A program made the position numbers and the translations under genes. Shown one piece after another: positions 1 through 64,000 of a DNA stretch of 64,000 nucleotides (its first letter is position 1; each line of letters starts with the position of its first letter). This stretch comes from Arthrobacter bussei (GTDB lineage: Bacteria > Actinomycetota > Actinomycetes > Actinomycetales > Micrococcaceae). The stretch lies in the NCBI RefSeq assembly GCF_009377195.2, contig NZ_VJXX01000001.1, positions 1,240,001 to 1,304,000 on the forward strand. The letters run 5' to 3'. Under the pieces are notes generated by a model. It was not told where the DNA came from and did not search any database. It was given only the letters and a program-made list of their open reading frames with translations.

Positions 1-419
1 CGGGCAAGCCCACGCGGACCACCATCTCGGTGGACGGCGGCAAGCCCTTCGAGCGCAGGCTGCGCAGCGTCATGGGCGGGAACTGCGGCAAGATCATGGG
101 CGGACTCGAGATCTTCCCCGGCGCGAAGATCGACGACGGACTCATGGACCTCATGACGGTGGCACCGAAGGGCGCGCTCGGCTGGCTCGCGGTGGCGGGA
201 AAGCTCTTCGCCCGGGGCAAGGGCAAGGACCCCTCCCTCGAGTACTTCCAGTGCCGTACCGCGGAGGTGACCCTGCGCGAGCCCCTCGAGGTGCAGCTCG
301 ACGGCGATCCCCTCGGCAAGGCCACGCACATGGCCTTCGAGGTGAAGCCCGATTCGCTCAGGCTCCGGATGCCCCTGGGGTACAAGGACCCGGCGGTCGT
401 CAGCGAACCGCTCCCCTAG
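1..419 (+). CDS. Diacylglycerol kinase (YegS/DagK) family lipid kinase, 3' part only
   Basis: This is the C-terminal part of a lipid kinase; the frame is open to the window edge, so the ATP-binding N-terminal domain lies outside. The visible part matches the C-terminal beta-sandwich of the YegS/DagK/sphingosine-kinase-like family: a glycine-rich MGGLEIFPGAKIDDG segment followed by DGLMDL, and near the end VQLDGDPLG, the family's VQ-x-DGEP-like motif. Family members phosphorylate diacylglycerol or related lipids at the inner face of the membrane, feeding phospholipid recycling. The frame ends with a TAG stop. Substrate specificity cannot be read from this part. Confidence 0.85.
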   Translation, partial: GKPTRTTISVDGGKPFERRLRSVMGGNCGKIMGGLEIFPGAKIDDGLMDLMTVAPKGALGWLAVAGKLFARGKGKDPSLEYFQCRTAEVTLREPLEVQLDGDPLGKATHMAFEVKPDSLRLRMPLGYKDPAVVSEPLP

Positions 420-499
420 CCCGTTCCGGGACGCATCGCGCCCCTCGGCTCCGGGCAGGCTCCGGCAGGCTCCGGCAGGCTCCGGGCAGGCTCCGGGCA

Positions 500-1558
500 T
501 CAGAGCCAGGGCTGAGGGTCGACCTTCTCGTCGTCGACCATGACCTCGAAGTGGAGGTGGCAGCCGGTCGAGTTCCCGGTGCTGCCCACGGCGCCGAGGA
601 GGTCGCCACGCGCGACCCGGGCGCCCGCGGCCACGTCGAGGACGCTCAGGTGGTTGTAGGTCGTGCTGAGGCCGTCGCCGTGGTCGACCACGATGCGCTG
701 CCCGCCGCCGTACGCGTGCCAGCCGGAGTCCACGACCGTGCCGGCGTCGGCGGCCTTGACGGCCGCCCCGCAGGCGCTGGCATAGTCCTGGCCGGTGTGG
801 AGTTCCTCGCCCGATCCGCCCAGTGGGTTGACGCGGTAGCCGAAGGTCGAGGCGACGACCGGGTTGTCGACGGGAACGCTGAAGGCCTTGCGCTCCTTAG
901 CCGCCGGTGTGAGCGACGCCGAGAGCGCGCGCGCCGTGACGATGCTCGGAGCTATGCCGTCGGCTGCCGGGCCCGCTGCGACGAGGCCGAAGGTCACCGC
1001 CGCATCGGCGGGAGCGGTGACTGCCGGGGAGGACCGGGGCGCCGGGATCGCAGGGGCGTCCGTGGTGATCTGCGGAGCGGTGCCCTGGGCGGCCGGCGCG
1101 ACAGCACCCATCACGAGGCCTGCCGAGGCCAGGACGATCCCGGCCGTCGCCGCGTTGCCCCGCAGCCGCTCCAGCCGCGTGGGGCGGCCGCCCGCGCGGT
1201 GCCCGCCGGCGGCTCGCGGCGCCGTTGTTCGTACGCCCGCCGGGGCCGATGCGGCCTCGCGGAGGGATCGACGGGAGGGAAGGATCGGCGACGCCGCAGT
1301 GTCCGCGGACCGCGCCGCACGAAGGGCCCGACGGGACGGGAGGCTCGTAGGGGGACGTTCGGACGCCTCAGGGGCGATCCATGCGGGGGCGGGCGCCTCG
1401 GACGCCCGGGCCGCCGGGGCGGGGAGGACATGGGTCATCCGTCGGGCGGTCGGGGAAGGATCGGCGGGATGCCCTTCGGCACGACGTCGACGGGTGTCCT
1501 GCTGGTGCACGCGACCGTCGGACGCGCGGCGGCGACCGGACATGACCGTCTGGCTCAA
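500..1558 (-). CDS. M23 family metallopeptidase (cell-wall endopeptidase)
   Basis: Predicted 352-residue secreted or membrane-anchored peptidoglycan endopeptidase. The C-terminal 130 residues are a lysostaphin-type M23 domain with the zinc ligands in HTGQDYAS (H-x3-D) and HLHFEV (HxH). In front is a long Ala/Pro/Arg-rich region with one hydrophobic segment (GIVLASAGLVMGAVAP), so the catalytic domain is probably exported and tethered. I chose a TTG start because an AGAGG ribosome site lies 7 bases upstream of it; the first ATGs downstream have no such site, and a longer frame extends into the structured leader. The gene is alone, with about 380 bp upstream to the next gene. The leader holds a pseudoknot (separate entry), suggesting RNA-level control, as is known for several actinobacterial wall hydrolases. 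Confidence 0.85.
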   Translation of the reverse strand: MSQTVMSGRRRASDGRVHQQDTRRRRAEGHPADPSPTARRMTHVLPAPAARASEAPAPAWIAPEASERPPTSLPSRRALRAARSADTAASPILPSRRSLREAASAPAGVRTTAPRAAGGHRAGGRPTRLERLRGNAATAGIVLASAGLVMGAVAPAAQGTAPQITTDAPAIPAPRSSPAVTAPADAAVTFGLVAAGPAADGIAPSIVTARALSASLTPAAKERKAFSVPVDNPVVASTFGYRVNPLGGSGEELHTGQDYASACGAAVKAADAGTVVDSGWHAYGGGQRIVVDHGDGLSTTYNHLSVLDVAAGARVARGDLLGAVGSTGNSTGCHLHFEVMVDDEKVDPQPWL

Positions 1559-1727
1559 CGACTGACCTCTTTCAGGACGCCCGCGACGTCGGTCGGCGGA
1601 TCGGAGCAGGACTCGATCCGGCTCGTCGGCACGGCGGCCCCGCGGAAGGCCGTGGAGGGCGTGCGCCGACTGGACCGCGAGGGACACGGATGGTGCGGCA
1701 TCGGCCGCCGGTCCGTGGATCCTCCGC

Positions 1728-1778
1728 CCCTGTCACAGGGTGTTCGGCGGTCCGCTGACAGGGTCGGGCGTGCGGACC
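1728..1778 (-). promoter_or_regulatory. Candidate structured leader RNA (H-type pseudoknot) of the M23 peptidase gene
   Basis: Read on the minus strand, GGTCCGC (1778-1772) pairs perfectly with GCGGACC (1755-1749), and the loop segment CCCTGTCA (1763-1756) pairs perfectly with TGACAGGG (1735-1728). The second stem uses loop bases directly next to the first stem, which is the arrangement of an H-type pseudoknot with 7 and 8 base pairs. It lies about 170 bases upstream of the chosen TTG start within a stretch of about 380 bp that has no convincing gene. Wall-hydrolase genes in actinobacteria are known to carry c-di-AMP (ydaO) riboswitches and other leader motifs; I could not match the full ydaO consensus, so the class is open. 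Confidence 0.4.
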
Positions 1779-1939
1779 TGGTGGAGAAAGGTGCTGTGGC
1801 TGGTCAAACCCTAGGGCACCATGGACGAAGTTACAATTCCGTTATCCAGGCTGTGGATCATCTGTGTGATACTCCTGTCCGGCCTCGGGTTCCTGCGGAA
1901 AAGCCCGGCGAAACCTGCGTTCGGAGCATCCGATCCCGG

Positions 1940-2988
1940 TCAGGACAGTTCCGCGCGACCCTTGCGCCAATAGCCCATGAACGCGACCTGCTTCCGGTCC
2001 ACGCCGACGTCCCGGACGAGGTAGCGGCGCAGGCCACGGACCACAGCCGCCTCGCCGGCGATCCAGGCGTAGAACGGCTGCGTGCCGGGGAACCTCTCGG
2101 GATTGACCGTGGACTTCACGATGGCCGCTTCCAGGAGCTGCGGTGTCTCCCACAGGATCGTGCGATCGATGTCGACATCCTCGGGCTCGCTGCCACCGCT
2201 CACTGCGCCCGATCCCGAGAGCGAGACCCAGCCGGGGACCCTGACGGCGTCGCGGACGGCGGCGTCGAGCGCTTCGCCGTGGGACAGCCCGCCACGGGTG
2301 AGCCAGGTGATGGAGACCGAGGAGCGGGTGCGGATGTCCTGGATGTCCCGCGCGTCCGGGACTTCGAGGAAGGCGTGACCGCTGATGTCCTCCGGCAGCG
2401 ACTCGAGGATCGCGCTGATCGCGGGGACTGCGGTCTCGTCCCCCGCCAGCAGGACGTGCTGTGCGAGGCCCGGACTCCACTCGATCCCACCGTAGGCACC
2501 CGCCGTCGCGCACTGCGCGGCGGACGAATTCGGGCCGATGACGCAGACGCGGTCGCCCGGCCGTGCCGCGGCCGCCCATTCGGCGGCGGGCCCGCCACGC
2601 CCGTCGGCGTCGAGGTGCAGGACGAAGTCGACGTCGATCTCCGGCCGCTCGCCGTCGCAGCGTGATGCACGCACGGTGTAGGTCCGCATGGAACCCCGCT
2701 CCTCGGCGTCCATGCCGAGCCAGGCCTGGTACCAGCTCGACGCCGACCCACCCGCCATCATGCCGGCGATGTCCGGGCAGTCGCGACCCTCGGACGGGAT
2801 GACGATCTTGATGCGGAGGTCGAGGGTGTCCCCCGCGACCCCGAAGGAAGTCAGGCACGCGCCGCCGAAGGTGATGCGGCGGAAGGACGCCGTCAGGTCC
2901 TGCACGGCGGTGACGACGACGTCGAAGGCCAGGACCATCGGTTCGGTGTCGGAGGCGGTCCGCCTCGCGGTCCGCTCGGTCACGTCGG

Positions 2989-2992
<4 letters not shown>
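1940..2992 (-). CDS. Siderophore-interacting protein (FAD-dependent ferric-siderophore reductase)
   Basis: A 350-residue cytoplasmic flavoreductase that would release iron from imported ferric siderophores. The N-terminal half carries the FAD-binding fold with RTYTVR, and the C-terminal half is the SIP domain with LLAGDETAVPAI, a WIAGEAAVVRGLRRYL helix and FMGYWRKGRAE near the end. It is longer than ViuB-type proteins (about 270-300) because of an insertion around SSWYQAWLGMDAEERG before the FAD motif. The ATG overlaps the stop of the upstream ATPase by 4 bases (ATGA), and GGAGG stands 7 bases in front of it. It is the last gene of a four-gene iron operon, so control is most likely through the iron box at 6152. 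Confidence 0.9.
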
Positions 2993-3975
<983 letters not shown>

Positions 3976-3976
3976 C

Positions 3977-5053
3977 TCAGCCTCCCTGGCCTCTGCGGTT
4001 GGCCGTGGCGAGCAGCCACAGCAGGAACGGCGCTCCCAGAACGCCGGTGACGACACCGACGGGAAGCGAGGTGCCGTCGATCAGGTTCGCCGCGACGAAG
4101 TCCGCGGCGAGGACGATCACCGCGCCGACGAGTCCCGCCATCGCGAGCGAGGGTCGGTTGCCGAGCAGGCGGCGCGCGATCGGGCCGGACAGGAACGCGA
4201 TGGACGCCACCGGGCCGGCAGCCGCGGTCGCGACGGCGGCGAGGGCGACGGCTGTGGACATCAGGCCGAGCCTCGATGCCTCGACGCGGACACCGAGGCC
4301 CGCCGCGGCGTCGTCGCCCAGTTCGAGACCCTGCAGGCTGCGCGACAGGATGACCGCGGCCGGCAGCAGGACGAGGATCGAGGCGACGAGCACCGCGACG
4401 CGGTCCCAGTTGCTCGAGTTCAGTGATCCGTTGAGCCAGAGCACGGCCTCGGATGCGGTACGGAGATCCGTGCGGGTGATGAGGAAGCTGACGAGCGCGT
4501 GCATGACCGCAGCGAACCCGATGCCCACCAGGATGAGCCGGTACCCCGCCACGCCGCCCCGTCGGGAGATGAGGTAGATCGCCGCGGCCACCACCATCGC
4601 CCCGACCAGCGCCGAGAGCGAGACAGCGGCACCTGCGGCGCCGAAGAGGACGATCGCCGCCACGGCCGAGGCGCTCGCACCATAGCTGATGCCGATGATG
4701 TCCGGGCTTGCGAGCGGATTGCGCAGCATGGTCTGGAACACGGCGCCCGAGACGCCGAACGCGACGCCGATGAGGAGGCCGATGACCGCTCGGGGAAGCT
4801 TGTTCTCCAGCACGATGAAGCTGGCTCCGGGGATGTCCGCCCCGCCGAGGATGCGGAGGAAGTCGGGGATGGTCACGGTGTAGGTCCCGAGCAGCACGTC
4901 CACGGCGAACAGGACGACGACGGCGAACGCTGCCGTTGCCAGGCGGAGGGCCGTGCTGCGGCGGCGGCGCGCCCGGGCGCCGGCCGGCGGAGAGCTGCGG
5001 AACCCGGCGGGACCCTGCCCGGCGGGCGCGGGAGCCTGCTGGAGGGCGCTCAC
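3977..5053 (-). CDS. Iron-siderophore ABC transporter permease, FecCD family (second subunit)
   Basis: A 358-residue inner-membrane permease with the family's roughly nine to ten hydrophobic segments after an Arg-rich cytoplasmic N-terminus (RARRRRST). FecCD hallmarks include RNPLASPDIIGIS, the LPVGVVTGVLGAPFLLWLL ending and GPVASIAFLSGPIARRLLG. The start is GTG, overlapping the TGA of the preceding permease by 4 bases (GTGA), which implies translational coupling. It should pair with the upstream permease as a heterodimer and with the following ATPase. Together they import a hydroxamate or catecholate ferric siderophore; the exact ligand cannot be inferred. Confidence 0.92.
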   Translation of the reverse strand: MSALQQAPAPAGQGPAGFRSSPPAGARARRRRSTALRLATAAFAVVVLFAVDVLLGTYTVTIPDFLRILGGADIPGASFIVLENKLPRAVIGLLIGVAFGVSGAVFQTMLRNPLASPDIIGISYGASASAVAAIVLFGAAGAAVSLSALVGAMVVAAAIYLISRRGGVAGYRLILVGIGFAAVMHALVSFLITRTDLRTASEAVLWLNGSLNSSNWDRVAVLVASILVLLPAAVILSRSLQGLELGDDAAAGLGVRVEASRLGLMSTAVALAAVATAAAGPVASIAFLSGPIARRLLGNRPSLAMAGLVGAVIVLAADFVAANLIDGTSLPVGVVTGVLGAPFLLWLLATANRRGQGG

Positions 5054-6123
5054 AGCTGGGCCATCCGGCGGCGCCGCACGAGCCAGACGAAGACGGGCGC
5101 GCCGACGACGGCGGTCATGATGCCTACCTGGACCTCGCCCGGCGGAAGGATGACGCGTCCGATGATGTCCGCACCGAGCAGCAGCACCGGCCCGAGCAGG
5201 GCGGAGAAGGGGAGGATCCAGCGGTAGTCGGGGCCGGACACGAGCCGCACCACGTGCGGGATGACGAGCCCCACGAAGGCGATGGGCCCGGCTGCCGCCG
5301 TCGCCGCGCCGCAGAGGATGACGACGCCGAGCGCCGTGATCCCGCGCGCGAGGCCGACGTTCTGGCCGAGGCCGCGGGCCACGTCGTCGCCGAGCGCCAG
5401 GCTGTTGAGCACCTTGCCCGTGGCGAGGGTGAGCACGAGCCCGGCGAGGAGGAAGGGCGTGACGGTGCCGATGACGTCCCAGCCCCTGCCCGAGAGGGTG
5501 CCCACCTGCCAGAAGCGGAAGGCGTCGAGGGTCTCCTGGCTGGACACGAGGACGGCGTTGGTGAGGCTGCCGAGTCCGGCCGCGAGTGCCGCCCCGGCGA
5601 GGGCGAGCTTGACCGGCGTCGCGCCCTCACGGCCGAGACTGGCCACGGCGTAGACGGCGAGAGCCGCCGCACCTGCCCCCGCGAAGGCGAACCAGATGTA
5701 GCCGGAGGCGCTGCTGAGCCCGAACACGTAGATCCCGACGACGACGGCGAGCGAGGCCCCGGCGTTGATCCCGAGGATGCCCGGGTCCGCCAGCGGATTG
5801 CGGGCGATGCCTTGCAGCGCCGCGCCCGCTGTGGCGAGCGCCGCTCCGACGAGGAGCCCGACGATGGTGCGCGGGACGCGGGAGAGGACGACGGCGTGCT
5901 CGCCGTTCGAGGGATCGAAGGCCGTGACGGCGTCAACCATGGTGCCGATGCCGACCGACCGCGCCCCGATGGTGAGCGAGGCGATGCTGAAGGCGAGGAG
6001 CACGAGCGCCGCGACACCCAGCTGGACGAGGTTCCGCGGCATCGAGGACCGACGGCGGAAGGCCGGGGCCGGCCGGGAGACCGTGGAGGGAGCAGGGCGC
6101 ACCGCGGAGGCCTGGACTGCCAT
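5050..6123 (-). CDS. Iron-siderophore ABC transporter permease, FecCD family (first subunit)
   Basis: A 357-residue permease, first gene of the siderophore operon. It carries the FecCD signature RNPLADPGILGINAGAS and the C-terminal PPGEVQVGIMTAVVGAPVF segment that contacts the ATPase. The ATG is preceded by GGGAGG with 4-base spacing. An iron box lies 29 bases upstream of the start, so transcription should be repressed by a DtxR/IdeR-type regulator when iron is plentiful. No substrate-binding protein is encoded in this operon; the best candidate in the window is the lipoprotein at 20290-21345. Confidence 0.92.
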   Translation of the reverse strand: MAVQASAVRPAPSTVSRPAPAFRRRSSMPRNLVQLGVAALVLLAFSIASLTIGARSVGIGTMVDAVTAFDPSNGEHAVVLSRVPRTIVGLLVGAALATAGAALQGIARNPLADPGILGINAGASLAVVVGIYVFGLSSASGYIWFAFAGAGAAALAVYAVASLGREGATPVKLALAGAALAAGLGSLTNAVLVSSQETLDAFRFWQVGTLSGRGWDVIGTVTPFLLAGLVLTLATGKVLNSLALGDDVARGLGQNVGLARGITALGVVILCGAATAAAGPIAFVGLVIPHVVRLVSGPDYRWILPFSALLGPVLLLGADIIGRVILPPGEVQVGIMTAVVGAPVFVWLVRRRRMAQL

Positions 6124-6151
6124 GGTGCCTCCCTCGGACGGACGATCGGTC

Positions 6152-6170
6152 TGAAGTAAGGCTAGCCTAG
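6152..6170. promoter_or_regulatory. Iron box (DtxR/IdeR-type operator) of the siderophore operon
   Basis: The sequence around AAGGCTAGCCTAGG is a near-palindrome centred on GGCTAGCC and matches most positions of the actinobacterial 19-bp iron-box consensus TTAGGTTAGSCTAACCTAA, best in the core and right half. It lies upstream of the first permease gene of the siderophore operon, where a DtxR-family repressor would block transcription in iron-rich cells. Confidence 0.75.
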
Positions 6171-6256
6171 GCTCCGGACAATTAAGAAACGAGTTTGTTC
6201 CCTAATCCGGGCGGCGAGGGGCTGCGGGGACACCGCGTCCGCAACCCCTCCGTGAC

Positions 6257-7294
6257 CTATGCCCCGGCCGGCGGGGTGCCGTTCCCGAAGGGCCTGCCAC
6301 CGAGGGACTCGCGCCCGTGCGGCGTGGTCCACCCGGCGAGGTCGGGACCCTTCGGGACGATCCCGGTGGGGTTGATGTCCTCGTGGACGATGTAGTAGTG
6401 CTGCTTGATCTGCTCGAAATCGATCGTGTCCCCGAAGCCGGGCGTCTGGAAGAGGTCACGGGCATAGCCCCAGAGGGCCGGCATCTCCGTCAGCTTGTTC
6501 CGGTTGCACTTGAAGTGGCCGTGGTAGACGGGATCGAACCGCACGAGGGTGGTGAACAGTCGGACGTCGGCCTCCGTGATGGTGTCCCCGACGAGGAAGC
6601 GCTGGTTCGTCAGACGTTCCTCCAGCCAGTCCAGTGCGGTGAAGAGGCGGTCGTAGGCGGCGTCGTAGGCCTCCTGCGATCCGGCGAATCCACACCGGTA
6701 GACCCCGTTGTTCACCTCCGTGAAGACCCGCTTGTTGACCGTGTCGATCTCTTCCCGAAGTGCTTCCGGATAGAGATCGGGAGCGCCCTCGCGGTGGAAG
6801 TCCTTCCACTCGCCGGAGAAGTCGAGGGTGATCTGCGGGAAGTTGTTGGTGACCACGGCGCCGGTGGTCGTGTCCACGATGGCCGGCACGGTGATGCCGC
6901 GTGAGTAGTGGGGGTCGCGCTTGAAGAATGCTTCCTGCAGGCGCTCGATGCCGAGGACGGGGTCCTTGCCCCCCGGGTCCAGGTCGAAGGTCCAGGACCT
7001 GCTGTCATGGGTGGGGCCCGGGGTGCCGAGAGAGATCGCGTCCTCCAGCCCGAGGAGACGGCGGACGATGATCGTGCGGTTGGCCCAGGGGCAGGCCCGT
7101 GCGGCGACGAGGCGATAGCGACCCGCTTCGACGAGGTAGCCGTCAGCGCCGTCCCTCGTGATCCTCGTCTCGATGTACTGGGTGTCCCTCGTGAACTCCT
7201 TGCCACCGGTGACGTAGGACCCTTTGGTGCTGTGCTCGGACTGCTGCTCGGACTGCTGCTCGGACTGCTGCTCGGACTGCTGCGTGTCGGTCAT
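6257..7294 (-). CDS. Glutathione S-transferase superfamily protein, Xi class (glutathionyl/mycothiolyl-hydroquinone reductase-like)
   Basis: A 345-residue cytoplasmic enzyme. The thioredoxin-like domain has the Xi-class active-site motif CPWANR, followed by ETRITRDG-type strands, and the all-helical C-terminal domain contains NNGVYRCGFA, RFLVGDTITEADVRLFTTLVRFD and HFKCN, all typical of S-glutathionyl-hydroquinone reductases (ECM4/YqjG). The known reaction is thiol-dependent reduction of S-conjugated hydroquinones; in actinobacteria, which make mycothiol, the thiol partner is probably mycothiol (inference). Oddly, the N-terminus is a tandem QQSE repeat, four copies encoded by near-perfect 12-base units, which may be unstable and disordered. 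The ribosome site is weak, so the true start could lie after the repeats. Confidence 0.88.
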   Translation of the reverse strand: MTDTQQSEQQSEQQSEQQSEHSTKGSYVTGGKEFTRDTQYIETRITRDGADGYLVEAGRYRLVAARACPWANRTIIVRRLLGLEDAISLGTPGPTHDSRSWTFDLDPGGKDPVLGIERLQEAFFKRDPHYSRGITVPAIVDTTTGAVVTNNFPQITLDFSGEWKDFHREGAPDLYPEALREEIDTVNKRVFTEVNNGVYRCGFAGSQEAYDAAYDRLFTALDWLEERLTNQRFLVGDTITEADVRLFTTLVRFDPVYHGHFKCNRNKLTEMPALWGYARDLFQTPGFGDTIDFEQIKQHYYIVHEDINPTGIVPKGPDLAGWTTPHGRESLGGRPFGNGTPPAGA

Positions 7295-7320
7295 GCCGCC
7301 AGTCTAGGTCGGCTGACGGA

Positions 7321-7356
7321 CAGGAGGCCCGGTCGTGGCGACGACCGGGCCTCCTG
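7321..7356 (-). terminator. Strong hairpin terminator after the YihY gene
   Basis: CAGGAGGCCCGGTCGT (7321-7336) and its exact reverse complement (7341-7356) form a 16-bp stem with a GGCG loop, 32 bases beyond the stop of the YihY-family gene and just before the GST gene. There is no strong T-run. It probably ends the YihY transcript and insulates the GST gene. Confidence 0.75.
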
Positions 7357-7388
7357 GTGGATCGGATGCCGAAGCGGGGCGGGATCCG

Positions 7389-8480
7389 TTATTGCTTGCT
7401 GTGATCCCGTCCGTACTTCTCACGCAGTTCGCGCCCCTCGCGGACGAGCTTGAGGTGCTTCTCCTGCTTCTTCTCCGCAGCCTTGGTGTCCCGCGGGGGA
7501 AGCTGGATGGTCTCCTCGGCCTCGATGCCGCCCTGCAACTGGCGCCCGCGCTCCATCTCGGCGTCGAACTCGACACCGAACAGCAGGGAGAGGTTGGCCA
7601 GCCAGATCCACAGCAGCAGCACGATCACCCCGGCGATGGCGCCGTAGGTCTTGTCATAGCTGCCGAAGTTCGCCACGTAGAGCGAGAACGCCGCGGTGGT
7701 GATCGCGAGGACGATCAGCGCGATGAGACCGCCGAGGCTCATCCAGCGGAACTTGGGCTGCTTGATGTTCGGTGACCCGTAGTACAGCACCGCGATCATC
7801 AGGACGGCGAAGAGCACGACGACGGGCCACTTGGCGATGTTCCAGATGAGGAGGGCCGTACCGCCGAGACCGATCGTGTTGCCGACGGCTTCCGCCACGG
7901 GACCGGACAGCACGAGCATGAGGCCCATGATCACGATCAGCACGAGGACGACGATGGTGACGAGCAGCATCTGGGGGCGCAGCTTGATGAATCCGCGCCC
8001 TTCCTCGACCTCGTAGACCCGATTCATGGCGCGGGAGAAGGCGTTGACGTAGCCCGATGCCGACCAGATGGCACCCGCGAGTCCGATGACGAACGTGAGA
8101 CCGGCGGCCTGGTTGGAGGCGAGGCCCTCGATCGTCGGCCGGATCGTCTCGAGTGTCTCGGGCGGGGCGAACTGGCCGATGATCTCCAGCACCTGGTTCG
8201 TGGTGCTCTGGGCCTGCCCGAACAGCCCGAGGAGGGACAGGAGCGCCAGGATGCCGGGGAAGATGGCGAGGACGGCATAGTAGGTGAGCGCCGCTGCGAG
8301 ATCGGTGCACTGGTCCTTGCCGAATTCGTTCAGGGAACGCTTGAACACGTACTTCCACGCCGGCTTCTTGACGTCCTTCGGATCGTCCGGCTTGCGGGGA
8401 TCGTTGGGATCCGGCGCGGTCCGCGCCTTCTCGGCCGCGTCACTGCGCGACTCGCTGCTCACCCTGCTGTTGCTGCTCAC
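7389..8480 (-). CDS. YihY/virulence factor BrkB family membrane protein
   Basis: A 363-residue inner-membrane protein with about six hydrophobic segments and charged cytoplasmic tails. The YihY/BrkB core is visible in AALTYYAVLAIFPGILALLSLLG, IWSASGYVNAFSRAMNRVYE and YGAIAGVIVLLLWIWLANLSLLFGVEFDAE. The family's function is unsettled, although some members are called RNase BN by historical error. I chose the GTG at 8480 because GGAGG lies 5 bases upstream; the frame stays open further 5' without a ribosome site. The C-terminal tail is Lys/Glu-rich (KKQEKHLKLVREGRELREKYG). It is a single-gene unit ended by a strong hairpin, and a CTAAGTAAGCTTA motif lies 75 bases upstream. Confidence 0.9.
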   Translation of the reverse strand: MSSNSRVSSESRSDAAEKARTAPDPNDPRKPDDPKDVKKPAWKYVFKRSLNEFGKDQCTDLAAALTYYAVLAIFPGILALLSLLGLFGQAQSTTNQVLEIIGQFAPPETLETIRPTIEGLASNQAAGLTFVIGLAGAIWSASGYVNAFSRAMNRVYEVEEGRGFIKLRPQMLLVTIVVLVLIVIMGLMLVLSGPVAEAVGNTIGLGGTALLIWNIAKWPVVVLFAVLMIAVLYYGSPNIKQPKFRWMSLGGLIALIVLAITTAAFSLYVANFGSYDKTYGAIAGVIVLLLWIWLANLSLLFGVEFDAEMERGRQLQGGIEAEETIQLPPRDTKAAEKKQEKHLKLVREGRELREKYGRDHSKQ

Positions 8481-8554
8481 GAAATCCTCCAGGTGTCGGC
8501 CCCGGAATCGGAGCGGGGCGTGCTTACGGCTGTACGTCTGCTTCAACTGCACCA

Positions 8555-8567
8555 TAAGCTTACTTAG
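8555..8567. promoter_or_regulatory. CTAAGYAMGCTTA motif upstream of the YihY gene
   Basis: On the minus strand the sequence reads CTAAGTAAGCTTA, an imperfect palindrome 75 bases before the start of the YihY-family gene. A 13-base sequence differing at only two positions (CTAAGCACGCTTA) lies 56 bases before the DUF6480 gene at 19537. The repeated placement suggests a shared operator or promoter element; no regulator can be named. Confidence 0.35.
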
Positions 8568-8628
8568 TAGTCCAGTCCCAATGGGTGCACCCCTGCGCCC
8601 GTGACACTTCGAGGCCCAGGAGCCATCC

Positions 8629-9711
8629 ATGCGCATAGCAGTCATCGGCGCCACCGGAAACGTCGGCACGGCCCTGCTCACCCGGCTGCAGGGCGCCGCC
8701 CGCGACCGCGAGTCCATTCAGCGTTCGGGGTACGACACCTCCGAGGACACGGGAGGCATCTCCCTCACGGCCATCGCCCGGACCCTTCCCGATACGGGTG
8801 AGGCGCCGTACGACGGCATCGACTGGCACGCCATCGACATCGGCACGGACGAGGGCAGGGACGCCCTGACGCGGGCGCTCGACGGCGTCGACGCCGTCGT
8901 ACATCTGGCCTGGGCCATCCAGCCCAACCGCGACGAGGCGTTCATGCATCGCACCAATGTCACCGGCACGGCGAACGTGCTGGCCGCGGCGGGCACCGCA
9001 GGGGTACGGCACGTGGTGTGTGCATCCTCCGTCGGGGCGTATTCGCCGTCGGGCAAGGAGACCCGCAGGGACGAGTCATGGCCCACGGGTGGCATCGGGA
9101 CGTCCCACTACAGCCGCCACAAGGCCGAGCAGGAACGGCTGCTCGATTCCTTCGAGGCGGAGTACCCGGAGATCCCCGTGGCCCGCCTGCGGCCGGGGCT
9201 CATCTTCCAGGGCGGGGCGGGCAGCGAGATCGGCCGCTATTTCCTCGGTCCGCTCGTGCCGAAGATCGTCCTCGGCGGGATCCCCCTCCCCCTCCTGCCG
9301 ATTCCGCGGGCCTTCGTGTTCCAGGCGGTCCACGCCGACGACGTCGCCGACGCCTACTGGCGCGTCGTTGCCCGGCGGGCGTCCGGCGCCTTCAACATCG
9401 CGGCGGAGCCCGAACTGACGCCGGAGCGGGTCGCAGACCTCCTCGGCGCACGCCGCGTGACCGGGTTCCCCGTGCGGGTGCTGCGGTGGATCGTCGGGCT
9501 GTCGTGGGGACTGGGTGTCCAGCGCACCGACCCGGGCTGGATCGACATGGCCTCCCAGTGCCCCGTCATGGACACCTCGCGGGCACGCTCCGTCCTCGGC
9601 TGGGAAGCGCGGCACTCCTCACGCGAGGCCATGGCCGAAGTGCTGTCCGGGCTGCGCGGTGGGTGGGGCCGCAGCGCGTCCCCCAAGCTGTACCCGCGGT
9701 CCGCAGCCTGA
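8629..9711 (+). CDS. NAD-dependent epimerase/dehydratase family protein (extended SDR)
   Basis: A 360-residue Rossmann-fold protein. It starts with the nucleotide-binding motif GATGNVG, has a Ser/Tyr/Lys catalytic set (ASSVGAYSPSG, then YSRHK as the YxxxK pair) and the extended-SDR substrate domain with ARLRPGLIFQGGAGSEIG and VHADDVADAYW. The extended SDRs act on nucleotide sugars, ketones or quinone-like substrates; nothing here specifies the substrate. The ATG follows AGGAG with 6-base spacing. The gene is divergent from the YihY gene and convergent with the histidine kinase gene, so it is a single-gene transcript. Confidence 0.88.
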   Translation: MRIAVIGATGNVGTALLTRLQGAARDRESIQRSGYDTSEDTGGISLTAIARTLPDTGEAPYDGIDWHAIDIGTDEGRDALTRALDGVDAVVHLAWAIQPNRDEAFMHRTNVTGTANVLAAAGTAGVRHVVCASSVGAYSPSGKETRRDESWPTGGIGTSHYSRHKAEQERLLDSFEAEYPEIPVARLRPGLIFQGGAGSEIGRYFLGPLVPKIVLGGIPLPLLPIPRAFVFQAVHADDVADAYWRVVARRASGAFNIAAEPELTPERVADLLGARRVTGFPVRVLRWIVGLSWGLGVQRTDPGWIDMASQCPVMDTSRARSVLGWEARHSSREAMAEVLSGLRGGWGRSASPKLYPRSAA

Positions 9712-9762
9712 GTTCCCGGCGGAACGGCATCGGACGGGACGGGCTTCGGGTGGCCTGCCCGG

Positions 9763-11832
9763 TCAGGAAGCGGAGACCCGCGGCGAGCCCTCCGCCTCGA
9801 CGAAGGGGATGCCCTCGGGCAGTTGAGCGGCCGTACCCGGCAGGCTGACGGTGAACTCCGCACCGCCCTCCTCGACGTTCCGGACGACGATCGATCCGCC
9901 GTGGCTCTCCGCGATACGCCGGCAGATCGCGAGCCCCAGCCCCGTCCCCGACGCCTGGCTGAGCCCGTTCTCGGACCGGTGGAACTCCTCGAAGACGCGG
10001 TCGAGGTCCGCGTCCGGGACACCTATGCCGTTGTCCCGGACGTGCACGAGGGTGCGGCCGGACGCCGGTTCGGACGCCGTCGTCACCGTCACCTCGCCCG
10101 TCCCGTCGGTCCGGCCGTACTTCATCGCATTGCCCACCAGGTTCTCCATGAGCTGGAGGAACAGCCGCTCGTCGGCGTAGACAGCGTGCGGAGCCTCGAC
10201 GTGGAAGGACACCTCGGGCAGCTGGGTTCCCGGGAGCGCCGTCCGGAGGTCGATGATCCCCTCCACCATCCGGCCCACGTCGATCCGTGAGGCGGTGAGG
10301 CGCTCCTCCTTGGCGAGGCTGTAGGCGAGCAGGTTCCGGATGAGAGTCCGCATCCGCAGGCTCGCCTGCTGCAGCCGCTCGATGCTGGCCTGGCGTTCGT
10401 CCGCGGGAAGGTCCGGATCCTCGAGGAGTTCCAGCCAGCCGTCGAACACGGTCAGCGGCGTGAGGAGATCGTGCGCCACCACGGACGCGAACCGCCCGAG
10501 ATCCCGCTCGTACAGGCGCTCGTGCGTGACGTTGCGCAGCACGACGACGGCGCCGCCCTCGCCCGGCAGCGGCATCGCGTCGACGGACAGGTGCATCACC
10601 TCACCCGAGCAGTGCGTGAGATCGAGGTCCATCCGCTCGGTCACGATGCCCTGGAGTGCCAGGGTCAGCGGGTTGGCGTCGTCGTCGAGCTGCTGCCCGT
10701 CCGGCGTCGTGACCGTGTAGTCGCGCCGCCACACCTCGCCCGGGCGCGCGGTCCCGGCACCGAGCCACCGCTCGCTCGTCGCGTTCTGGAAGATCAGGCG
10801 CTTGTCCGCGCCGGCCACCAGGACGCCGTCGTTCATCCGGCCGATCACGAGGTCGCGCAGATCGGCGGCGGCCTTCGCCTCGGCATTGGCCCGGTACAGA
10901 CGGGAGATGAGGCGGCGCCGCTCGTCCATGCTCAGTGCCAGCACGGCGGAGAGGGAGAAGGCGATGAACATGAAGGACTGCGCGACGTATGCGGCGATAC
11001 CGGGGTCCAGGTCCTGGAAGGGCCCTCGGCGCTCGAGCGTGAAGAAGACGAGGAAGGCGCCGCTGACCAGGCCATGGAGCATGGCCCAGCCCGAACGGAG
11101 GCGAAGTCCGGCCCACATGTGCGCCGGGATGGTGGTGTAGGCGATGGGCAGCGCCGTCCCGGCCCCGAAGGTCGCGACGTAGAGGACCACGGAGACGACG
11201 GCGAGCATCGCGTACTCGGCACGGCGGGCGGACGGGAGCGAGGGAGGTGTCTGGCCCGCCGCCCTGGCCCTGATGCTCGAGGCGATCACGACGCCGAGCG
11301 ACCCGATCCCTGTGAGCGAGACGCCGTGGCGGACGAGCCACGGGACGAAGGCGGACAGGGGATCGGCGGATCCGTCGATCGCGCTGCCCACGACGATCGC
11401 CAGGGCGCCGACGGAGCAGGCTGCGATCGCGATGGATCCGAGGCGGAGGTAATCCCCCACGGTCCGGATCTCGAGTCCGGGGATGAATCGGCGGAACAGG
11501 GCTACGGCGACGGCCGTCTGCGCGATGCTGCCGACAGCCACGGCGAAGCCGAGCGACGGGCTGAGACCCGTGGCGAGATTGACCGCGGCGAGGATCGGGA
11601 AGGCGCCGATCAGGGAGACGGTGAAGTCCACCCGGGACCGCGATGCCCAGAGGCTCCACAGGAACGCGATACCGGCAGCAGGCCAGACCAGGGCGAGGCC
11701 CGAGGACTCGAGGTTCGTGCTGCGGCCGAAGACTGCGGCCGCAGCCAGCACCAGACCGAACAGGAGATGCAGGGTCGTCGGCGACAGCGCTGCCAGCCGT
11801 CCCGCGACCCCGTGCATCCGCCCCTCGCTCAT
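9763..11832 (-). CDS. MASE1-domain sensor histidine kinase
   Basis: A 689-residue membrane sensor kinase. The first 300 residues hold about eight hydrophobic segments of MASE1 type (LALVWPAAGIAFLWSLW and following). A PAS-like domain follows (DLVIGRMNDGVLVAGADKRLI), then the H-box VVAHDLLTPLTVF with the phosphoacceptor His, the N-box MENLVGNAMKYG, the G1 box VRDNGIGVPD and the G2 box GTGLGLAICRR. The kinase would autophosphorylate in response to an unknown membrane or intracellular cue. No response regulator gene is adjacent, so it is an orphan. The start is uncertain: another in-frame ATG five codons downstream has GAGGGG just before it. Confidence 0.88.
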   Translation of the reverse strand: MSEGRMHGVAGRLAALSPTTLHLLFGLVLAAAAVFGRSTNLESSGLALVWPAAGIAFLWSLWASRSRVDFTVSLIGAFPILAAVNLATGLSPSLGFAVAVGSIAQTAVAVALFRRFIPGLEIRTVGDYLRLGSIAIAACSVGALAIVVGSAIDGSADPLSAFVPWLVRHGVSLTGIGSLGVVIASSIRARAAGQTPPSLPSARRAEYAMLAVVSVVLYVATFGAGTALPIAYTTIPAHMWAGLRLRSGWAMLHGLVSGAFLVFFTLERRGPFQDLDPGIAAYVAQSFMFIAFSLSAVLALSMDERRRLISRLYRANAEAKAAADLRDLVIGRMNDGVLVAGADKRLIFQNATSERWLGAGTARPGEVWRRDYTVTTPDGQQLDDDANPLTLALQGIVTERMDLDLTHCSGEVMHLSVDAMPLPGEGGAVVVLRNVTHERLYERDLGRFASVVAHDLLTPLTVFDGWLELLEDPDLPADERQASIERLQQASLRMRTLIRNLLAYSLAKEERLTASRIDVGRMVEGIIDLRTALPGTQLPEVSFHVEAPHAVYADERLFLQLMENLVGNAMKYGRTDGTGEVTVTTASEPASGRTLVHVRDNGIGVPDADLDRVFEEFHRSENGLSQASGTGLGLAICRRIAESHGGSIVVRNVEEGGAEFTVSLPGTAAQLPEGIPFVEAEGSPRVSAS

Positions 11833-11970
11833 CCCACTACCCGTCCGAAGAATTGCCGTCCGCCCTCTGAGCAGGGCCGCCGTGGACCTCAGCTTACTGG
11901 CTGGTCGTCCCGGCCGGTGTCCGCCGTGGGGTTCCCCGCGGGTCGAGGGCTGCACAGGGCCTCGGCGTGG

Positions 11971-12046
11971 CGCGGAGTGGCGCGGAGTGGCCCGGCGTGG
12001 CCCCGGGCGGCCTCGGGGCGGCTCCGGATCGGCGCCGGATCGGCGC
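11971..12046. repeat. Short tandem repeats in the 300-bp gap upstream of the histidine kinase
   Basis: The stretch from 11833 to 12139 has no convincing gene. It contains CGCGGAGTGG twice in tandem (11971-11990) and CGGATCGGCGC twice in tandem (12025-12046), in an extremely GC-rich background. The repeats look like simple slippage products; promoters for the histidine kinase must lie near 11840-11960, but I could not identify one. Confidence 0.5.
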
Positions 12047-12066
12047 CGCCCACAACGGCCCGACGG

Positions 12067-12106
12067 CGGACAGGGCGAGCCACCGGTCGATGGCTCGCCC
12101 TGTCCG
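12067..12106 (-). terminator. Hairpin terminator after the alcohol dehydrogenase gene
   Basis: CGGACAGGGCGAGCCA (12067-12082) pairs exactly with 12091-12106 across an 8-base loop, giving a 16-bp GC-rich stem 33 bases beyond the stop of the alcohol dehydrogenase gene. It lacks a long T-run, as is common for actinobacterial terminators. Confidence 0.75.
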
Positions 12107-12139
12107 GGAATGCGGCCGGAGCCTGCCCGATCCCGGACC

Positions 12140-13192
12140 CTAGCCCGCCTGGGCCAGCGTGGCCGTGTCGATGACGAAGCGGTAGCGGACGTCCGAGGAC
12201 AGGACGCGCTCGTAGGCCTCGTTGATGGCTTCGGCCGAGATCACCTCGACCTCGGGGGCGATGCCGTGCTCCGCGCAGAAATCCAGCATCTCCTGGGTCT
12301 CGCGGATGCCGCCGATCCCCGATCCGGCGAACGAGCGACGCTGGTTGAACAGCGTGAACACGTGCAGGGGCAGGGCGTCGGCGGGAGCTCCGACGTTGAC
12401 CATGGTGCCGTTGAGGCGCAGGAGTGAGAGGTAGGCGTCGAGGTCGATCTTCGCGCTCACCGTGTTGATGATGAGGTCGAAGCTCATGGCCAGCTTCTCG
12501 AAGGTCTCCGGGTCGCTCGTCGCGAAGTAGTCGGTGGCTCCGAAGCGCTTGCCGTCCTCCTGCTTGCTGAGGCTCTGCGACAGGACGGTCACCTCGGCGC
12601 CCATGGCGTGGGCGATCTTCACGGCCATGTGGCCGAGGCCACCGAGTCCGACGACGGCGACCTTCGTGCCGGGACCGGCGTTCCAGTGGTTCAGCGGCGA
12701 GTAGGTGGTGATGCCGGCGCACAGGAGCGGGGCCGCAGCCTCGTAGGGGATGCTCTCGGGGACCGAGAGCACGAAGTTCTCGACGACCACGACGTGCGTG
12801 GAGTAGCCGCCCTGCGTGATGGTGCCGTCGCGGTCCTTCGCGCCGTAGGTGCCGACGTTCCCCTTGAGGCAGTACTGCTCCTCACCCTCGGCGCAGTTGG
12901 CGCACTCACCGCAGGAGTTCACCATGCAGCCGACGCCGACGCGGTCGCCGACCTGGTGGCGCGTGACCTCGGAGCCGACCTCCTCGACCACACCGACGAT
13001 CTCGTGACCGACGGTCAGCGGGTACTGCTGGGGCCCCCACTCCCCCCGCACGGTATGGATGTCCGAGTGGCAGATCCCGGCGTAGGCGATCTTGATGAGG
13101 ACGTCCCTGGCACCGACGTCGCGGCGTTCGATGGTGGTGGGGACGAGCGGATCCGTGGCGGACGGCGCTGCGTAGGCGTGGACTGTGGTCAT
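12140..13192 (-). CDS. NAD(P)-dependent zinc alcohol dehydrogenase (YahK/CAD-like)
   Basis: A 350-residue medium-chain dehydrogenase. The catalytic zinc site is visible as CHSDIH and [12 protein letters not shown], and the structural zinc site as [15 protein letters not shown]. The Rossmann motif is [20 protein letters not shown]. The sequence [20 protein letters not shown] resembles the YahK/AdhC/cinnamyl-alcohol-dehydrogenase-like branch, which reduces a broad range of aldehydes with NADPH. It is transcribed alone, ending at a strong hairpin, with an XRE regulator gene upstream on the same strand across a 100-bp gap. Confidence 0.92.
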
Positions 13193-13293
13193 GGGTTCCT
13201 CCTGGAGGATGTCGGAACGGCAGGCGGGACCGCCTGCCGTGGATCTGGTGGTGCGGGCTGCCCGACCCGGGACACGGGACGGGGCCGCTGGGT

Positions 13294-14289
13294 CTAGCCG
13301 CCCTCGGGCCCGGAACGGCGCGGAGGACGTCCGACGGCGCCCGGCACGGACCGCGACCCGCTGGTGCGCACGCCGTCGTCGGGCAGCACCTCCGCCGTCG
13401 GGCCGCCGGAGCTGTCATCGACCGGGGCGGGGACGGCGCCGGGACGATCGTGCGCGCTCCAGCTGGCGAGGAGCGCCAGGGCATCCGACGACGGCGAGCC
13501 GGGTTCGGCCGTGTAGGCGAAGAGGGTGAGATGCGGGTCCGCGGCGAGCTGCAGGCCCTCGAAGGTGAGGGTGAGCTCACCCACGACCGGGTGCCGGAAG
13601 GTCTTCGAACCCGTGGTGTGGAGGTGGACGTTGTGGGCTGCCCAGCGCACGCGGAAGGTATCGCTCCGCGTGGCCAGCTCGCCGATCAGGGTGGTCAGTT
13701 CGCGGTCCTGCGGGTTGCGTCCGGCTTCGAGCCGGAGCAGGGCGACGCAGTCGTCGGCCGCCCGCTCCCAGTTGCCGAGGAAGTCCCTGGACCGCGGGTC
13801 GAGGAAGGTGGCGCGGGCGTAGTTGACGGGGCCCCGGGCGCCGTCGGACAGCGGCGCGTAGAGCGCGCGGCCCAGGTGGTTCGCGGCGAGGAGGTCCAGC
13901 CTGCCGTTCTGCACCACTGCCGGAGCGCCCACCATCGCGTCAAGCAGGCGCTGCACGCTCGGGCGGACCCGGCGCGACGCCGGCTGACGGCGAGCGCGCA
14001 CCTCCGTGGTGCCGGATCGGGCGAGATGGTAGAGGTGGGTGCGTTCCGTGTCGTCGAGCTGCAGTGCGGCACAGAGGGACTCGAGGACGCCGTCGGACAC
14101 GCCGGACAGGTTGCCGCGCTCGAGGCGGACGTAGTAGTCGACGCTGACGCCGGCGAGCATCGCCACCTCCTCGCGGCGGAGCCCGGGCACCCGGCGGTTG
14201 GTACCGAACGCGGCCAGGCCGGCCTGGCCCGGCGTGATGCGGGCGCGCCTCGACGTCAGGAAGTCCTGGATGTCGCTCTGGTTGCTCAC
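13294..14289 (-). CDS. XRE-family transcriptional regulator with MmyB-like ligand-binding domain
   Basis: A 331-residue DNA-binding regulator. The N-terminal helix-turn-helix is [12 protein letters not shown]...[26 protein letters not shown], the typical start of MmyB-type XRE regulators, and the remainder ([49 protein letters not shown]) is the MmyB-like PAS-related domain. Such regulators often control a neighbouring oxidoreductase gene, here perhaps the alcohol dehydrogenase just downstream; that link is inferred. The start is a GTG directly abutting GGAGGG, an unusually short spacing, so a slightly different start is possible. The C-terminal 40 residues are low-complexity and Pro/Gly-rich. 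Confidence 0.88.
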
Positions 14290-14400
14290 CCCTCCACGGT
14301 AGGTGGGATCGGACCGGCGTGGGAGGCCCTGCTGGTACCTGCACGGACAGGACCCCGTTCGCGGTCTGGTCGGCGCGGTCCTCGCCCGGCAGGATCCCCG

Positions 14401-15162
14401 TCAATCCCCCTGCGCCGGACCCGCTCCGCGGGCCAACCACGCACGCGCCTCTGCGGCCGTCGGGAAGAACCGCGTGGGGTACGGCGGATTGTGCAGCTGC
14501 TTGTAGTAGGCGGCGATCACGCGGTCTCCCTCGACGCCGACGATCGCGAGCGCTGCCACGCCGAGCCGGTGGGCGAACACCTCGAGGGCGCCCGGCGTCA
14601 GCGAGACCATGTTGTTGTTCAGGGCGAGCATCGGGGTACGTCCCTCGGGCGCGAGCGCCACGACAGCCGAGACCAGCGACTCCGCCGTGCACGTACTCAC
14701 GCTGGTGCCGCGGTCCCACTCCACCACGATCACGCCCTCGTCGAACCGGACCAGGTAGGGCTCCGGCTCTTCCGCAGGACGGCTGGTGGGCTCGCCGACG
14801 TCGGCACGGCCGGTCAGCCAGGCGAGCGCGTCGGGCTCGTTCGTGAAGTACCTGCTGGGGGTGACGGACCGGTAGTTGAACGCCGTGAGGACCTTGCCCA
14901 CCTCGTCCACGCCGACCACGCCCGTGCGCAGCGAGCACGTGTCCTCGATCAGGAGGTGCCGGGCCTCCAGGGTGATGGCCTCCACGAGGCCGATCGTGAC
15001 CAGCAGCGGCCTCTTGCCCCGCGGCGAGGCCGCCCTCACCGCGGCCATCGTCGCGTGGACGTCGTCGGCCTCGATGGTCACTCCCGCGGCCCAGGCCAGG
15101 CGGAGCACGGCGCCGTCGTCGGTCAGGGTGAATCGAGACTGCTCCCCAGCGTCCCCCGTCAT
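14401..15162 (-). CDS. Tandem STAS/SpoIIAA-like (DUF7793-type) protein
   Basis: A 253-residue soluble protein made of two homologous halves of about 110 residues. Repeat one runs from VLRLAWAAGVTIEADDVHAT to FTNEPDALAWL and repeat two from VIVVEWDRGTSVSTCTAESL to FPTAAEARAWL; both contain a matching RxP(L/M)L core and end in a (T/P)-x-x-A-x-AWL helix. This resembles the STAS/SEC14-like proteins of Micrococcaceae (DUF7793), which usually have a single domain. No enzyme motif is visible, and the family's function is unknown, though the fold suggests anti-anti-sigma-like or ligand binding. It is a single gene, divergent from the flavoprotein gene at 15313. Confidence 0.65.
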   Translation of the reverse strand: MTGDAGEQSRFTLTDDGAVLRLAWAAGVTIEADDVHATMAAVRAASPRGKRPLLVTIGLVEAITLEARHLLIEDTCSLRTGVVGVDEVGKVLTAFNYRSVTPSRYFTNEPDALAWLTGRADVGEPTSRPAEEPEPYLVRFDEGVIVVEWDRGTSVSTCTAESLVSAVVALAPEGRTPMLALNNNMVSLTPGALEVFAHRLGVAALAIVGVEGDRVIAAYYKQLHNPPYPTRFFPTAAEARAWLARGAGPAQGD

Positions 15163-15312
15163 GCACGTCCTTCGTCGATCCTAGGCTTCGATCCTAGGGG
15201 CCACAGCCCGTGGGCGACACTCCCCCCGGCAACCGGCGGCGCGTTGTATCCCGGTCCGGATCCGGTGGAGGATGGGGGCAGCCACCCGTGCACGGACCGA
15301 AGGAGCTGTTCC

Positions 15313-16683
15313 ATGGAGTACACGTTCGATGTCCTCGTGATCGGTGGTGGACCCGCCGGTATGGCCGCGGCCACCCGCGCCGCGGAACTCGGGGCGCGCA
15401 CCGCCGTCGTCGAGCGGTCCGCCCTGGGCGGTACGTGCGTGAACTCGGGCTGCGTCCCCACCCGCGTCCTGGCGAAGACCGCCCGCCTGTTCCGCGAGGT
15501 GAGGACGGCCTACGACTACGGGATCGTCGTGGACGAACCCTCGGTGGACTGGGACAAGACCGTGCAGCGCGTCCGGGCCACGGTCGCCCGGGTCCTCGAG
15601 GCCAAGGGATACGGCCCCACGATGGAGCGCCTCGGCATCGAGCTGATCGAGGGCGACGCCGAACTCACCGGCGAGCACACCGTCCTCGTCGACGGCAGGG
15701 AGGTCACGGCGGCATCGATCATCCTGTGCATCGGCGGCAGCGGGCGCCGGCTACCCATCGAGGGTGCCGAGTTCGCCGTCCTACCCCACGAGGTCCTGGG
15801 CCTGGAGAGCCTCCCCGGCTCTGTGGCCATCATCGGCGGTGGTCACACCGGCGCGCAGATGACCACCATCTTCGACGCCATGGGATCCGACGTCCTCCTG
15901 CTCGACCTCGCTCCACGCATCCTCATGACGGAGGACGAGGACGTCGCTGCAGCGGTCACCGCCAGCTTCACCGGCAAGGGGGTGCAGGTGGCGACGGGCA
16001 TCGGCGGCATCGACAGCATCAGCCGGAACGGCGCGCAGCTCACCCTGACCTGGAAGCGCGACGGCGAACAGCAGTCACGCGACGTCGACGCCGTCATCAT
16101 GGCCGCGGGCTGGCCGGCCAACCTGCCGGGACTCGGGCTGGAGGCGGCGGGCGTGCAGACCTCGCGCTCCTTCATCCCGGTGGACGGCTACCTCCGGTCC
16201 AACGTGCCCCACATCTTCGTCGCCGGCGACGCGAACGGCAGCAGCATGCTCGTGCAGGCCGCGGTCTTCGAGGGCGAGACGGCTGCGGAGAATGCCGTCC
16301 TCGGTGCCACGCGGACCACGCCCCACCACCTCCTGCCCGAAGGCGGCTTCACCGATCCGGACTACGCGGGCGTGGGCCTCACCGAGGCCAAGGCCCGCGA
16401 GCGCGACGCCGAGTGCCATGCCGTGACGGTGCCCTACGCCGTGGTGGAGCGTCCCATCATCGACGACCGGGAGCAGGGCTTCCTGAAGCTGGTGGTCGAT
16501 CGCCGGCGCGAACTGATCCTGGGCGCACACGCGGTCGGCGAGAACGCCGTCGAGGTGATCACGGCCGTCGCCTCCGCCATGGCGGGCGGAACCGATCTCG
16601 CGACCCTCGCCCGCGTGAAGTTCGCCTACCCGACCTACAGTGCGGTGATCGGGCACGCGGCACGGGCTGCCCTCCGCGGCTGA
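15313..16683 (+). CDS. FAD-dependent pyridine nucleotide-disulfide oxidoreductase (dihydrolipoamide dehydrogenase/mercuric reductase-like)
   Basis: A 456-residue flavoprotein of the class I disulfide reductase family. The FAD motif is VIGGGPAGMAAATRAAELG, the redox-active pair is GGTCVNSGCVPTR, the NAD(P)H motif is AIIGGGHTGAQMTTIFDAMG and the C-terminal dimerisation domain includes VKFAYPTYSAVIGHAARAAL. In lipoamide dehydrogenases the partner His sits in an HxHPT segment; here the same place reads AYPTYS, so the usual catalytic His-Glu pair is absent and lipoamide may not be the substrate. AGGAG lies 7 bases before the ATG. It is alone on its strand. Confidence 0.88.
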   Translation: MEYTFDVLVIGGGPAGMAAATRAAELGARTAVVERSALGGTCVNSGCVPTRVLAKTARLFREVRTAYDYGIVVDEPSVDWDKTVQRVRATVARVLEAKGYGPTMERLGIELIEGDAELTGEHTVLVDGREVTAASIILCIGGSGRRLPIEGAEFAVLPHEVLGLESLPGSVAIIGGGHTGAQMTTIFDAMGSDVLLLDLAPRILMTEDEDVAAAVTASFTGKGVQVATGIGGIDSISRNGAQLTLTWKRDGEQQSRDVDAVIMAAGWPANLPGLGLEAAGVQTSRSFIPVDGYLRSNVPHIFVAGDANGSSMLVQAAVFEGETAAENAVLGATRTTPHHLLPEGGFTDPDYAGVGLTEAKARERDAECHAVTVPYAVVERPIIDDREQGFLKLVVDRRRELILGAHAVGENAVEVITAVASAMAGGTDLATLARVKFAYPTYSAVIGHAARAALRG

Positions 16684-16771
16684 AGCCGTCCGGCCACCGC
16701 GAACCCTCACGGTCGGCGGCAGGCCGGCCTGCAGCCGGTGAGGTTCGATCGCCTGCCGGAGGCCGTGAGCG

Positions 16772-17410
16772 CTAGCGCGGCATCCGGGCGAGGGTCCGGT
16801 ACTGCGGATTCTGCTCGACGAACGCCTGCGCGGAAGGGCACCCCGCCACGACGCTCAGCCGACGCTTGTGCGCATTGAGCATCGCGTGGCGCATGAGGAC
16901 CGGCCCGAGGCCCCGGTCCTCGAAGCCGGGCTTCTCGACCAGGGCCCGGAGCGTGAGCTGTCCGCCGAGCATCGAGTAGCGGATGTAGGCGGCGAGGGAA
17001 CCGTCGAAGTAGAGCTCGAACCGGGAGTTGAATCCCGAGTCCTTGAACACCTCCCGGATCCCGCCGGCCTCGCCACGGGCCGCGATCCGGCGCGAGCGCT
17101 CCTCGATCTCCTCCACTGCCGCCGCGTAGCGCTCGCCCGCCTGCAGGGGCGGATGGTCGGAATCGAGCATCCGGAACATCCTGTTGGCCAGGACGCGGAG
17201 CTCGGCCAGGGGTACGGCGGAGAGATCCGGTGTCTCGAGGGCCGCGCCCATCCACTGTGCTTCGCGCTCCCGCTTGGTGAGAGGCACGTCGGTGGAGGGC
17301 CCGCGATCGGGCGCCGGGATGGTGTCGGTATGGGTGAGACCTGAGACGGAGTGGAGCGATGTGCCACCGGTGGTGCTGGTGACATCGGGAACAGTTGAGG
17401 GCTCTGTCAT
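16772..17410 (-). CDS. GNAT-type N-acetyltransferase-like protein
   Basis: A 212-residue protein with a disordered Thr/Ser/Pro-rich N-terminal third and a C-terminal GNAT-like fold: ELYFDGSLAAYIRYSM as the beta-sheet, EKPGFEDRGLGPVLMRHAML as the acetyl-CoA pyrophosphate loop region (R-x-x-G-x-G/A pattern) and VAGCPSAQAFVEQNPQY as the last helix. This arrangement resembles the short YjdJ/GtcA-type GNATs fused to an N-terminal helical segment. The substrate cannot be predicted. An ATG at 17410 fits the first conserved residues; the frame is open for 20 more codons upstream. It is convergent with the flavoprotein gene. Confidence 0.7.
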   Translation of the reverse strand: MTEPSTVPDVTSTTGGTSLHSVSGLTHTDTIPAPDRGPSTDVPLTKREREAQWMGAALETPDLSAVPLAELRVLANRMFRMLDSDHPPLQAGERYAAAVEEIEERSRRIAARGEAGGIREVFKDSGFNSRFELYFDGSLAAYIRYSMLGGQLTLRALVEKPGFEDRGLGPVLMRHAMLNAHKRRLSVVAGCPSAQAFVEQNPQYRTLARMPR

Positions 17411-17553
17411 GGAGAATCCGATGATGGTCAGGAACCGAAGCCTGCTGCTAGACCGTGGCGTGAGGAACACTAGCCGGTGCCACCCCCACTCCGGCCGGCC
17501 GGTGAGCGCGCAGCGCCGGAAGAACCCGTCATCGCATCACCCCTTGCCGAAGG

Positions 17554-17575
17554 AATAGAAGACGTGTTCTATTAT
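17554..17575 (+). promoter_or_regulatory. Inverted repeat on a TATTAT -10 box (LexA-like)
   Basis: AATAGAA and TTCTATT (17554-17560 and 17567-17573) form a perfect inverted repeat around GACGTG, and TATTAT at 17570-17575 fits a -10 element 37 bases before the ATG at 17612. The core GAAGACGTGTTC differs by one base from the Gram-positive SOS-box pattern GAACRNRYGTTC, so LexA control is possible but not proven. Confidence 0.4.
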
Positions 17576-17611
17576 TCACTCGGAAGAGGACGCACCATCG
17601 GAGGACAGCGG

Positions 17612-17896
17612 ATGACAGCACAGGTGTTCGGTGTGCACCACGGGCACAGGCAGCTCGACGAGCCGGCAGCGGTGCGCTTCACGCCGCAGGGCCGGCCGCT
17701 GGCGCTGCGGTGGCACGGCGGGATCTGGCAGGTCGTCGGTCGGCCGGCGACGGCGGCCGCAGCAGCGCCTTCAGCGACGGGATGGCGTTTCTCCGCCCAG
17801 ACGGGACCGGCTTCGCCCGTCCTGGAGTTCGGCATCACGTTCGACGCGGCGCGGGACGGGTGGCGGCTGGTCAGTGTGGGCGGCGGCTCGGACTGA
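17612..17896 (+). CDS. Small protein, possibly DUF6504-related
   Basis: A 94-residue protein beginning MTAQVFGVHHGHRQLDEPAA, with GGAGG 7 bases before the ATG. The segment GRPLALRWHGGIWQVVG resembles the core of DUF6504 proteins, which in actinobacteria are often encoded beside imuB/dnaE2 translesion genes; no such partner is present here, so the assignment is tentative. The C-terminal half (WRFSAQTGPASPVLEFG, then DGWRLVSVGGG) looks beta-rich. It has its own promoter with a palindromic operator and is convergent with the BASS transporter gene. Confidence 0.6.
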   Translation: MTAQVFGVHHGHRQLDEPAAVRFTPQGRPLALRWHGGIWQVVGRPATAAAAAPSATGWRFSAQTGPASPVLEFGITFDAARDGWRLVSVGGGSD

Positions 17897-17927
17897 CCAC
17901 CCTCCTGACCGGCGGGCGCAGCGGACC

Positions 17928-18908
17928 TCAGGCGGGATCGGCGGCGACGATTGCTGCACGCGCGTCACGCCGACGCCAGTACGCGGCCAGCGCTGCTCCG
18001 GAGACGTTGTGCCAGATGGAGAAGATGGCTGCCGGCAGGGCTGCCTCCGGCGTCAGGTAGGTCCGGGCGAGCCCCGCGGCGAGCCCCGAATTCTGCATCC
18101 CGACCTCGATGGCCGTGGTCCTTCTCGCGGCCGTCGGGAGACCGAACAGCCGTGCGGCCCCGTAACCGAGAGCGAGACCCAGCCCGTTGTGCAGGATGAC
18201 GGCCGCGAGGACCAGGAGCCCGGCGGAGAAGATGATCGACGCGCTGCCGGACACCACGGCGATCACCACCACCGTGATGGCCGCCACCGAGATCCACGGC
18301 AGGGCGGGAAGAAGCCGCTCGACGGCCCGGGGCAGGAAGAATCGAACGGCGAGCCCGACGATCACCGGCACCAGGACGATCTGGAGGATGGACAGGCCGA
18401 TACCTGCTGCATCCACGGGCATGTACCGGCCCGCGAGCCAGAGGGTGAGCAGCGGGGTGAGCAGCGGCGCGAGGATCGTCGAGACCGAGGTCATCGCCAC
18501 CGACAACGCCACATCACCGCGGGCGAGGTAGGAGACGACATTGGAGGCGGTCCCCCCGGGGCAGCAGCCCACGAGGATGACGCCCGCAGCCAACGCCGGC
18601 GGCAACCCGAGAGCCATCGACACCGCCCAGCCGATCGACGGCATGATGACGAACTGAGCCACGACCCCGATCACCACGGGCAGGGGACGCCTGGCGATGA
18701 GGGCGAAGTCGACCGGCCTGAGCGTCAGACCCATGCCGAACATGATGACACCGAGGAGCGGATTCACCAGGGGGCCGAGCCCCGTGAAGGTTTCCGGCGT
18801 GAGCACCGCCACCAATCCGCCGGCGAGGATCAGGAGCGGGAACAGCGTCACGGCGATCCGTGCGCTGCGTTCTTCGGCGGCCTGCGGTGGTCTCGTCATC
18901 CCGGTCAT
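17928..18908 (-). CDS. Bile acid:sodium symporter (BASS) family transporter
   Basis: A 326-residue inner-membrane protein with about ten hydrophobic segments. BASS hallmarks are GMGLTLRPVDFALIARRP, VGCCPGGTASNVVSYLARGD (the discontinuous helix region that binds sodium) and IEVGMQNSGLAAGLA. Bacterial family members import organic acids such as pantoate, pyruvate or bile acids with sodium; the substrate here is unknown. The first ATG abuts AAGG; an ATG three codons later has better spacing, so the start may be 18899. Upstream, a consensus promoter for the divergent gene at 19010 begins within 50 bases. Confidence 0.88.
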   Translation of the reverse strand: MTGMTRPPQAAEERSARIAVTLFPLLILAGGLVAVLTPETFTGLGPLVNPLLGVIMFGMGLTLRPVDFALIARRPLPVVIGVVAQFVIMPSIGWAVSMALGLPPALAAGVILVGCCPGGTASNVVSYLARGDVALSVAMTSVSTILAPLLTPLLTLWLAGRYMPVDAAGIGLSILQIVLVPVIVGLAVRFFLPRAVERLLPALPWISVAAITVVVIAVVSGSASIIFSAGLLVLAAVILHNGLGLALGYGAARLFGLPTAARRTTAIEVGMQNSGLAAGLARTYLTPEAALPAAIFSIWHNVSGAALAAYWRRRDARAAIVAADPA

Positions 18909-18954
18909 CCTTAACGGGATATCACGTGCCGGCCCGTATGACGCACTGCTAAAG

Positions 18955-18983
18955 TTGCCTCACCTGGAAGCCAAGGGTACTTA
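18955..18983 (+). promoter_or_regulatory. Consensus vegetative promoter for the gene at 19010
   Basis: TTGCCT (18955-18960) and TACTTA (18978-18983) are separated by 17 bases, matching the actinobacterial sigma-A pattern. The predicted transcript would begin near 18990 and reach the ATG at 19010 after a short leader. Confidence 0.55.
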
Positions 18984-19009
18984 GTTCCTCACTGACAGCA
19001 GGGAAGACG

Positions 19010-19399
19010 ATGGCGACGACCGACAGGAAATTCGCGGCGACCGCGGAATCGACGAGCAAGCATCCCCACGACTGGGGACGGGCCATGGCAGTGGCGATCT
19101 GCCGGCTCACGGACATGGCCCGGGAGGCGGGCGATCCGGTGCACCACGAGGCCCTGGTCAGCGAGGACCTCCACCTCTTCGTCGAGGACACCGAGGAGGG
19201 CGTGAACATCACGATGTCCTGGACGCCGCGCGAGCAGGGGGCGCTGCCGGCTGCTCCGTCTCCCGGCGCGGGCGGGGCGGACGGAGCTGCACGGGGCGGA
19301 GACGAGGACGAGCAGGACGGCTCCGACGCCGCACCCCACTCCGCTGCAGGGCAGCGGTTCGATCCGACCGGGGGCAGCACGGCCGGCGTCGGCCAGTAG
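19010..19399 (+). CDS. Hypothetical protein with acidic low-complexity tail
   Basis: A 129-residue protein that I do not recognise. The first 75 residues look folded: two probable helices (HDWGRAMAVAICRLTDMAREAGD) followed by strands (LHLFVEDTEEGVNITMSW). The rest is rich in Ala, Gly, Asp and Glu and is probably disordered. GGGAAG precedes the ATG, and a good sigma-A promoter lies about 30 bases upstream, so it is very likely expressed. Codon use matches its neighbours. There is no signal peptide or membrane segment. Confidence 0.65.
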   Translation: MATTDRKFAATAESTSKHPHDWGRAMAVAICRLTDMAREAGDPVHHEALVSEDLHLFVEDTEEGVNITMSWTPREQGALPAAPSPGAGGADGAARGGDEDEQDGSDAAPHSAAGQRFDPTGGSTAGVGQ

Positions 19400-19468
19400 C
19401 CGAAGGCCACCTGATCCACCGGCCGGCGCGGACGCCCGCCGGCGAAGGAGCCGGCCCGGCGACGATCG

Positions 19469-19481
19469 CTAAGCACGCTTA
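19469..19481. promoter_or_regulatory. CTAAGYAMGCTTA motif upstream of the DUF6480 gene
   Basis: CTAAGCACGCTTA lies inside a longer perfect inverted repeat, CGCTAAGC-AC-GCTTAGCG (19467-19484), 56 bases before the ATG of the DUF6480 gene. It closely matches the motif at 8555-8567 before the YihY gene. It could be an operator for a shared stress regulator. Confidence 0.4.
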
Positions 19482-19536
19482 GCGTTTCCGGCGTAGGGTA
19501 GGTGGAAACCGTACTGCCAACCACGTGGAGGACAGC

Positions 19537-19803
19537 ATGAGCGAAAAGCGCCCCGATCCCTCGAACGCAGGGAACCCCGACCCGCTGGAGAACAACATCA
19601 CCGGCCTCGAGCCGGGCGGCGGCGTGCCACCGGGAGAGACACCGCCGGCCGAGGCCAGCACCACCTGGCAGCAGGGCCACGCGGACGAGGAGACGCCCTC
19701 GAAGGGCCTGCAGGGCGTCTGGCTCGGCGTCATCGGGCTCGTCGTGCTCCTGGTGCTCGTGTTCATCGTCGGCAACATCGTGGGCATCTTCCAGATGTTC
19801 TAG
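19537..19803 (+). CDS. DUF6480 family single-pass membrane protein
   Basis: An 88-residue protein with the DUF6480 layout: a hydrophilic N-terminus with NPDPLENNITGLEPGGGV followed by PPGETPPAE, then one C-terminal membrane segment (GVWLGVIGLVVLLVLVFIVG). The family is widespread in actinobacteria; its function is unknown. GGAGG is 5 bases before the ATG. A palindromic motif lies upstream and a strong bidirectional hairpin follows, so it is a single-gene unit. The neighbours on both sides (YihY, PRC-barrel) are families often linked to general stress. Confidence 0.8.
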   Translation: MSEKRPDPSNAGNPDPLENNITGLEPGGGVPPGETPPAEASTTWQQGHADEETPSKGLQGVWLGVIGLVVLLVLVFIVGNIVGIFQMF

Positions 19804-19820
19804 CCGGCACTCGCGTCGAG

Positions 19821-19869
19821 CACGCAGAAGCCCCCGTCCACCGATGGAGCGGACGGGGGCTTCTGCGTG
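19821..19869. terminator. Bidirectional hairpin terminator
   Basis: A perfect 19-bp stem (19821-19839 with 19851-19869) and an 11-base loop lie between the convergent DUF6480 and PRC-barrel genes. The C-rich and G-rich arms contain CCCCCGTCC and GGACGGGGG. It serves both directions. Confidence 0.9.
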
Positions 19870-19882
19870 GGCGGAAAGCGAG

Positions 19883-20209
19883 CTAGGACGCGGACGCCTC
19901 GTCACGGAGACGGTAGTAGTCGATCAGCGCGGTCTCCTCGGCAGCTGAGAGCTCGATGCTGTTCGCAGCCTTGGGGGCGTCGGTGATCTCGCTCTTCGTC
20001 CAGGCGAGGTGGAGATCGGCACCCTCGAAGCGCGAGTTCGCGAGCGGCACGAAGTGCTTGCGGGAGTTCAGCAGGCCCAGCGACACCGTGATCCAGGCGG
20101 GGATGCCCGATTCCTTCTCGAGATGCACATCGTTCACATCCCCGAGTTTCTTGCCCTTGCTGTCCCAGGCCACTGCGGCCTGGAGCTTGTTGATTTCTGC
20201 CTGAGACAT
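19883..20209 (-). CDS. PRC-barrel domain protein
   Basis: A 108-residue cytoplasmic protein with a PRC-barrel: KLQAAVAWDSKGKKLGDVND followed by IPAWITVSLGLLNSRKHFVPL and a C-terminal helix rich in Ala/Glu (SAAEETALIDYYRL). Proteins of this type are common in actinobacteria and linked to stress or RNA handling, with no established reaction. The ATG at 20209 follows AGGGA with a 5-base gap; upstream in-frame ATGs have no ribosome site. It ends 14 bases before the shared terminator. Confidence 0.85.
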   Translation of the reverse strand: MSQAEINKLQAAVAWDSKGKKLGDVNDVHLEKESGIPAWITVSLGLLNSRKHFVPLANSRFEGADLHLAWTKSEITDAPKAANSIELSAAEETALIDYYRLRDEASAS

Positions 20210-20289
20210 CGGCTTCCCTTCGAGGACGAGGATCGGTTCGCTTCCCATTCCAGCCCAGATGCGGCCGGAGGGCAATCAGGACAGACCGG

Positions 20290-21345
20290 TCACGCCTTGT
20301 CCGCGGCTTCACCGAGCATCGGCAGGAATCGGTCCAGGGCCCAGACGAGGCTGAGCGGGTTCGCCGCGGAGACGGACAGCGTCAGCGTGTTGTCACTGTC
20401 GGCCACCAGGGCGCCGTTCTGTACTGCGGGGATCTGTCCGAGCAGCGGGTCGGTGGCGATGGCGTCCTTGGTGGCTTCGTCCGGGACCCAGGTGACGAAG
20501 ATGTCGGAGTCCAGCTCGTTCGCCCGCTCGGCGGACCAGGGGATGAAGAACTCCTCGGAACCCTTCGTGTTCTCCGTGACGACGTCCGCCTGGACCATGC
20601 CGAGTTCGGTCAGGAAGCGGGGCCGGTTGTCGTTGGCCGTGTAGACACTCACGGCATCGGCGGTCGCCGGAGCCAGCGGGCCGTAGATGAAGGTCTTGCC
20701 CTCGAGCTGCGGGTAGTCGGCCGCGGCGTCGGCGATGGCCTGCTCCGTCTCGGTGACGAGCTGCTCCGCGTCGTCGGTCAGACCCAGTGCCTCGCCGATG
20801 ATCCGCGTCGAGTCCTGCCACGCAGTGCCGTAGGCGACCTCGGGGTACGCGACGACCGGGGCGATCTTGCTCAGGGTGTCGTAGTCCTCCTGCGACAGGC
20901 CGGAGTAGGCGGCGAGGATGACGTCGGGATCGGTCGCCGCGATGTCGTCGAAGGCGATCCCGTCCGTCTCGGAGTACTGGACCGGGGCGCCCTCGGTGCC
21001 GATCGCGGCGCCGAGCTCCTCCAGCTTCGCGTCCTTCCACGGCGTCGACTGGTTCTCATTGCCGCCGTAGGAGTCGGCCGGCATCCCGACCGGCACGACG
21101 CCGAGGGCGAGGGACACGTCCGCGTTCACCCAGGAGACCGTCGCCACGCGCTCGGGCTTCTCACTCAGCGTGGTCTCACCGAAGGCGTGCTCGATGGTGA
21201 CAGGGAAGGCTCCCGCGTCGGCCGAGGCGCTGCTGCCGCCGGTCGCCTCGGAACCGCCGTCGGCGGGGCCGGTGGAGCAGGCGGAGAGGGACAGGACGGT
21301 GATGGCGGCAGCGGCGATCAGGCCGCGCAGGCGTGAGGGGGCCAT
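20290..21345 (-). CDS. Iron-siderophore ABC transporter substrate-binding lipoprotein
   Basis: A 351-residue lipoprotein. The signal peptide ends in the lipobox LSLSAC, so the mature protein is anchored outside the membrane. The two-lobed FepB/FhuD-type fold is evident in ERVATVSWVNADVSLALGV, DPDVILAAYSGLSQEDYDTL and the long helix linker. It binds ferric siderophore and hands it to a FecCD permease. The ATG follows AAGGAG with a 4-base gap, and an iron box stands about 50 bases upstream. No permease is encoded next to it, so it probably serves the transporter at 2989-6123. Confidence 0.92.
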   Translation of the reverse strand: MAPSRLRGLIAAAAITVLSLSACSTGPADGGSEATGGSSASADAGAFPVTIEHAFGETTLSEKPERVATVSWVNADVSLALGVVPVGMPADSYGGNENQSTPWKDAKLEELGAAIGTEGAPVQYSETDGIAFDDIAATDPDVILAAYSGLSQEDYDTLSKIAPVVAYPEVAYGTAWQDSTRIIGEALGLTDDAEQLVTETEQAIADAAADYPQLEGKTFIYGPLAPATADAVSVYTANDNRPRFLTELGMVQADVVTENTKGSEEFFIPWSAERANELDSDIFVTWVPDEATKDAIATDPLLGQIPAVQNGALVADSDNTLTLSVSAANPLSLVWALDRFLPMLGEAADKA

Positions 21346-21393
21346 GAGGCTCCTTGACTTCTATGGCCTCGCTGGAGGCCGTGGGGACGGGGT

Positions 21394-21412
21394 AGAAGTA
21401 AGGCTAACCTAA
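21394..21412. promoter_or_regulatory. Iron box (DtxR/IdeR-type operator) of the siderophore-binding protein gene
   Basis: AAGGCTAACCTAA within this segment matches the right half of the 19-bp iron-box consensus perfectly, with a weaker left half. It lies about 50 bases upstream of the start of the siderophore-binding lipoprotein gene. Confidence 0.8.
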
Positions 21413-21457
21413 GGTCTTCCCTATTACGAAATGCTTTCGTTGCGTAATAGCCTGCGG

Positions 21458-21880
21458 CTACTTCTCGCGGGCCTTCCGTGTCTCGCGGTCGTTGGCGCGC
21501 TGCAGGGCGTTGACGAGTTCGGCCTTGGTCATGCTCGACCGGCCGGGGACGTCGAGTTTCTTCGCGAGGTCGTAGAGGTGCTTCTTCGAGGAATTCGCAT
21601 CCACTCCTCCCGCGGTCGGCCGCGCATCGGCGCCGCCGCCCACCGCGTGATCATCGGACGGCCCCCTCGAGTCCTTCTGCTCCCAGTGGTCCCCGACCTT
21701 CTCGAACCCGTGCTTGAGGGAGGCGAACGCCGTACGGCGGGCACGCTCACCGTCCCCGTACTGCTCCTCCGCAGCATCGAGGGTGGCGGCGAACGTGTCC
21801 TGGGCCTTGACCTCGGACCGCTGGAGGGTGCTGGGCAGGGTCTCGGCCTTGACCTTGCCGTCCTTCGTGAAACGCGACAT
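21458..21880 (-). CDS. ChaB family protein with C-terminal Rho-N/SAP-like segment
   Basis: A 140-residue protein. The N-terminal ChaB-like part is LPSTLQRSEVKAQDTFAATL followed by YGDGERARRTAFASLKHGFEKVGDHWE; a linker is followed by a C-terminal helix pair, KKHLYDLAKKLDVPGRSSMT with KAELVNALQRAND, like the small Rho-N/SAP DNA- or RNA-binding motif common in actinobacterial ChaB proteins. Its role is unknown. The ATG at 21880 follows GGAAGG with an 8-base gap. The 5' flanking region holds a 9-bp minisatellite. Confidence 0.85.
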   Translation of the reverse strand: MSRFTKDGKVKAETLPSTLQRSEVKAQDTFAATLDAAEEQYGDGERARRTAFASLKHGFEKVGDHWEQKDSRGPSDDHAVGGGADARPTAGGVDANSSKKHLYDLAKKLDVPGRSSMTKAELVNALQRANDRETRKAREK

Positions 21881-21977
21881 GGCTGGTTCCTTCCGTCTCG
21901 ACGCCGGCTCCGGCGGGAACGGGCGGGGCCGCGCGGGCCCTCTCGGCCACCGGGCTCCTCCGAGCATACTCAGCACC

Positions 21978-22022
21978 CTGTGCACCCTGTGCACCCTGTG
22001 CACCCAGTGCACCCTGTGCACC
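21978..22022. repeat. 9-bp tandem repeat (CTGTGCACC, five copies)
   Basis: Five tandem copies of CTGTGCACC (the fourth with CAG in place of CTG) lie about 100 bases upstream of the ChaB gene and 115 bases upstream of the M14 peptidase gene. Each unit contains the palindrome GTGCAC. It may be a slippage-prone spacer that varies in copy number. Confidence 0.85.
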
Positions 22023-22138
22023 GTCGCGCCGGAACGGTACCGTAGGGCGCACCAGTCATTGGGGAGGACCAACCGCGCAAGGGGGTGCGTGCGGCGATTC
22101 CCGACCGGCATCCACTCACGCGCCAATGGAGGAATTTC

Positions 22139-23332
22139 GTGATCAGGAGCAACACCACCGCATCAGGCAAGCCCAGGACATCCCGGAGCCGCGCACTGGC
22201 ACTGGGTCTCGCCGCCCTCGTCAGCCTGCCGCTGCTGACCTCCGGACCCGCACAGGCGAAGGGGAACTTCCCTTCACCCGAAGGCAGCACCAGCACCGCG
22301 AGCATCCTCACCTATGCGGACACCATCAAGGAGCTGGAGAAGATCGAGAAGACCTCACGCTACGGCGTCGACGTCTTCACCCTCGCCGAAGCGGGCACCG
22401 CGGTGAACACCAGCGAACAGGGCAGGGACCTGTACGTGGCCACCGTGGGCGATGGGCCTCAGGACGTCTGGGTGCAGGGTCGCATCCACGGCAACGAACC
22501 CTACGGCGCCGAGGCCATCCTCAGCCTGCTGAAGGACCTCGGGACCAACGGATCCGCGCAGTACGAGGAGATCCGCGACGCCTTCACCATCCACTTCATC
22601 CCGATGTACAACCCGGATGGCAGTGAGCTGAACATCCGGCAGACCGTCCTCTGGGACACCGCCGCGAATGCGCCGCGGAAGGACGCGAACGGTCGGGACC
22701 TCATCGTCGACCTCAACCGGGACTGGGTGGCGGACAAGTTCCAGGCACGCGAGTCGCTGGCCTTCTACGAGTACTGGACCATGGTGGACCCGGACTACGG
22801 CATCGACATCCACCACCAGGGCCTCAAGCAGCAGTACGGCACGGGCGACGACGTCACGCTCTCCCTCGGGATCTCGCTCGCGCCCGGCGGGCCCACGCTG
22901 CCGACGCTCGAGGGCGGCGCGTACGACGTCCTCACGCGGCAGATGCACGGGTACGTTTACGAGGAGCTCAAGGGCACCGGCTACATCACGATGGACCGCT
23001 ACCAGGTGGGCGGGAGCCTGGAGATCGACATCAAGGGTGGAGTGGTCTCGGCGATGATGCTGGGCCTGGACTACCAGGGCCTGAACCCGGAGGGCCACTC
23101 GAACCCCGTGGTCTTCTTCGAGACCTCGGGCAATACGAGTGACGGCTCGCTCGGCCAGAAGGCCCGCGGCAAGAGCATCCAGCAGAACATCCTCGCCATG
23201 CGCACGCTGCTCACGGGGCTGGCGAACGGCGAGGTGCAACAGACCGATCCCGAGGTGTGGGAGGAGATCCCGCACGCTCCGGTCACCGGCTACAGCACGG
23301 ACTACGCGGGCACCATCCCCGTCACGCCGTAG
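22139..23332 (+). CDS. Secreted M14 family zinc carboxypeptidase
   Basis: A 397-residue exported peptidase. The GTG start with GGAGG 6 bases upstream precedes a positively charged N-region and a hydrophobic core (ALALGLAALVSLPLLTSGPAQA), a clear Sec signal. Zinc ligands are visible in RIHGNEPYGAE (H-x-x-E) and DIHHQG, and the catalytic Glu in VVFFETSGN. Family members remove C-terminal residues from proteins or peptidoglycan peptides; the substrate is unknown. Oddly, the last 22 bases, including the stop, are duplicated in tandem just downstream. Confidence 0.85.
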   Translation: MIRSNTTASGKPRTSRSRALALGLAALVSLPLLTSGPAQAKGNFPSPEGSTSTASILTYADTIKELEKIEKTSRYGVDVFTLAEAGTAVNTSEQGRDLYVATVGDGPQDVWVQGRIHGNEPYGAEAILSLLKDLGTNGSAQYEEIRDAFTIHFIPMYNPDGSELNIRQTVLWDTAANAPRKDANGRDLIVDLNRDWVADKFQARESLAFYEYWTMVDPDYGIDIHHQGLKQQYGTGDDVTLSLGISLAPGGPTLPTLEGGAYDVLTRQMHGYVYEELKGTGYITMDRYQVGGSLEIDIKGGVVSAMMLGLDYQGLNPEGHSNPVVFFETSGNTSDGSLGQKARGKSIQQNILAMRTLLTGLANGEVQQTDPEVWEEIPHAPVTGYSTDYAGTIPVTP

Positions 23333-23354
23333 CACCATCCCCCTCACGCCGTAG
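23311..23354 (+). repeat. 22-bp tandem duplication at the 3' end of the M14 gene
   Basis: CACCATCCCCGTCACGCCGTAG (given here as two parts, CACCATCCCCG and TCACGCCGTAG) ends the gene at 23332 and is repeated at 23333-23354 with a single change. The duplication adds an extra stop after the first and does not alter the protein. Confidence 0.9.
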
Positions 23355-23382
23355 CACCAGCACGGCCGGCACAGCGAACGAC

Positions 23383-23415
23383 GACGGCGCCCCCGCGGTG
23401 AGCGGGGGCGCCGTC
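23383..23415 (+). terminator. Hairpin terminator after the M14 peptidase gene
   Basis: GACGGCGCCCCCGC (23383-23396) pairs exactly with 23402-23415 across a GGTGA loop, giving a 14-bp GC-rich stem about 50 bases after the M14 stop. The remaining 190 bases to the YchJ gene hold no visible feature. Confidence 0.8.
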
Positions 23416-23606
23416 GACAGCCCACGAGGACCATGACCGTTCCTGGAACCGCTCCTGGCCCTCCTGTCGGACAGACGGTGCCGGCACGTGAGCGCGGACG
23501 CGGCGCCCCGCCTCGTCGAACGCCTGACTCGTCGCTCACCGACGGCGGAGATGATCGCGCACCTCCGAGGGGCGTTCAGGGCGGGAGGAGGACCTGATCC
23601 GATCCC

Positions 23607-23993
23607 CTACCGCCAGCGCGCGTCCCCGTCGACGTACAGCCACCGCCCCTCCACCCGGATGAACCGGCTGCGCTCCTCCAGCAGCCCCGGCTTCCCGCCG
23701 CTGCGGAACGACGCCCGGTACTTTACGGACCCGGCATCGTCCGACGGGCCGCCGTGGGTCGTGTCGACGATCTGCAGGCGCCGCCACTCCGTGTCCCCGT
23801 CGAGATCGATGCCGGGCGGTCGCGTCGACGCGTGCCAGGAGTCGAGCAGGTACTGCTCGAGCCCGAGGGCGAAGGCGGAGTACCTCGACCGCATCAGGGC
23901 GAGCGCCGTCCCGGCAGTGCCACCCCGGTGGAGCGGTGCGCAGCACTCCTCGTACTTCACGCCGGACCCGCAGGGGCAGTCGTCGGACACCAT
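23607..23993 (-). CDS. YchJ family protein (UPF0225) with SEC-C motif
   Basis: A 128-residue protein. It begins with the SEC-C-like zinc motif CPCGSGVKYEECC and continues with the YchJ core, MRSRYSAFALGLEQYLLDSW and a domain with KYRASFRSGGKPGLLEERSRF. YchJ proteins have an unknown function. The ATG is 5 bases after the stop of the upstream quinone reductase gene (TGAGACCC-ATG), so the two form an operon with tight coupling. The beta-rich C-terminus ends with WLYVDGD. Confidence 0.88.
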   Translation of the reverse strand: MVSDDCPCGSGVKYEECCAPLHRGGTAGTALALMRSRYSAFALGLEQYLLDSWHASTRPPGIDLDGDTEWRRLQIVDTTHGGPSDDAGSVKYRASFRSGGKPGLLEERSRFIRVEGRWLYVDGDARWR

Positions 23994-23998
23994 GGGTC

Positions 23999-25021
23999 TC
24001 AATCGATCTCGTCGGCCACGCGGACGAGGACCTTGCCGACGGTCCCGTCCTCCACGGCGTCGTGGGCCGCGGCTGTCTCCTCGAGCGGGAACCAGGTCAG
24101 GGGGAGCCCGGCGTCCTCCCCGACGGGCAGCGCGCCGCTCCGCAGGGCGGCGGTGACGTCCTCCGCTGCCGCGTCGAGCGCATCCTGCCCCACGGTGTAG
24201 AGCAGGAGGCCCTGCCACCGGACGTTCTTCGCGAAGCTCTCGATGATCGGAGCGGAGAAGTGGTCCCCGCCGTTGTTCGCGTAGTAGGCGATGCTGCCGT
24301 GGTTGGCCACCACCGCGATATCGAGTGCCGCGTTCTGCGCCGGGGACACCTCGACGATGTGATCAACGCCGTCGGGCGCTGCCTCACGGATGCGATCTGC
24401 GAGCGTGTCGTCCGGGTAGCGCAGCACGTGGTGCGCCCCAGCAGCCCGGGCCAGCCCGGCCTTCGCGTCGCTGCTGACCGTGGCGATGACGGTCGCCCCG
24501 GCCCAGACGCCGAGTTGGATCGCCGCGTGGCTGACCGCCCCGGCGCCGCCCTGCACGAGGACCACGCGCCCCTCGAGTGCGCCGGGCGCGAGACGGGACG
24601 GGCCGTGTTCGTGGACGGTCAGGGCACGGTGCGCAGTCATGGCGGGTACACCCAGGCTCGCCGCGACAGCGAAGTCGACGCCGTCCGGCAGGACGACCGC
24701 ACGCTCGGCGGGCACCACGGAGAACTCCTGGGCCGTGCCGGTCGGTCGGCCGTGGGCCGCCAGGTACATCCACACCCGGTCACCGATCGCGTGCCCTGTG
24801 ACGCCGTCACCCACGGCGTCGACCACACCGGCGCCGTCCTGGTTCGGCACCACCTCGGGGAACGCGATGTTCCCGCCGGCACGGGCCTTCCAGTCGGTCG
24901 GGTTGACACCCGATGAGACCACACGGACCCGTACCTCGCCGGGACCCGGCTCCGCCATCTCGCGCTCCACGATGGAGAGGACGGACGAGGGGCCTGTGGA
25001 GGTATAGACGATTGACTTCAT
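23999..25021 (-). CDS. NADPH:quinone oxidoreductase-like medium-chain dehydrogenase
   Basis: A 340-residue medium-chain reductase without zinc ligands. It begins MKSIVYTSTGPSSVLSI, has the MDR segment PNQDGAGVVDAVGDGV and the nucleotide-binding motif VLVQGGAGAVSHAAIQLG. Enzymes of this branch reduce quinones or enones with NADPH. An upstream ATG 33 bases earlier has no ribosome site, and the start chosen matches the usual MKA/SIVY beginning. The next gene, YchJ, follows after 5 bases. Confidence 0.88.
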   Translation of the reverse strand: MKSIVYTSTGPSSVLSIVEREMAEPGPGEVRVRVVSSGVNPTDWKARAGGNIAFPEVVPNQDGAGVVDAVGDGVTGHAIGDRVWMYLAAHGRPTGTAQEFSVVPAERAVVLPDGVDFAVAASLGVPAMTAHRALTVHEHGPSRLAPGALEGRVVLVQGGAGAVSHAAIQLGVWAGATVIATVSSDAKAGLARAAGAHHVLRYPDDTLADRIREAAPDGVDHIVEVSPAQNAALDIAVVANHGSIAYYANNGGDHFSAPIIESFAKNVRWQGLLLYTVGQDALDAAAEDVTAALRSGALPVGEDAGLPLTWFPLEETAAAHDAVEDGTVGKVLVRVADEID

Positions 25022-25234
25022 GGTCAGAGCGAACCACGGAGGGCGGAACCGCATTCCCGCCGCGTTCGCCCGCGACCCCGACCGTGCCTCCGTCCACCTC
25101 GACGAGCGCCTGCACGAGCGCCTGCACGAGCGTGCAGCCCGAACGCGGACTGCCGGGCACCGGGATCCGTGCGCGCATGACGACGGCGCCTCCGCTGGTC
25201 CGCAGGGCGACGTCGTGGGTCGGTGGTTGCTGTG

Positions 25235-26095
25235 TCAGCCGCGCGCGGCGAGGAACGCCTCGAGAGCTGGGAGGTCGTCGGTGTTGATGTGGTCCACGCC
25301 GGCGTCGGCCAGCTCGGCCCAGATCGCGTCGCGGGCGGCGCCGGGGAGGTCGGGGGTCGCCCAGAAGCGGACGCGCGAACCCTGCTGGTGCGCCGTCGCG
25401 ACGTAGGCCTCGAGCCTGGCGCGCTCGGCGACGGGCATCTCGCCCACCCCGCGCCAGGTGAACAGCTGGGTCCAGTTGTTGCTGATCAGCGGCATGAGCG
25501 ACGACGGGAGCGCACCCCCGAGGTCCGTCGCCCGGCCGTCGTAGAAGCTGAGGCGCTGGCGGTCCGCGGCCATGGTCGCGAGCGGCCGGTTACCGCTGAT
25601 GACGACACTCACCGCACCCTGCTTGACCTTGCCGTTGCTGTAGCGCGTGAGCATGCTGCGGTGCTCCTCGAGTTCCGCCTCGATGGCCGCCCACGTCTGC
25701 TCGGCGTCGCCCTTGATGTCCACGAGGAGCTGGAACTCGCCGTTCCAGCCCGGGTAGACGCTCCCGGCCCTGCCGCGGACGAGCTCGTCCAGCGGGTCGA
25801 GGTACAGGCTCTCCAGGGTGACCCCCGGGGTCACGTCCTCCGCATCGTGTGCCACGAGCAGCTCCCCGTCGACGAGGTAGACATCGGCTTCGACGCTGGT
25901 GAAGCCGTGCTCGAGTGCGTCGTACAGCGGACGGTCGTGCTCGTAGTCGTTGTGCGCGTGGGCGGCGGCCTGCGGGTGCCCGAGGACGACGTCGTCGCGG
26001 GCGGGCGCGGCGGACGCCGGCAGCGCGGCGAGTGCGGCGGGCAGGGCCAGGGCGGTGGCGGCGAGCAGGGCGGGCAGGGTACGGGCGATCGGCAT
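25235..26095 (-). CDS. Secreted glycerophosphodiester phosphodiesterase/PI-PLC-like protein
   Basis: A 286-residue exported protein. The signal peptide (MPIARTLPALLAATALALPAAL...ASAAPA) is followed by AHAHNDYEHDRPLYDALEHG and EADVYLVDGELLVAHDAEDV, a TIM-barrel GDPD-like pattern with catalytic His and acidic residues. It resembles the PI-PLC/GDPD superfamily members related to AIM6, which have unclear substrates. The ATG is preceded by GAAGG. Between this gene and the quinone reductase gene (25022-25234) lie two copies of GAGCGCCTGCAC in tandem and nothing else visible. Confidence 0.8.
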   Translation of the reverse strand: MPIARTLPALLAATALALPAALAALPASAAPARDDVVLGHPQAAAHAHNDYEHDRPLYDALEHGFTSVEADVYLVDGELLVAHDAEDVTPGVTLESLYLDPLDELVRGRAGSVYPGWNGEFQLLVDIKGDAEQTWAAIEAELEEHRSMLTRYSNGKVKQGAVSVVISGNRPLATMAADRQRLSFYDGRATDLGGALPSSLMPLISNNWTQLFTWRGVGEMPVAERARLEAYVATAHQQGSRVRFWATPDLPGAARDAIWAELADAGVDHINTDDLPALEAFLAARG

Positions 26096-26230
26096 GGGCC
26101 TTCGGCTTCCTCGTGGGGTGCGGTGACTCCCCCACGCTAGGAAGCACAGGTGATCAGGAGACCGACGCCGGTGGGCCGGCGGATGAACCTGCGGGACCGG
26201 GAACCACGCCGCCACCGGCGGGACCGCTGC

Positions 26231-27178
26231 TCAGCCCAGGGTCTTGAGGTACCGCACCAGCTCGCGAGGAGCCGAGGCGGGAGCGACCGCCTCGACGGCT
26301 GCGTTGTAGTTGGTGTTCGTGTTCACGTCGTAGGTCAGCACCCGGCCGTCGGCGGTCTCGATGAACTCGATGCCGCACACTTCCAGATGGTTGCGCCGCG
26401 CGAACTCCTCGAACTGCGCGATCACCGGGTGGTCGAAGTCCTCGCGGAGACTGAAGAGCTGCTGGTCCGGCTCCGGGGCGATGGTCGCCCCAGGCGGCAT
26501 GATCGGCTTGCCGGTCTCCGGGTCGATGGCGCAGGCGTCTGCCGGGCAGAGCTGGAAGCCACCGCGGGCCGTGTCGGCCTTGATGGCGTAGACGAAGCGG
26601 CCACCGACGATCTCCGCGCGGGTGATGAAGGGCTCCGCGGCCTGGATGAACTCCTGCACGAGCGTGATACCATCGGCAGGCTCCTCGAACTCGCCTGACG
26701 CCACGTAGGCGGCGAGCTCGTCATGGGACTCGAACTTCCGGACCCCCAGCCCTTTCCCGCCCTGGTTGTGCTTGACGATGAACGGCGGGTCGAAGCCCTG
26801 CGCCGCTTCGACGATGCGCTCGCGACCCACGGCGGCCACGGTACGTGGTGTGTCGATACCGGCGGCCCTCAGCGCGGTGAGCTGGTCGACCTTGCTCATC
26901 TCGAGCTCGAGGACGCGGCGCCCGTTGACCGTCCGGCGGCCGTGCGCCTCCAGCCACGACAGCACGGAGCGCGCGTAGTCCTTCGACAGACCGTGGTCGC
27001 GGGTGTGCGCGGAAGCGCTGATCCGGGACCAGAAGATGCCCTCCGGGGGGACCGCGTCCAGGTCCAGCACACCGTCCGTGAGCAGCCACTCGACCACCTC
27101 CACCCCCTCGGCTTCGAAGGCGCGCGCGAAGGGCGGGAACCACTCGGGGTTCTCGTGCAGGGCGTAGACCGTGGTCAC
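26231..27178 (-). CDS. RimK-like ATP-grasp ligase
   Basis: A 315-residue ATP-grasp protein. The ATP-grasp core is visible as PPFIVKHNQGGKGLGVRKFES (nucleotide-binding Lys and glycine-rich loop) and GIEFIETADGRVLTYDVNTN with the metal-binding Glu and Asn. The N-terminal part with SKVDQLTALRAAGIDTPRTV matches the RimK-type preATP-grasp domain. Family members attach amino acids such as glutamate to peptides or proteins; the acceptor is unknown. The start is GTG with AAAGGA 6 bases upstream. It is a single gene without a recognisable peptide substrate gene alongside. Confidence 0.85.
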   Translation of the reverse strand: MTTVYALHENPEWFPPFARAFEAEGVEVVEWLLTDGVLDLDAVPPEGIFWSRISASAHTRDHGLSKDYARSVLSWLEAHGRRTVNGRRVLELEMSKVDQLTALRAAGIDTPRTVAAVGRERIVEAAQGFDPPFIVKHNQGGKGLGVRKFESHDELAAYVASGEFEEPADGITLVQEFIQAAEPFITRAEIVGGRFVYAIKADTARGGFQLCPADACAIDPETGKPIMPPGATIAPEPDQQLFSLREDFDHPVIAQFEEFARRNHLEVCGIEFIETADGRVLTYDVNTNTNYNAAVEAVAPASAPRELVRYLKTLG

Positions 27179-27240
27179 GGATCGTCCTTTCGTCGTGGGA
27201 CAGGCTCGCCCCGCATAACCCGTGCTCCCGGATACCTATT

Positions 27241-27274
27241 CCGCCCTGGCCGGACCGGGGTCCGGCCAGGGCGG
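27241..27274 (-). terminator. Hairpin terminator after the AbgT gene
   Basis: CCGCCCTGGCCGGACC (27241-27256) pairs with 27259-27274, in practice a 15-bp stem with a four-base loop, 13 bases beyond the AbgT stop. Confidence 0.8.
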
Positions 27275-27286
27275 CCTGCTTCCCTG

Positions 27287-28855
27287 CTACTCGATGAAGA
27301 TGTCGTTCCCCGGGCCCATGGGCAGGTCGAGATAGAAGAACACCGTCAGGATGGCCACCCAGGCCAGCCAGAACGGCACCACGAAGGGCAGCATCCTGGC
27401 CATCAGGGTGCCGAGACCTGCGTTCGGCTCGTACTTCCGGAGCATGGTGAGCAGCACGATCATGTAGGGGTTCAGCGGCGTGATGACCTGCGTGGCCGAG
27501 TCACCCACGCGGAACGCCCCCTGGATGAAGGCCGGCTCGTAGCCGAGCAGCGCGAACAGCGGCACGAACACCGAGGCCATCAGCGTCCACATGGACGAGC
27601 CCGAGACGATGAACAGGTTCAGGACGGAGGCGAGCAGGATGAACGCGAGGACCGCCGGGTAGCCCGTCAGGCCGATGGTCTCCAGGCCCGTTGCTCCCGC
27701 GACCGCGATCCAGGACCCGATGCCGGACCAGTTGAAGAGGGCGATGAACTGCCCGAGGATGAACGCCAGCACCAGGAAGCCCGCCATGTCCTTGATGGCC
27801 TCGCCCATGACCCGTGGGACGTCGCGGCCCGTGGTGATCGTCCCGACGACGCGTCCGTACACCAGGCCCGGGATGGTGAAGAGCAGGAACACGATGAAGA
27901 CGATCGAGCTGAGCAGCGGCGAGCGCGGCAGGAATCCGCCGGTCTCGTTGCGCCACGGCGAGTCGGGGATGATCACGGCCACGAGGATCACGAGCGCGAC
28001 GACGGCGCCCACGATCACGGACCAGCGCAGGGCGCGTGCCTCCACCGGCTCGAGCTCGGCCTTGAGCACGACGGGCGCGGAGGCGTGCTCCCCGTCCTCG
28101 ACGACCTCGTCCACGGGGACGTCCTGCCGGGCCAGGCGCGGCTCGAGCACCCTGTCGATGATGAACCCGGCAATGAGGATCAGCACCAGCGAGGAAGCGA
28201 TGTTGAAGTAGTAGTTGGACAGCGGCGTGACGGCGGCGCCCGCGTTCGGCAGGTTCTCCGTGACCGCCGTCGTGATCCCGGCGAACAGGGCGTCGAGGCT
28301 CGTGACCAGCAGGTTGGTGGAGTAGCCGGCTCCCGCGGCCGCGAAGCCGCCGAGCAGTCCCGCCACCGGGTGGCGCCCCGCAGCCTTGAACACGAGGGCG
28401 GCCAGGGGCGGGATGATGACGAAGGCGGAGTCGGACATGACCGAGCCCACCACGCCCACGAAACCCACGGCGTAGGGCAGCGCCCAGCGGGGCGCGGACC
28501 CGAAGACCCGCCGGATGAGCGCGCCGAGGAGCCCGGACTTCTCCGCGACGCCCACGGCGAGCAGGATGGGCAGCACCGTGGCGAGCGGAGGGAAGCCCAG
28601 GTAGTTGGCCCCGATGTTCTCCGTCAGCCAGGTCAGTCCCTCGCCCGTGAAGAGCCCCCTGATGACCGTGGCCTCCTCGGCGCCGGGCACCTGGACGGTC
28701 ACGTCCGCGAGGGCCATGCCCGTGGTGACCACGGCGGTGATCGCGAACAGGATGAGGAACAGCATGAACGGATCGGGCAGCTTGTTGCCGACCCGCTCGA
28801 CGCCGGTCAGGAAGCGGTCGCCCAGCCCGGGACGGGCTGCTGCAGTGGATGACAT
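27287..28855 (-). CDS. AbgT family transporter (p-aminobenzoyl-glutamate importer-like)
   Basis: A 522-residue inner-membrane transporter with roughly 11-13 hydrophobic segments. AbgT family features include GVVGSVMSDSAFVIIPPLAALVF, FAAAGAGYSTNLLVTSLDAL and SGSSMWTLMASVFVPLFALLG, with the end segment DSATQVITPLNPYMIVLLT. Characterised members import p-aminobenzoyl-glutamate (a folate breakdown product) or export sulfonamides. It is downstream of an M20 amidohydrolase gene by 55 bases, so uptake and hydrolysis of the same substrate are probably coupled. AAGGAG lies 6 bases before the ATG. Confidence 0.9.
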   Translation of the reverse strand: MSSTAAARPGLGDRFLTGVERVGNKLPDPFMLFLILFAITAVVTTGMALADVTVQVPGAEEATVIRGLFTGEGLTWLTENIGANYLGFPPLATVLPILLAVGVAEKSGLLGALIRRVFGSAPRWALPYAVGFVGVVGSVMSDSAFVIIPPLAALVFKAAGRHPVAGLLGGFAAAGAGYSTNLLVTSLDALFAGITTAVTENLPNAGAAVTPLSNYYFNIASSLVLILIAGFIIDRVLEPRLARQDVPVDEVVEDGEHASAPVVLKAELEPVEARALRWSVIVGAVVALVILVAVIIPDSPWRNETGGFLPRSPLLSSIVFIVFLLFTIPGLVYGRVVGTITTGRDVPRVMGEAIKDMAGFLVLAFILGQFIALFNWSGIGSWIAVAGATGLETIGLTGYPAVLAFILLASVLNLFIVSGSSMWTLMASVFVPLFALLGYEPAFIQGAFRVGDSATQVITPLNPYMIVLLTMLRKYEPNAGLGTLMARMLPFVVPFWLAWVAILTVFFYLDLPMGPGNDIFIE

Positions 28856-28910
28856 GCGTTCTCCTTGGCGGTGGGTGCTGCGGACGGGCGATGCTGCTGG
28901 TCGGAGCGGG

Positions 28911-30230
28911 TCAGGCGAAGTAGGACGGCACGTCGATCGCGCCGCCCTGGTCCTCGAACTCCTCGTGGACCGCCGCGCGGAGCAACGGATCCGTCAGGTA
29001 GTCGAGGGCCGTCAGGGCGAGCCCGACGGCGCCGTCCAGCGCCCCCTGCTCCGCCGCCGCGCTGCGGGCCGCCTCGGCGAAGGCGCGCGTGTGCAGCGCC
29101 GTGGCCGGTTCGGCGATGCGGATGAGGGGATGGATCCCCGGGACGCGGTAGCTCACGTTCCCGAAGTCGGTGGAGGCGGCAAGGGTCTCCGAGACGACAC
29201 CGAGCGGGAGCGGTGCACGCCCCCGCCGCTGCTGGGCGGCCACCCAGCGACCGGTCAGCGCGGTGTTGGTGCGGATGGGGAGCGACGGCGGATGCTCGTC
29301 CCACTGCAGCTCCACGCCCGTGCCGGTCATCAGCGCGGCACCGCGGGCCACGTCCTCGAGGCGCGCGCTGAGGTCCCTCAGCGTGGCCGGTTGCTGGGAC
29401 CGCGCGTAGAGCTTCAGCACCGCGCGGCCGGGGATGATGTTCGGGCTCTGCCCGCCCTCGGTGAGGTTGGTGTGCACCCGGTCCGACGGCGGCAGCTGCT
29501 GCCGCAGCAGGCCGATGCCCTGGTACGCGAGGTTGGCGGCGTCGAGCGCGTTGCGTCCCATGAAGGGCTGCGCGGATGCGTGGGCCTCCACCCCCGTGAA
29601 GGTGATGGTGAGCAGGCGGCGCCCGAGCCACACCTGGTCGGCGAGGTCGTAGCCGTAGGGGTGCACCATGATGGCGGCGTCGACGTCGTCGAAGGCTCCG
29701 TGGCGCGCCATGACCTCCTTGCCGGAATGTCCCTCCTCGGCCGGGGTGCCGAGGAACACGACGCGGCCGGGCAACCGGTCCGCCACCGATGCCAGGGCGA
29801 GGAACGCGCCGAGCCCGGCCGCGGCGATCACGTTGTGGCCGCAGGCGTGCCCGATCTCCGGCAGGGCGTCGTACTCGGCGAGGACCGCGATGGTGGGCCC
29901 CCGGTTTGCGCTGCCGATCTCCGCCCGCACCGAGGTCTCGACCCCGTGCACGCCGAGGCGGGCGTCGAGGCCGTGCCGGGTGAGCTCCTGGTGCAGGAGC
30001 GTCGCGCTGTCGTGTTCCCTGAACGCCGTCTCCGGGTGGGCGTGCAGATGCTGGACCACGGCCCGCAGGCGCTCCGCCACGCCTTCGACGCCGCGCTCGA
30101 CGTCGTCGGCCAGGGCGGCCGGCGCCCCGTCGAACGGCGAGGGGTCCGGCGTGGCCTCTGCGAGGAGGCTCCGCGTGCGCTCGTCGATGGCTCGGAGGTA
30201 GGCCCGGTCCGGGTCGGTGGGTTGGCTCAT
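28911..30230 (-). CDS. M20 family amidohydrolase (aminobenzoyl-glutamate hydrolase-like)
   Basis: A 439-residue zinc amidohydrolase. M20D features are visible: AEYDALPEIGHACGHNVIAA (metal site), GTPAEEGHSGKEVMARHG (catalytic Glu and metal ligand) and VHPYGYDLADQVWLG. In E. coli the same reaction is carried out by AbgA and AbgB together; here a single subunit is encoded next to AbgT. The substrate is probably an amidated glutamate conjugate. No good ribosome site precedes the ATG, and a TAAGCT hexamer lies only 6 bases upstream, so the mRNA may be leaderless. Confidence 0.9.
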   Translation of the reverse strand: MSQPTDPDRAYLRAIDERTRSLLAEATPDPSPFDGAPAALADDVERGVEGVAERLRAVVQHLHAHPETAFREHDSATLLHQELTRHGLDARLGVHGVETSVRAEIGSANRGPTIAVLAEYDALPEIGHACGHNVIAAAGLGAFLALASVADRLPGRVVFLGTPAEEGHSGKEVMARHGAFDDVDAAIMVHPYGYDLADQVWLGRRLLTITFTGVEAHASAQPFMGRNALDAANLAYQGIGLLRQQLPPSDRVHTNLTEGGQSPNIIPGRAVLKLYARSQQPATLRDLSARLEDVARGAALMTGTGVELQWDEHPPSLPIRTNTALTGRWVAAQQRRGRAPLPLGVVSETLAASTDFGNVSYRVPGIHPLIRIAEPATALHTRAFAEAARSAAAEQGALDGAVGLALTALDYLTDPLLRAAVHEEFEDQGGAIDVPSYFA

Positions 30231-30420
30231 TCGAGTAGCTTAGGCAACGATCAGCCGGCTGTGCAGACCCCGCGGGACCTCCGGAGCAACATCCCGGGGC
30301 GGCGTCCTGAAACATAATCTGCCGGAAATATCCCGGCAACACCGCTCCCGAATCATGAAGGGGTCGCCGGCCGCACCACGCGTCGGCGGACCGCACATCC
30401 CGAATCACGAGGAGCACCCG

Positions 30421-30654
30421 ATGTCCGTCGTCGCCACCCCCGCCACCGCTACCGCTTCCGCCCGGATCCTCGACATGGGCTCGCTGACCGCGGGCACCGT
30501 GGTCGAAGCGCGCCGGAGGGGCGAGGTCCACTACCGCGGCTGCGTCGAGGACGCGGCACCCGGGCTCGGTGTGGTGTGGGTCCGTGACACCCTGGCCGGG
30601 CACCGGGCCATCCTCCACCTCGATGACTACAGCATCTGGCGGGTCACCGCCTGA
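30421..30654 (+). CDS. Small hypothetical protein (77 residues)
   Basis: A small soluble protein I do not recognise. After a Thr/Ala-rich start it has a compact beta-like segment: GSLTAGTVVEARRRGEVHYRG, GLGVVWVRD and HLDDYSIWRV at the end. The ATG follows GAGGAG with a 6-base gap, and codon use is typical. Similar short proteins with a conserved DxYSIWR ending may be widespread in Micrococcaceae, which is a guess. It is divergent from the AbgT/M20 operon, with a CATAAT -10-like element around 30310. Confidence 0.6.
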   Translation: MSVVATPATATASARILDMGSLTAGTVVEARRRGEVHYRGCVEDAAPGLGVVWVRDTLAGHRAILHLDDYSIWRVTA

Positions 30655-30857
30655 CGGCCGTGCACGAGGTCAGCGCCGGATCCCGTAGCTCGCGTGGGCG
30701 ACGCCCGCGGCAGCGTGGCTCCGCCCACCGCGATGTCGCCGGTGCCGACGCTGCTCGGCCTGCGTCCCGGTCGTCGGGCGCGGGATGCTGCCCGAAGGCT
30801 ACGCCGGGCGGGGTCGGAGGACCGGTCCCGGACAGGTTCCCCTCCTAGACTGGAACC

Positions 30858-32495
30858 ATGACTGCAACCCTCGTGGCGAAGGACCTGTCCGGGGGCCACG
30901 CCCACCGCACCCTCTTCTCGAAGCTCGACCTCACCGTCGCGCCCGGAGACGTGGTCGGCGCGGTGGGGGCCAATGGCGCCGGGAAGACGACCCTCCTGCG
31001 GCTGCTCGCCGGCGCCGACACCCCGATCGCCGGAACGGTCCGCACCACGCCACCCGATGCCTTCGTCGGCTGGCTCCCGCAGGAGCACGAGCGGCTCGAC
31101 GGCGAGACCGTGGCCGGGTACATCGGCCGCCGCACGGGGACGACGGCGGCGACCCTCGCCATGGAGGACGCCGCGGCCGCCCTCGGGAGCGGGGCCAGGG
31201 GCGCGGACGACGCCTATGCGGCCGCCCTCGACCACTGGATGTCCTCCGGCGCCGTGGACCTCGAGGACCGGATGCCGTCCGTGCTGGCCGACGTCGCCGG
31301 AGCGATCGACCCGGCCACCCCCACGACGGCGCTCTCCGGCGGCCAGCTGGCCCGCGTGGCCCTCGCGGCCCTGCTCCTGAGCCGCTTCGACATCGTGCTG
31401 CTCGACGAGCCGACGAACGACCTCGACCTCGCGGGACTCGAGCGCCTCGAGTCCTTCATCCAGAACCTGCGCGGCGGCGTGGTCCTCGTGTCCCACGACC
31501 GCGAGTTCCTCGCCCGCTGCGTGACCACCGTCGTCGAACTTGATCTGGCGCAGAACAGGGTGGCCGTGTACGACGGCGGGTACGACGCCTTCCTCGAGGA
31601 ACGCGCCGTCGCACGGCGCCATGCCCGCGAGGCCTACGAGGAGTACGCGGACAAGAAACAGGACCTCGTGGGACGTGCGCGGACGCAGCGGGAATGGAGC
31701 TCGCAGGGAGTCCGCAACGCGATGAAGAAGAGCCCGGACAATGACAAGATCCGCCGGAAGGCGAGCGTCGAGTCCTCCGAGAAGCAGGCGCAGAAGGTCC
31801 GGCAGATGGAGTCGCGGATCGCCCGGATGGAGGAGGTCGAGGAGCCGCGCAAGGAGTGGCAGCTGCAGTTCACCATCGGGTCCGCAGCGCGCTCCAGCTC
31901 GGTCGTGGCAACCCTCAACAACGCATCGGCGACGCAGGGGTCCTTCACGCTCGGCCCGGTGTCCCTCCAGGTGAATGCCGGCGAGCGCATCGGGATCACC
32001 GGGCCGAACGGCGCCGGGAAGTCCACCCTCCTGCGCCTCCTCCTCGGCCACCAGGAGCCGGACGACGGCGGCGCGGCCCTCGGCTCGAGCGTCGCCATCG
32101 GGGAGATCGACCAGGCCCGCGGGCAGCTCGACGAGACCCTGCCGCTCGGCGAGGCCTTCGAAGCGCTCGTCCCGGAGATGACGCAGGGCGAGGTGCGCAC
32201 GCTGCTCGCGAAGTTCGGCCTGAAGGCGGACCAGGTGCGCGCCGCCGTCGGGTCCCTCTCCCCCGGGGAACGGACCCGCGCCGGGCTGGCGCTCCTGCAG
32301 GCCCGCGGCGTGAACCTCCTCGTCCTCGACGAACCGACCAACCATCTCGACCTCCCGGCGATCGAACAGCTGGAGGACGCCCTCGAGTCCTACACCGGCG
32401 CCCTCCTGCTCGTCACGCACGATCGGCGACTGCTCGAGAACGTCCGGCTCGACGGCCGCTGGCAGGTCGACGCAGGCAGGGTCACGGTCGGCTGA
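30858..32495 (+). CDS. ABC-F family ATP-binding protein
   Basis: A 545-residue soluble protein with two ABC domains and no membrane segment. Domain one has Walker [12 protein letters not shown], signature [11 protein letters not shown] and Walker [12 protein letters not shown]; domain two has [22 protein letters not shown] and [12 protein letters not shown]. The inter-domain linker is highly charged ([31 protein letters not shown]), as in ABC-F ribosome-associated translation factors and antibiotic-resistance proteins. Whether it is an Etta/Uup-like factor or a resistance factor cannot be told. It precedes the riboswitch-controlled exporter by 120 bases on the same strand. Confidence 0.9.
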
Positions 32496-32563
32496 GACGG
32501 TTCCTTCCCCGTGCAGGACGCGATCGTGACACCATGGGGACCGGGGCAGGGACGACCGGCCTC

Positions 32564-32604
32564 CCGGACGAGGGCGCCGTACCCGGAGTGCGACAAGACG
32601 GCGC
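32564..32604 (+). ncRNA. Guanidine-III riboswitch (ykkC-III)
   Basis: CCGGACGAGG, then GCGCCGTACCCGG, then GACAAGACGGCGC follow one another with the same order and spacing as in the crystallised Thermobifida fusca guanidine-III aptamer; only the short connecting segments differ. The final GACGGCGC forms a pseudoknot with the loop and abuts the GGGAG ribosome site of the exporter gene, 2 bases further on. Guanidinium binding stabilises the pseudoknot, freeing the ribosome site or ending its sequestration. This decides the identity of the downstream gene as a guanidinium exporter. Confidence 0.93.
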
Positions 32605-32617
32605 GTGGGAGTTCATC

Positions 32618-32932
32618 ATGGCCTGGATCGTCCTCATCATCTCCGGAATCCTCGAAGCCGTCTGGGCGACAGCCCTCGGCAGGTCGGAGGGCTTCAGCAG
32701 ACTCGCGCCGAGCCTCGTCTTCGCCGCCGCGATCGTCGCGAGCATGGCGGGCCTGGCCTTCGCGATGCGCTCGCTGCCCATCGGCACCGCCTACGCGGTC
32801 TGGGTGGGGATCGGGGCGTCCCTGACCGTCGTCTATGCCATGGCCACCGGCTCCGAGCCCGCGTCCCTCCTGAAGATCGTCTTCGTCCTGATGATCGTGG
32901 GCGGCGTGGTCGGGCTGAAGCTGACCCACTGA
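32618..32932 (+). CDS. gdx: Guanidinium exporter, SMR family (Gdx/SugE)
   Basis: A 104-residue small multidrug resistance protein with four membrane helices. Glu13 (GILEAVWA) is the conserved substrate/proton site, with Gly10 and Trp16 as in Gdx proteins. The protein acts as an antiparallel dimer that exports guanidinium in exchange for protons. The gene starts with GGGAG 6 bases before the ATG, and a guanidine-III riboswitch ends 13 bases upstream of the start codon, giving direct regulatory support for the function. Confidence 0.93.
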   Translation: MAWIVLIISGILEAVWATALGRSEGFSRLAPSLVFAAAIVASMAGLAFAMRSLPIGTAYAVWVGIGASLTVVYAMATGSEPASLLKIVFVLMIVGGVVGLKLTH

Positions 32933-32969
32933 CACCGTCCGCCCGACGCGCGACACGACCGGGGCGCGG

Positions 32970-33767
32970 CTAGACGCCGATCAGTCCCTGCACCGAGGCT
33001 GCGAGGAGCTCCAGCGTCCGCGCGTCCGCCGGAGAGAACCCCCGCGGCTCGTCCGACATCACGCACAGCGATCCGATCCGCCAGCCCCCCGGCCCGCGCA
33101 CCGGGTATCCCGCGTAGAAGCGGATGCGCGGTCCTCCGGTCACGAGGGGGTTCGACGAGACCCGCGGATCCAGGGCAGCATCGGTGACGACGAAGGGCTG
33201 GGCATCCCCGACCGTGCGGTGGCAGAAGGACGTGCCCCGCGGGCCGTCCGTCCCGATGGTCCCGGAGATCGACGTGATGACCTGCCGGTCCCGGGTGATC
33301 AGGGCCAGTGAGGAGGAGCAGCCGGGGAAGCGGCGCGCCGCCTCCGCCGTGATGGCGTCCACCTGGTCCTCGCCGACGCAGCGGAGGAGACCGGTCCGCT
33401 CGAGCGATTCGAGGCGCAGGAGTTCGGCTCGGCGCGCGCTGACCAGGGGGGCTATGAGGTCCGCGGGCGAGATGCCGTAGGTGCTCCAGGAGGCGAAGGG
33501 CTCCTCCCGGTCAGCCCAAGCCGACTGCACCCCCGACGGCGCCCGGGTCCCGGTACCGGGCGTCTCCTCGGCGAGGACGTTGACGGCGCGGGCGATGAGG
33601 TCGCGGTCCTCGGCCCGGGCGGGCAGCAGGCCGTTGAGGTACCCGTCCACCACGACGCCGTCGGCGGTCCCACCGAGACCGACGTACACGACCCACGCCT
33701 CGAAAGGGTCCGCGCCGACATCCGCCAGCACCTGCTGGGTCAACCACTGCTGCGTGACTGCTTTCAC
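32970..33767 (-). CDS. GAF domain protein with an N-terminal GG-YL-type domain (paralog A)
   Basis: A 265-residue cytoplasmic protein. The C-terminal GAF domain spans roughly residues 120-260: LLRLESLERTGLL, SFCHRTVGDAQPFVVTDA, NPLVTGGPRIRFYAGYPV and WRIGSLCVMSDEPRGF. The N-terminal 65 residues hold an unrecognised domain with Trp25, Tyr28, GG, then DGYLNGLL and DRDLIARAVN, shared with three other proteins of this window. I chose the GTG at 33767 because it aligns with the start of paralog B; the ATG at 33785 has no ribosome site. It is divergent from paralog C. GAF domains bind small molecules or sense redox, but no cofactor motif is visible. Confidence 0.7.
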   Translation of the reverse strand: MKAVTQQWLTQQVLADVGADPFEAWVVYVGLGGTADGVVVDGYLNGLLPARAEDRDLIARAVNVLAEETPGTGTRAPSGVQSAWADREEPFASWSTYGISPADLIAPLVSARRAELLRLESLERTGLLRCVGEDQVDAITAEAARRFPGCSSSLALITRDRQVITSISGTIGTDGPRGTSFCHRTVGDAQPFVVTDAALDPRVSSNPLVTGGPRIRFYAGYPVRGPGGWRIGSLCVMSDEPRGFSPADARTLELLAASVQGLIGV

Positions 33768-34031
33768 GTTCGATCCCGTTCTCATCGGCGTCCGAGGCGG
33801 ACGCGCAGTCGGCCGGAGTGACGCACGCCACGGCCTCGGTGAGCATGATTCGACGCGACAGGGCCGGCGGATGTGTCCCCGTCCGGTGTTTTACGGAGGT
33901 TTCGACGGGCTGCCTTGAGGTACTGCCGCGAGCTTGCGCCAAAACTGAGTGTCAGCGGCCGCTTCAGTTGACGTGCGGTCACGAGGATGGATGGAGGCTC
34001 AGCTGGGGGCCGCGACGAGGAGTTGAGCACG

Positions 34032-34637
34032 ATGCAGAACGACGACACCCTGACGGCCATGGAGTTCGCCGGCCTCTCCACCTACGAGACGTGGATGCAC
34101 TACTGCAACATGGGCGGCTGGACCGACTACTTCGAGTTCGACGCCTACCTGTACGGCGTGTACACCCTCGACAACGACGACGCGGACCTCGTGTCGCAGG
34201 CCGTCAACGAACTCATCGACGACGCCTGCCCGGCCGACGAGGCGGCCCTCTGCCGCGCCCCCTACTCCTGGACTGCCGTCACGGACCGCACGGTCGCCGA
34301 CGTCGTCCTCGATGATGCGATGTTCGATGGCGGTCTGTTCGACGACAGCCTGTTCGACGACACGCTGCTCGACGGCATCCTGCCCGGCGCCGGACCGGGC
34401 ACGGAGGACGAGGGCGCCGGCCGGCTCGATGAAGGGCCCTTCCGCGTCCCCGTGGACGACCTCGTGGCTCCGCGCTCGCTCGACACCTTCGGTTCGCGCT
34501 TCCTGACGGGCCTCGACGTCCGCCCCCTGATGGGCCGGCCGGGCATCCCCCTGCCGCCCGGCGCGGCCCTCGAGCTGCTCGGCGAGATCCTCGACAGCGG
34601 CGTGATCGGCCGGATCATCTCGCGCGAGTGGCGCTAG
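34032..34637 (+). CDS. Stand-alone GG-YL domain protein with Phe-Asp-Asp repeats (paralog C)
   Basis: A 201-residue acidic protein. Residues 15-61 carry the shared N-terminal domain (YETWMHYCNMGG, FDAYLYGVYTL, DLVSQAVNEL), but no GAF domain follows. Instead comes a short pentapeptide-like run, MFDGGLFDDSLFDDTLLDG, which repeats (L/M)FDDx, then a Pro/Gly-rich linker and a C-terminal segment ending in ELLGEILDSGVIGRIIS. GAGGAG lies 9 bases before the ATG. It is divergent from paralog A across a 245-bp gap and ends 2 bases before the convergent TerC gene. I do not know what it does. Confidence 0.65.
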   Translation: MQNDDTLTAMEFAGLSTYETWMHYCNMGGWTDYFEFDAYLYGVYTLDNDDADLVSQAVNELIDDACPADEAALCRAPYSWTAVTDRTVADVVLDDAMFDGGLFDDSLFDDTLLDGILPGAGPGTEDEGAGRLDEGPFRVPVDDLVAPRSLDTFGSRFLTGLDVRPLMGRPGIPLPPGAALELLGEILDSGVIGRIISREWR

Positions 34638-34639
34638 CC

Positions 34640-35836
34640 CTAGCGTCCCGGTTCGCGCTCCAGTGCGGCGTCGTGCTCGGCGTGCGCCTTGCGGATCATC
34701 TCCATGAACTCGGTCTCGTTCCGGATGAGCCGCTTGAACTTCTCGGGGAGGGTCCTGAGGTCCCGCTCCTCGGCGCACAGCCGCGCGTAGATCTTCTCGC
34801 GCTCGCTGATATCCGTCTCGTAGTTGAGGTCCAGGTACTCGGCAGCATGCCGCTTCGCTCCGGAGATCGCATTCTTCGCCCGGCCCTTGGGGCTCAGCAC
34901 CGAGGCCAGCACGGTCACGACGAGGACCCCGAGGATCACGCTCAGCGACAGGCCCGTGCTGATCTCGACGACCTCCACGTGCTCGCCGTTGTTGATGAAG
35001 GGGAGGTTGTTCTCGTGCAGCGCGTGCAAGATGAGCTTCACGCCGATGAAGCCCAGGATGACGGCCAGCCCGTAGGAGAGGTAGATGAGGCGGTCGAGCA
35101 GTCCGTCGATGAGGAAGAACAGCTGCCGCAGCCCCATCAGGGAGAAGGCCGTGGCCGTGAACACGATGAACGTGTTCTGCGTGAGGCCGAAGATCGCCGG
35201 GATGGAGTCGAGTGCGAACAGGATGTCGGTCGCACCGATGGCCACCATGACGAGGAGCATCGGCGTGAGGACGCGCTTGCCGTTCTCCATGGTGAACAGC
35301 TTGTCGCCGTCGTAGTGCTCCGACGCCGGGAGGAAGCGCTTGGCGAGCCGGATGATCGTGCTGTCGCCGTCGTCGTCGTGCCCGCCCGGCTTCAGCAGGT
35401 TGCCGGCGGTGATGAGCAGGATCAGCCCGAAGATGTAGAACACCCAGGCGAAACTGTTGATGAGGGCGGCGCCCAGGAAGATGAATCCGGTCCGCGCGAT
35501 CAGCGAGAAGACGATGCCGAAGAGCAGCACCTTCTGCTGGTCCGCCCGCGGCACCTTGAAGCTGGACATGATGATGAGGAACACGAACAGGTTGTCCACG
35601 GAGAGCGCCTTCTCGGTGACGTAGCCGGCGAAGTACTCGGTGCCCATGGTCGGTCCGCCGAACAGGAGGACGCCGATGCCGAAGACCAGAGCGATCCCCA
35701 CATAGATGGAGGACCAGATGGCGGACTCGCGGAGGGTCGGCGTGTGCGCCTTGCGGACGTGGAAGAAGAAGTCGAAGAGCAGCAGTCCCACGATGCCGAT
35801 CACCGTGGCGGTCCAGACGTAGAACGGTACTTCCAT
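34640..35836 (-). CDS. TerC/Alx family membrane protein
   Basis: A 398-residue integral membrane protein with about nine hydrophobic segments. TerC hallmarks are ALSVDNLFVFLIIMSSFKVP, LFALDSIPAIFGLTQNTFIV (two acidic ion-binding helices) and LSYGLAVILGFIGVKLILHAL. Family members are implicated in metal (manganese) efflux, tellurite resistance or membrane-protein metallation. There is a C-terminal cytoplasmic tail rich in Lys/Glu. The ATG follows GAGGAG with an 8-base gap. I looked for a yybP-ykoY manganese riboswitch in the 120-bp leader and saw none. Confidence 0.9.
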   Translation of the reverse strand: MEVPFYVWTATVIGIVGLLLFDFFFHVRKAHTPTLRESAIWSSIYVGIALVFGIGVLLFGGPTMGTEYFAGYVTEKALSVDNLFVFLIIMSSFKVPRADQQKVLLFGIVFSLIARTGFIFLGAALINSFAWVFYIFGLILLITAGNLLKPGGHDDDGDSTIIRLAKRFLPASEHYDGDKLFTMENGKRVLTPMLLVMVAIGATDILFALDSIPAIFGLTQNTFIVFTATAFSLMGLRQLFFLIDGLLDRLIYLSYGLAVILGFIGVKLILHALHENNLPFINNGEHVEVVEISTGLSLSVILGVLVVTVLASVLSPKGRAKNAISGAKRHAAEYLDLNYETDISEREKIYARLCAEERDLRTLPEKFKRLIRNETEFMEMIRKAHAEHDAALEREPGR

Positions 35837-35958
35837 GCTGCAGTCTCCTCAGAAGATGCCGGCGGTGAGCCGATCCGGTCCGCCCCGGGTCATGATCGTA
35901 ACGGTACTGGCCTCCCCCTAGACTGGCGCAGTCCACACCTTTATGACGAGGGGATGCC

Positions 35959-37089
35959 ATGAGCCCGATGATGCGCGCCGCGGTGCTGCGTACCGCCGAA
36001 CTGCCTGCCCCGTATGCACGGAGCAAGCCCCTCACGCTGGACCTGCTCCCCGTGCCCGCACCTCGCGCGGGTGAGGTCCGCGTGCGGATCGCCCGCGCCA
36101 GTCTCTGCCACTCGGACCTCTCGGTGATCAATGGGTCCCGGGTCCGCCCCCTGCCCATGGCCCTCGGCCACGAGGCGACCGGCGTCGTGGAGAGCGTGGG
36201 AGACGGCGTCGACGACGTCCGGCCCGGGGACCACGTGGTCCTCGTCTTCGTACCCGCCTGCGGCTCCTGCCGCGCCTGTTCGGCCGGGCGGCCGGCGCTC
36301 TGCTACCGCGGCGCCGAGGCCAACGGCAGTGGTGACCTGCTGCACGGTCCGGCCGTCCTGGCCACCGCCGACGGGGAGCGCATCAACCACCACCTCGGCG
36401 TCTCAGCGTTCGCCGACTACGCCGTCGTGGCCCGGGAGTCGCTGGTGGTGATCGACGACGACGTGCCGTTCGACATCGCCGCCATGTTCGGCTGCGCGGC
36501 ACTCACGGGCATCGGCGCCGTCCTGAACACGGCGGAGATGGCAGCGGGACAGTCCGTGGTCGTCTTCGGGCTGGGCGCCGTGGGCCTGATGGCGGTCATG
36601 GCCGCCGCGCAGATCGCGGGCACCACCGTGATCGCGATCGATCCCCTGCCATCCAAGCAGGAGCTCGGTCTCCGGTGCGGCGCGCAGCACGCTGGTGGTC
36701 CGGAGGACGCCGAGGACCTCGTGCGGCAGGCGACGGACGGCGGGGCCGACGTCGTCATCGAGGCCGTGGGCAGCGCCCGCGTGCTGGAGTCGGGGCTCCA
36801 ACTGCTCGCCCGCGGCGGTGCGCTCGTCTCCGTCGGACTGCCCCACCCTGATCAGGCGATCTCGACCCAGGCCCTGCAGTTCGCCGGCATGGGCCGGCGG
36901 CTGCTCGGCTCCTACATGGGGGACGCCGTCCCCGAGCGGGACATCCCCGCCTACCTCGACCTCTGGCGGCGCGGGAAGCTCCCCGTCGAACTCCTGCATA
37001 CCGACACACGGCCCCTGGCCGATCTCAACGAGAGCCTCGACGCCCTCGCCGAGGGCCGGGTGGTGCGGCGGATCTTCTCCTTCGACTGA
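35959..37089 (+). CDS. Zinc-dependent alcohol dehydrogenase (class III-like)
   Basis: A 376-residue medium-chain dehydrogenase. The catalytic zinc site is visible as SLCHSDLS and GHEATGVVESVG, and the structural site as CGSCRACSAGRPALC. The coenzyme motif is FGLGAVGLMAVMAAAQIAG. The long segment before the catalytic Cys and the class III-like pattern (LGSYMGD near residue 315) fit aryl- or class III alcohol dehydrogenases. GAGGGG precedes the ATG. The TerC gene is divergent; an aldo/keto reductase gene follows after 77 bases on the same strand but has its own promoter region. Confidence 0.9.
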   Translation: MSPMMRAAVLRTAELPAPYARSKPLTLDLLPVPAPRAGEVRVRIARASLCHSDLSVINGSRVRPLPMALGHEATGVVESVGDGVDDVRPGDHVVLVFVPACGSCRACSAGRPALCYRGAEANGSGDLLHGPAVLATADGERINHHLGVSAFADYAVVARESLVVIDDDVPFDIAAMFGCAALTGIGAVLNTAEMAAGQSVVVFGLGAVGLMAVMAAAQIAGTTVIAIDPLPSKQELGLRCGAQHAGGPEDAEDLVRQATDGGADVVIEAVGSARVLESGLQLLARGGALVSVGLPHPDQAISTQALQFAGMGRRLLGSYMGDAVPERDIPAYLDLWRRGKLPVELLHTDTRPLADLNESLDALAEGRVVRRIFSFD

Positions 37090-37101
37090 GGTTTTGTTGT
37101 C

Positions 37102-37113
37102 ATTGGCACCAAT
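37102..37113. promoter_or_regulatory. Inverted repeat ATTGGCACCAAT upstream of the aldo/keto reductase gene
   Basis: ATTGG and CCAAT flank a two-base centre, 54 bases before the ATG, next to a TTGTCA sequence that could act as a -35 element. It may be an operator for a small dimeric regulator. The regulator is unknown. Confidence 0.3.
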
Positions 37114-37166
37114 TCCTGAAGCGTGCTTACCTTGAGGGCAGCACGTCTATCCAAAGGAGAACGACA

Positions 37167-38030
37167 ATGCAGCAACGCACACTCGGCGGTACCAGTGTCA
37201 GCGCAGTCGGCCTGGGCGGCATGCCCATGTCCATCGAGGGTCGTCCCGACGAGGACCGCTCCATCCGCACCATCCACGCCGCCCTCGAGGCGGGCGTCAC
37301 CCTGATCGACACCGCGGATGCCTACCACCGCGACGCGAACGAGGTGGGCCACAACGAGTCCCTCATCGCCAAGGCCCTCTCGAGCTTCGGGTCGGGCGCC
37401 TCGGACGTGCTGGTCGCGACCAAGGGCGGGCACCTGCGCCCCGGTGATGGCTCGTGGACGCAGAACGGTCACCCGGACTACCTCAAGGAGGCCGCGAAGG
37501 CATCCCTGGCGAGGCTCGGTGGCGACGCGATCGACCTCTACCAGTTCCACCGCCCGGACACCGAGGTGCCCTACGAGGATTCCATCGGTGCCCTCAAGGA
37601 CCTGCTGGACGACGGCGTGATCCGCATGGCCGGCATCTCCAATGCGACGGTGGACCAGATCCGGAAGGCGAACCAGATCCTCGACGGGCGCCTCGTCTCG
37701 GTGCAGAACCAGTTCTCCCCCGCCTTCCGCTCCAGCGAGGACGAGCTGCGCTACTGCGGCGAGAACGGCATCGCCTTCCTCCCGTGGAGCCCCCTCGGCG
37801 GAATCCAGAAGGCCGGCGGGCTCGGTGAGACCTTCGCACCCTTCCAGGAGGCCGCGGACAAGCACGGGGTGAGCCCCCAGCAGGTCTGCCTGGCCTGGGA
37901 GCTGGCCCTCTCGCCGACCGTCATCCCCATCCCGGGCGCCTCGCGGCCGGAGAGCATCACCGACTCCGCGAAGGCCGCCGAGCTCCAGCTCTCGGACGAG
38001 GAGATCCAGGCGCTCTCCGCAGCCGTCTGA
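37167..38030 (+). CDS. Aldo/keto reductase
   Basis: A 287-residue NADPH-dependent TIM-barrel reductase. It starts MQQRTLGGTSVSAVGLGGM and has the catalytic tetrad Asp (TLIDTADAYH), Tyr (ADAYHRDAN), Lys (VATKGG) and His (FHRPDTEVP). It probably reduces carbonyl compounds. AAAGGAG lies 6 bases before the ATG, and a hairpin terminator follows, so it is a single-gene unit under its own promoter with a palindromic element. Confidence 0.9.
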   Translation: MQQRTLGGTSVSAVGLGGMPMSIEGRPDEDRSIRTIHAALEAGVTLIDTADAYHRDANEVGHNESLIAKALSSFGSGASDVLVATKGGHLRPGDGSWTQNGHPDYLKEAAKASLARLGGDAIDLYQFHRPDTEVPYEDSIGALKDLLDDGVIRMAGISNATVDQIRKANQILDGRLVSVQNQFSPAFRSSEDELRYCGENGIAFLPWSPLGGIQKAGGLGETFAPFQEAADKHGVSPQQVCLAWELALSPTVIPIPGASRPESITDSAKAAELQLSDEEIQALSAAV

Positions 38031-38052
38031 CCAGCCGTCACCCCGCACTCCA

Positions 38053-38087
38053 GAACGCCCTTCCCTCCCTCGGAGGGGAGGGCGTTC
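38053..38087 (+). terminator. Hairpin terminator after the aldo/keto reductase gene
   Basis: GAACGCCCTTCCCTCC (38053-38068) pairs with 38072-38087 across a three-base loop, with one G-T wobble, 23 bases after the stop. The remaining 155 bases to the cyclase gene hold no feature I can see. Confidence 0.8.
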
Positions 38088-38242
38088 CCCTACAGGCCGT
38101 CGGCGCTTCCCACGGGTCGGCAGTCCGCGTGTCCTGCCGGCGTTGCCCGCCCTACCGGGCATGCAAGGCCCGTGGTGCGCCCCGGCGGCCGTCGTCCGGC
38201 GCACTGCTGCGCGCCTGCCGGGAGGGTCGTGCGGCAGTGCGG

Positions 38243-38917
38243 TCAGGCATCAGGCTGCATCGCGACGGCGCGGACCGGTGATCCGTCGACGCCGGCCAGC
38301 GCCAGCGGGAAGACGGACACGAGGGGATGTGCCCAGTCCGCGGCGGCGAGGTTGGTCAGGTTCTCGAGGATCAGCCCGCCGGCCCCCTGGAACAGGGCAT
38401 GGAACGGCAGGGCGCCGTCGTTCCGCAGCGTGGAATCGGGGCTGAGGGTGTCGCTGCCCATCAGGGTGATCCCCTCGGCGAGAAGGCCCTCCGCGACATC
38501 GGCCGCGAGCACGGGGTGCTCGAGATAGCGCTGGGTCCCGAAGTGCCGGGACCAGCCCGTGCGGAACAGCACCATGGCCGGGGGCGCACCCTCGTCCGCC
38601 GCCCGCCGCACTGCACGGCCCACCTGCTGTCCGACGTCGGACCACGTGATCACCGCGTGCGACTCCCGTCCTTCGCAGTCCACGACGACGGCGATCCCCA
38701 CGAGGCGCGCGAGATCGATTTCGTCCACGGCGGCGGCCCCGGGCACGGAGTGGAGCGGTGCGTCGAGGTGCGTCCCGGTATGCGATCCGAGCCGGAGGGA
38801 CGCCACCTGGTAACCGTCCTCCCCCACCGTCGCCACGGTCTCCACCCTCACCTCGGGATCACCCGGGTAGACCTGCATGCCGGAACGGATGGAGTGGCTG
38901 ATGTCAACGATCCGCAT
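38243..38917 (-). CDS. Cyclase family protein (kynurenine formamidase/isatin hydrolase-like)
   Basis: A 224-residue metal-dependent hydrolase. It starts MRIVDISHSIRSGMQVYPGD and contains the signature HTGTHLDAPLHS, whose His and Asp residues bind the metal, then GSDTLSPDS. Family members open cyclic amides or remove N-formyl groups (kynurenine formamidase, isatin hydrolase, creatininase-like). The ATG lies inside the end of the NCS1 permease gene, an overlap of 14 bases, so both are translated from one transcript and a shared substrate is likely. Confidence 0.88.
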   Translation of the reverse strand: MRIVDISHSIRSGMQVYPGDPEVRVETVATVGEDGYQVASLRLGSHTGTHLDAPLHSVPGAAAVDEIDLARLVGIAVVVDCEGRESHAVITWSDVGQQVGRAVRRAADEGAPPAMVLFRTGWSRHFGTQRYLEHPVLAADVAEGLLAEGITLMGSDTLSPDSTLRNDGALPFHALFQGAGGLILENLTNLAAADWAHPLVSVFPLALAGVDGSPVRAVAMQPDA

Positions 38918-40316
38918 TGGTCCGCTCTGTCTCCGGCAGGTCGAGCAGATGGACGTGGGGATGCCTGGACCGGTCGATCCGCCCGCTGGCCGCAGCCCAC
39001 GCCAGGTAGAGGAGCGCGGAGAGGACGAACGTGGGGATCGTGGCTCCGATCGGGCTGGGCACCACGTAGGTCAGCAGCAGGGACGCACCCGCGCCGATCA
39101 CCCAGACCAGCACGGCAGCGAGGTTGACTCCGCCCGTGAACCAGTACGCTCCGCCCGTTCCACGGAGGATGTCACGACCGTAGTGACGCGATCGCACGAG
39201 GTAGTAGTCGACGATCATGATCGCGAACACCGGGATGAAGAGCGCACCGATCACGACCAGGAACGCCGTGAACCGGTCGAGCAGCGCGAGCCAGGTGGAG
39301 CCGAGGATCGAGATCACGCCGAGGACGATCGCCGTGGGCAGGAAGGTGATGCGGCGCGAGGGCACCATGTTCACCACCGAGGCCACCATGCCGTAGACCA
39401 CCATGGTGTTCGTCGCCATGACGGACAGGAAGATCACGACGGCGAGCGGGGCGCCGAACGCGGCGACGATCACGGTGGGATCGAACGGCAGTGCCTCGCC
39501 GCCGTCGAGCACCACGTAGCCGATGGCGGTGGCTCCGAGCGTCATGGCGAGCACCGTGGACAGCATGTACCCGACACCGGAGCCGATCATCCCGGCGGCC
39601 TGGGTACGAGCGAGTCGGTTGAACTCGGCGGACAGGACGGTCCACGAGATGGCCGTGGCGATGACGACGTCGAGCGCCGCGACGGGTGTCCAGCCGGCCT
39701 CGACGTCCTGCGGGATCGCCGCGAATTCGGCAGGCCCGTGCGCGAGGAAAGCCGCAACGAAGATGTAGGCCATGAAGGCGAGGATCACGAGGGCCAGCCA
39801 CGGTTCGACCCGGGCGATCCCCGTGTGACCGAAGATCGCCAGGCACACGACGAGGAGCTGGCAGAGCACGGAGAACAGGACCGGACTCGAGAATCCGGTG
39901 GCCTGTTCCACGAGGAAGTTCACGGTGACGCCCGCGAGCATCGCCTGCACCCAGCTCCAGCCCATGAGCGTCACGACGTTCGCCGCGACCGGAAGGAAGG
40001 ACCCGCGGAGTCCGAAGGAGCCCTTGGTCAGGGACATGGTGGGCAGACCCGTTCGCGTCCCCATGTTGCCGACCAGCACGAGGACGGAGCCGCCGATCAG
40101 CGTGCCCAGGACGATCATGCCCACGGCAAGGCCCCAGCTGATGCCTGGCACGAACAGCGTTCCCGTCAGCAGGGTCGTGACGACGAGGTTCGCCGCCAGC
40201 CAGATCATCCCCATGCGCGCGGTTCCGAGGGTGCCGCGGAGGGGACCGTAGCCGTCGGAGTTCTTGTCGAGGTGGTGCGACAGGCGCCGGTAGGCGGAGC
40301 TGGTGGTGTCGGTCAT
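38904..40316 (-). CDS. NCS1 family nucleobase/hydantoin-type transporter (cytosine permease family)
   Basis: A 470-residue inner-membrane transporter of the purine-cytosine permease family with about 12 helices. Motifs are SFGLRGSFLPVAANVVTLMG, MLAGVTVNFLVEQATGF and PVFAIMIVDYYLVRSRHYG. NCS1 proteins import cytosine, hydantoins, allantoin or thiamine-like molecules with sodium or protons. It sits between a SnoaL-like gene (4-base overlap) and a cyclase gene (14-base overlap), suggesting import and hydrolysis of a cyclic nitrogen compound. GAGGAG lies before the ATG. The precise ligand is not inferable. Confidence 0.88.
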   Translation of the reverse strand: MTDTTSSAYRRLSHHLDKNSDGYGPLRGTLGTARMGMIWLAANLVVTTLLTGTLFVPGISWGLAVGMIVLGTLIGGSVLVLVGNMGTRTGLPTMSLTKGSFGLRGSFLPVAANVVTLMGWSWVQAMLAGVTVNFLVEQATGFSSPVLFSVLCQLLVVCLAIFGHTGIARVEPWLALVILAFMAYIFVAAFLAHGPAEFAAIPQDVEAGWTPVAALDVVIATAISWTVLSAEFNRLARTQAAGMIGSGVGYMLSTVLAMTLGATAIGYVVLDGGEALPFDPTVIVAAFGAPLAVVIFLSVMATNTMVVYGMVASVVNMVPSRRITFLPTAIVLGVISILGSTWLALLDRFTAFLVVIGALFIPVFAIMIVDYYLVRSRHYGRDILRGTGGAYWFTGGVNLAAVLVWVIGAGASLLLTYVVPSPIGATIPTFVLSALLYLAWAAASGRIDRSRHPHVHLLDLPETERTNADR

Positions 40317-40735
40317 GATGCGCTCTCCTCAGGGGCATCGGCGGGAACGGGGCTCAGGTGTTCGTGGACGGCACGGAGGGTGGTCCCGGAGCGGCGGAAC
40401 ACGATCGTCTCGCGTTCCCGGGTGGTGTCGGAGACACCGCCGACGGCCGTGGTGGTCGTGACGTCGTGGGTGAACACGGCCGTATCGCCGAGGAGCTGCA
40501 CCCGCGGGTTGCTGCTGATGCATTCCGTCACGCGCCAGCCGTCCGCGAGCCAGCCGGCCCAGAGCTGCTCATAGGCCGCCCTGCTGTCCAGCCGCCGGGA
40601 CTCCGTGTGGAACACGAAGGTCGCATCCTCCGTGAAGGACCCGAAGTAGGCACGGGTGTCGGTGGCCCGGAAGGCATCGACCAGGGCGGTCGCCGCAGCG
40701 AGGACGTCCTCGTCAGTCAGGTTCTCGTTCGGCAT
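40313..40735 (-). CDS. SnoaL/NTF2-like protein
   Basis: A 140-residue NTF2-fold protein: the first helix ALVDAFRATDTRAYFGSFTED with the pocket strands (ATFVFHTESRRLDSRAAYEQL, HDVTTTTAVGGV) fit the SnoaL family. Such proteins act as isomerases, hydrolases or ligand-binding subunits. The ATG at 40735 follows AAGAGG with a 5-base gap. It is the first gene of a three-gene unit with the NCS1 permease (ATGA overlap) and cyclase. Two direct repeats of TTGTTGTCC lie 20-50 bases upstream and could be an operator pair. Confidence 0.82.
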   Translation of the reverse strand: MPNENLTDEDVLAAATALVDAFRATDTRAYFGSFTEDATFVFHTESRRLDSRAAYEQLWAGWLADGWRVTECISSNPRVQLLGDTAVFTHDVTTTTAVGGVSDTTRERETIVFRRSGTTLRAVHEHLSPVPADAPEESAS

Positions 40736-40754
40736 ACAGGCCTCTTCCGTCCTC

Positions 40755-40784
40755 TTGTTGTCCACCAGTGAACCTTTGTTGTCC
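40755..40784. promoter_or_regulatory. Direct repeats TTGTTGTCC, 21 bp apart
   Basis: TTGTTGTCC occurs at 40755-40763 and 40776-40784, exactly 21 bp apart, two turns of DNA, upstream of the SnoaL/NCS1/cyclase operon. A regulator binding both sites on the same face of the helix is plausible. No regulator gene is adjacent. Confidence 0.4.
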
Positions 40785-40929
40785 GGAGATCATCGGTGAC
40801 GTTCACCACGAATGTCAACGGAAGACCGTCCAGGACCCGCGGGGGAAGGGAGCGAGGGCGGGTGCGGCGCCCGGAGTCCGTGCGGCCCGATCGGACGCGC
40901 CCGCAGGCCGGCGTTGCTAGGGTGGCAGC

Positions 40930-41634
40930 ATGTCCCCCCACCCCGTAGCCCTCATCACCGGCGCCTCCCGCGGCATCGGCCGCGCCATCGCCGACGAGCT
41001 CGGCTCCACGCACCACCTCCTCCTCGGCGGCCGTGACCTCTCGGCGCTCGCCGAGCTCTCGTCGTCGTTCCCGTCCGCCGAACCCTTCGCGGCAGAGCTG
41101 CGCGACGCCGGTCAGGTGGCCGCCGCTGTGGCGGGCATCCCCCGGCTGGAAGTCCTCGTGCACTCCGCGGGAGTGCTCAGGATGGGTTCCGTCGCCGAAC
41201 TGTCCGACGACGCCTGGCGCGAGAGCTTCGAGGTGAACGTGTTCGCGGTGGCATCGCTGACACGCGCGCTCCTGCCGGCGCTGCGCAGCGCGCGTGGCCA
41301 GGTGATCGCGATCAACAGCGGGTCGGGCTACTCCTCCGGCGCGGGCTCCTCGGTGTACAGCGGCACGAAGTTCGCGCTGCGTGCCCTCACCGACGCGCTG
41401 CGCGACGAGGAGCGGGCGCACGGCGTGAGGGTGAGTTCCATCCATCCCGGCCGCGTCGCCACGGACATGCAGGAGGAGCTGCATGCCTGGGAGGGCAAGG
41501 ACTACCGTCCCGAGGCCTGGATCCAGCCCGGCCAGGTCGCGAGAGCAGTGCGGCTCGCCGTCGATGCGACACCCGAATCGACCATCGAGACGCTGAGTAT
41601 CCGCCCGTCGGGCATCACGCTCGAGGGCGGCTGA
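40930..41634 (+). CDS. Short-chain dehydrogenase/reductase
   Basis: A 234-residue classical SDR. The cofactor motif is TGASRGIG, the active-site set is INSGSGYSSG and YSGTK (Ser, Tyr, Lys), and the C-terminal substrate loop is variable. It probably uses NAD(P)H to reduce a carbonyl. It is divergent from the SnoaL operon and convergent with the next SDR gene. No RBS of full strength is visible; GGGTGG lies near the ATG. Confidence 0.88.
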   Translation: MSPHPVALITGASRGIGRAIADELGSTHHLLLGGRDLSALAELSSSFPSAEPFAAELRDAGQVAAAVAGIPRLEVLVHSAGVLRMGSVAELSDDAWRESFEVNVFAVASLTRALLPALRSARGQVIAINSGSGYSSGAGSSVYSGTKFALRALTDALRDEERAHGVRVSSIHPGRVATDMQEELHAWEGKDYRPEAWIQPGQVARAVRLAVDATPESTIETLSIRPSGITLEGG

Positions 41635-41692
41635 CGCCTCCTCCCACCAGCTCCGAGCGTCCGGTTGCCGTCCTTCCTCCTCCTCCTCCTCC

Positions 41693-42574
41693 CTAAGGGC
41701 GTGGGAAGGGATCGGGGAACCCGGGCGTGGGCGGTCCCGTGATCGCGCTCCGGTTCGAGACCGGCCGATGACCCTCCTCGTCCTCCACCCCGTACGCGGC
41801 TGCCACTTCCGCGGCCACCAGCGGAAGGCCGGTGAGCCGCATGACGTCGGGATCCGCGGCCAGGGCGGCGGCGGCGCGACCGACGAAGCGAGGGGTCTCC
41901 CGATTCTGCTCGTGCTCGAAGTACTGGATGTTGGCGAGGACACTCTCCGTGAGGACCAGCCCGGGATACAGCGCCACCGACACCACCCCGTGATCCCTGA
42001 GGTCGACCGCCATGTCCGCCGCCAACCGATCGATGGCCGCATGTGCCACGCCGTAGGCCACCGGGGGGACGAAGACCTGCCCGGCGAACGAGGACAGGGT
42101 GATGATCAGGCCCGTGCCGCGGGCCACCATCATGGGGGCGGCGAAGGACGAGGCCACGTAGTGCGCCCGTAGCCCCACCCGGTGCATGGCGTCCCACAGG
42201 TCGAGCGGTTGCTCCCAGAAGGGGCCCGGGTTGACGGGGCTTCCGTCGGTGAACCGCTCGTATCCGCCCCAGGCGCTGTTGACCAACACGTCCAGACGAC
42301 CCTGCTCGGCGCCGATGCGTGCGATCGCGGTCTCGATCTGGGCGTCGTCCCGGACGTCGAGAGGGAGGGGGACCCCTGTTCCGCCGGCCTCTGTCACGAG
42401 CCGGGCGGTCTCGGTGATCGTACCGGGCAGCCGGGACGGCGCGGTGCCGTCCACGGTCGTCCGTCCACCGACGTAGACCGTTGCACCGGCCTCGCCGAAA
42501 GCGTGGGCGATCCCACGGCCCACACCGCGGCTGGCTCCGGTCACGAACACGACCTGCTGCTGGACGGGAGTCAT
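41693..42574 (-). CDS. Short-chain dehydrogenase/reductase with altered active site
   Basis: A 293-residue SDR. The cofactor motif TGASRGVGRGIAHAFGEAG and the dinucleotide-binding segment (VYVGGRTTVD) are intact. In the active site the usual Tyr-x-x-x-Lys is replaced by YGVAH: the sequence reads Tyr-Gly-Val-Ala-His, so the catalytic Lys is a His. This could weaken or change the reaction. It is otherwise full-length. The ATG at 42574 follows GGAAGCAGG; a TTG just before it is possible. It is a single gene on the minus strand. Confidence 0.82.
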   Translation of the reverse strand: MTPVQQQVVFVTGASRGVGRGIAHAFGEAGATVYVGGRTTVDGTAPSRLPGTITETARLVTEAGGTGVPLPLDVRDDAQIETAIARIGAEQGRLDVLVNSAWGGYERFTDGSPVNPGPFWEQPLDLWDAMHRVGLRAHYVASSFAAPMMVARGTGLIITLSSFAGQVFVPPVAYGVAHAAIDRLAADMAVDLRDHGVVSVALYPGLVLTESVLANIQYFEHEQNRETPRFVGRAAAALAADPDVMRLTGLPLVAAEVAAAYGVEDEEGHRPVSNRSAITGPPTPGFPDPFPRP

Positions 42575-42749
42575 CAACCTGCTTCCGGCTCTGTCATCAG
42601 GCCGCTCGGTGCGGGCCTCGCACCATGATGCCGCTTCGGCACCCCGTCACCGAGCACTCCCGAGGTGGCAGCGGGGTGATCGCTCCGGTGACGTCGGGCG
42701 CCGCCCGGGCAGGAGGAGCCATGAGGTCGACGGCGACCGACCGGTGGCG

Positions 42750-43544
42750 TCACGCGGCGGGCACGACGCGCGGCCTGCCGAACTGCGTCTGCACGCCGGG
42801 CGAGAAGAGCACCGATTCCGGCTGCCCCTGGACGCGGATCCCCGCGGCTCCCAGCAATCCGTCATCGAGCGCCGTGAGCGTCACGGGGTGCAGGGGCCAG
42901 GGGGTGTGTGTGTTGGGGATGTACAGCGTGCGGCCGGCCAGGGTGCTGTGCAGGCCGAAGCGCGCCGTCAGTTCGAGGGACAGGCGGTCCGCCGCCGTCC
43001 GCGAGACATCCGGCCGGACGGCGAACCGGGACTCGGCCTGCCGTCGGAAGCGGACGACGTCGTACCCGTACTCCCGCTGGTCGCCGCTCCCGCGCTGGAC
43101 GGGCGAGCACCTCGACCAGACGTACGGGATGCCGCCGGCCCGGGCGGCGAGGACCACGGCCAGGCGCGACGCGTCGAGGGTCACGAACACCACCCCGCGC
43201 GTGCCGTCCGGGCCGCGCGAGTAGAGCCGGACGTTGATCTCGGTGAACGAACCGAAGTACGGGACCGGCAGCCCCTGGCCCAGTCCCGCACCGATCATCC
43301 GGAAACCGATGAGTCCCACCCACGACGAGCCGTCGACCTCGTCCGGCACCACACCGGGCGGCATGTACCGCATCACCTCGGCCGCGGCGACCCGCCAATG
43401 CAGGAACACGGCGTCCGCCCAGAACTGGTCCATGATGACCGGCCGGGGCAGCGCGGGCACGAGCTGCCAGTCGTCCTGCCGCCCGCCACCGGGCTGTGCC
43501 GTCGTATCCGATCGCGCGGCGTCGTCCTCTGGTCCACCGGTCAT
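42750..43544 (-). CDS. DUF2071 (YqjF-like) family protein
   Basis: A 264-residue protein of the YqjF/DUF2071 family: RPVIMDQFWADAVFLHWRV, MPPGVVPDEVDGSSWVGLIG and PYFGSFTEINVRLYSRG are the conserved blocks. Function is unknown; the fold resembles acetoacetate-decarboxylase-like beta-barrels. The ATG overlaps the stop of the GH26 lipoprotein gene by 4 bases (ATGA), and GGGGAG is upstream, so it is co-translated with that gene, an odd partner. Confidence 0.85.
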   Translation of the reverse strand: MTGGPEDDAARSDTTAQPGGGRQDDWQLVPALPRPVIMDQFWADAVFLHWRVAAAEVMRYMPPGVVPDEVDGSSWVGLIGFRMIGAGLGQGLPVPYFGSFTEINVRLYSRGPDGTRGVVFVTLDASRLAVVLAARAGGIPYVWSRCSPVQRGSGDQREYGYDVVRFRRQAESRFAVRPDVSRTAADRLSLELTARFGLHSTLAGRTLYIPNTHTPWPLHPVTLTALDDGLLGAAGIRVQGQPESVLFSPGVQTQFGRPRVVPAA

Positions 43545-44704
43545 GAGATCTGCTCCCCGCAGTCGTCGGGCTCGTCCGCGAAGAGGTACCACTCGGGCAT
43601 CGCCGCGGTGAATTCGGCACGGACCGTGGCGTCCTCGACGACGGTCCAGTCCACGGCGGAGCCCACCTCGGGCTCCACCTTGTTCCACTCGAACCAGTTC
43701 ACCATCTTCAGCTGCGGGAACCGCTCGTGCACCGCCGGGTCGAAGACCTGCTCCCACCAGGCGCGCTTGATGTTGATGGTCCGCAGGTCCCCGATCCCGT
43801 CCGTGACGAGGGCCGCTGTCTCGGGGATGGCGACGGGCTTGCCGTGCCGCACCCCGTAGTCGGCGTAGAAGTCGGGGAGCATCGAATCGTCCCCGTTCTT
43901 CCCGTCGTAGGCGCCGGTGAGCTGCTCCACGAACTTGCCGTCCTCGGGCATCTCGCTCTCACCCCAGGGGTAGGTGCTCCCCCAGTGGTACAGGGACATG
44001 CCCACCCAGTCGACGGCGTCGTCGCCGGGATAGTAGGGCGCGTAGGGCTCGTCGTCACTCGTGATCACGCCGTCACCCGTGGTGTCGAGAGCAGCGAAGC
44101 CGGCCGTGCCGGGACGTGCCTCGTGGGCGCCGCCCGCGAACGGGTAGCCGCCGGCATAGTTCGGAGCCCACATCATCGCCGAGCCCGGAGCCCGGCCGTG
44201 CACGGCGTCCGACACCCGGCGGAACGCATCGATGTACTCGGCGGGCTGCTGCCCCCACGGGTACCACGAGCCGTTCATCTCGTGGGCGAAGCGCACGATC
44301 ACCGGCACGCCGCTGGTGTTGAAGCCCGCCAGCATCGCGGCGAGCTCGTCGGCGCGCTCCGCCGTCACGGCCGCGAGACCCTGCTGCGGCTCGAGGGTCA
44401 GCAGGAGTGTCCCGCCCTCCTGACGCAGCTGTTCGGCCGCGGCGGCGATGAGGGCCGGATCCTCGGCGGCGAAGGGGAAGTCGGCGAAGGACACGGCGAC
44501 GGCGGGCCGGCTCCCCAGTTTCCCGGCGTACTCGGCGAGGGTCTCCTTCCCCCACTCGAGGTTCACGCCCATGAGGGTGCCCACCTCCGGCGCGAGGTCG
44601 CGTCCGTCGATGGGCGGGCACGGCCTGGCCGTGGGGTTGATGTTGCAGGCGCAGAGGGACAGGAGGAGCAGTGCGGTGAGCACGCGCGCGAGGGTTGAGA
44701 CCAC
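43541..44704 (-). CDS. GH26 family glycosidase-like lipoprotein
   Basis: A 387-residue extracellular lipoprotein with a signal peptide ending in LLLLSLCAC. The GH26-like TIM barrel shows the acid/base Glu in RFAHEMNGSWYPWG, the nucleophile Glu in VAIPETAALV and the segment DWVGMSLYHWGS. GH26 enzymes are mainly beta-mannanases and related endoglycosidases. A stretch with DTTGDGVITSDDE resembles a calcium-binding loop. The GTG start has a weak ribosome site. It lies between a Spl-like gene upstream and DUF2071, which it overlaps by 4 bases. Confidence 0.82.
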   Translation of the reverse strand: MVSTLARVLTALLLLSLCACNINPTARPCPPIDGRDLAPEVGTLMGVNLEWGKETLAEYAGKLGSRPAVAVSFADFPFAAEDPALIAAAAEQLRQEGGTLLLTLEPQQGLAAVTAERADELAAMLAGFNTSGVPVIVRFAHEMNGSWYPWGQQPAEYIDAFRRVSDAVHGRAPGSAMMWAPNYAGGYPFAGGAHEARPGTAGFAALDTTGDGVITSDDEPYAPYYPGDDAVDWVGMSLYHWGSTYPWGESEMPEDGKFVEQLTGAYDGKNGDDSMLPDFYADYGVRHGKPVAIPETAALVTDGIGDLRTINIKRAWWEQVFDPAVHERFPQLKMVNWFEWNKVEPEVGSAVDWTVVEDATVRAEFTAAMPEWYLFADEPDDCGEQIS

Positions 44705-44794
44705 CCGGCCAATCTACAGCGGTGCATCTGCGCTCCCGGCCCGGTCCCGGCGCGCCCGCGACGGCAGGATCGCCGGGCGACGGAAGCAGTGGCT

Positions 44795-45862
44795 TCAGAA
44801 GGCATAACGGATGCGGCAGTACGGCAGCGCGTCGGCGGCGAGGCCGAGGAAGGCCTCCAGGTAGCCACGCTTCTCGTAGGCGATGTAGCGCACGTTCGCG
44901 AAGCCGTTCTGGGACCGCTTGGTCTCCTGCAGGTCCGGGCGCCACAGGATCTCCTCCGCCTGGGGGTGCCAGCCGAGATTGACCTCGTGCAGCTGCTGGT
45001 TGTGCGTGAGGAAGATGACCTCGGCCGCAAGCTGCTGCTTCGCTGCAGGCGACAGCGCTGCGTCGAGCTGAGCGAAGAGTTCCCGCCAGTCCTCCTTCCA
45101 CCCGGGCGTGATGATGACCGGCGAGAAGTTGACGTGGACCTCGTACCCCGCCTCCACGAAGTCGTTGATCGCGGCGATGCGCTCGGCCACGGGTGTGGTC
45201 CGCACGTCGACCATCCGTGCGAGCTTCTCCGGCATGAGGGAGAACCGGATCCGCGTGCGTCCCTGCGGATCCCACCCGAGCAGCTCGCGGTTCACGAACT
45301 TGGTGGCGAAGGAGAGCTTGGCGGTGGGCAGCTCCCGGTAGAGCGACACGAGGTCCTGCACGTTGTCGCTGACGAGGGCGTCGACGGAGCAGTCGCTGTT
45401 CTCCCCGATGTCGTACACCCAGGCCCGGTCGTCGCACTGGTTCGGTTCCAGCTTCATGCCCTGGCGCGCCACATGCCGCTCGAGGTAGCCGCTGATCTGG
45501 TCGATGTTCGCGAAGACCGTGATGGGATTGCTGTACCCCTTGTGCCGGGGGACATAGCAGTAGGCGCAGGCCATGGCACAGCCGTTGGCCGTGGAGGGCG
45601 CGATGAAATCCGCGGACCTGCCGTTGGGCTTCGCCGTGAGCGACTTCTTCACCCCGATGATCAGGGCCTCGGTCTTGATGCGGACCCAGCGGCGTACGTT
45701 CGCCTCGTCACCACTGAGCTCCGGGATGCGCCAGTGACTGGCGACCTCGACGACGTCGGCCTCCGGCCAGCGTGCGAGGATCTCCTGGCCTCGCGGCAGC
45801 GCTGCTGCTGCAGGTTCGACGTAGATGCGACTGATCTGGAGGAGCTTCTCGGCCTGGAGCAT
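44795..45862 (-). CDS. Spore photoproduct lyase family radical SAM protein
   Basis: A 355-residue radical SAM enzyme. The iron-sulfur motif is CAMACAYC (C-x3-C-x2-C), followed by YVPRHKGYSN. Downstream the sequences PGWKEDWRELFAQLD and EVIFLTHNQQLHEVNLGW match spore photoproduct lyase, which in Bacillus repairs UV lesions in spore DNA. The likely host does not form spores, so this is a family member with a different or general UV role. The ATG at 45862 follows GAAGGG. It faces the zinc operon. Confidence 0.88.
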   Translation of the reverse strand: MLQAEKLLQISRIYVEPAAAALPRGQEILARWPEADVVEVASHWRIPELSGDEANVRRWVRIKTEALIIGVKKSLTAKPNGRSADFIAPSTANGCAMACAYCYVPRHKGYSNPITVFANIDQISGYLERHVARQGMKLEPNQCDDRAWVYDIGENSDCSVDALVSDNVQDLVSLYRELPTAKLSFATKFVNRELLGWDPQGRTRIRFSLMPEKLARMVDVRTTPVAERIAAINDFVEAGYEVHVNFSPVIITPGWKEDWRELFAQLDAALSPAAKQQLAAEVIFLTHNQQLHEVNLGWHPQAEEILWRPDLQETKRSQNGFANVRYIAYEKRGYLEAFLGLAADALPYCRIRYAF

Positions 45863-45948
45863 GGATCCCTTCGCGTGGCGTCGACTACCTCCACGGTAGG
45901 TTCCGCCACCGACACTTCCATGGCACATTCCTCTCCTCCCGGCCCTTG

Positions 45949-45978
45949 TTGAGAATGATCTTCATTTACGTCTAACCT
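45949..45978 (+). promoter_or_regulatory. Promoter of the zinc operon with a Zur box on the -35
   Basis: TGAGAATGATCTTCA (45950-45964) is a near-palindrome that matches the actinobacterial Zur operator TGAAAATGATTTTCA at 13 of 15 positions. It covers TTGAGA, a likely -35 element, and TAACCT (45973-45978) fits the -10. A start point 7 bases further falls on the ATG at 45985, so aztD would be leaderless. Zur with zinc would block the promoter. Confidence 0.85.
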
Positions 45979-45984
45979 AGGGGT

Positions 45985-47334
45985 ATGTCGCTACATCGTC
46001 GAACTCTCCCCCTGTCCACCGCCGTCCTCGCAGCCCTGGTGCTCACCTCGTGTTCCACTCCGGCCTCGACGGGATCCGGCGCCGATGCCCCGGCGAATCC
46101 GGCCACGACCGCCGACCGCCCCTCGGAAGCAGGCACGCCGACCAGCGCCGACGCCACGGATCGGCAGGAGGTCGACGGTCTCGCACCCCGGGCGGTCCTG
46201 ACGTACGACGGCGGCATCATGGCTGTCGACACCGAGACCGGTGACGTGCTGACGAACACCGAGTCCGAGGGCTTCCTGCGCCTCAACGAGGCCGGCGACG
46301 GACGGCACGTCCTGGTCAGCGCCGGCAAGGAATTCCGCGTGTTCGACAGCGGTCTGATCGTCGAAGGGCACGGGGACCACGACCACTACTACGAGCAGGC
46401 CCCTGCGCTCACGGGCTCCACGGTGGAGGCCGCCGAGGCCGGACACGTCGTTGCGCACGGGGGGAAGACCGCGCTCTTCGCCGACGGCAGCGGAGCGATC
46501 AGCATCATGGACACCTCGGCGTTCGAGGACGGCCGGATCGACGCGGACGAGGTCGAGAGCTTCTCAACCGATGACCCGCACCACGGGGTGGCAGTCCCCC
46601 TGACGTCGGGTGATCTGCTGATGACGCAGGGGACAGCGGATTCCCGCTCCACCGTGCAGGTCGTCTCCCCCGAGGGTGAGCTCCTCGCCGAGACGACGGA
46701 CTGCCCGGGGGTGCACGGTGAAGCTGCCGCCATGCCGACCACGGCCGGCGACGTCGTCTCCCTGGGCTGCGAGAACGGTCCGGTGGTCTATCGGGACGGC
46801 GAGTTCCACAAGATCCACGTCGATGAGCCCTACCAGCGCTCCGGCAACCAGTTCGGCAGCCACGAGTCCCCGATCGTCCTGGCCGACTACAAGACGGACC
46901 CTGACGCGGAGCAGGAACGCCCCACCCGCGTCGGGCTGATCGACACCCACGCCTCCGTCATGACCACCGTCGACCTCGGATCGGCGTACTGGTTCCGTTC
47001 ACTCGCCCGGGGCGCCGACGGTGAGGCCCTCGTCCTGACCTATGACGGGGAACTGAACATCCTCGACGAGGAGACCGGCGCCGTCCTTCACGAGGTGGAG
47101 GTCGTCGCACCCTGGGAGGAGCCCGAGGAATGGCAGTCTCCCGCCCCGACCGTCAAGGTCGGAACCGACGGTTTCGCCTATGTCACGGAGCCGTCCGCCA
47201 AGAAGCTGCATGTCATCGACGTCGCCGAGGGTACCCTGCTGGACAGTTTCGACCTTCCCGAGACCCCGGTGGAGCTCGCCGTCGTGACCGGAGAGGGAAG
47301 ACACGGACACGACCACGCCGACGGCGAAGGCTGA
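45985..47334 (+). CDS. aztD: Zinc metallochaperone AztD-like lipoprotein
   Basis: A 449-residue lipoprotein with signal peptide ending ALVLTSCS. The rest is a beta-propeller-like sequence with His-rich metal-binding motifs HGDHDHYYEQ near residue 130 and HGHDHADGEG at the C-terminus. This fits AztD, which passes zinc to the binding protein AztC. It is first in the zinc-uptake operon. The mRNA is likely leaderless with a Zur box over the promoter. Confidence 0.85.
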   Translation: MSLHRRTLPLSTAVLAALVLTSCSTPASTGSGADAPANPATTADRPSEAGTPTSADATDRQEVDGLAPRAVLTYDGGIMAVDTETGDVLTNTESEGFLRLNEAGDGRHVLVSAGKEFRVFDSGLIVEGHGDHDHYYEQAPALTGSTVEAAEAGHVVAHGGKTALFADGSGAISIMDTSAFEDGRIDADEVESFSTDDPHHGVAVPLTSGDLLMTQGTADSRSTVQVVSPEGELLAETTDCPGVHGEAAAMPTTAGDVVSLGCENGPVVYRDGEFHKIHVDEPYQRSGNQFGSHESPIVLADYKTDPDAEQERPTRVGLIDTHASVMTTVDLGSAYWFRSLARGADGEALVLTYDGELNILDEETGAVLHEVEVVAPWEEPEEWQSPAPTVKVGTDGFAYVTEPSAKKLHVIDVAEGTLLDSFDLPETPVELAVVTGEGRHGHDHADGEG

Positions 47335-47433
47335 GGCCACCGGCACTGAGCAGTCGCGACGGCCCGTCGGGTCGTCGCGGCTGCCCGTCATCGATCAGGC
47401 CCCGACCCTCCCCGAACCTCCTCAAGGAATCCA

Positions 47434-48351
47434 GTGAACGTCCTGTCGCGTCCAATCCTCGTTCTGCCGGTCATGGCAGCCCTCGCCCTGTCCGCCTGCG
47501 CCCCGCCGTCCGATCCCGCAGATCCCGACGGCACGAACAGCACGTCGATGACGGTGCTCACCTCGTTCTACCCCCTTCAGTTCGTCGTCGAGAGGGTGGG
47601 CGGGGACACCGTCGAGATCAGCTCGATCACCCCTCCCGGCGCGGAGCCCCACAACCTCGAACTCTCACCGGCAAAGGTCGCCGAACTGGCCGACGCCTCC
47701 GCAGTGGTCTACGCCTCCGGCTTCCAGGCCGCTGTGGATGAAGCGGTCGTGCAGACCGCGCCGGAGCATGCCATCGACGTGGCGGATGCCGCACAGCTCT
47801 CGACCGCCGGCGGCGGCACGGCCGAGGACGACGACGCGGGGGACCCCCACTTCTGGCTCGACCCGGAACGCCTCGGCGACGTCACGGACGTGGTCGCCGA
47901 ACGTCTCGGCGAACTGGACCCGCAGAACGCAGTAGAGTATGCGGCGAACGCCGACAAGCTCAACCAGGAGCTGTCCACCCTCGACGAGGACTTCAGCACG
48001 GGTCTCGCCACATGCGAGCGCCGCACGATCGTCGTCTCCCATGAGGCGTACGGCTACCTGACGGACCGCTACGATCTCGAGCAGACGGGGGTCTCGGGCA
48101 TCGACCCCGAAGCCGAACCGGCGCCGGCCCGGATTGCGAAGATCCGCCGCGTCATCGAGGGCCAGGACGTCACGACCATCTTCACGGAATCCCTCGTCAA
48201 TCCGAAGGTCGCCGAGACGCTGGCCGCGGACCTCGGCGTGACGACGGCGCTGCTCGATCCGATCGAATCGCACGCGGACACCAGCGGCGACTACCTCGAC
48301 GTCATGCGCGGCAACCTCAGCGCCCTGCGGGAAGCGCTCGACTGTGCGTGA
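47434..48351 (+). CDS. znuA: Zinc ABC transporter substrate-binding lipoprotein (AztC/ZnuA)
   Basis: A 305-residue cluster A-I binding protein. The lipobox is LALSAC. Metal ligands are suggested by PGAEPHNLELSPAK, DPHFWLDPER and VSHEAYGYL, and the acidic loop GGGTAEDDDAGDPH takes the place of the His-rich loop of Gram-negative ZnuA. GTG start with AAGGA 5 bases upstream. The stop overlaps the next gene's GTG by 8 bases. It delivers zinc to the ZnuBC channel. Confidence 0.92.
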   Translation: MNVLSRPILVLPVMAALALSACAPPSDPADPDGTNSTSMTVLTSFYPLQFVVERVGGDTVEISSITPPGAEPHNLELSPAKVAELADASAVVYASGFQAAVDEAVVQTAPEHAIDVADAAQLSTAGGGTAEDDDAGDPHFWLDPERLGDVTDVVAERLGELDPQNAVEYAANADKLNQELSTLDEDFSTGLATCERRTIVVSHEAYGYLTDRYDLEQTGVSGIDPEAEPAPARIAKIRRVIEGQDVTTIFTESLVNPKVAETLAADLGVTTALLDPIESHADTSGDYLDVMRGNLSALREALDCA

Positions 48352-49174
48352 CCGTGCCGGCCGGCATCCCGCGGTGCAGATCGACGGACTCCACGTGGAG
48401 CTCGGCGCGAACTCCGTCCTCGAGGGCATCGACCTGGAGGTCGCTGACGGCCAGACCCTCGCCCTGCTCGGGGCGAACGGCTCGGGGAAGACGACCCTGG
48501 TCAGGGCCGTTCTGGGGCTGGTGCCGGCCACCCGCGGGCGGATCGCCGTGTACGGCGCGGACCTCGTGATGCGCCGCGCTGTGCCCTGGTCACGCCTCGG
48601 GTACGTTCCGCAGCGGGTGAACGCCCAGCCGGTCATGAGCGTCACCGCCGAGGAAGTCGTTGCCGCCGGCCTGCTGGACCATCGGCGCCTGGTCCCCGGG
48701 TCGCACGCACGCGAGCGCGCGCAGGACGCCCTCGGGCAGGTCGGTCTGCGCGAACGCTCCCGGGACAACGTCCACCTCTTCTCCGGCGGACAGCAGCAGC
48801 GCGTGCTGATCGCCCGCGCCCTGATCCGCCGGCCGGACCTGCTGATCATCGACGAGCCGCTGTCCGGCATCGACCATGACTCGCAGACGGCGCTGGCGGT
48901 CACCCTGAGCGATCTCCAGGCGCGAGGGACCACCATCATCGTCGTGCTGCACGATCCCGGCGTCCTCGCCCCGCTGATCCACCGCACCGTCGTCCTCGAC
49001 CACGGCCGGGTGAGGCATGACGACGCCGCAGGCATCGAGGGCTTTCCGCCGAGGGCCGGGAGCACACTGCCCTCCGACGCCTCGGACGACGCGCGTGTCC
49101 GCGGGACGGACCGCGCACCCCACCCGGACCATCACGCACTTGACCTCACGACCGGCCGGAGAGGATCATCATGA
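48344..49174 (+). CDS. znuC: Zinc ABC transporter ATP-binding protein (AztA/ZnuC)
   Basis: A 276-residue ATPase. Walker A is GANGSGKTTLV, the signature FSGGQQQRVLIARAL and Walker B LLIIDEPLSGID. There is an extra C-terminal tail of about 45 residues with HPDHH, perhaps metal-binding. The GTG start overlaps the znuA end by 8 bases and the stop overlaps znuB by 4 bases, so the operon is tightly coupled. Confidence 0.93.
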   Translation: MRDRAGRHPAVQIDGLHVELGANSVLEGIDLEVADGQTLALLGANGSGKTTLVRAVLGLVPATRGRIAVYGADLVMRRAVPWSRLGYVPQRVNAQPVMSVTAEEVVAAGLLDHRRLVPGSHARERAQDALGQVGLRERSRDNVHLFSGGQQQRVLIARALIRRPDLLIIDEPLSGIDHDSQTALAVTLSDLQARGTTIIVVLHDPGVLAPLIHRTVVLDHGRVRHDDAAGIEGFPPRAGSTLPSDASDDARVRGTDRAPHPDHHALDLTTGRRGSS

Positions 49175-50190
49175 CCTTCCTCGACACACTGCTGTCCATG
49201 CTGTCCAGTGAGCTGATGCAGCGGGCCCTGCTCATCGCCGGCCTCGTCGGTGTCAGCGCTCCGGTCATCGGCACGTACCTCGTCCAACGCCGTCTGGCAC
49301 TGCTCGGCGACGGCATCGGCCATGTCGCACTGACGGGTGTCGCGATGGGGTGGCTCGCCGGCGCTGCCGCCGGCACCGCCTCCGCGGACGCCCTGGCCGT
49401 GCCCGGTGCGGTCGCCGCCGCCATCATCGGGGCGCTCCTCATCGAGTTCGTCCGCGACCGCGGCCGCACCAGCGCCGACGTCGCCCTGGCGATGCTGTTC
49501 TACGGTGGTATCGCCGGTGGCGTGCTCCTCATCGGGCTCGCGGGCGGAACAGCAGCGAACCTCACCGGGTACCTCTTCGGATCCATCTCCACCGTCGACT
49601 CCCTCGACGTGTGGCTCAGCGCCGGACTGGCCGTCTTCATCCTCGGCGTCGGCCTCGGCCTGCGGCCGGCACTGTTCGCCCTCTGCTACGACGAGGAGTT
49701 CGCCCGCGCCAGCGGGCTGCCGGTGCGGGCCCTGAACATCCTGGTCGCCGTCACCGCCGCGCTGACCGTGGCGATCTCCATGCGTGTGGTCGGCGTACTG
49801 CTGGTCTCGGCACTGATGATCGTGCCCGTCGCCGTGGCGCAGCTCATCGCGCCCTCCTTCCGCGCCACCATGGGAGTGGCCATGGTGCTGGGCGGAATCG
49901 TCTGCGTCGTCGGACTCTCCATCACGTACTTCCATGCACTCTCCCCGGGAGCGACCATCACGGTGCTCGCGATCACCCTCTACGCGGGCGTGGCGGTGAT
50001 CAGGCCGCTCCTGCACCGCAGGCGTCATCTTCGACGCCCCGATCCTCAGCACCTGCAGCACCTTTCCCGGGTCGGCGCCGTACGTGGGTATCCGGCCGAT
50101 ACCAGGGCGGACGGCCACGCGCGCGTGGCGTCGGCCAGCCGCGGTGCTCGGAGTGACGCACCACGGCGGAACACCTCACGCTCGGCCTGA
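49171..50190 (+). CDS. znuB: Zinc ABC transporter permease (AztB/ZnuB)
   Basis: A 339-residue permease with about eight or nine hydrophobic helices; the motifs RLALLGDGIGHVALTGVAMG and SGLPVRALNILVAVTAALTV are typical of the ZnuB/MntB family. The last 60 residues after GVAVIRPLLHRRRHL form an unusual hydrophilic, Arg/His-rich cytoplasmic tail. ATG overlaps the TGA of znuC. No zur gene is adjacent. Confidence 0.92.
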   Translation: MTFLDTLLSMLSSELMQRALLIAGLVGVSAPVIGTYLVQRRLALLGDGIGHVALTGVAMGWLAGAAAGTASADALAVPGAVAAAIIGALLIEFVRDRGRTSADVALAMLFYGGIAGGVLLIGLAGGTAANLTGYLFGSISTVDSLDVWLSAGLAVFILGVGLGLRPALFALCYDEEFARASGLPVRALNILVAVTAALTVAISMRVVGVLLVSALMIVPVAVAQLIAPSFRATMGVAMVLGGIVCVVGLSITYFHALSPGATITVLAITLYAGVAVIRPLLHRRRHLRRPDPQHLQHLSRVGAVRGYPADTRADGHARVASASRGARSDAPRRNTSRSA

Positions 50191-50315
50191 CTGCCGGTAC
50201 TGTCTCCTGCGACAGCACTGCCGTCGCCTGCCGGAGTGGGCGTGTGGGCCGTCCCGCGCTGCGGTGTTCTGTGCGGCGAGGACACTGCACGTGCGGTACG
50301 GGCTACATTCGGTGG

Positions 50316-51272
50316 ATGTCTCCCATCATGATTGCCGTGGTCGTCACGGTCCTGCTGTCGAGCGTGATCCCCGTGATCGTCGGCGGGGCCGTCCGCCGGG
50401 GTGACCGGAGCGGTCGCGGAACGGCTCGCCCGGATGCAGACACGGGGGCGCTGTTCGTCGTGAGGAATCGGCGCTGGCAGGCTGCCCTGTTCCGGGTGCT
50501 CGGCATCGTCCTCCTGGTTGTCGGGGGGTTCTTCACGATCGTCTCTGTCGCCAGGACCGAGGAGTTGGAGGGTCCGGGTCCCCTGGTCGGTGCGACCGGG
50601 ATCACGGTGGCCGGGGCGGTCTTCGTGGTTCTCGCCATGGGCATCCACCGGTTCAGGGTCGAGGCGTTCGACGACCACCTGACGGTCCGCCCGTGGTTCC
50701 GAGCGACGCGGCTCGTCGCCCTGACCGACATCGGTTCGGTCCGTCCGGCGCCCAACGCCCTCGGCGGGGTCGACGTCAGGGATGTGGGCGGCAGGATGCA
50801 CTTCACGGCGACCAGGATCAGCATCGGCTACACCGACCTGGTCGCTTTCCTGCAGCAGAGCACCCCCCGGCAGCAGACCACGGCTCCCGCGGTGCCCGGC
50901 GACGTCGCACCCTGGCAGGGCGCCAGCCTACGGGCTGAGTTGTACCCGCTCCCCCGCGGACGCAGGGGAACCCTGGAATCAGGCGTCCTCCTCACTGCGG
51001 GAGACGTGTCAGCGCCCATGTTCACGAGCGAACTCGCGGACCTGCTCCATCACCGTGTCGGCATCGTGGAGTCCACCACCGCTGATCCTCTCGTCTTCCT
51101 GTGCTGGCCGGACTCGGGGTCGCCCACGTCGATCGTCTGGGAGTCCACGAAGGACCTGCCGGCCGAATCCCTGGCCCTCCTCAGCGATCCGATGGACGCA
51201 GGCCCCGCCGCCGTCGTCACCGGCACCGAGCTCACCGACTTCTCCGAGTGGATCGCGGCCCTTCCCCGCTGA
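50316..51272 (+). CDS. Membrane protein with two helices and a soluble domain (hypothetical)
   Basis: A 318-residue protein. There are two or three N-terminal membrane segments (MIAVVVTVLLSSVIPVIVGG, ALFRVLGIVLLVVGGFFTIV, ITVAGAVFVVLAMG), then a short PH-like segment (HLTVRPWFRATRLVALTDIG) and a C-terminal soluble part ending in FSEWIAALPR. Function unknown. Another in-frame ATG is 12 bases downstream. It stands 125 bp after znuB on the same strand but probably has its own promoter. Confidence 0.65.
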   Translation: MSPIMIAVVVTVLLSSVIPVIVGGAVRRGDRSGRGTARPDADTGALFVVRNRRWQAALFRVLGIVLLVVGGFFTIVSVARTEELEGPGPLVGATGITVAGAVFVVLAMGIHRFRVEAFDDHLTVRPWFRATRLVALTDIGSVRPAPNALGGVDVRDVGGRMHFTATRISIGYTDLVAFLQQSTPRQQTTAPAVPGDVAPWQGASLRAELYPLPRGRRGTLESGVLLTAGDVSAPMFTSELADLLHHRVGIVESTTADPLVFLCWPDSGSPTSIVWESTKDLPAESLALLSDPMDAGPAAVVTGTELTDFSEWIAALPR

Positions 51273-51367
51273 CCCGGCGGAGTGAGGCGCAGTCCACCCG
51301 GAACGGGGTCGGAACCGGTGTCCGGTTTCCCGGGGAAGGGGCCCACCGCACGGATGATGGAACGCGT

Positions 51368-52240
51368 CTACCCCGGTGGTTCTCCGGTCCACATCTCGAG
51401 CTGTACCTGGGCTGCGAGGAGCCGCAGGTCGCGCGCGTCAGCTGATGTGAAGGCTCGCGGCCGATCGTCGATGACGCAGAGGGAGCCGATGCGCCACCCG
51501 TCGGCACTGGTCAGGGGGTGTCCCGCGTAGAACCGGATGCCGGGACTCCCGGTGACGAGGGGGTGGTCGCTGTACTCGGGGTCGCTGCGAGCATCGGTGA
51601 TGACCAGTGTGCGGTCCGCTTCGACGGTGCGGGAACAGAGAGCGACGTCGCGGGGCAGGTCCTGCCCGATCGGTCCCACCACGGACTTGATGACCTGCCT
51701 GTCATCGGTGATCAGTGCGATGGACGCCGAGGAGGTTCCGAAACGCCGGCGGGCCTTCGCGGTGATCCTGTCGAAGCGCTCTTCCGCGCCGGAATCGAGT
51801 AGCCCGCTCCGGGACAGGGCATCGCACCGTCGGGACTCGTGGGCCAGGAACCCGGCTCGATCCTCCGGCTGCACGGCGTCACCATCTGCAGGGCGCCCGG
51901 ACCGTGTGTGGAATGGATGGCCGGTGCTGACCTCGTCGGAGACGACGAGCAGCCTGTACAGGCCGTCCGCGACCCACGTCTTCCCGGTACCGCCGTCATG
52001 GCTGTACTGGGCGCCGGTGATGACGAGTCCCTTCTCCGCGAGCATCTCGTTGATGGCGTACGAGAGGAGATCGCGATCGGCACGGGGCAGGCACATCAGC
52101 CCGGAAAGGTAGCCGGACACGTCGACCTCGTCGACCTCCCCGCCGAAGCCGACATACGACACCCAGGCATCGAAAGGATCGAGCTCCCCGGCCTGAAGGG
52201 CCTGGACCGCTGTCCACTGCTGCCTGCAGCTACTGATCAT
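51368..52240 (-). CDS. GAF domain protein with an N-terminal GG-YL-type domain (paralog B)
   Basis: A 290-residue soluble protein, close paralog of the product at 32970. The N-terminal domain includes DPFDAWVSYVGFGG, VSGYLSGL and DRDLLSYAINEML. The GAF domain includes SRSGLL, ITDDRQVIKSV, HPLVTGSPGIRFYAGHPL and WRIGSLCVIDDRPRAF. It contains no catalytic output domain, so the GAF may signal through its N-terminal domain or through partners. It is divergent from paralog D across 456 bp. Confidence 0.72.
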   Translation of the reverse strand: MISSCRQQWTAVQALQAGELDPFDAWVSYVGFGGEVDEVDVSGYLSGLMCLPRADRDLLSYAINEMLAEKGLVITGAQYSHDGGTGKTWVADGLYRLLVVSDEVSTGHPFHTRSGRPADGDAVQPEDRAGFLAHESRRCDALSRSGLLDSGAEERFDRITAKARRRFGTSSASIALITDDRQVIKSVVGPIGQDLPRDVALCSRTVEADRTLVITDARSDPEYSDHPLVTGSPGIRFYAGHPLTSADGWRIGSLCVIDDRPRAFTSADARDLRLLAAQVQLEMWTGEPPG

Positions 52241-52696
52241 GAGTCACGAAGCTCCGTACTCGGCGAACGTTCTTCGCCCGGACACCGGCGTCCCGGGCGG
52301 ACTGATCCTCCACCTTAGGGCGACTCACCATCACAGCGGACATCGATCAGCCTGTTGTCCGTACTCGACATCGTCCGAAGTCGATCCGCCGCCCATACCC
52401 GCAGGGGCACCGGAACCATGGAGTAGTGGAGCGCACTGCAGGCCCTTCGCGCAGCGAAGCTCACGATCGACAGCGTCATTCAGGAGTATCCACGGCTCGC
52501 GCACGGTGGCCCTGTGCGCGACGACGATCAAGGCGAACAGATGAGGACCAGGACGAAGGCCCTGGGGGCGCCTGAGGGTGTAGCGGGTCGGGTGGGCAGG
52601 ACTAGCCGATCGGGGCCTTGATCGGTGTGCTGTCGCGATTGAACCATCGGTAGATTGGAGTCTTGTTGTTCTTTCGTTCACTGGGGGGCTGAGGAC
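52241..52696. other. 456-bp intergenic region between the two divergent GAF genes
   Basis: No convincing gene. A frame without stops from about 52430 to 52610 on the plus strand would read LQALRAAKLTIDSVIQEYPR and so on, but it has no start codon with a ribosome site. Both promoters must lie here; I could not identify either one with confidence. A run of repeated TTGTTG near 52663 is visible. Confidence 0.5.
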
Positions 52697-53527
52697 ATGG
52701 GTAGTGCTGATGTTCAGCAAGGAGTGACCGCGGATCTCGCCGCACGGTTCGGCGTGCAGCCGGAGAGGGTGCACTCCGTGTACAGGCAGAGCGGTGGCAT
52801 GTGCTCACTGGGCGAGGTGTCCGCCTATCTCCTGGACGGTGGAATGCTGACGTCGCTGCAGCGTGATCTGGTGTCGGATGCGGTCAACGAGCTGCTCAAC
52901 GTGCCCTACCCGCGCAGCGCGGGACAGCGGGCCCCCTACACGCATCATGACGTGGCCGCCGCTGCCGGCTACGGTCCGAGCGAACTCGACGGCGACCACG
53001 TCGATCGACGGCTCCGCCGCCCCACAAGCAGGGAGGTTCCGGTGCACGGTCGAGAGCCCGCACGCCTCGAGGACCTCCGCGCCTCGAATCTCCTGGATCC
53101 CGCAGTCTCGCGATCCATGTCGCTGCAACGGCTGCCGACCATGGCGAGGACGTATTTCGGCACCATGGGATCAGCGTTGACGCTCATCGACGCCGACAAA
53201 CAACGCACGCCCGTCGCCGACGGGGTGCCGACCGCGGACGTACCCCGGGACCTGTCGTTCTGCAACGCTGCCATCGCGTTCGATACCACCATGGTGGTCC
53301 CGGACACGCGCCTCGACGACCGGTTCAGGACCAACCCGTACGTTGTCGGAGCTCCTCGCATCCGTTTCTACGCAGGCCATCCCATCAACGGTCCCGGAGG
53401 CCACCGCATCGGGGTGCTCTGCCTCCTGTATGACACACCCCACACGTTCAGCTCGTCCGACCGGAGGAAGCTGCGCACCCTGGCAGCGCTCGTACAGCTG
53501 GAGATGGTGCCACCACGGACCACGTGA
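52697..53527 (+). CDS. GAF domain protein with an N-terminal GG-YL-type domain (paralog D)
   Basis: A 276-residue soluble protein. The N-terminal segment contains VYRQSGGMCSLGEVSAYLLD and QRDLVSDAVNELL, the most diverged copy of the shared domain (Trp missing, His-Ser-Val-Tyr in its place). The GAF part is clear: LSFCNAAIAFDTTMVVPDTR, NPYVVGAPRIRFYAGHPING and HRIGVLCLLYDTPHTF. The ATG at 52697 follows a GAGG. A terminator hairpin lies 20 bases after the stop, so the gene is monocistronic. Confidence 0.72.
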   Translation: MGSADVQQGVTADLAARFGVQPERVHSVYRQSGGMCSLGEVSAYLLDGGMLTSLQRDLVSDAVNELLNVPYPRSAGQRAPYTHHDVAAAAGYGPSELDGDHVDRRLRRPTSREVPVHGREPARLEDLRASNLLDPAVSRSMSLQRLPTMARTYFGTMGSALTLIDADKQRTPVADGVPTADVPRDLSFCNAAIAFDTTMVVPDTRLDDRFRTNPYVVGAPRIRFYAGHPINGPGGHRIGVLCLLYDTPHTFSSSDRRKLRTLAALVQLEMVPPRTT

Positions 53528-53546
53528 ATCGGTGCCCGCACACCAA

Positions 53547-53581
53547 GGAGGCCGGATCGCCGTGACAGTGATCCGGCCTCC
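53547..53581. terminator. Hairpin terminator between convergent genes
   Basis: GGAGGCCGGATC (53547-53558) pairs exactly with 53570-53581 across an 11-base loop. It lies between the GAF gene (plus strand) and the 41-residue gene (minus strand) and can act in both directions. Confidence 0.8.
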
Positions 53582-53614
53582 CTCTGCGATGACCCGGGTG
53601 ATCAGGCCGATGAA

Positions 53615-53740
53615 CTACTTCTGATCGCCGTCCTTGCCGCCGAAGGCGTCCTTGGCCCTGTCCTTGGCCTGATCGACCTTCTCGGGGTGGTCCTGCGCTG
53701 CATCTTTGGCCTTGTCGGCCATTCCACCAAGATCCGCCAT
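53615..53740 (-). CDS. Small Lys/Ala/Asp-rich protein (CsbD/Rv0909-like), 41 residues
   Basis: A 41-residue protein: MADLGGMADKAKDAAQDHPE then KVDQAKDRAKDAFGGKDGD. It is rich in repeated KAKDA units and probably forms an amphipathic helix. It resembles the small CsbD-like or Rv0909-type (putative antitoxin) proteins of actinobacteria. GAGAGG lies 8 bases before the ATG. It stands alone; no toxin-like gene is next to it. Confidence 0.65.
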   Translation of the reverse strand: MADLGGMADKAKDAAQDHPEKVDQAKDRAKDAFGGKDGDQK

Positions 53741-53951
53741 GCATTGATCCTCTCCTCGAACTCGCCTGCGGCACCGGAACACCTGCCGCACTCTGACCTG
53801 ACCATCGTCTGCCCTGCACTGCCCGACAGCCAGGATGACGACGTGGTTGACAACGAAGGCCACGGAGACATGGAGTCCGCGGCTGCGCCCGGTGTGCTCG
53901 GCCAGGTCGTGGTGCCGTGCGGAGATGTCCGGAGATGTCCGGAGCAGGGCA

Positions 53952-54365
53952 TCAGTGGCGATGCGCGAGCCCCCACTCCTCGGCGAGCAGCGCGTACTCG
54001 ACGCCGTCGAGCCAGCGGCCGGAGCGATGAAGCGCATCGGCGCGGCGGAAGACTTCGCGGCGCATGCCGACACGCTCCATGACCCGCCAGGAGGACTCGT
54101 TATCAGCGAAGCACTGCGCCACCACACGGTGCAGGCCGAGGTCCTCGAAGCAGAGCCGCAGCAGCCCGGCGGCGGCCTCGGTGGCGTAGCCCTTTCCCTG
54201 GTGAGCGGGATCCAGGGCCCATCCGATCTCGGCCTTCGTCGCACGTGCCCGGTCCGCCACCTCGTGCTGTGTCCACGAATCCTTGACAGCGAGGAACAGA
54301 TCGCCGATCAGGCCGCCGTCGAGCTCGAGCGCGCACGTGAGCGACAGCCGGTCACCCGCCGTCAT
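53952..54365 (-). CDS. GNAT family acetyltransferase (RimJ/RimL-like), N-terminally truncated
   Basis: A 137-residue GNAT protein. The acetyl-CoA site DPAHQGKGYATEAAAGLL is intact, as is the C-terminal part LGLHRVVAQCFADNESSWRVM. RimL-like proteins usually have about 180 residues and start with a strand-helix pair that is missing here. The frame upstream has an in-frame TAG 22 codons before the ATG, and those codons (DEWWKGPAGPGSRWLLPEA) do not restore the typical N-terminus. So a real N-terminal truncation is likely, perhaps a pseudogene. Confidence 0.65.
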   Translation of the reverse strand: MTAGDRLSLTCALELDGGLIGDLFLAVKDSWTQHEVADRARATKAEIGWALDPAHQGKGYATEAAAGLLRLCFEDLGLHRVVAQCFADNESSWRVMERVGMRREVFRRADALHRSGRWLDGVEYALLAEEWGLAHRH

Positions 54366-54431
54366 CGCCTCGGGGAGGAGCCACCGGCTCCCGGGCCCAG
54401 CAGGCCCTTTCCACCATTCATCAGTAGTACA

Positions 54432-54442
54432 CTAATTATTAG
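54432..54442. promoter_or_regulatory. Palindrome CTAATTATTAG before the MarR gene (candidate auto-operator)
   Basis: CTAAT-T-ATTAG is a perfect palindrome lying 17 bases before the MarR start, in an AT-rich island between the MarR and GNAT genes. OhrR-type repressors bind AT-rich palindromes at such sites, so self-control is plausible. Confidence 0.5.
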
Positions 54443-54458
54443 GACAGCACAGAGGAGA

Positions 54459-54983
54459 ATGATGACCGCGCGGATGGACGACGACCTGTTGCTCGAACGT
54501 CAACTCTGCTTCGCCCTGTCCGTCGCCTCGAGGAGCGTGGTGGGCGCCTATCGCCCGGTCCTCGACGACCTCGGCCTCACCCATCCCCAGTACCTGGTGA
54601 TGCTCTCCCTCTGGGAGGAGAGCCCCCGCACGGTCCGGAACATCGGCAGGGCGCTCGCCATGGAATCGGCGACCCTCTCCCCGATGCTCAAGCGGCTGGA
54701 GGCCCTCGGACTCCTCACCCGGACGCGGGTCCCGGGCAACGAACGGGCACTCGCCGTCGAGTTGACGACCGCCGGACGGGACCTGCGGTCGCGGGCGGTC
54801 GACGTCCCCGGCACCATGATGAAACGCCTCGGCCTCACCCGCGACCAAGTGGACGCACTCAACGAGGCGATGCACGCGATCATCAGGGCCACGGGGACCG
54901 AACTGCCGAGCTCCCCCGCCGACCAGGCCCGCACGAACCTCCGCCCGGACGCATCGATGACGCACGAGAGGAACCGATCATGA
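54459..54983 (+). CDS. MarR family regulator, OhrR-like
   Basis: A 174-residue winged-helix regulator. It contains LERQLCFALSVASRSVVGAY with the reactive Cys of OhrR-type peroxide sensors near residue 16, and LTHPQYLVMLSLWEESP, GRALAMESATLSPMLKRLEA as the DNA-binding helices. OhrR normally represses ohr, but no ohr gene is present here. The ATG is doubled (ATGATG) after AGGAG. The stop overlaps the next ORF by 4 bases. Confidence 0.85.
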   Translation: MMTARMDDDLLLERQLCFALSVASRSVVGAYRPVLDDLGLTHPQYLVMLSLWEESPRTVRNIGRALAMESATLSPMLKRLEALGLLTRTRVPGNERALAVELTTAGRDLRSRAVDVPGTMMKRLGLTRDQVDALNEAMHAIIRATGTELPSSPADQARTNLRPDASMTHERNRS

Positions 54984-55207
54984 GCACCAAGGAACCCCTG
55001 TCAGCACGGTTCATGGCAGCAACCGGCAAGCTGCGCATGTTCTTCGGGCCGGCCCAGCGGGGCTCCACCGCGGGGCCGATCGTGTATCTCGACGACGAGG
55101 CGCAGCGCCGGCGGCAGGAGGAACTGCAGCAGTGGACCGTGGTGCGGAACGCGGACGGGTCCACCTACCTGACCCCGAAGCGCGAGGAGCAGGGCGGCGA
55201 GGCCTGA
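54980..55207 (+). CDS. Hypothetical protein (75 residues), co-transcribed with the MarR gene
   Basis: A 75-residue protein I do not recognise: MSTKEPLSARFMAATGKLRM, FFGPAQRGSTAGPIVYLDDE and a charged end with RRRQEELQQWTVVRNADGST. The ATG overlaps the MarR stop (ATGA), so the two are translationally coupled, which suggests that it is the target or partner of the regulator. No signal peptide or membrane segment. Confidence 0.68.
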   Translation: MSTKEPLSARFMAATGKLRMFFGPAQRGSTAGPIVYLDDEAQRRRQEELQQWTVVRNADGSTYLTPKREEQGGEA

Positions 55208-55450
55208 ACCCGGGGACAGCCACCCGGAGCAGGGGCTCCAGGGACACGAATGCCCGCAGCGAGCGCACACTCCTGCGTCCCATCCCTCGCCCTGATGACA
55301 ACTCGATGAACCGGGCGGTAACTTGCGGATTTCCTGCGTCGGAATCCCTAGGGGACACACCCCACCGGTGGCAGACTTGCGATGGTCACCGTCTTTCCGC
55401 CCGTGGGGATTTGCAGGGCGCCCTTTTGACTCGAACGAGGTCTCAGTTCC

Positions 55451-55813
55451 ATGAGTGCACAGCGCCCTCCAGCCTTCACGTCCACCGACGCCTCGGGGCT
55501 TCCCCGGACCACGCTCCTCATGGTGCCCGGGGGACGTGATGCGCAGGACGTCGGCGCGCTGGCAGCGCAGATCGCCGTCGAGACGGAAGCGCTCCTCGAA
55601 TCCCTGGAAGGTGCTGTGGCGCGGCTCGCGCTCGCGCACCGGTCCTGCACGCAGGACCCGGAGGACCAGGTGACGGACGACGACGCCTTCGCGTGGGTGC
55701 AGCGGTCCCTGGAGGATGTCGCTGCCACCCTGCGTGGGCTGTCCCTGAACCGCTCGGAGGTCGCGGCAGCACCCGCCGAGCCCCGCGTGCGCGCGGTCAA
55801 CGGCCCCGCCTGA
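55451..55813 (+). CDS. Hypothetical protein (120 residues)
   Basis: An acidic 120-residue protein of unknown family. A Ser/Thr/Pro-rich N-terminus is followed by two predicted helices (GALAAQIAVETEALLESLEG, WVQRSLEDVAATLRGLSL). Codon use has strong GC3 bias, as expected of a real gene. Its ATG has only a weak GAGG upstream. It is monocistronic, with 240 bp of gene-free DNA upstream in which I could not define a promoter. Confidence 0.6.
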   Translation: MSAQRPPAFTSTDASGLPRTTLLMVPGGRDAQDVGALAAQIAVETEALLESLEGAVARLALAHRSCTQDPEDQVTDDDAFAWVQRSLEDVAATLRGLSLNRSEVAAAPAEPRVRAVNGPA

Positions 55814-55876
55814 GTCCTCATCTGCCAGTGATCGGCCGGGACTGATCGGCCGGGACTGCTCTCGCCCGTCTGACGA

Positions 55877-55912
55877 CGACGCCGACCGCCCCGTGCGGGA
55901 CGATCGGCGTCG
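55877..55912. terminator. Hairpin between convergent genes
   Basis: CGACGCCGA (55877-55885) pairs with 55904-55912; inside it, CCCG and CGGG form a second stem. The hairpin lies between the hypothetical gene and the uracil-DNA-glycosylase-like gene. Just before it there is a 14-bp tandem repeat, TGATCGGCCGGGAC, twice. Confidence 0.55.
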
Positions 55913-55930
55913 CGGGTAGGACGGCGAGGA

Positions 55931-56578
55931 CTACTGGATGGACTGGCGGGCCCGGATGCCGGCCCTGCCCATCGCGTCCGTGTAGGCCGACTGGATGTCC
56001 TTGAGCCACAGCTCCTGGTTCGCCGGGGTGCCCTTGAAGGCGCGCTCCCCCGGGGACCGCACTTCGTAGATCTTGAACCCGCGCTTGGCGATCGCCCGGT
56101 TCTCGAGTTTCATCAGGCGCCGTGCAGCCTTGTGGGCGTCGGCGCCGTGCGCCACGAGGGCGGAGGCACGGGGCACCTGCTGCAGGAAAGTGAGCAGAGG
56201 CTTCACGCCGTCGGAGATCTGGTCCATCGTCAACGCCCGCTCCTTGCCCTCCGGCAGGTACCACGGGTGCGCATTCCAGGGCATGAACGCGTCGGGGCGC
56301 AGCCCCACGGCCTCGTAGATCCCGGCCATCCGGATGGAGCTGGGGTCGTCGTTCTCGAAGGAGACGAAGCCCGAGGGCAGGGACGCCCCGGGATTGGAGA
56401 AGAGACTGACGATCTTGCACCCGTCGACGTCGTGGATCGGATCGATGTAGGGAACCGCCGATCCCGGCTTGGACTCGGCCAGGGTGTCACACAGCCGGTT
56501 CACGTCCTCGATCTGTGGATCGTAGCGTTGTTCCCACTGCTGGTCCCTGTACGTGGGGTCTGCCATGCGCTGTACCAA
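55931..56578 (-). CDS. Uracil-DNA glycosylase superfamily-like protein
   Basis: A 215-residue protein of the uracil-DNA glycosylase-like fold. Motifs are SLFSNPGASLPSG (in the place of the catalytic loop), FMPWNAHPWYLP and VAHGADAHKAARR near the C-terminus. It resembles the bacterial uracil-DNA glycosylase-like family without a firm class. The TTG at 56578 is preceded by GGAGG at 6 bases; the ATG four codons later has no ribosome site. Substrate and activity need testing before it is named. Confidence 0.75.
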   Translation of the reverse strand: MVQRMADPTYRDQQWEQRYDPQIEDVNRLCDTLAESKPGSAVPYIDPIHDVDGCKIVSLFSNPGASLPSGFVSFENDDPSSIRMAGIYEAVGLRPDAFMPWNAHPWYLPEGKERALTMDQISDGVKPLLTFLQQVPRASALVAHGADAHKAARRLMKLENRAIAKRGFKIYEVRSPGERAFKGTPANQELWLKDIQSAYTDAMGRAGIRARQSIQ

Positions 56579-56701
56579 ATTCTGCCTCCTCGCGAACGGC
56601 GCCAGAGGTGGCGCGAACGTGTCCGCTGACTTCCAGCCTACGCCAGTCCGCAGCCGGCCTTCCTGGAGCGGTCCCCACCCCCGCATCCGCAGCGTGGCCG
56701 C

Positions 56702-57673
56702 TCACCCGGGTACTGCCCGAACACCTCCGTCCGCCGCCGGCGCCGTCGGGTAGTCGACGTACGCGAAGTGCCGCCCGTCCGGGGCCCAGCTGTTGACGTT
56801 GAGCGTCCCCTGGCCCCCGAACAGCTCGACGGCGTCCCACGCGTTCCGTCCGTCGGGCTCCGCCACGCGCAGCACCACCGGCTCGTTGGCGGGGTGGCCC
56901 TGCACGCCGGGCGGGTAGCTCAGGTACACCAGGCGGCTGCCGTCGGGGGCCGGATGAGGGAACCAGTTCACGCGGTCGTCCGACGTCAGCTGTTCCACGC
57001 CGCTGCCGTCGGTGCGCATCCTGAACAGCTGCGAGTGGCCCGCACGTTCGGAGGCGCGCTCGGAGTTGAAATACAGCCATGCGCCGTCCGGGCTGTACTC
57101 GGCGCCGTCGTGCGGCCGGTCGGAGTCCGTGAGCCGGCGGGTGAAGCCGTCCCTCACGTCCGCGGTGTAGATGTCGACGGCCTGGACGCCGTCGCGGCGC
57201 CGGCAGCCGATGTGCGCCAGCGTGGTCCCGTCGGGGGAGATGCCGTGCAGGTAGCGGGCCTCCAGGCCGTCGTCGGGCCGTGTCACGCGCCGCGCCTCAC
57301 CGCCGCCGAGCGGCACCTCGTAGAGATGCCCGTCCTGGGAGGAGAGATAGAGGTACCGTCCGTCGGCGGACACCACGTGGTCGTTGTTGGCGTCCGTCAC
57401 CGCTCCCGTGAAGATCACGCGCGGCTGCCCGTCCTCCTCCGGCGGGGTGCGGTAGAGCAGGCCGTCGCAGTTGAAGACGAGCCAGGCGCCGTCCGGCGTC
57501 CAGTTCGGCGCCTCGATGACGAAGTCGTCGGTCTCGAAGACGCAGGTCGAGGAGCGGGTAACGACGTCGAAGACCATGAGGCGAGCACGCTGGCCCGGGA
57601 GCAGCCGGCGCCACCGCGGGGTCCCCGGCCGGAGCCCGTGGTCGTCGCTCCTGCTGCCGCTCTGCCGTTCCAC
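56702..57673 (-). CDS. TolB-like beta-propeller protein
   Basis: A 323-residue WD40-like (PD40) propeller. Repeats of the type APNWTPDGAWLVFNCDG, GAEYSPDGAWLYFNSERASE and FPHPAPDGSRLVYLSYP are evident (six blades). Cytoplasmic by lack of a signal peptide. The GTG at 57673 follows GGGAGG with a 6-base gap. Such proteins act as scaffolds or as lyase-like enzymes (oligogalacturonate lyases share the fold). It lies beside the sugar-catabolic cluster. Confidence 0.75.
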   Translation of the reverse strand: MERQSGSRSDDHGLRPGTPRWRRLLPGQRARLMVFDVVTRSSTCVFETDDFVIEAPNWTPDGAWLVFNCDGLLYRTPPEEDGQPRVIFTGAVTDANNDHVVSADGRYLYLSSQDGHLYEVPLGGGEARRVTRPDDGLEARYLHGISPDGTTLAHIGCRRRDGVQAVDIYTADVRDGFTRRLTDSDRPHDGAEYSPDGAWLYFNSERASERAGHSQLFRMRTDGSGVEQLTSDDRVNWFPHPAPDGSRLVYLSYPPGVQGHPANEPVVLRVAEPDGRNAWDAVELFGGQGTLNVNSWAPDGRHFAYVDYPTAPAADGGVRAVPG

Positions 57674-57764
57674 GGTGGTCCTCCCGCGCGTCGCCCTGGT
57701 TTGTGCAGCACGGGATCGCACTGCCCTCGAAACGTTCCTCAGCGGCATCGTCATCGCCGCCGCG

Positions 57765-58811
<1,047 letters not shown>

Positions 58812-58973
58812 CGGACAGTCCGTTCTCGATCTGGTGGAGAGCAGGGCGGCTGCGGGCGGCTCCCGCGTCCGCGGTCTTCGTCAGGTGGCTTTGTCGGGCC
58901 ACCGGGGGCCGGCCGGGCGCCGTCGGTCCTGTCCGGACCGGCACCGCGGTTCATGCGCGGCGCCGCCCCGGGA

Positions 58974-60116
58974 TCAGGAGAGGGTCGCGGCGTACGGGTC
59001 CCAGTCCTCCGGCAGCGGCTCGGCGGCGGTCGCCGTGCTGGAGAGCGTGACGAACTCGCCGGTGGCCACGCTCTCCGAGATGGAGACCATCGCATCGAGC
59101 ACGTGGTAGGCCATCTCGCCCTGTGCGCGGTGCGGACGCCCCTCGCGGATGGCCCGCGCCATCTCGAGCACCCCGCTGCCGCGCGTGGACGTCGCGCCCA
59201 CGGCGGGGATCACCTCGGTCTCGTCGGAGCCGCGGCGGGTCAGGGTGAGGTCGCCGGTGAAGTTGTTCGGGTCGGGGAACGCGAGGGTGCCCTCTGTGCC
59301 TGTGACCTCCACGAAACCCGCACGCTTGAGCGGGGAGTCGAAGCTGAAGATGCTCTGCGAGGACTCGCCGTTCGCGAACTGGGCGATGGCGCTGACGTGC
59401 GAGGGCACGGTGACGTCGAAGACCTCGCCGGCCTTCGGACCTGAACCGATGGTCCGGGTTGCCCGCGAGGTGGAGCCGAACCCGGCCACCTTGGTGATGG
59501 CTCCGAAGGTCTGCACCAGCGTGGTCAGGTAGTACGGTCCGATGTCGAACAGCGGCCCTGCACCCTCCTGGAAGAGGAAGGCGGGGTTCGGGTGCCAGGA
59601 CTCGGGGCCCGGGGACTGCATGAGGGTCAGCGCCGTCAGGGGCACCCCGATGTCGCCGCGGGCCACGAGGCGTAAGGCGGTCTGCAGACCCGCCCCGAGG
59701 AAGGTGTCCGGGGCGCAGCCCAGCCGCAGGCCCGCGGCGTCGGCGGTCTTCAGGAGCCCGATGCCGCTCTCGCGGTCCAGCGAGAAGGGCTTCTCGCTCC
59801 ACACGTGCTTGCCGGCCGCGATCGCGGCGGTGGCCACCTCGACGTGGGCGGCGGGGATGGTCAGGTTCACCACGATCTCGACGTCGGGGTGGTTGAGCGC
59901 GTCCTGCACGCCGCCCGAGGCGGGCACTCCGAACTCGGCGGCGCGTGCTGCGGCGACCTCCTCGAACATGTCGGCGACGATGTGCACCGTCACGTCCGGG
60001 AAGCCCATGAGGTTGGTCAGGTATTCCTTGCTGATGACGCCGGCACCGATGACGGCCACGCCGACCGGGCCGGTGCGGCGGCCCGCTGCCGCGGTGCCGG
60101 AGGTGTCCGTGCTCAT
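58974..60116 (-). CDS. Gfo/Idh/MocA family oxidoreductase
   Basis: A 380-residue NAD(P)-dependent sugar dehydrogenase. The nucleotide-binding motif is VAVIGAGVISKEYLTNLMG, followed by the conserved SEKPFSLD with the catalytic Lys and HPNPAFLFQEGAGPLFDIG. Family members oxidise inositols, glucose or other sugars. Start ATG overlaps the isomerase stop by 4 bases, and GAGGGG precedes it, so it is in one operon with the gene upstream. Confidence 0.92.
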   Translation of the reverse strand: MSTDTSGTAAAGRRTGPVGVAVIGAGVISKEYLTNLMGFPDVTVHIVADMFEEVAAARAAEFGVPASGGVQDALNHPDVEIVVNLTIPAAHVEVATAAIAAGKHVWSEKPFSLDRESGIGLLKTADAAGLRLGCAPDTFLGAGLQTALRLVARGDIGVPLTALTLMQSPGPESWHPNPAFLFQEGAGPLFDIGPYYLTTLVQTFGAITKVAGFGSTSRATRTIGSGPKAGEVFDVTVPSHVSAIAQFANGESSQSIFSFDSPLKRAGFVEVTGTEGTLAFPDPNNFTGDLTLTRRGSDETEVIPAVGATSTRGSGVLEMARAIREGRPHRAQGEMAYHVLDAMVSISESVATGEFVTLSSTATAAEPLPEDWDPYAATLS

Positions 60117-60847
60117 TTCTTCCCCTCGTTGAGGTAGGTCAGGCTGTCGGCGACGGCGGTGAAGACGTCCCCGTCGAAATCGTCGAGTTCCACGACGGCG
60201 GCCTCGAGGCCGGGGACGGCGTCGAGCACGCCCCAGACGCGCATGGAGCCGTGGCCGACCGCCACCTGCTCCTTGTTGTTCCTGGTGAGCGGACCGTCCT
60301 TGATGTGGACGAAGCGCACGCGGTCACCGAGGCGACGCAGCAGTTCTGCGGGATCCTCGCCGCCGACGGCGGCCCAGTAGGTGTCCACCTCGAGGACGAC
60401 CTCGGTGTCGAGGTGCCGGGTGAGCACCTCGAGGGCCGAGGTGCCGTCGATGCGCTCCTCGAGTTCGAACTCGTGGTTGTGGTACCCGACCCGGATGCCG
60501 TACTCGGCGCCCTTCTTCGCCGCAGCGTTGAGCGCCTCCGCCGTGGCCCTGATGCCCTCCTCGGTGGTCCAGTGCGAGCGCTCCACGTGGGGGTCGATCA
60601 CGGTGCCGATGCCGAGCGTGCGGGCGGCCTCGAAGATCTCGTCCTGGTCGGCGCGCAGCAGGGGCGCGTGGCCGGAGGGTGCGCTCAGTCCGTTCGACGA
60701 GAGCGCTTCGGCGAGCTGCTCCGCCGTGGCGACGAAGTTGTAGGGCTCCACGGCGGTGTAGCCGAGATCCGCGACGCGCTTAATGGTGCCCGGCAGGTCC
60801 TCCCCCATGGCGGTCCGCAGTGTGTAGAGCTGGAGTGAATACGTCAC
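60113..60847 (-). CDS. Sugar phosphate isomerase/epimerase (xylose isomerase-like TIM barrel)
   Basis: A 244-residue AP endonuclease 2 (IolE/xylose isomerase-like) barrel. Motifs are YTAVEPYNF, RVGYHNHEFELEERIDG (metal His) and VVLEVDTYWAAVGGED (metal Glu/Asp). GTG start with GAGGAG 8 bases upstream. It is the first gene of the sugar operon; a LacI operator lies 33 bases upstream. Together with the dehydrogenase it should process a sugar or polyol. Confidence 0.9.
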   Translation of the reverse strand: MTYSLQLYTLRTAMGEDLPGTIKRVADLGYTAVEPYNFVATAEQLAEALSSNGLSAPSGHAPLLRADQDEIFEAARTLGIGTVIDPHVERSHWTTEEGIRATAEALNAAAKKGAEYGIRVGYHNHEFELEERIDGTSALEVLTRHLDTEVVLEVDTYWAAVGGEDPAELLRRLGDRVRFVHIKDGPLTRNNKEQVAVGHGSMRVWGVLDAVPGLEAAVVELDDFDGDVFTAVADSLTYLNEGKK

Positions 60848-60879
60848 GGGGGATTCTCCTCGCTGAGAAAGTAGGACTA

Positions 60880-60893
60880 CTGAACCGGTTCAG
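60880..60893. promoter_or_regulatory. LacI-family operator CTGAACCGGTTCAG
   Basis: A perfect 14-bp palindrome with the central CG typical of LacI-family sites. It stands between the sugar operon and the divergent LacI gene; a TATAAC -10-like element lies 2 bases beyond it towards the regulator gene. It could repress both directions. Confidence 0.85.
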
Positions 60894-60950
60894 GTATAAC
60901 ACGAACCTAGGGGATAGGACGGGGCCGGTCAAGGAAAACCTGACGCTATT

Positions 60951-61979
60951 GTGGAAGCCATGGCCAAGGAAACCATCGCCGGCCTGGCGAAGAGGCTGGG
61001 CATCTCGAAGGCGTCGGTGTCCTACGCGCTCAACGGCCAGCCGGGTGTCAGCGAGGTGACGCGGCGCCGCGTGCTGGACCTCGCCGAGGAGCTCGAGTGG
61101 TACCCCAGCTCCTCGGCCCGCGCGCTCTCCCGTTCCCGGTCGGGGGCGGTGGGGATGGTCCTCTCGGCTGATCCGGACCTGATCGGCACCGAGCCCTACT
61201 ACATGGGCCTGCTCGCGGGGATCGAGACGGCCCTCGCCGAGGGTGACATGGCACTGATGCTCCGGATGGTCGGCACGGACCCGGCGCAGGAACGGGCCAC
61301 CTACGAGCGGTGGGCGGGCGAACGCAAGGTCGACGGCGTCCTCATGTTCGATCACCTGCACGAGGATCCGCGGCCCGCGCTGCTCGACCGGCTGGGCCTC
61401 CCGTTCGTCCTGCACGGCGCCCCCGAGCGGCACGGGCCGGCCCCGTTCTCGGGCACGACGACGGACCACGCCGTGGATTCCGCCACGATCGTCAACCACC
61501 TCCACCTCCGCGGCCACCGGCGGATCGCCCACGTCTCGGGCCCGCACCGGTTCCTGCACGAGGAGCAGCGCATCGCCTGCGTCCGGCGCCGCGCTGCCGC
61601 GCATGGCATGGCCGTGGTCACGCGCGAGGGGAACTACGCCCTCGCCGCCGGTCACGACGCCGTCGTGTCCCTCCTCGGCGAACCCGTGGAGGACGCCGTC
61701 ACCGCCGTGATCCTCGGCAACGACCTCATGTCCATGGGCGCGCTCCTGGCACTCCGCGAGCTGGGCCTGCGGTGCCCCGAGGACGTGGCGATCGTGAGCT
61801 GGGACGACTCACTGCACTGCCAGCTCGCCTCGCCGTCGGTCACCGCCCTGTCCCGGAACCCGGTCATGCAGGGGCGGGTGGCGGCGGAGCTCCTGCTCTC
61901 GCTCCTCGACTCGGGCACGCTGCAGACGCGTGCGATGCCGGCGAGCGACCTCGTGGCCAGGTCCAGCACCGGGAGCTGA
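60951..61979 (+). CDS. LacI family transcriptional regulator
   Basis: A 342-residue regulator. The helix-turn-helix is TIAGLAKRLGISKASVSYAL, followed by the hinge helix WYPSSSARALSRSRSG and a periplasmic-binding-like effector domain ending in VARSSTG. The ligand is probably a sugar handled by the divergent operon. GTG at 60951 or the ATG three codons later is the start; no clear ribosome site, so the mRNA could be leaderless. Confidence 0.92.
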   Translation: MEAMAKETIAGLAKRLGISKASVSYALNGQPGVSEVTRRRVLDLAEELEWYPSSSARALSRSRSGAVGMVLSADPDLIGTEPYYMGLLAGIETALAEGDMALMLRMVGTDPAQERATYERWAGERKVDGVLMFDHLHEDPRPALLDRLGLPFVLHGAPERHGPAPFSGTTTDHAVDSATIVNHLHLRGHRRIAHVSGPHRFLHEEQRIACVRRRAAAHGMAVVTREGNYALAAGHDAVVSLLGEPVEDAVTAVILGNDLMSMGALLALRELGLRCPEDVAIVSWDDSLHCQLASPSVTALSRNPVMQGRVAAELLLSLLDSGTLQTRAMPASDLVARSSTGS

Positions 61980-62137
61980 CGGCGGCCGTCACCGGCCCGC
62001 ATCCGGAAAGAGCAGCCGGGTACCGATGATCTCCCACCATCCGAGCCGTCCATCAGGAAGCGGACCCGGCAGGAACCCGCAGCACGCACCACCGCAGGGC
62101 CTCAACCGAGCAGTACCGAGCGTCAGGAGCACATCCC

Positions 62138-62539
62138 ATGGCTGCACCCCTCGTCTACCTCAGCTTCCCGGGCACGGCACGGGAAGCCCTCGGCTTCTAC
62201 CGGGACACCTTCGGAGGTGATCTGACCCTGCACACGTACGAGGAGTTCGGCAGGACCGACGGCCCGCCGGACGCCGTGGCGCACGGGGTGCTCGACGGAG
62301 CGGTCGCCCTGGGCGGATCGGACGCTCCCGACGGCGGCACCGCCGTCCGGCTGGAGGGCGTCCTGCTGTCGCTCCTCGGCACCGCCGGACCCGCGGTGCT
62401 GCACAGGTGGTTCGACGCCCTCGCCGACGGCGGGTCCGTGACCGACCCCCTGGCGAGGAAGCCGTGGGGAGCCACGGACGGCCAGGTGACCGACCGCCAC
62501 GGCCTGCACTGGCTGATCGGCTACGAGCCCGAGGAGTAG
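62138..62539 (+). CDS. VOC family (PhnB-like) protein
   Basis: A 133-residue glyoxalase-fold protein. The PhnB-type start LVYLSFPGTAREALGFYRDT is followed by FGGDLTLHTYEEF and RKPWGATDGQVTDRHGLHWL at the end. These usually act in stress or antibiotic resistance or have no known role. AGGAG lies 8 bases before the ATG. Monocistronic, following the LacI gene by 158 bp. Confidence 0.88.
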   Translation: MAAPLVYLSFPGTAREALGFYRDTFGGDLTLHTYEEFGRTDGPPDAVAHGVLDGAVALGGSDAPDGGTAVRLEGVLLSLLGTAGPAVLHRWFDALADGGSVTDPLARKPWGATDGQVTDRHGLHWLIGYEPEE

Positions 62540-62603
62540 CCCACCGGGCGGTGCGACCCGACGGCGCGACCCAGCGGCGGTAGGACGGGCCGCCGGCGCG
62601 GAC

Positions 62604-63275
62604 CTACAGCGCCACGAGCGCGTCGATGATCTCGTAGGTCTCCGTCCGCGTGGTGTAGTCCACCCGCACGTCGATCAGCCGGATGGTGCCGGTGGCGTCG
62701 GCCACGACCACCGTGGGGAACGGGATGGCTGCAGTGCTGTCCATGTTGCTCCCCGCCACGTCGATACCGAGGGCCTCCCGGGCCAGCAGCGACTCCGCGC
62801 TGGGGGTCGTCACGATGCCGAGGTGCGCTGCGAGCGCGTTGCCATCGTCGGAGTACAGCTCGAAATGCAATCCGGCCTGGCGCCCTCCTCGCGCGGCCAC
62901 GTCCGGCGCCTGCGGGCTGACCGCGATCAGTCGGGTCCCGAAAGCCTCGACCACGGGCCGCAGCTCCCGCTGGTAGGTCTTGAGCGCGATACTGCAGTAC
63001 GGACACCAGGACCCGCGGTAGAAGACGATGATCGCGGCGGCGGCATCGAGCACCGTGGACAGGGTCACGGCCCGGCCGGCGGCGTCATGCAGGACCGCAT
63101 CCGGGAGCCGATCACCCACGCGGGCGATCCCTGCCGGCAGTCCTGCGCGGCGGAGGTCCTCCTGCTCGCGGGCGAAGACCGCGGCGAGTTCCGGCCCCAC
63201 CCGTGCCTCGAACTCCGGCCTGTATCCGTCGACCTGAGACGCGATGGTGCGCGTGAACGCCGGTATCTGCTTCAT
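62604..63275 (-). CDS. Peroxiredoxin-like (AhpC/TSA) protein
   Basis: A 223-residue thioredoxin-fold peroxiredoxin. The active-site loop is YRGSWCPYCS with a CxxC pair, in the Prx-like2 style, then SPQAPD and the C-terminal FPTVVVADATGTIRLID. It would reduce peroxides with a thiol donor. The ATG at 63275 follows GGAGGG with a 5-base gap. Confidence 0.9.
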   Translation of the reverse strand: MKQIPAFTRTIASQVDGYRPEFEARVGPELAAVFAREQEDLRRAGLPAGIARVGDRLPDAVLHDAAGRAVTLSTVLDAAAAIIVFYRGSWCPYCSIALKTYQRELRPVVEAFGTRLIAVSPQAPDVAARGGRQAGLHFELYSDDGNALAAHLGIVTTPSAESLLAREALGIDVAGSNMDSTAAIPFPTVVVADATGTIRLIDVRVDYTTRTETYEIIDALVAL

Positions 63276-63511
63276 GGTTCCCTCCAGCACAACCCGTCGC
63301 GGGTGCCTCCAACCGCGACAGGACCATTGTGGGCCAGGACACACCAAAAGCACAGCGGTACCGGGCCTCACCGCGCCGTGCCGGTGCTGCGCGCTGCAGG
63401 AGGCACTGCGCCGGACCTGCACCAATCCTTCGGCAGAATTCGGGGTGATCGCACCCCGTGGCGTGTAGGCCGCGGGAGAATGGAAGCAGTCCACGAGGAC
63501 GGACGACCGGC

Positions 63512-63605
63512 GGTGACCGCCGGGCGACAAAGGCAAACCCGGCGTGAGCCGGGGACGCAAAGCCACGGGACCCACGCGGTCAGCCGGGCTACCGAACCAG
63601 CGAGG
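63512..63605 (+). ncRNA. Cyclic-di-GMP-I (GEMM) riboswitch
   Basis: The block shows the hallmark of the GEMM-I aptamer: AAAGGCAAACC, a hairpin with a GTGA tetraloop, GGGGACGCAAAGCC, and downstream CGGGCTACCGA, in the same order as the Vibrio Vc2 aptamer. GCAAACC and ACGCAAAGCC carry the conserved ligand-binding and tetraloop-receptor bases. It ends 10 bases before the ATG, so translation or elongation of the secreted-protein gene responds to c-di-GMP. Confidence 0.95.
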
Positions 63606-63614
63606 TACCCCCCC

Positions 63615-64000
63615 ATGAGCATCCTCCCCGCCCAACCCCTCCCGCCCGGAACGCTCCACGGCGCCACCCGGATCCTCCTGCTCCTCACCGCGATGGCCGT
63701 GCTGATGGTGGGCCTCACGCCTCCTCCGGCCGGCGCCGCGGCGACGATCACGCTGAGTGGCTCCGCCGGGACAGCCGGTGCCGAAGTCACCGTGACGGGT
63801 GCGGGCTTCCCCAAGCGCACGAAGGGGACCGTCGTCGCCGGCACCAGCCGCGTCGCCGTCACGACGACGTCCACAGGCACCCTCCAGGTGTCGATCGTGC
63901 CCGGGGGTTCGGGAACGGTGACCATCAGCGCAGCGGTCGGCAGCACCGCGGCCTCCGCCGGGTACACCGTCCTCGCGGCGGCGCCCGGGACCGACTCCGC
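63615..64000 (+). CDS. Secreted protein with IPT/TIG-like domain (partial)
   Basis: The first 128 codons of a gene that runs off the window. A Sec signal (RILLLLTAMAVLMVGLTPPP then AGAAA) is followed by a repeat rich in Thr/Ser/Val/Gly: TITLSGSAGTAGAEVTVTG, FPKRTKGTVVAGTSRV, resembling an IPT/TIG immunoglobulin-like fold. GAGGT lies 7 bases before the ATG. The riboswitch places it under c-di-GMP control, so it may be a cell-surface or biofilm factor. Confidence 0.8.
   Translation, partial: MSILPAQPLPPGTLHGATRILLLLTAMAVLMVGLTPPPAGAAATITLSGSAGTAGAEVTVTGAGFPKRTKGTVVAGTSRVAVTTTSTGTLQVSIVPGGSGTVTISAAVGSTAASAGYTVLAAAPGTDS

Follow-up and report, generated by a model that had tools for sequence, protein, structure and literature searches.

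GAF-ANTAR proteins are regulators that bind RNA and work on the leaders of transcripts, and to our knowledge the input of signals into this class is largely open. In the AmiC-AmiR system, the ANTAR antiterminator AmiR is controlled by a partner protein, AmiC, which is a periplasmic-binding-protein-like amide sensor. In RsbU, the input arrives through the N-terminal domain (Pfam RsbU_N), which receives RsbT. In NasR, residues of the signal domain sequester the RNA-binding residues of the ANTAR domain through pairs such as E191-R340 (PMC7496416). In actinobacteria both the ANTAR proteins and the RNAs that they target are common (PMC8164766). Among the titles and abstracts listed by our searches of the PMC open subset, none dealt with an ANTAR partner domain such as the one described below or with an ANTAR/SpoIIE operon.

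The domain considered here, hereafter the N-domain, was noticed in four genes, A to D, of a 64,000-nt stretch of the Arthrobacter bussei genome (the window), and our main result, its linkage to ANTAR genes, was found outside the window. As in AmiC-AmiR, a separate protein encoded beside an ANTAR gene would control the ANTAR protein, but the N-domain is a small helical domain without a credible Pfam match, and the gene adjacency, seen at 25 of the 36 non-Arthrobacter loci and for 22 of 81 Arthrobacter copies, is absent for A–D. With the NasR-type one-component regulators (NIT/PAS/GAF-ANTAR) it shares the linkage of a sensor domain to an ANTAR output; here, however, the extra domain comes from a separate gene and accompanies a GAF-ANTAR protein, with which it may make contact.

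The ORF check agrees with the positions given in the earlier note and with the arrangement of the four genes as two divergent pairs, A/B and C/D. Protein A (271 aa; 32970..33785, minus strand) consists of an N-domain (33522..33758, profile match), a linker and a GAF domain (residues 143-265, 32991..33359; GAF_2, E 5.9e-8). Its divergent neighbour B (201 aa; 34032..34637, plus strand), recognised by ORF, profile and synteny, has an N-domain (34032..34280, profile match) followed by an acidic tail and is devoid of GAF. Protein C (290 aa; 51368..52240, minus strand) again combines an N-domain (51989..52228; a profile match, with four helices in a low-confidence model), a linker and a GAF domain (residues 153-281, 51398..51784; E 3.1e-14). 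Protein D (276 aa; 52697..53527, plus strand) is built in the same way from an N-domain (52712..52954, the weakest profile match of the four), a linker and a GAF domain (residues 144-267, 53126..53497; E 5.5e-10). In the Pfam scan the GAF families (PF01590/PF13185) scored above the curated cut-off in A, C and D and not in B, just as the first description had it, and neither ANTAR (PF03861) nor a SpoIIE catalytic domain was found in proteins A–D themselves. The nearest ANTAR gene lies 137.7 kb away, measured from D. A crude scan of the four leaders of A–D detected no ANTAR-type dual hexaloop, which weakens their candidacy as ANTAR targets.

The divergent pairing did not prove to be a general property and is only partly kept in other genomes. 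In ten stretches from other genomes, picked because each contained a B-like match, TerC adjoins the B-like gene in nine, and an A-like partner stands beside it in only three, one of these partners being short. At the C/D locus of one other genome (G020), the divergent neighbour of C is a different N-domain gene, and no D was seen.

The N-terminal block common to A–D, about 70 residues long, is real and not a product of chance. A profile seeded with A–D matched 13 further ORFs in those stretches of this genome that were examined (E 3e-21 to 1e-8), while a non-circular profile of 15 rows, taken only from genera other than Arthrobacter, returned exactly A–D among the 778 window ORFs of at least 40 residues (E 8e-16 to 3e-10; the next at 0.44). 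Instead of the four-paralog family originally proposed, this genome holds 17 copies and one fragment, and the number of N-domain matches per genome across the genus Arthrobacter ranges from 0 to 34. The domain had no credible match in Pfam, NCBIfam, PHROGs or PADLOC, the best Pfam hit of the 17 N-domains scanned (E 0.024) being to another family; together with the profile evidence that the domain is real, this supports the idea of an unrecognised signalling domain. Membership in a defence system is disfavoured by the PADLOC result, and phage carriage by a tblastn search with one stand-alone domain, which gave no match among 50,697 phage records. The N-domain is predicted to form four helices and is acidic, with a negative net charge in 52 of the 52 members counted (median -6). 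For C, a full-length model could draw on no more than three sequences and was of low quality (mean pLDDT 57); nothing but its helix pattern entered the analysis.

Outside Arthrobacter, the N-domain gene at the 25 linked loci lies behind the ANTAR gene on the same strand and within 131 nt, and 8 of the 36 loci have no same-strand ANTAR gene upstream within the stretch examined. Pfam confirmed the ANTAR domain in all 25 upstream genes and found GAF in 24 of them, the exception being L051; L007, whose Pfam reference sequence stopped short of the ANTAR domain, was counted neither way. We abandoned the idea that L002 shows an ANTAR gene without GAF, separated from its GAF, since Pfam finds a partial GAF there and the frame may be broken. 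The annotation by others of a Kocuria rosea plasmid lists a GAF and ANTAR protein and then a hypothetical protein; WP_284564008 and WP_284564009 are the operon pair of this plasmid.

In five Arthrobacter genomes, 22 of the 81 N-domain copies had an ANTAR domain no more than 500 nt away, where uniform placement predicts 0.81, and in each of the 22 the ANTAR domain was upstream and on the same strand; the remaining 59 copies were not within this distance. In the control, none of 21 HTH_3 matches in the window's genome had an ANTAR match inside the same 500-nt limit, the positions being compared by eye. In 37 of 42 distinct ANTAR/N-domain pairs, chosen for a gap of at most 400 nt, a possible N-domain start codon falls between -8 and +21 nt relative to the ANTAR stop, and in 12 of these a possible start allows a 4-nt overlap with the ANTAR gene; judged from such possible start codons, the two genes may be translationally coupled. 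The members of the pairs diverge jointly, with Mantel r values, inflated by host relatedness, of 0.74 for all 42 pairs, 0.92 for the 17 Arthrobacter pairs and 0.63 for the 25 others (p 0.0002 each). The N-domain and ANTAR copy numbers are correlated (Spearman 0.80) in 14 genomes, the choice of which was guided in part by high or low counts of the N-domain.

Gene order of this kind speaks for functional coupling, not for contact, and the frequent position of the domain behind an ANTAR gene suggests a part for it in setting when the regulator acts. The reading that we prefer, with a probability of roughly 0.52, is that the N-domain is a partner (docking) domain working with GAF-ANTAR RNA regulators and that A–D are trans-acting orphans. 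A small acidic four-helix docking domain would cooperate with the GAF-ANTAR protein; in the commonest arrangement outside Arthrobacter its gene stands directly behind the GAF-ANTAR gene, and it occurs there either by itself or as the input part of a protein that continues with a GAF-like region and a SpoIIE/PP2C phosphatase. In Arthrobacter the domain has multiplied, with some copies still behind an ANTAR gene, and orphans like A–D, of which A, C and D carry a GAF sensor and B carries none, would bind ANTAR proteins encoded elsewhere and switch their RNA binding on or off. Physical binding of the N-domain to the ANTAR protein, like the sign of the effect, is something that we infer, and since A–D have no nearby ANTAR gene, it is relatedness only that assigns the window genes to this scheme, and their role in trans is likewise inferred. 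By analogy, an acidic partner could perform in trans the sequestering known from NasR. In its widest form, which we hold only tentatively and think somewhat improbable, the reading would make the N-domains a dedicated, undescribed actinobacterial family of acidic GAF-ANTAR partners that mask the basic RNA-binding face of ANTAR; versions fused to phosphatase or GAF would feed in other signals, and a birth-and-death expansion to as many as 34 copies in Arthrobacter would form a combinatorial sensor array at the RNA level, with A–D included in trans.

The phosphatase fusions bear on the partner-switch module that the earlier note had suggested. In 14 relatives the N-domain is followed by a middle region, weakly GAF-like in L056, and a SpoIIE/PP2C phosphatase (SpoIIE confirmed by Pfam in 14 of 14), and in all of them an ANTAR gene lies upstream at 26-60 nt. 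These relatives lend the suggestion indirect support, but what stays constant beside the domain is a GAF-ANTAR RNA regulator. If the N-domain were an RsbU-like input domain, it would receive an activator and regulate STAS/anti-sigma partners, the ANTAR protein being a co-regulated neighbour or a part of the switch. Its N-terminal position ahead of the phosphatase agrees with this, as do the GAF_2 and HATPase_c_2 genes that follow L108 and the STAS genes near L106 and L054 (in the latter fused as PAS-ANTAR-STAS). Among the part of the neighbours that was Pfam-scanned, however, only 2 of the 12 phosphatase loci had a recognised STAS domain close by and only one (L108) a lone HATPase_c_2 gene, with neither recognised in the other nine; the outer neighbours of these 12 loci mostly differ. 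Moreover, 22 of the 36 loci lack the fusion, A–D have no phosphatase, the gene directly upstream of the fusions is the ANTAR gene, and none of the 17 N-domains credibly matched any RsbU N-terminal family of Pfam, so that we regard an RsbU-like role as unlikely.

The N-domain might also bind a metabolite or another protein and merely be co-expressed with ANTAR regulators as a hitchhiking operon partner. Many copies are distant from ANTAR genes and the GAF-fused proteins are themselves sensors, as would be expected in this case, but the two-gene unit persists across differing neighbourhoods and distant families, with the genes abutting or possibly overlapping, which renders mere co-expression quite unlikely. 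Foldseek searches with the N-domain model gave best E values of 1.1 (PDB) and 0.1 (BFVD), and many of the named matches were Cro/C1-type HTH proteins (TM ~0.5-0.7). A Cro/C1 (XRE) helix-turn-helix that has diverged into the N-domain, with A–D binding DNA to regulate the divergent promoters from which they are themselves expressed, would suit this weak structural resemblance and the two divergent pairs but is very improbable, given that no structural match reached E 0.001, that hhalign against 15 XRE domains (prob 0.4) did no better than the reversed control and so speaks against XRE membership by sequence, that no Pfam HTH match was listed for the 17 N-domains scanned, that the XRE domains are charged +1 whereas the N-domains are acidic, and that the divergent pairing is incompletely kept.

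A partner domain of GAF-ANTAR regulators would provide a tangible entry point for experiments, namely a small protein whose binding can be assayed. The PP2C phosphatase class may link control at the RNA level to partner switching, and the partner domain is a possible reason for the many copies of both gene types in some Arthrobacter genomes.

The four proteins A (32970–33785, minus strand), B (34032–34637, plus strand), C (51368–52240, minus strand) and D (52697–53527, plus strand) are encoded by open reading frames (ORFs) and, as the earlier note had claimed, have an N-terminal domain in common (the N-domain, about 70 residues). In its first round, a profile of the four N-termini retrieved 13 further ORFs (E 3e-21 to 1e-8) from other stretches fetched from this genome. 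A 15-row profile from other genera, without any Arthrobacter sequence, picked exactly A–D among the 778 ORFs of the window (E 8e-16 to 3e-10, next 0.44), so the similarity is real and non-circular. The reported presence of GAF in three proteins and its absence from one was confirmed by Pfam, which recognised the domain in A, C and D and gave no match in B; the NCBIfam scan and PADLOC yielded no match for A–D, and PHROGs matches (phrog_14602, phrog_27950) were confined to the GAF part. The A. bussei genome contains 17 members and one fragment, 8 of the members with GAF and 9 without, judging from their length and sequence and from how far matches to A extend. For none of these 17 N-domains did Pfam offer a credible family (best E 0.024, to an unrelated one), and no title or abstract on the domain was among those listed by searches of the PMC open subset. 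The window also carries a Guanidine-III riboswitch (32540–32607, plus strand; Rfam RF01763, 56.7 bits), directly preceding a gene that ends at 32932 and is by eye an SMR-type transporter, and, near its end, a c-di-GMP-I-GGC riboswitch (63523–63597, plus strand; RF03167, 71.8 bits).

N-domain genes are strongly associated with genes of GAF-ANTAR proteins, ANTAR being an RNA-binding antiterminator output domain. Among 36 distinct loci outside Arthrobacter, some of which are close relatives of one another (L045/L046 and others) and hence not independent, 25 have a co-directional ANTAR gene no more than 131 nt upstream, 3 more have one at 481–794 nt, and 8 have none upstream on that strand, many loci being covered for only 1.5 kb upstream. 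Because six of these loci had supplied the sequences for our own ANTAR profile, all 25 upstream genes were checked with Pfam, which found ANTAR over the curated cut-off in 25/25 and a GAF domain in 24/25. In several other families the N-domain is the N-terminus of 477–502-residue proteins ending in a SpoIIE/PP2C phosphatase domain; all 14 found were Pfam-confirmed (E 8e-28 to 5e-45) and all have an ANTAR gene directly upstream, with 26–60 nt between the ANTAR domain end and the N-domain start.

When 81 N-domain copies were compared with 130 ANTAR places in five Arthrobacter genomes, an ANTAR domain was found within 500 nt of 22 copies, always upstream and on the same strand, against 0.81 expected under uniform placement, and within 3000 nt of 37 against 3.7; as a control, the window's genome has 21 HTH_3 matches, and for none of them is there an ANTAR match at 500 nt or less. 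A possible N-domain start codon falls −8 to +21 nt from the ANTAR stop in 37 of 42 distinct pairs, chosen with a gap of at most 400 nt, and 12 of these 37 would allow the two genes to overlap by 4 nt, as is typical of translational coupling. In the same 42 pairs the N-domain distances follow those of the ANTAR partners (Mantel r 0.74 overall, 0.92 within Arthrobacter, 0.63 elsewhere, all inflated by host ancestry), as would be expected of an inherited pair. Match counts of the two domains also correlate across 14 genomes, all but one from the genus (Spearman 0.80, p 0.0007; thresholds were not identical and genomes were partly picked by count). Only 4 of the 18 ANTAR places (19 rows) in A. bussei are paired in cis with an N-domain, so free ANTAR partners exist in this genome. 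ANTAR RNAs and proteins have been mapped across actinobacteria, and the excerpts of that paper list Arthrobacter with the genera whose genomes contain nearly 10, or even as many as 36, ANTAR RNAs; its main text mentions neither GAF nor phosphatase (PMC8164766). In Rhodococcus alkB regions, according to an excerpt, a hypothetical protein adjoins a GAF/ANTAR protein (PMC11854999).

The interpretation offered earlier was partly right: the domain is indeed unrecognised, and for the proposed partner-switch link the phosphatase-locus neighbours only leave room. The general comparison systems are AmiC-AmiR and RsbU-RsbT. In the 12 phosphatase loci laid out (Pfam for some neighbours, others by eye) the outer neighbours mostly differ, two tRNA-synthetase-like genes being common by eye to L103 and L105, which identifies the two-gene ANTAR and N-domain unit as the conserved element. 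A second ANTAR gene is present in L054, L055 and L106; that of L054 (3255–4448, plus strand), two genes upstream of the phosphatase, encodes a PAS-ANTAR-STAS protein, with ANTAR and STAS in one chain. Behind the phosphatase gene of L108 come a small GAF_2 gene and a HATPase_c_2 gene (6551–7478), an arrangement that resembles a single-operon kit for partner switching. L106 has a STAS gene nearby, and a sensor kinase gene adjoins L103 on the opposite strand.

The model of a stand-alone member, built from a 22-sequence alignment, is confident and has four helices (2–12, 17–26, 33–40 and 48–63; pLDDT 94.9, pTM 0.80). That of C, aligned with A and D only, places four helices correspondingly at low confidence, followed by a very-low-confidence linker (74–134) and a GAF-like part. 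Foldseek gave no significant match for the N-domain model, many named top ranks being Cro/C1-type HTH domains (TM about 0.5–0.7). A DNA-binding role is unlikely, since profile comparison with 15 XRE domains of the genome gave a probability of 0.4, no better than the reversed control, and all 52 N-domains counted are net negative (median −6), which does not hold for the XRE domains (median +1). The predicted features would fit a protein-binding domain.

The divergent pairing, present at both window loci, is a local arrangement rather than a defining feature. In 10 other genus genomes, selected at B-like matches, TerC adjoins the B-like gene in 9, and an A-like gene faces it in three (G020, 96% identical; G021, 62%; G068, short, 58% over 121 residues); no second N-domain was seen in the other 7 stretches. 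At the C/D place, for which the comparison covered one other genome, G020, C is present (94%), but the gene that diverges from it there is another N-domain gene instead of D.

The N-domain occurs in 22/24 same-genus genomes and in 0/14 genomes of other families from the same draw. Overlapping draws found it in 41/197 genomes (12/32 genera) at family level, 30/396 (12/109) at order level, 11/394 (8/137) at class level and 4/296 (4/199) at phylum level. Arthrobacter is among the named hosts, and plasmid-collection records with the domain belong to Arthrobacter, Kocuria, Pseudarthrobacter, Rhodococcus and Nocardia. In-frame stop codons in some copies (G019 and others) indicate turnover and, together with the 0 to 34 matches per genome across the genus (fragments and broken copies counted), suggest birth and death of copies. 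One plasmid (G012:C2, L116), probably AP018698.1 of Arthrobacter sp. MN05-02, bears several copies, one behind an ANTAR gene, so plasmids can serve as vehicles for the family. Domains 52–92% identical to an Arthrobacter N-domain are also encoded on WNZI01 contigs (L076, L077, L078) that bear the title Vibrio cholerae strain 35D; this record seems to be mislabelled or contaminated.

Dual-hexaloop RNA motifs are bound by ANTAR domains (PMC8934654, excerpt), and the signal domain of NasR holds the ANTAR RNA-binding residues by residue pairs until nitrate arrives (PMC7496416, excerpt). By analogy with this control within one protein, we infer, with moderate confidence, that the acidic N-domain may act likewise in trans, contacting GAF-ANTAR proteins and holding their RNA-binding residues, or, in the reverse direction, activating them. 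Where the N-domain is fused to a phosphatase, the ANTAR pair may couple RNA control with PP2C output. More tentatively, among A–D, which are orphans with no ANTAR gene nearby, A, C and D could be GAF sensors that dock on ANTAR proteins made elsewhere and B a version without the sensor and with an acidic tail. A better reading than that of the earlier note makes the N-domain a partner of GAF-ANTAR RNA regulators that has expanded in Arthrobacter.
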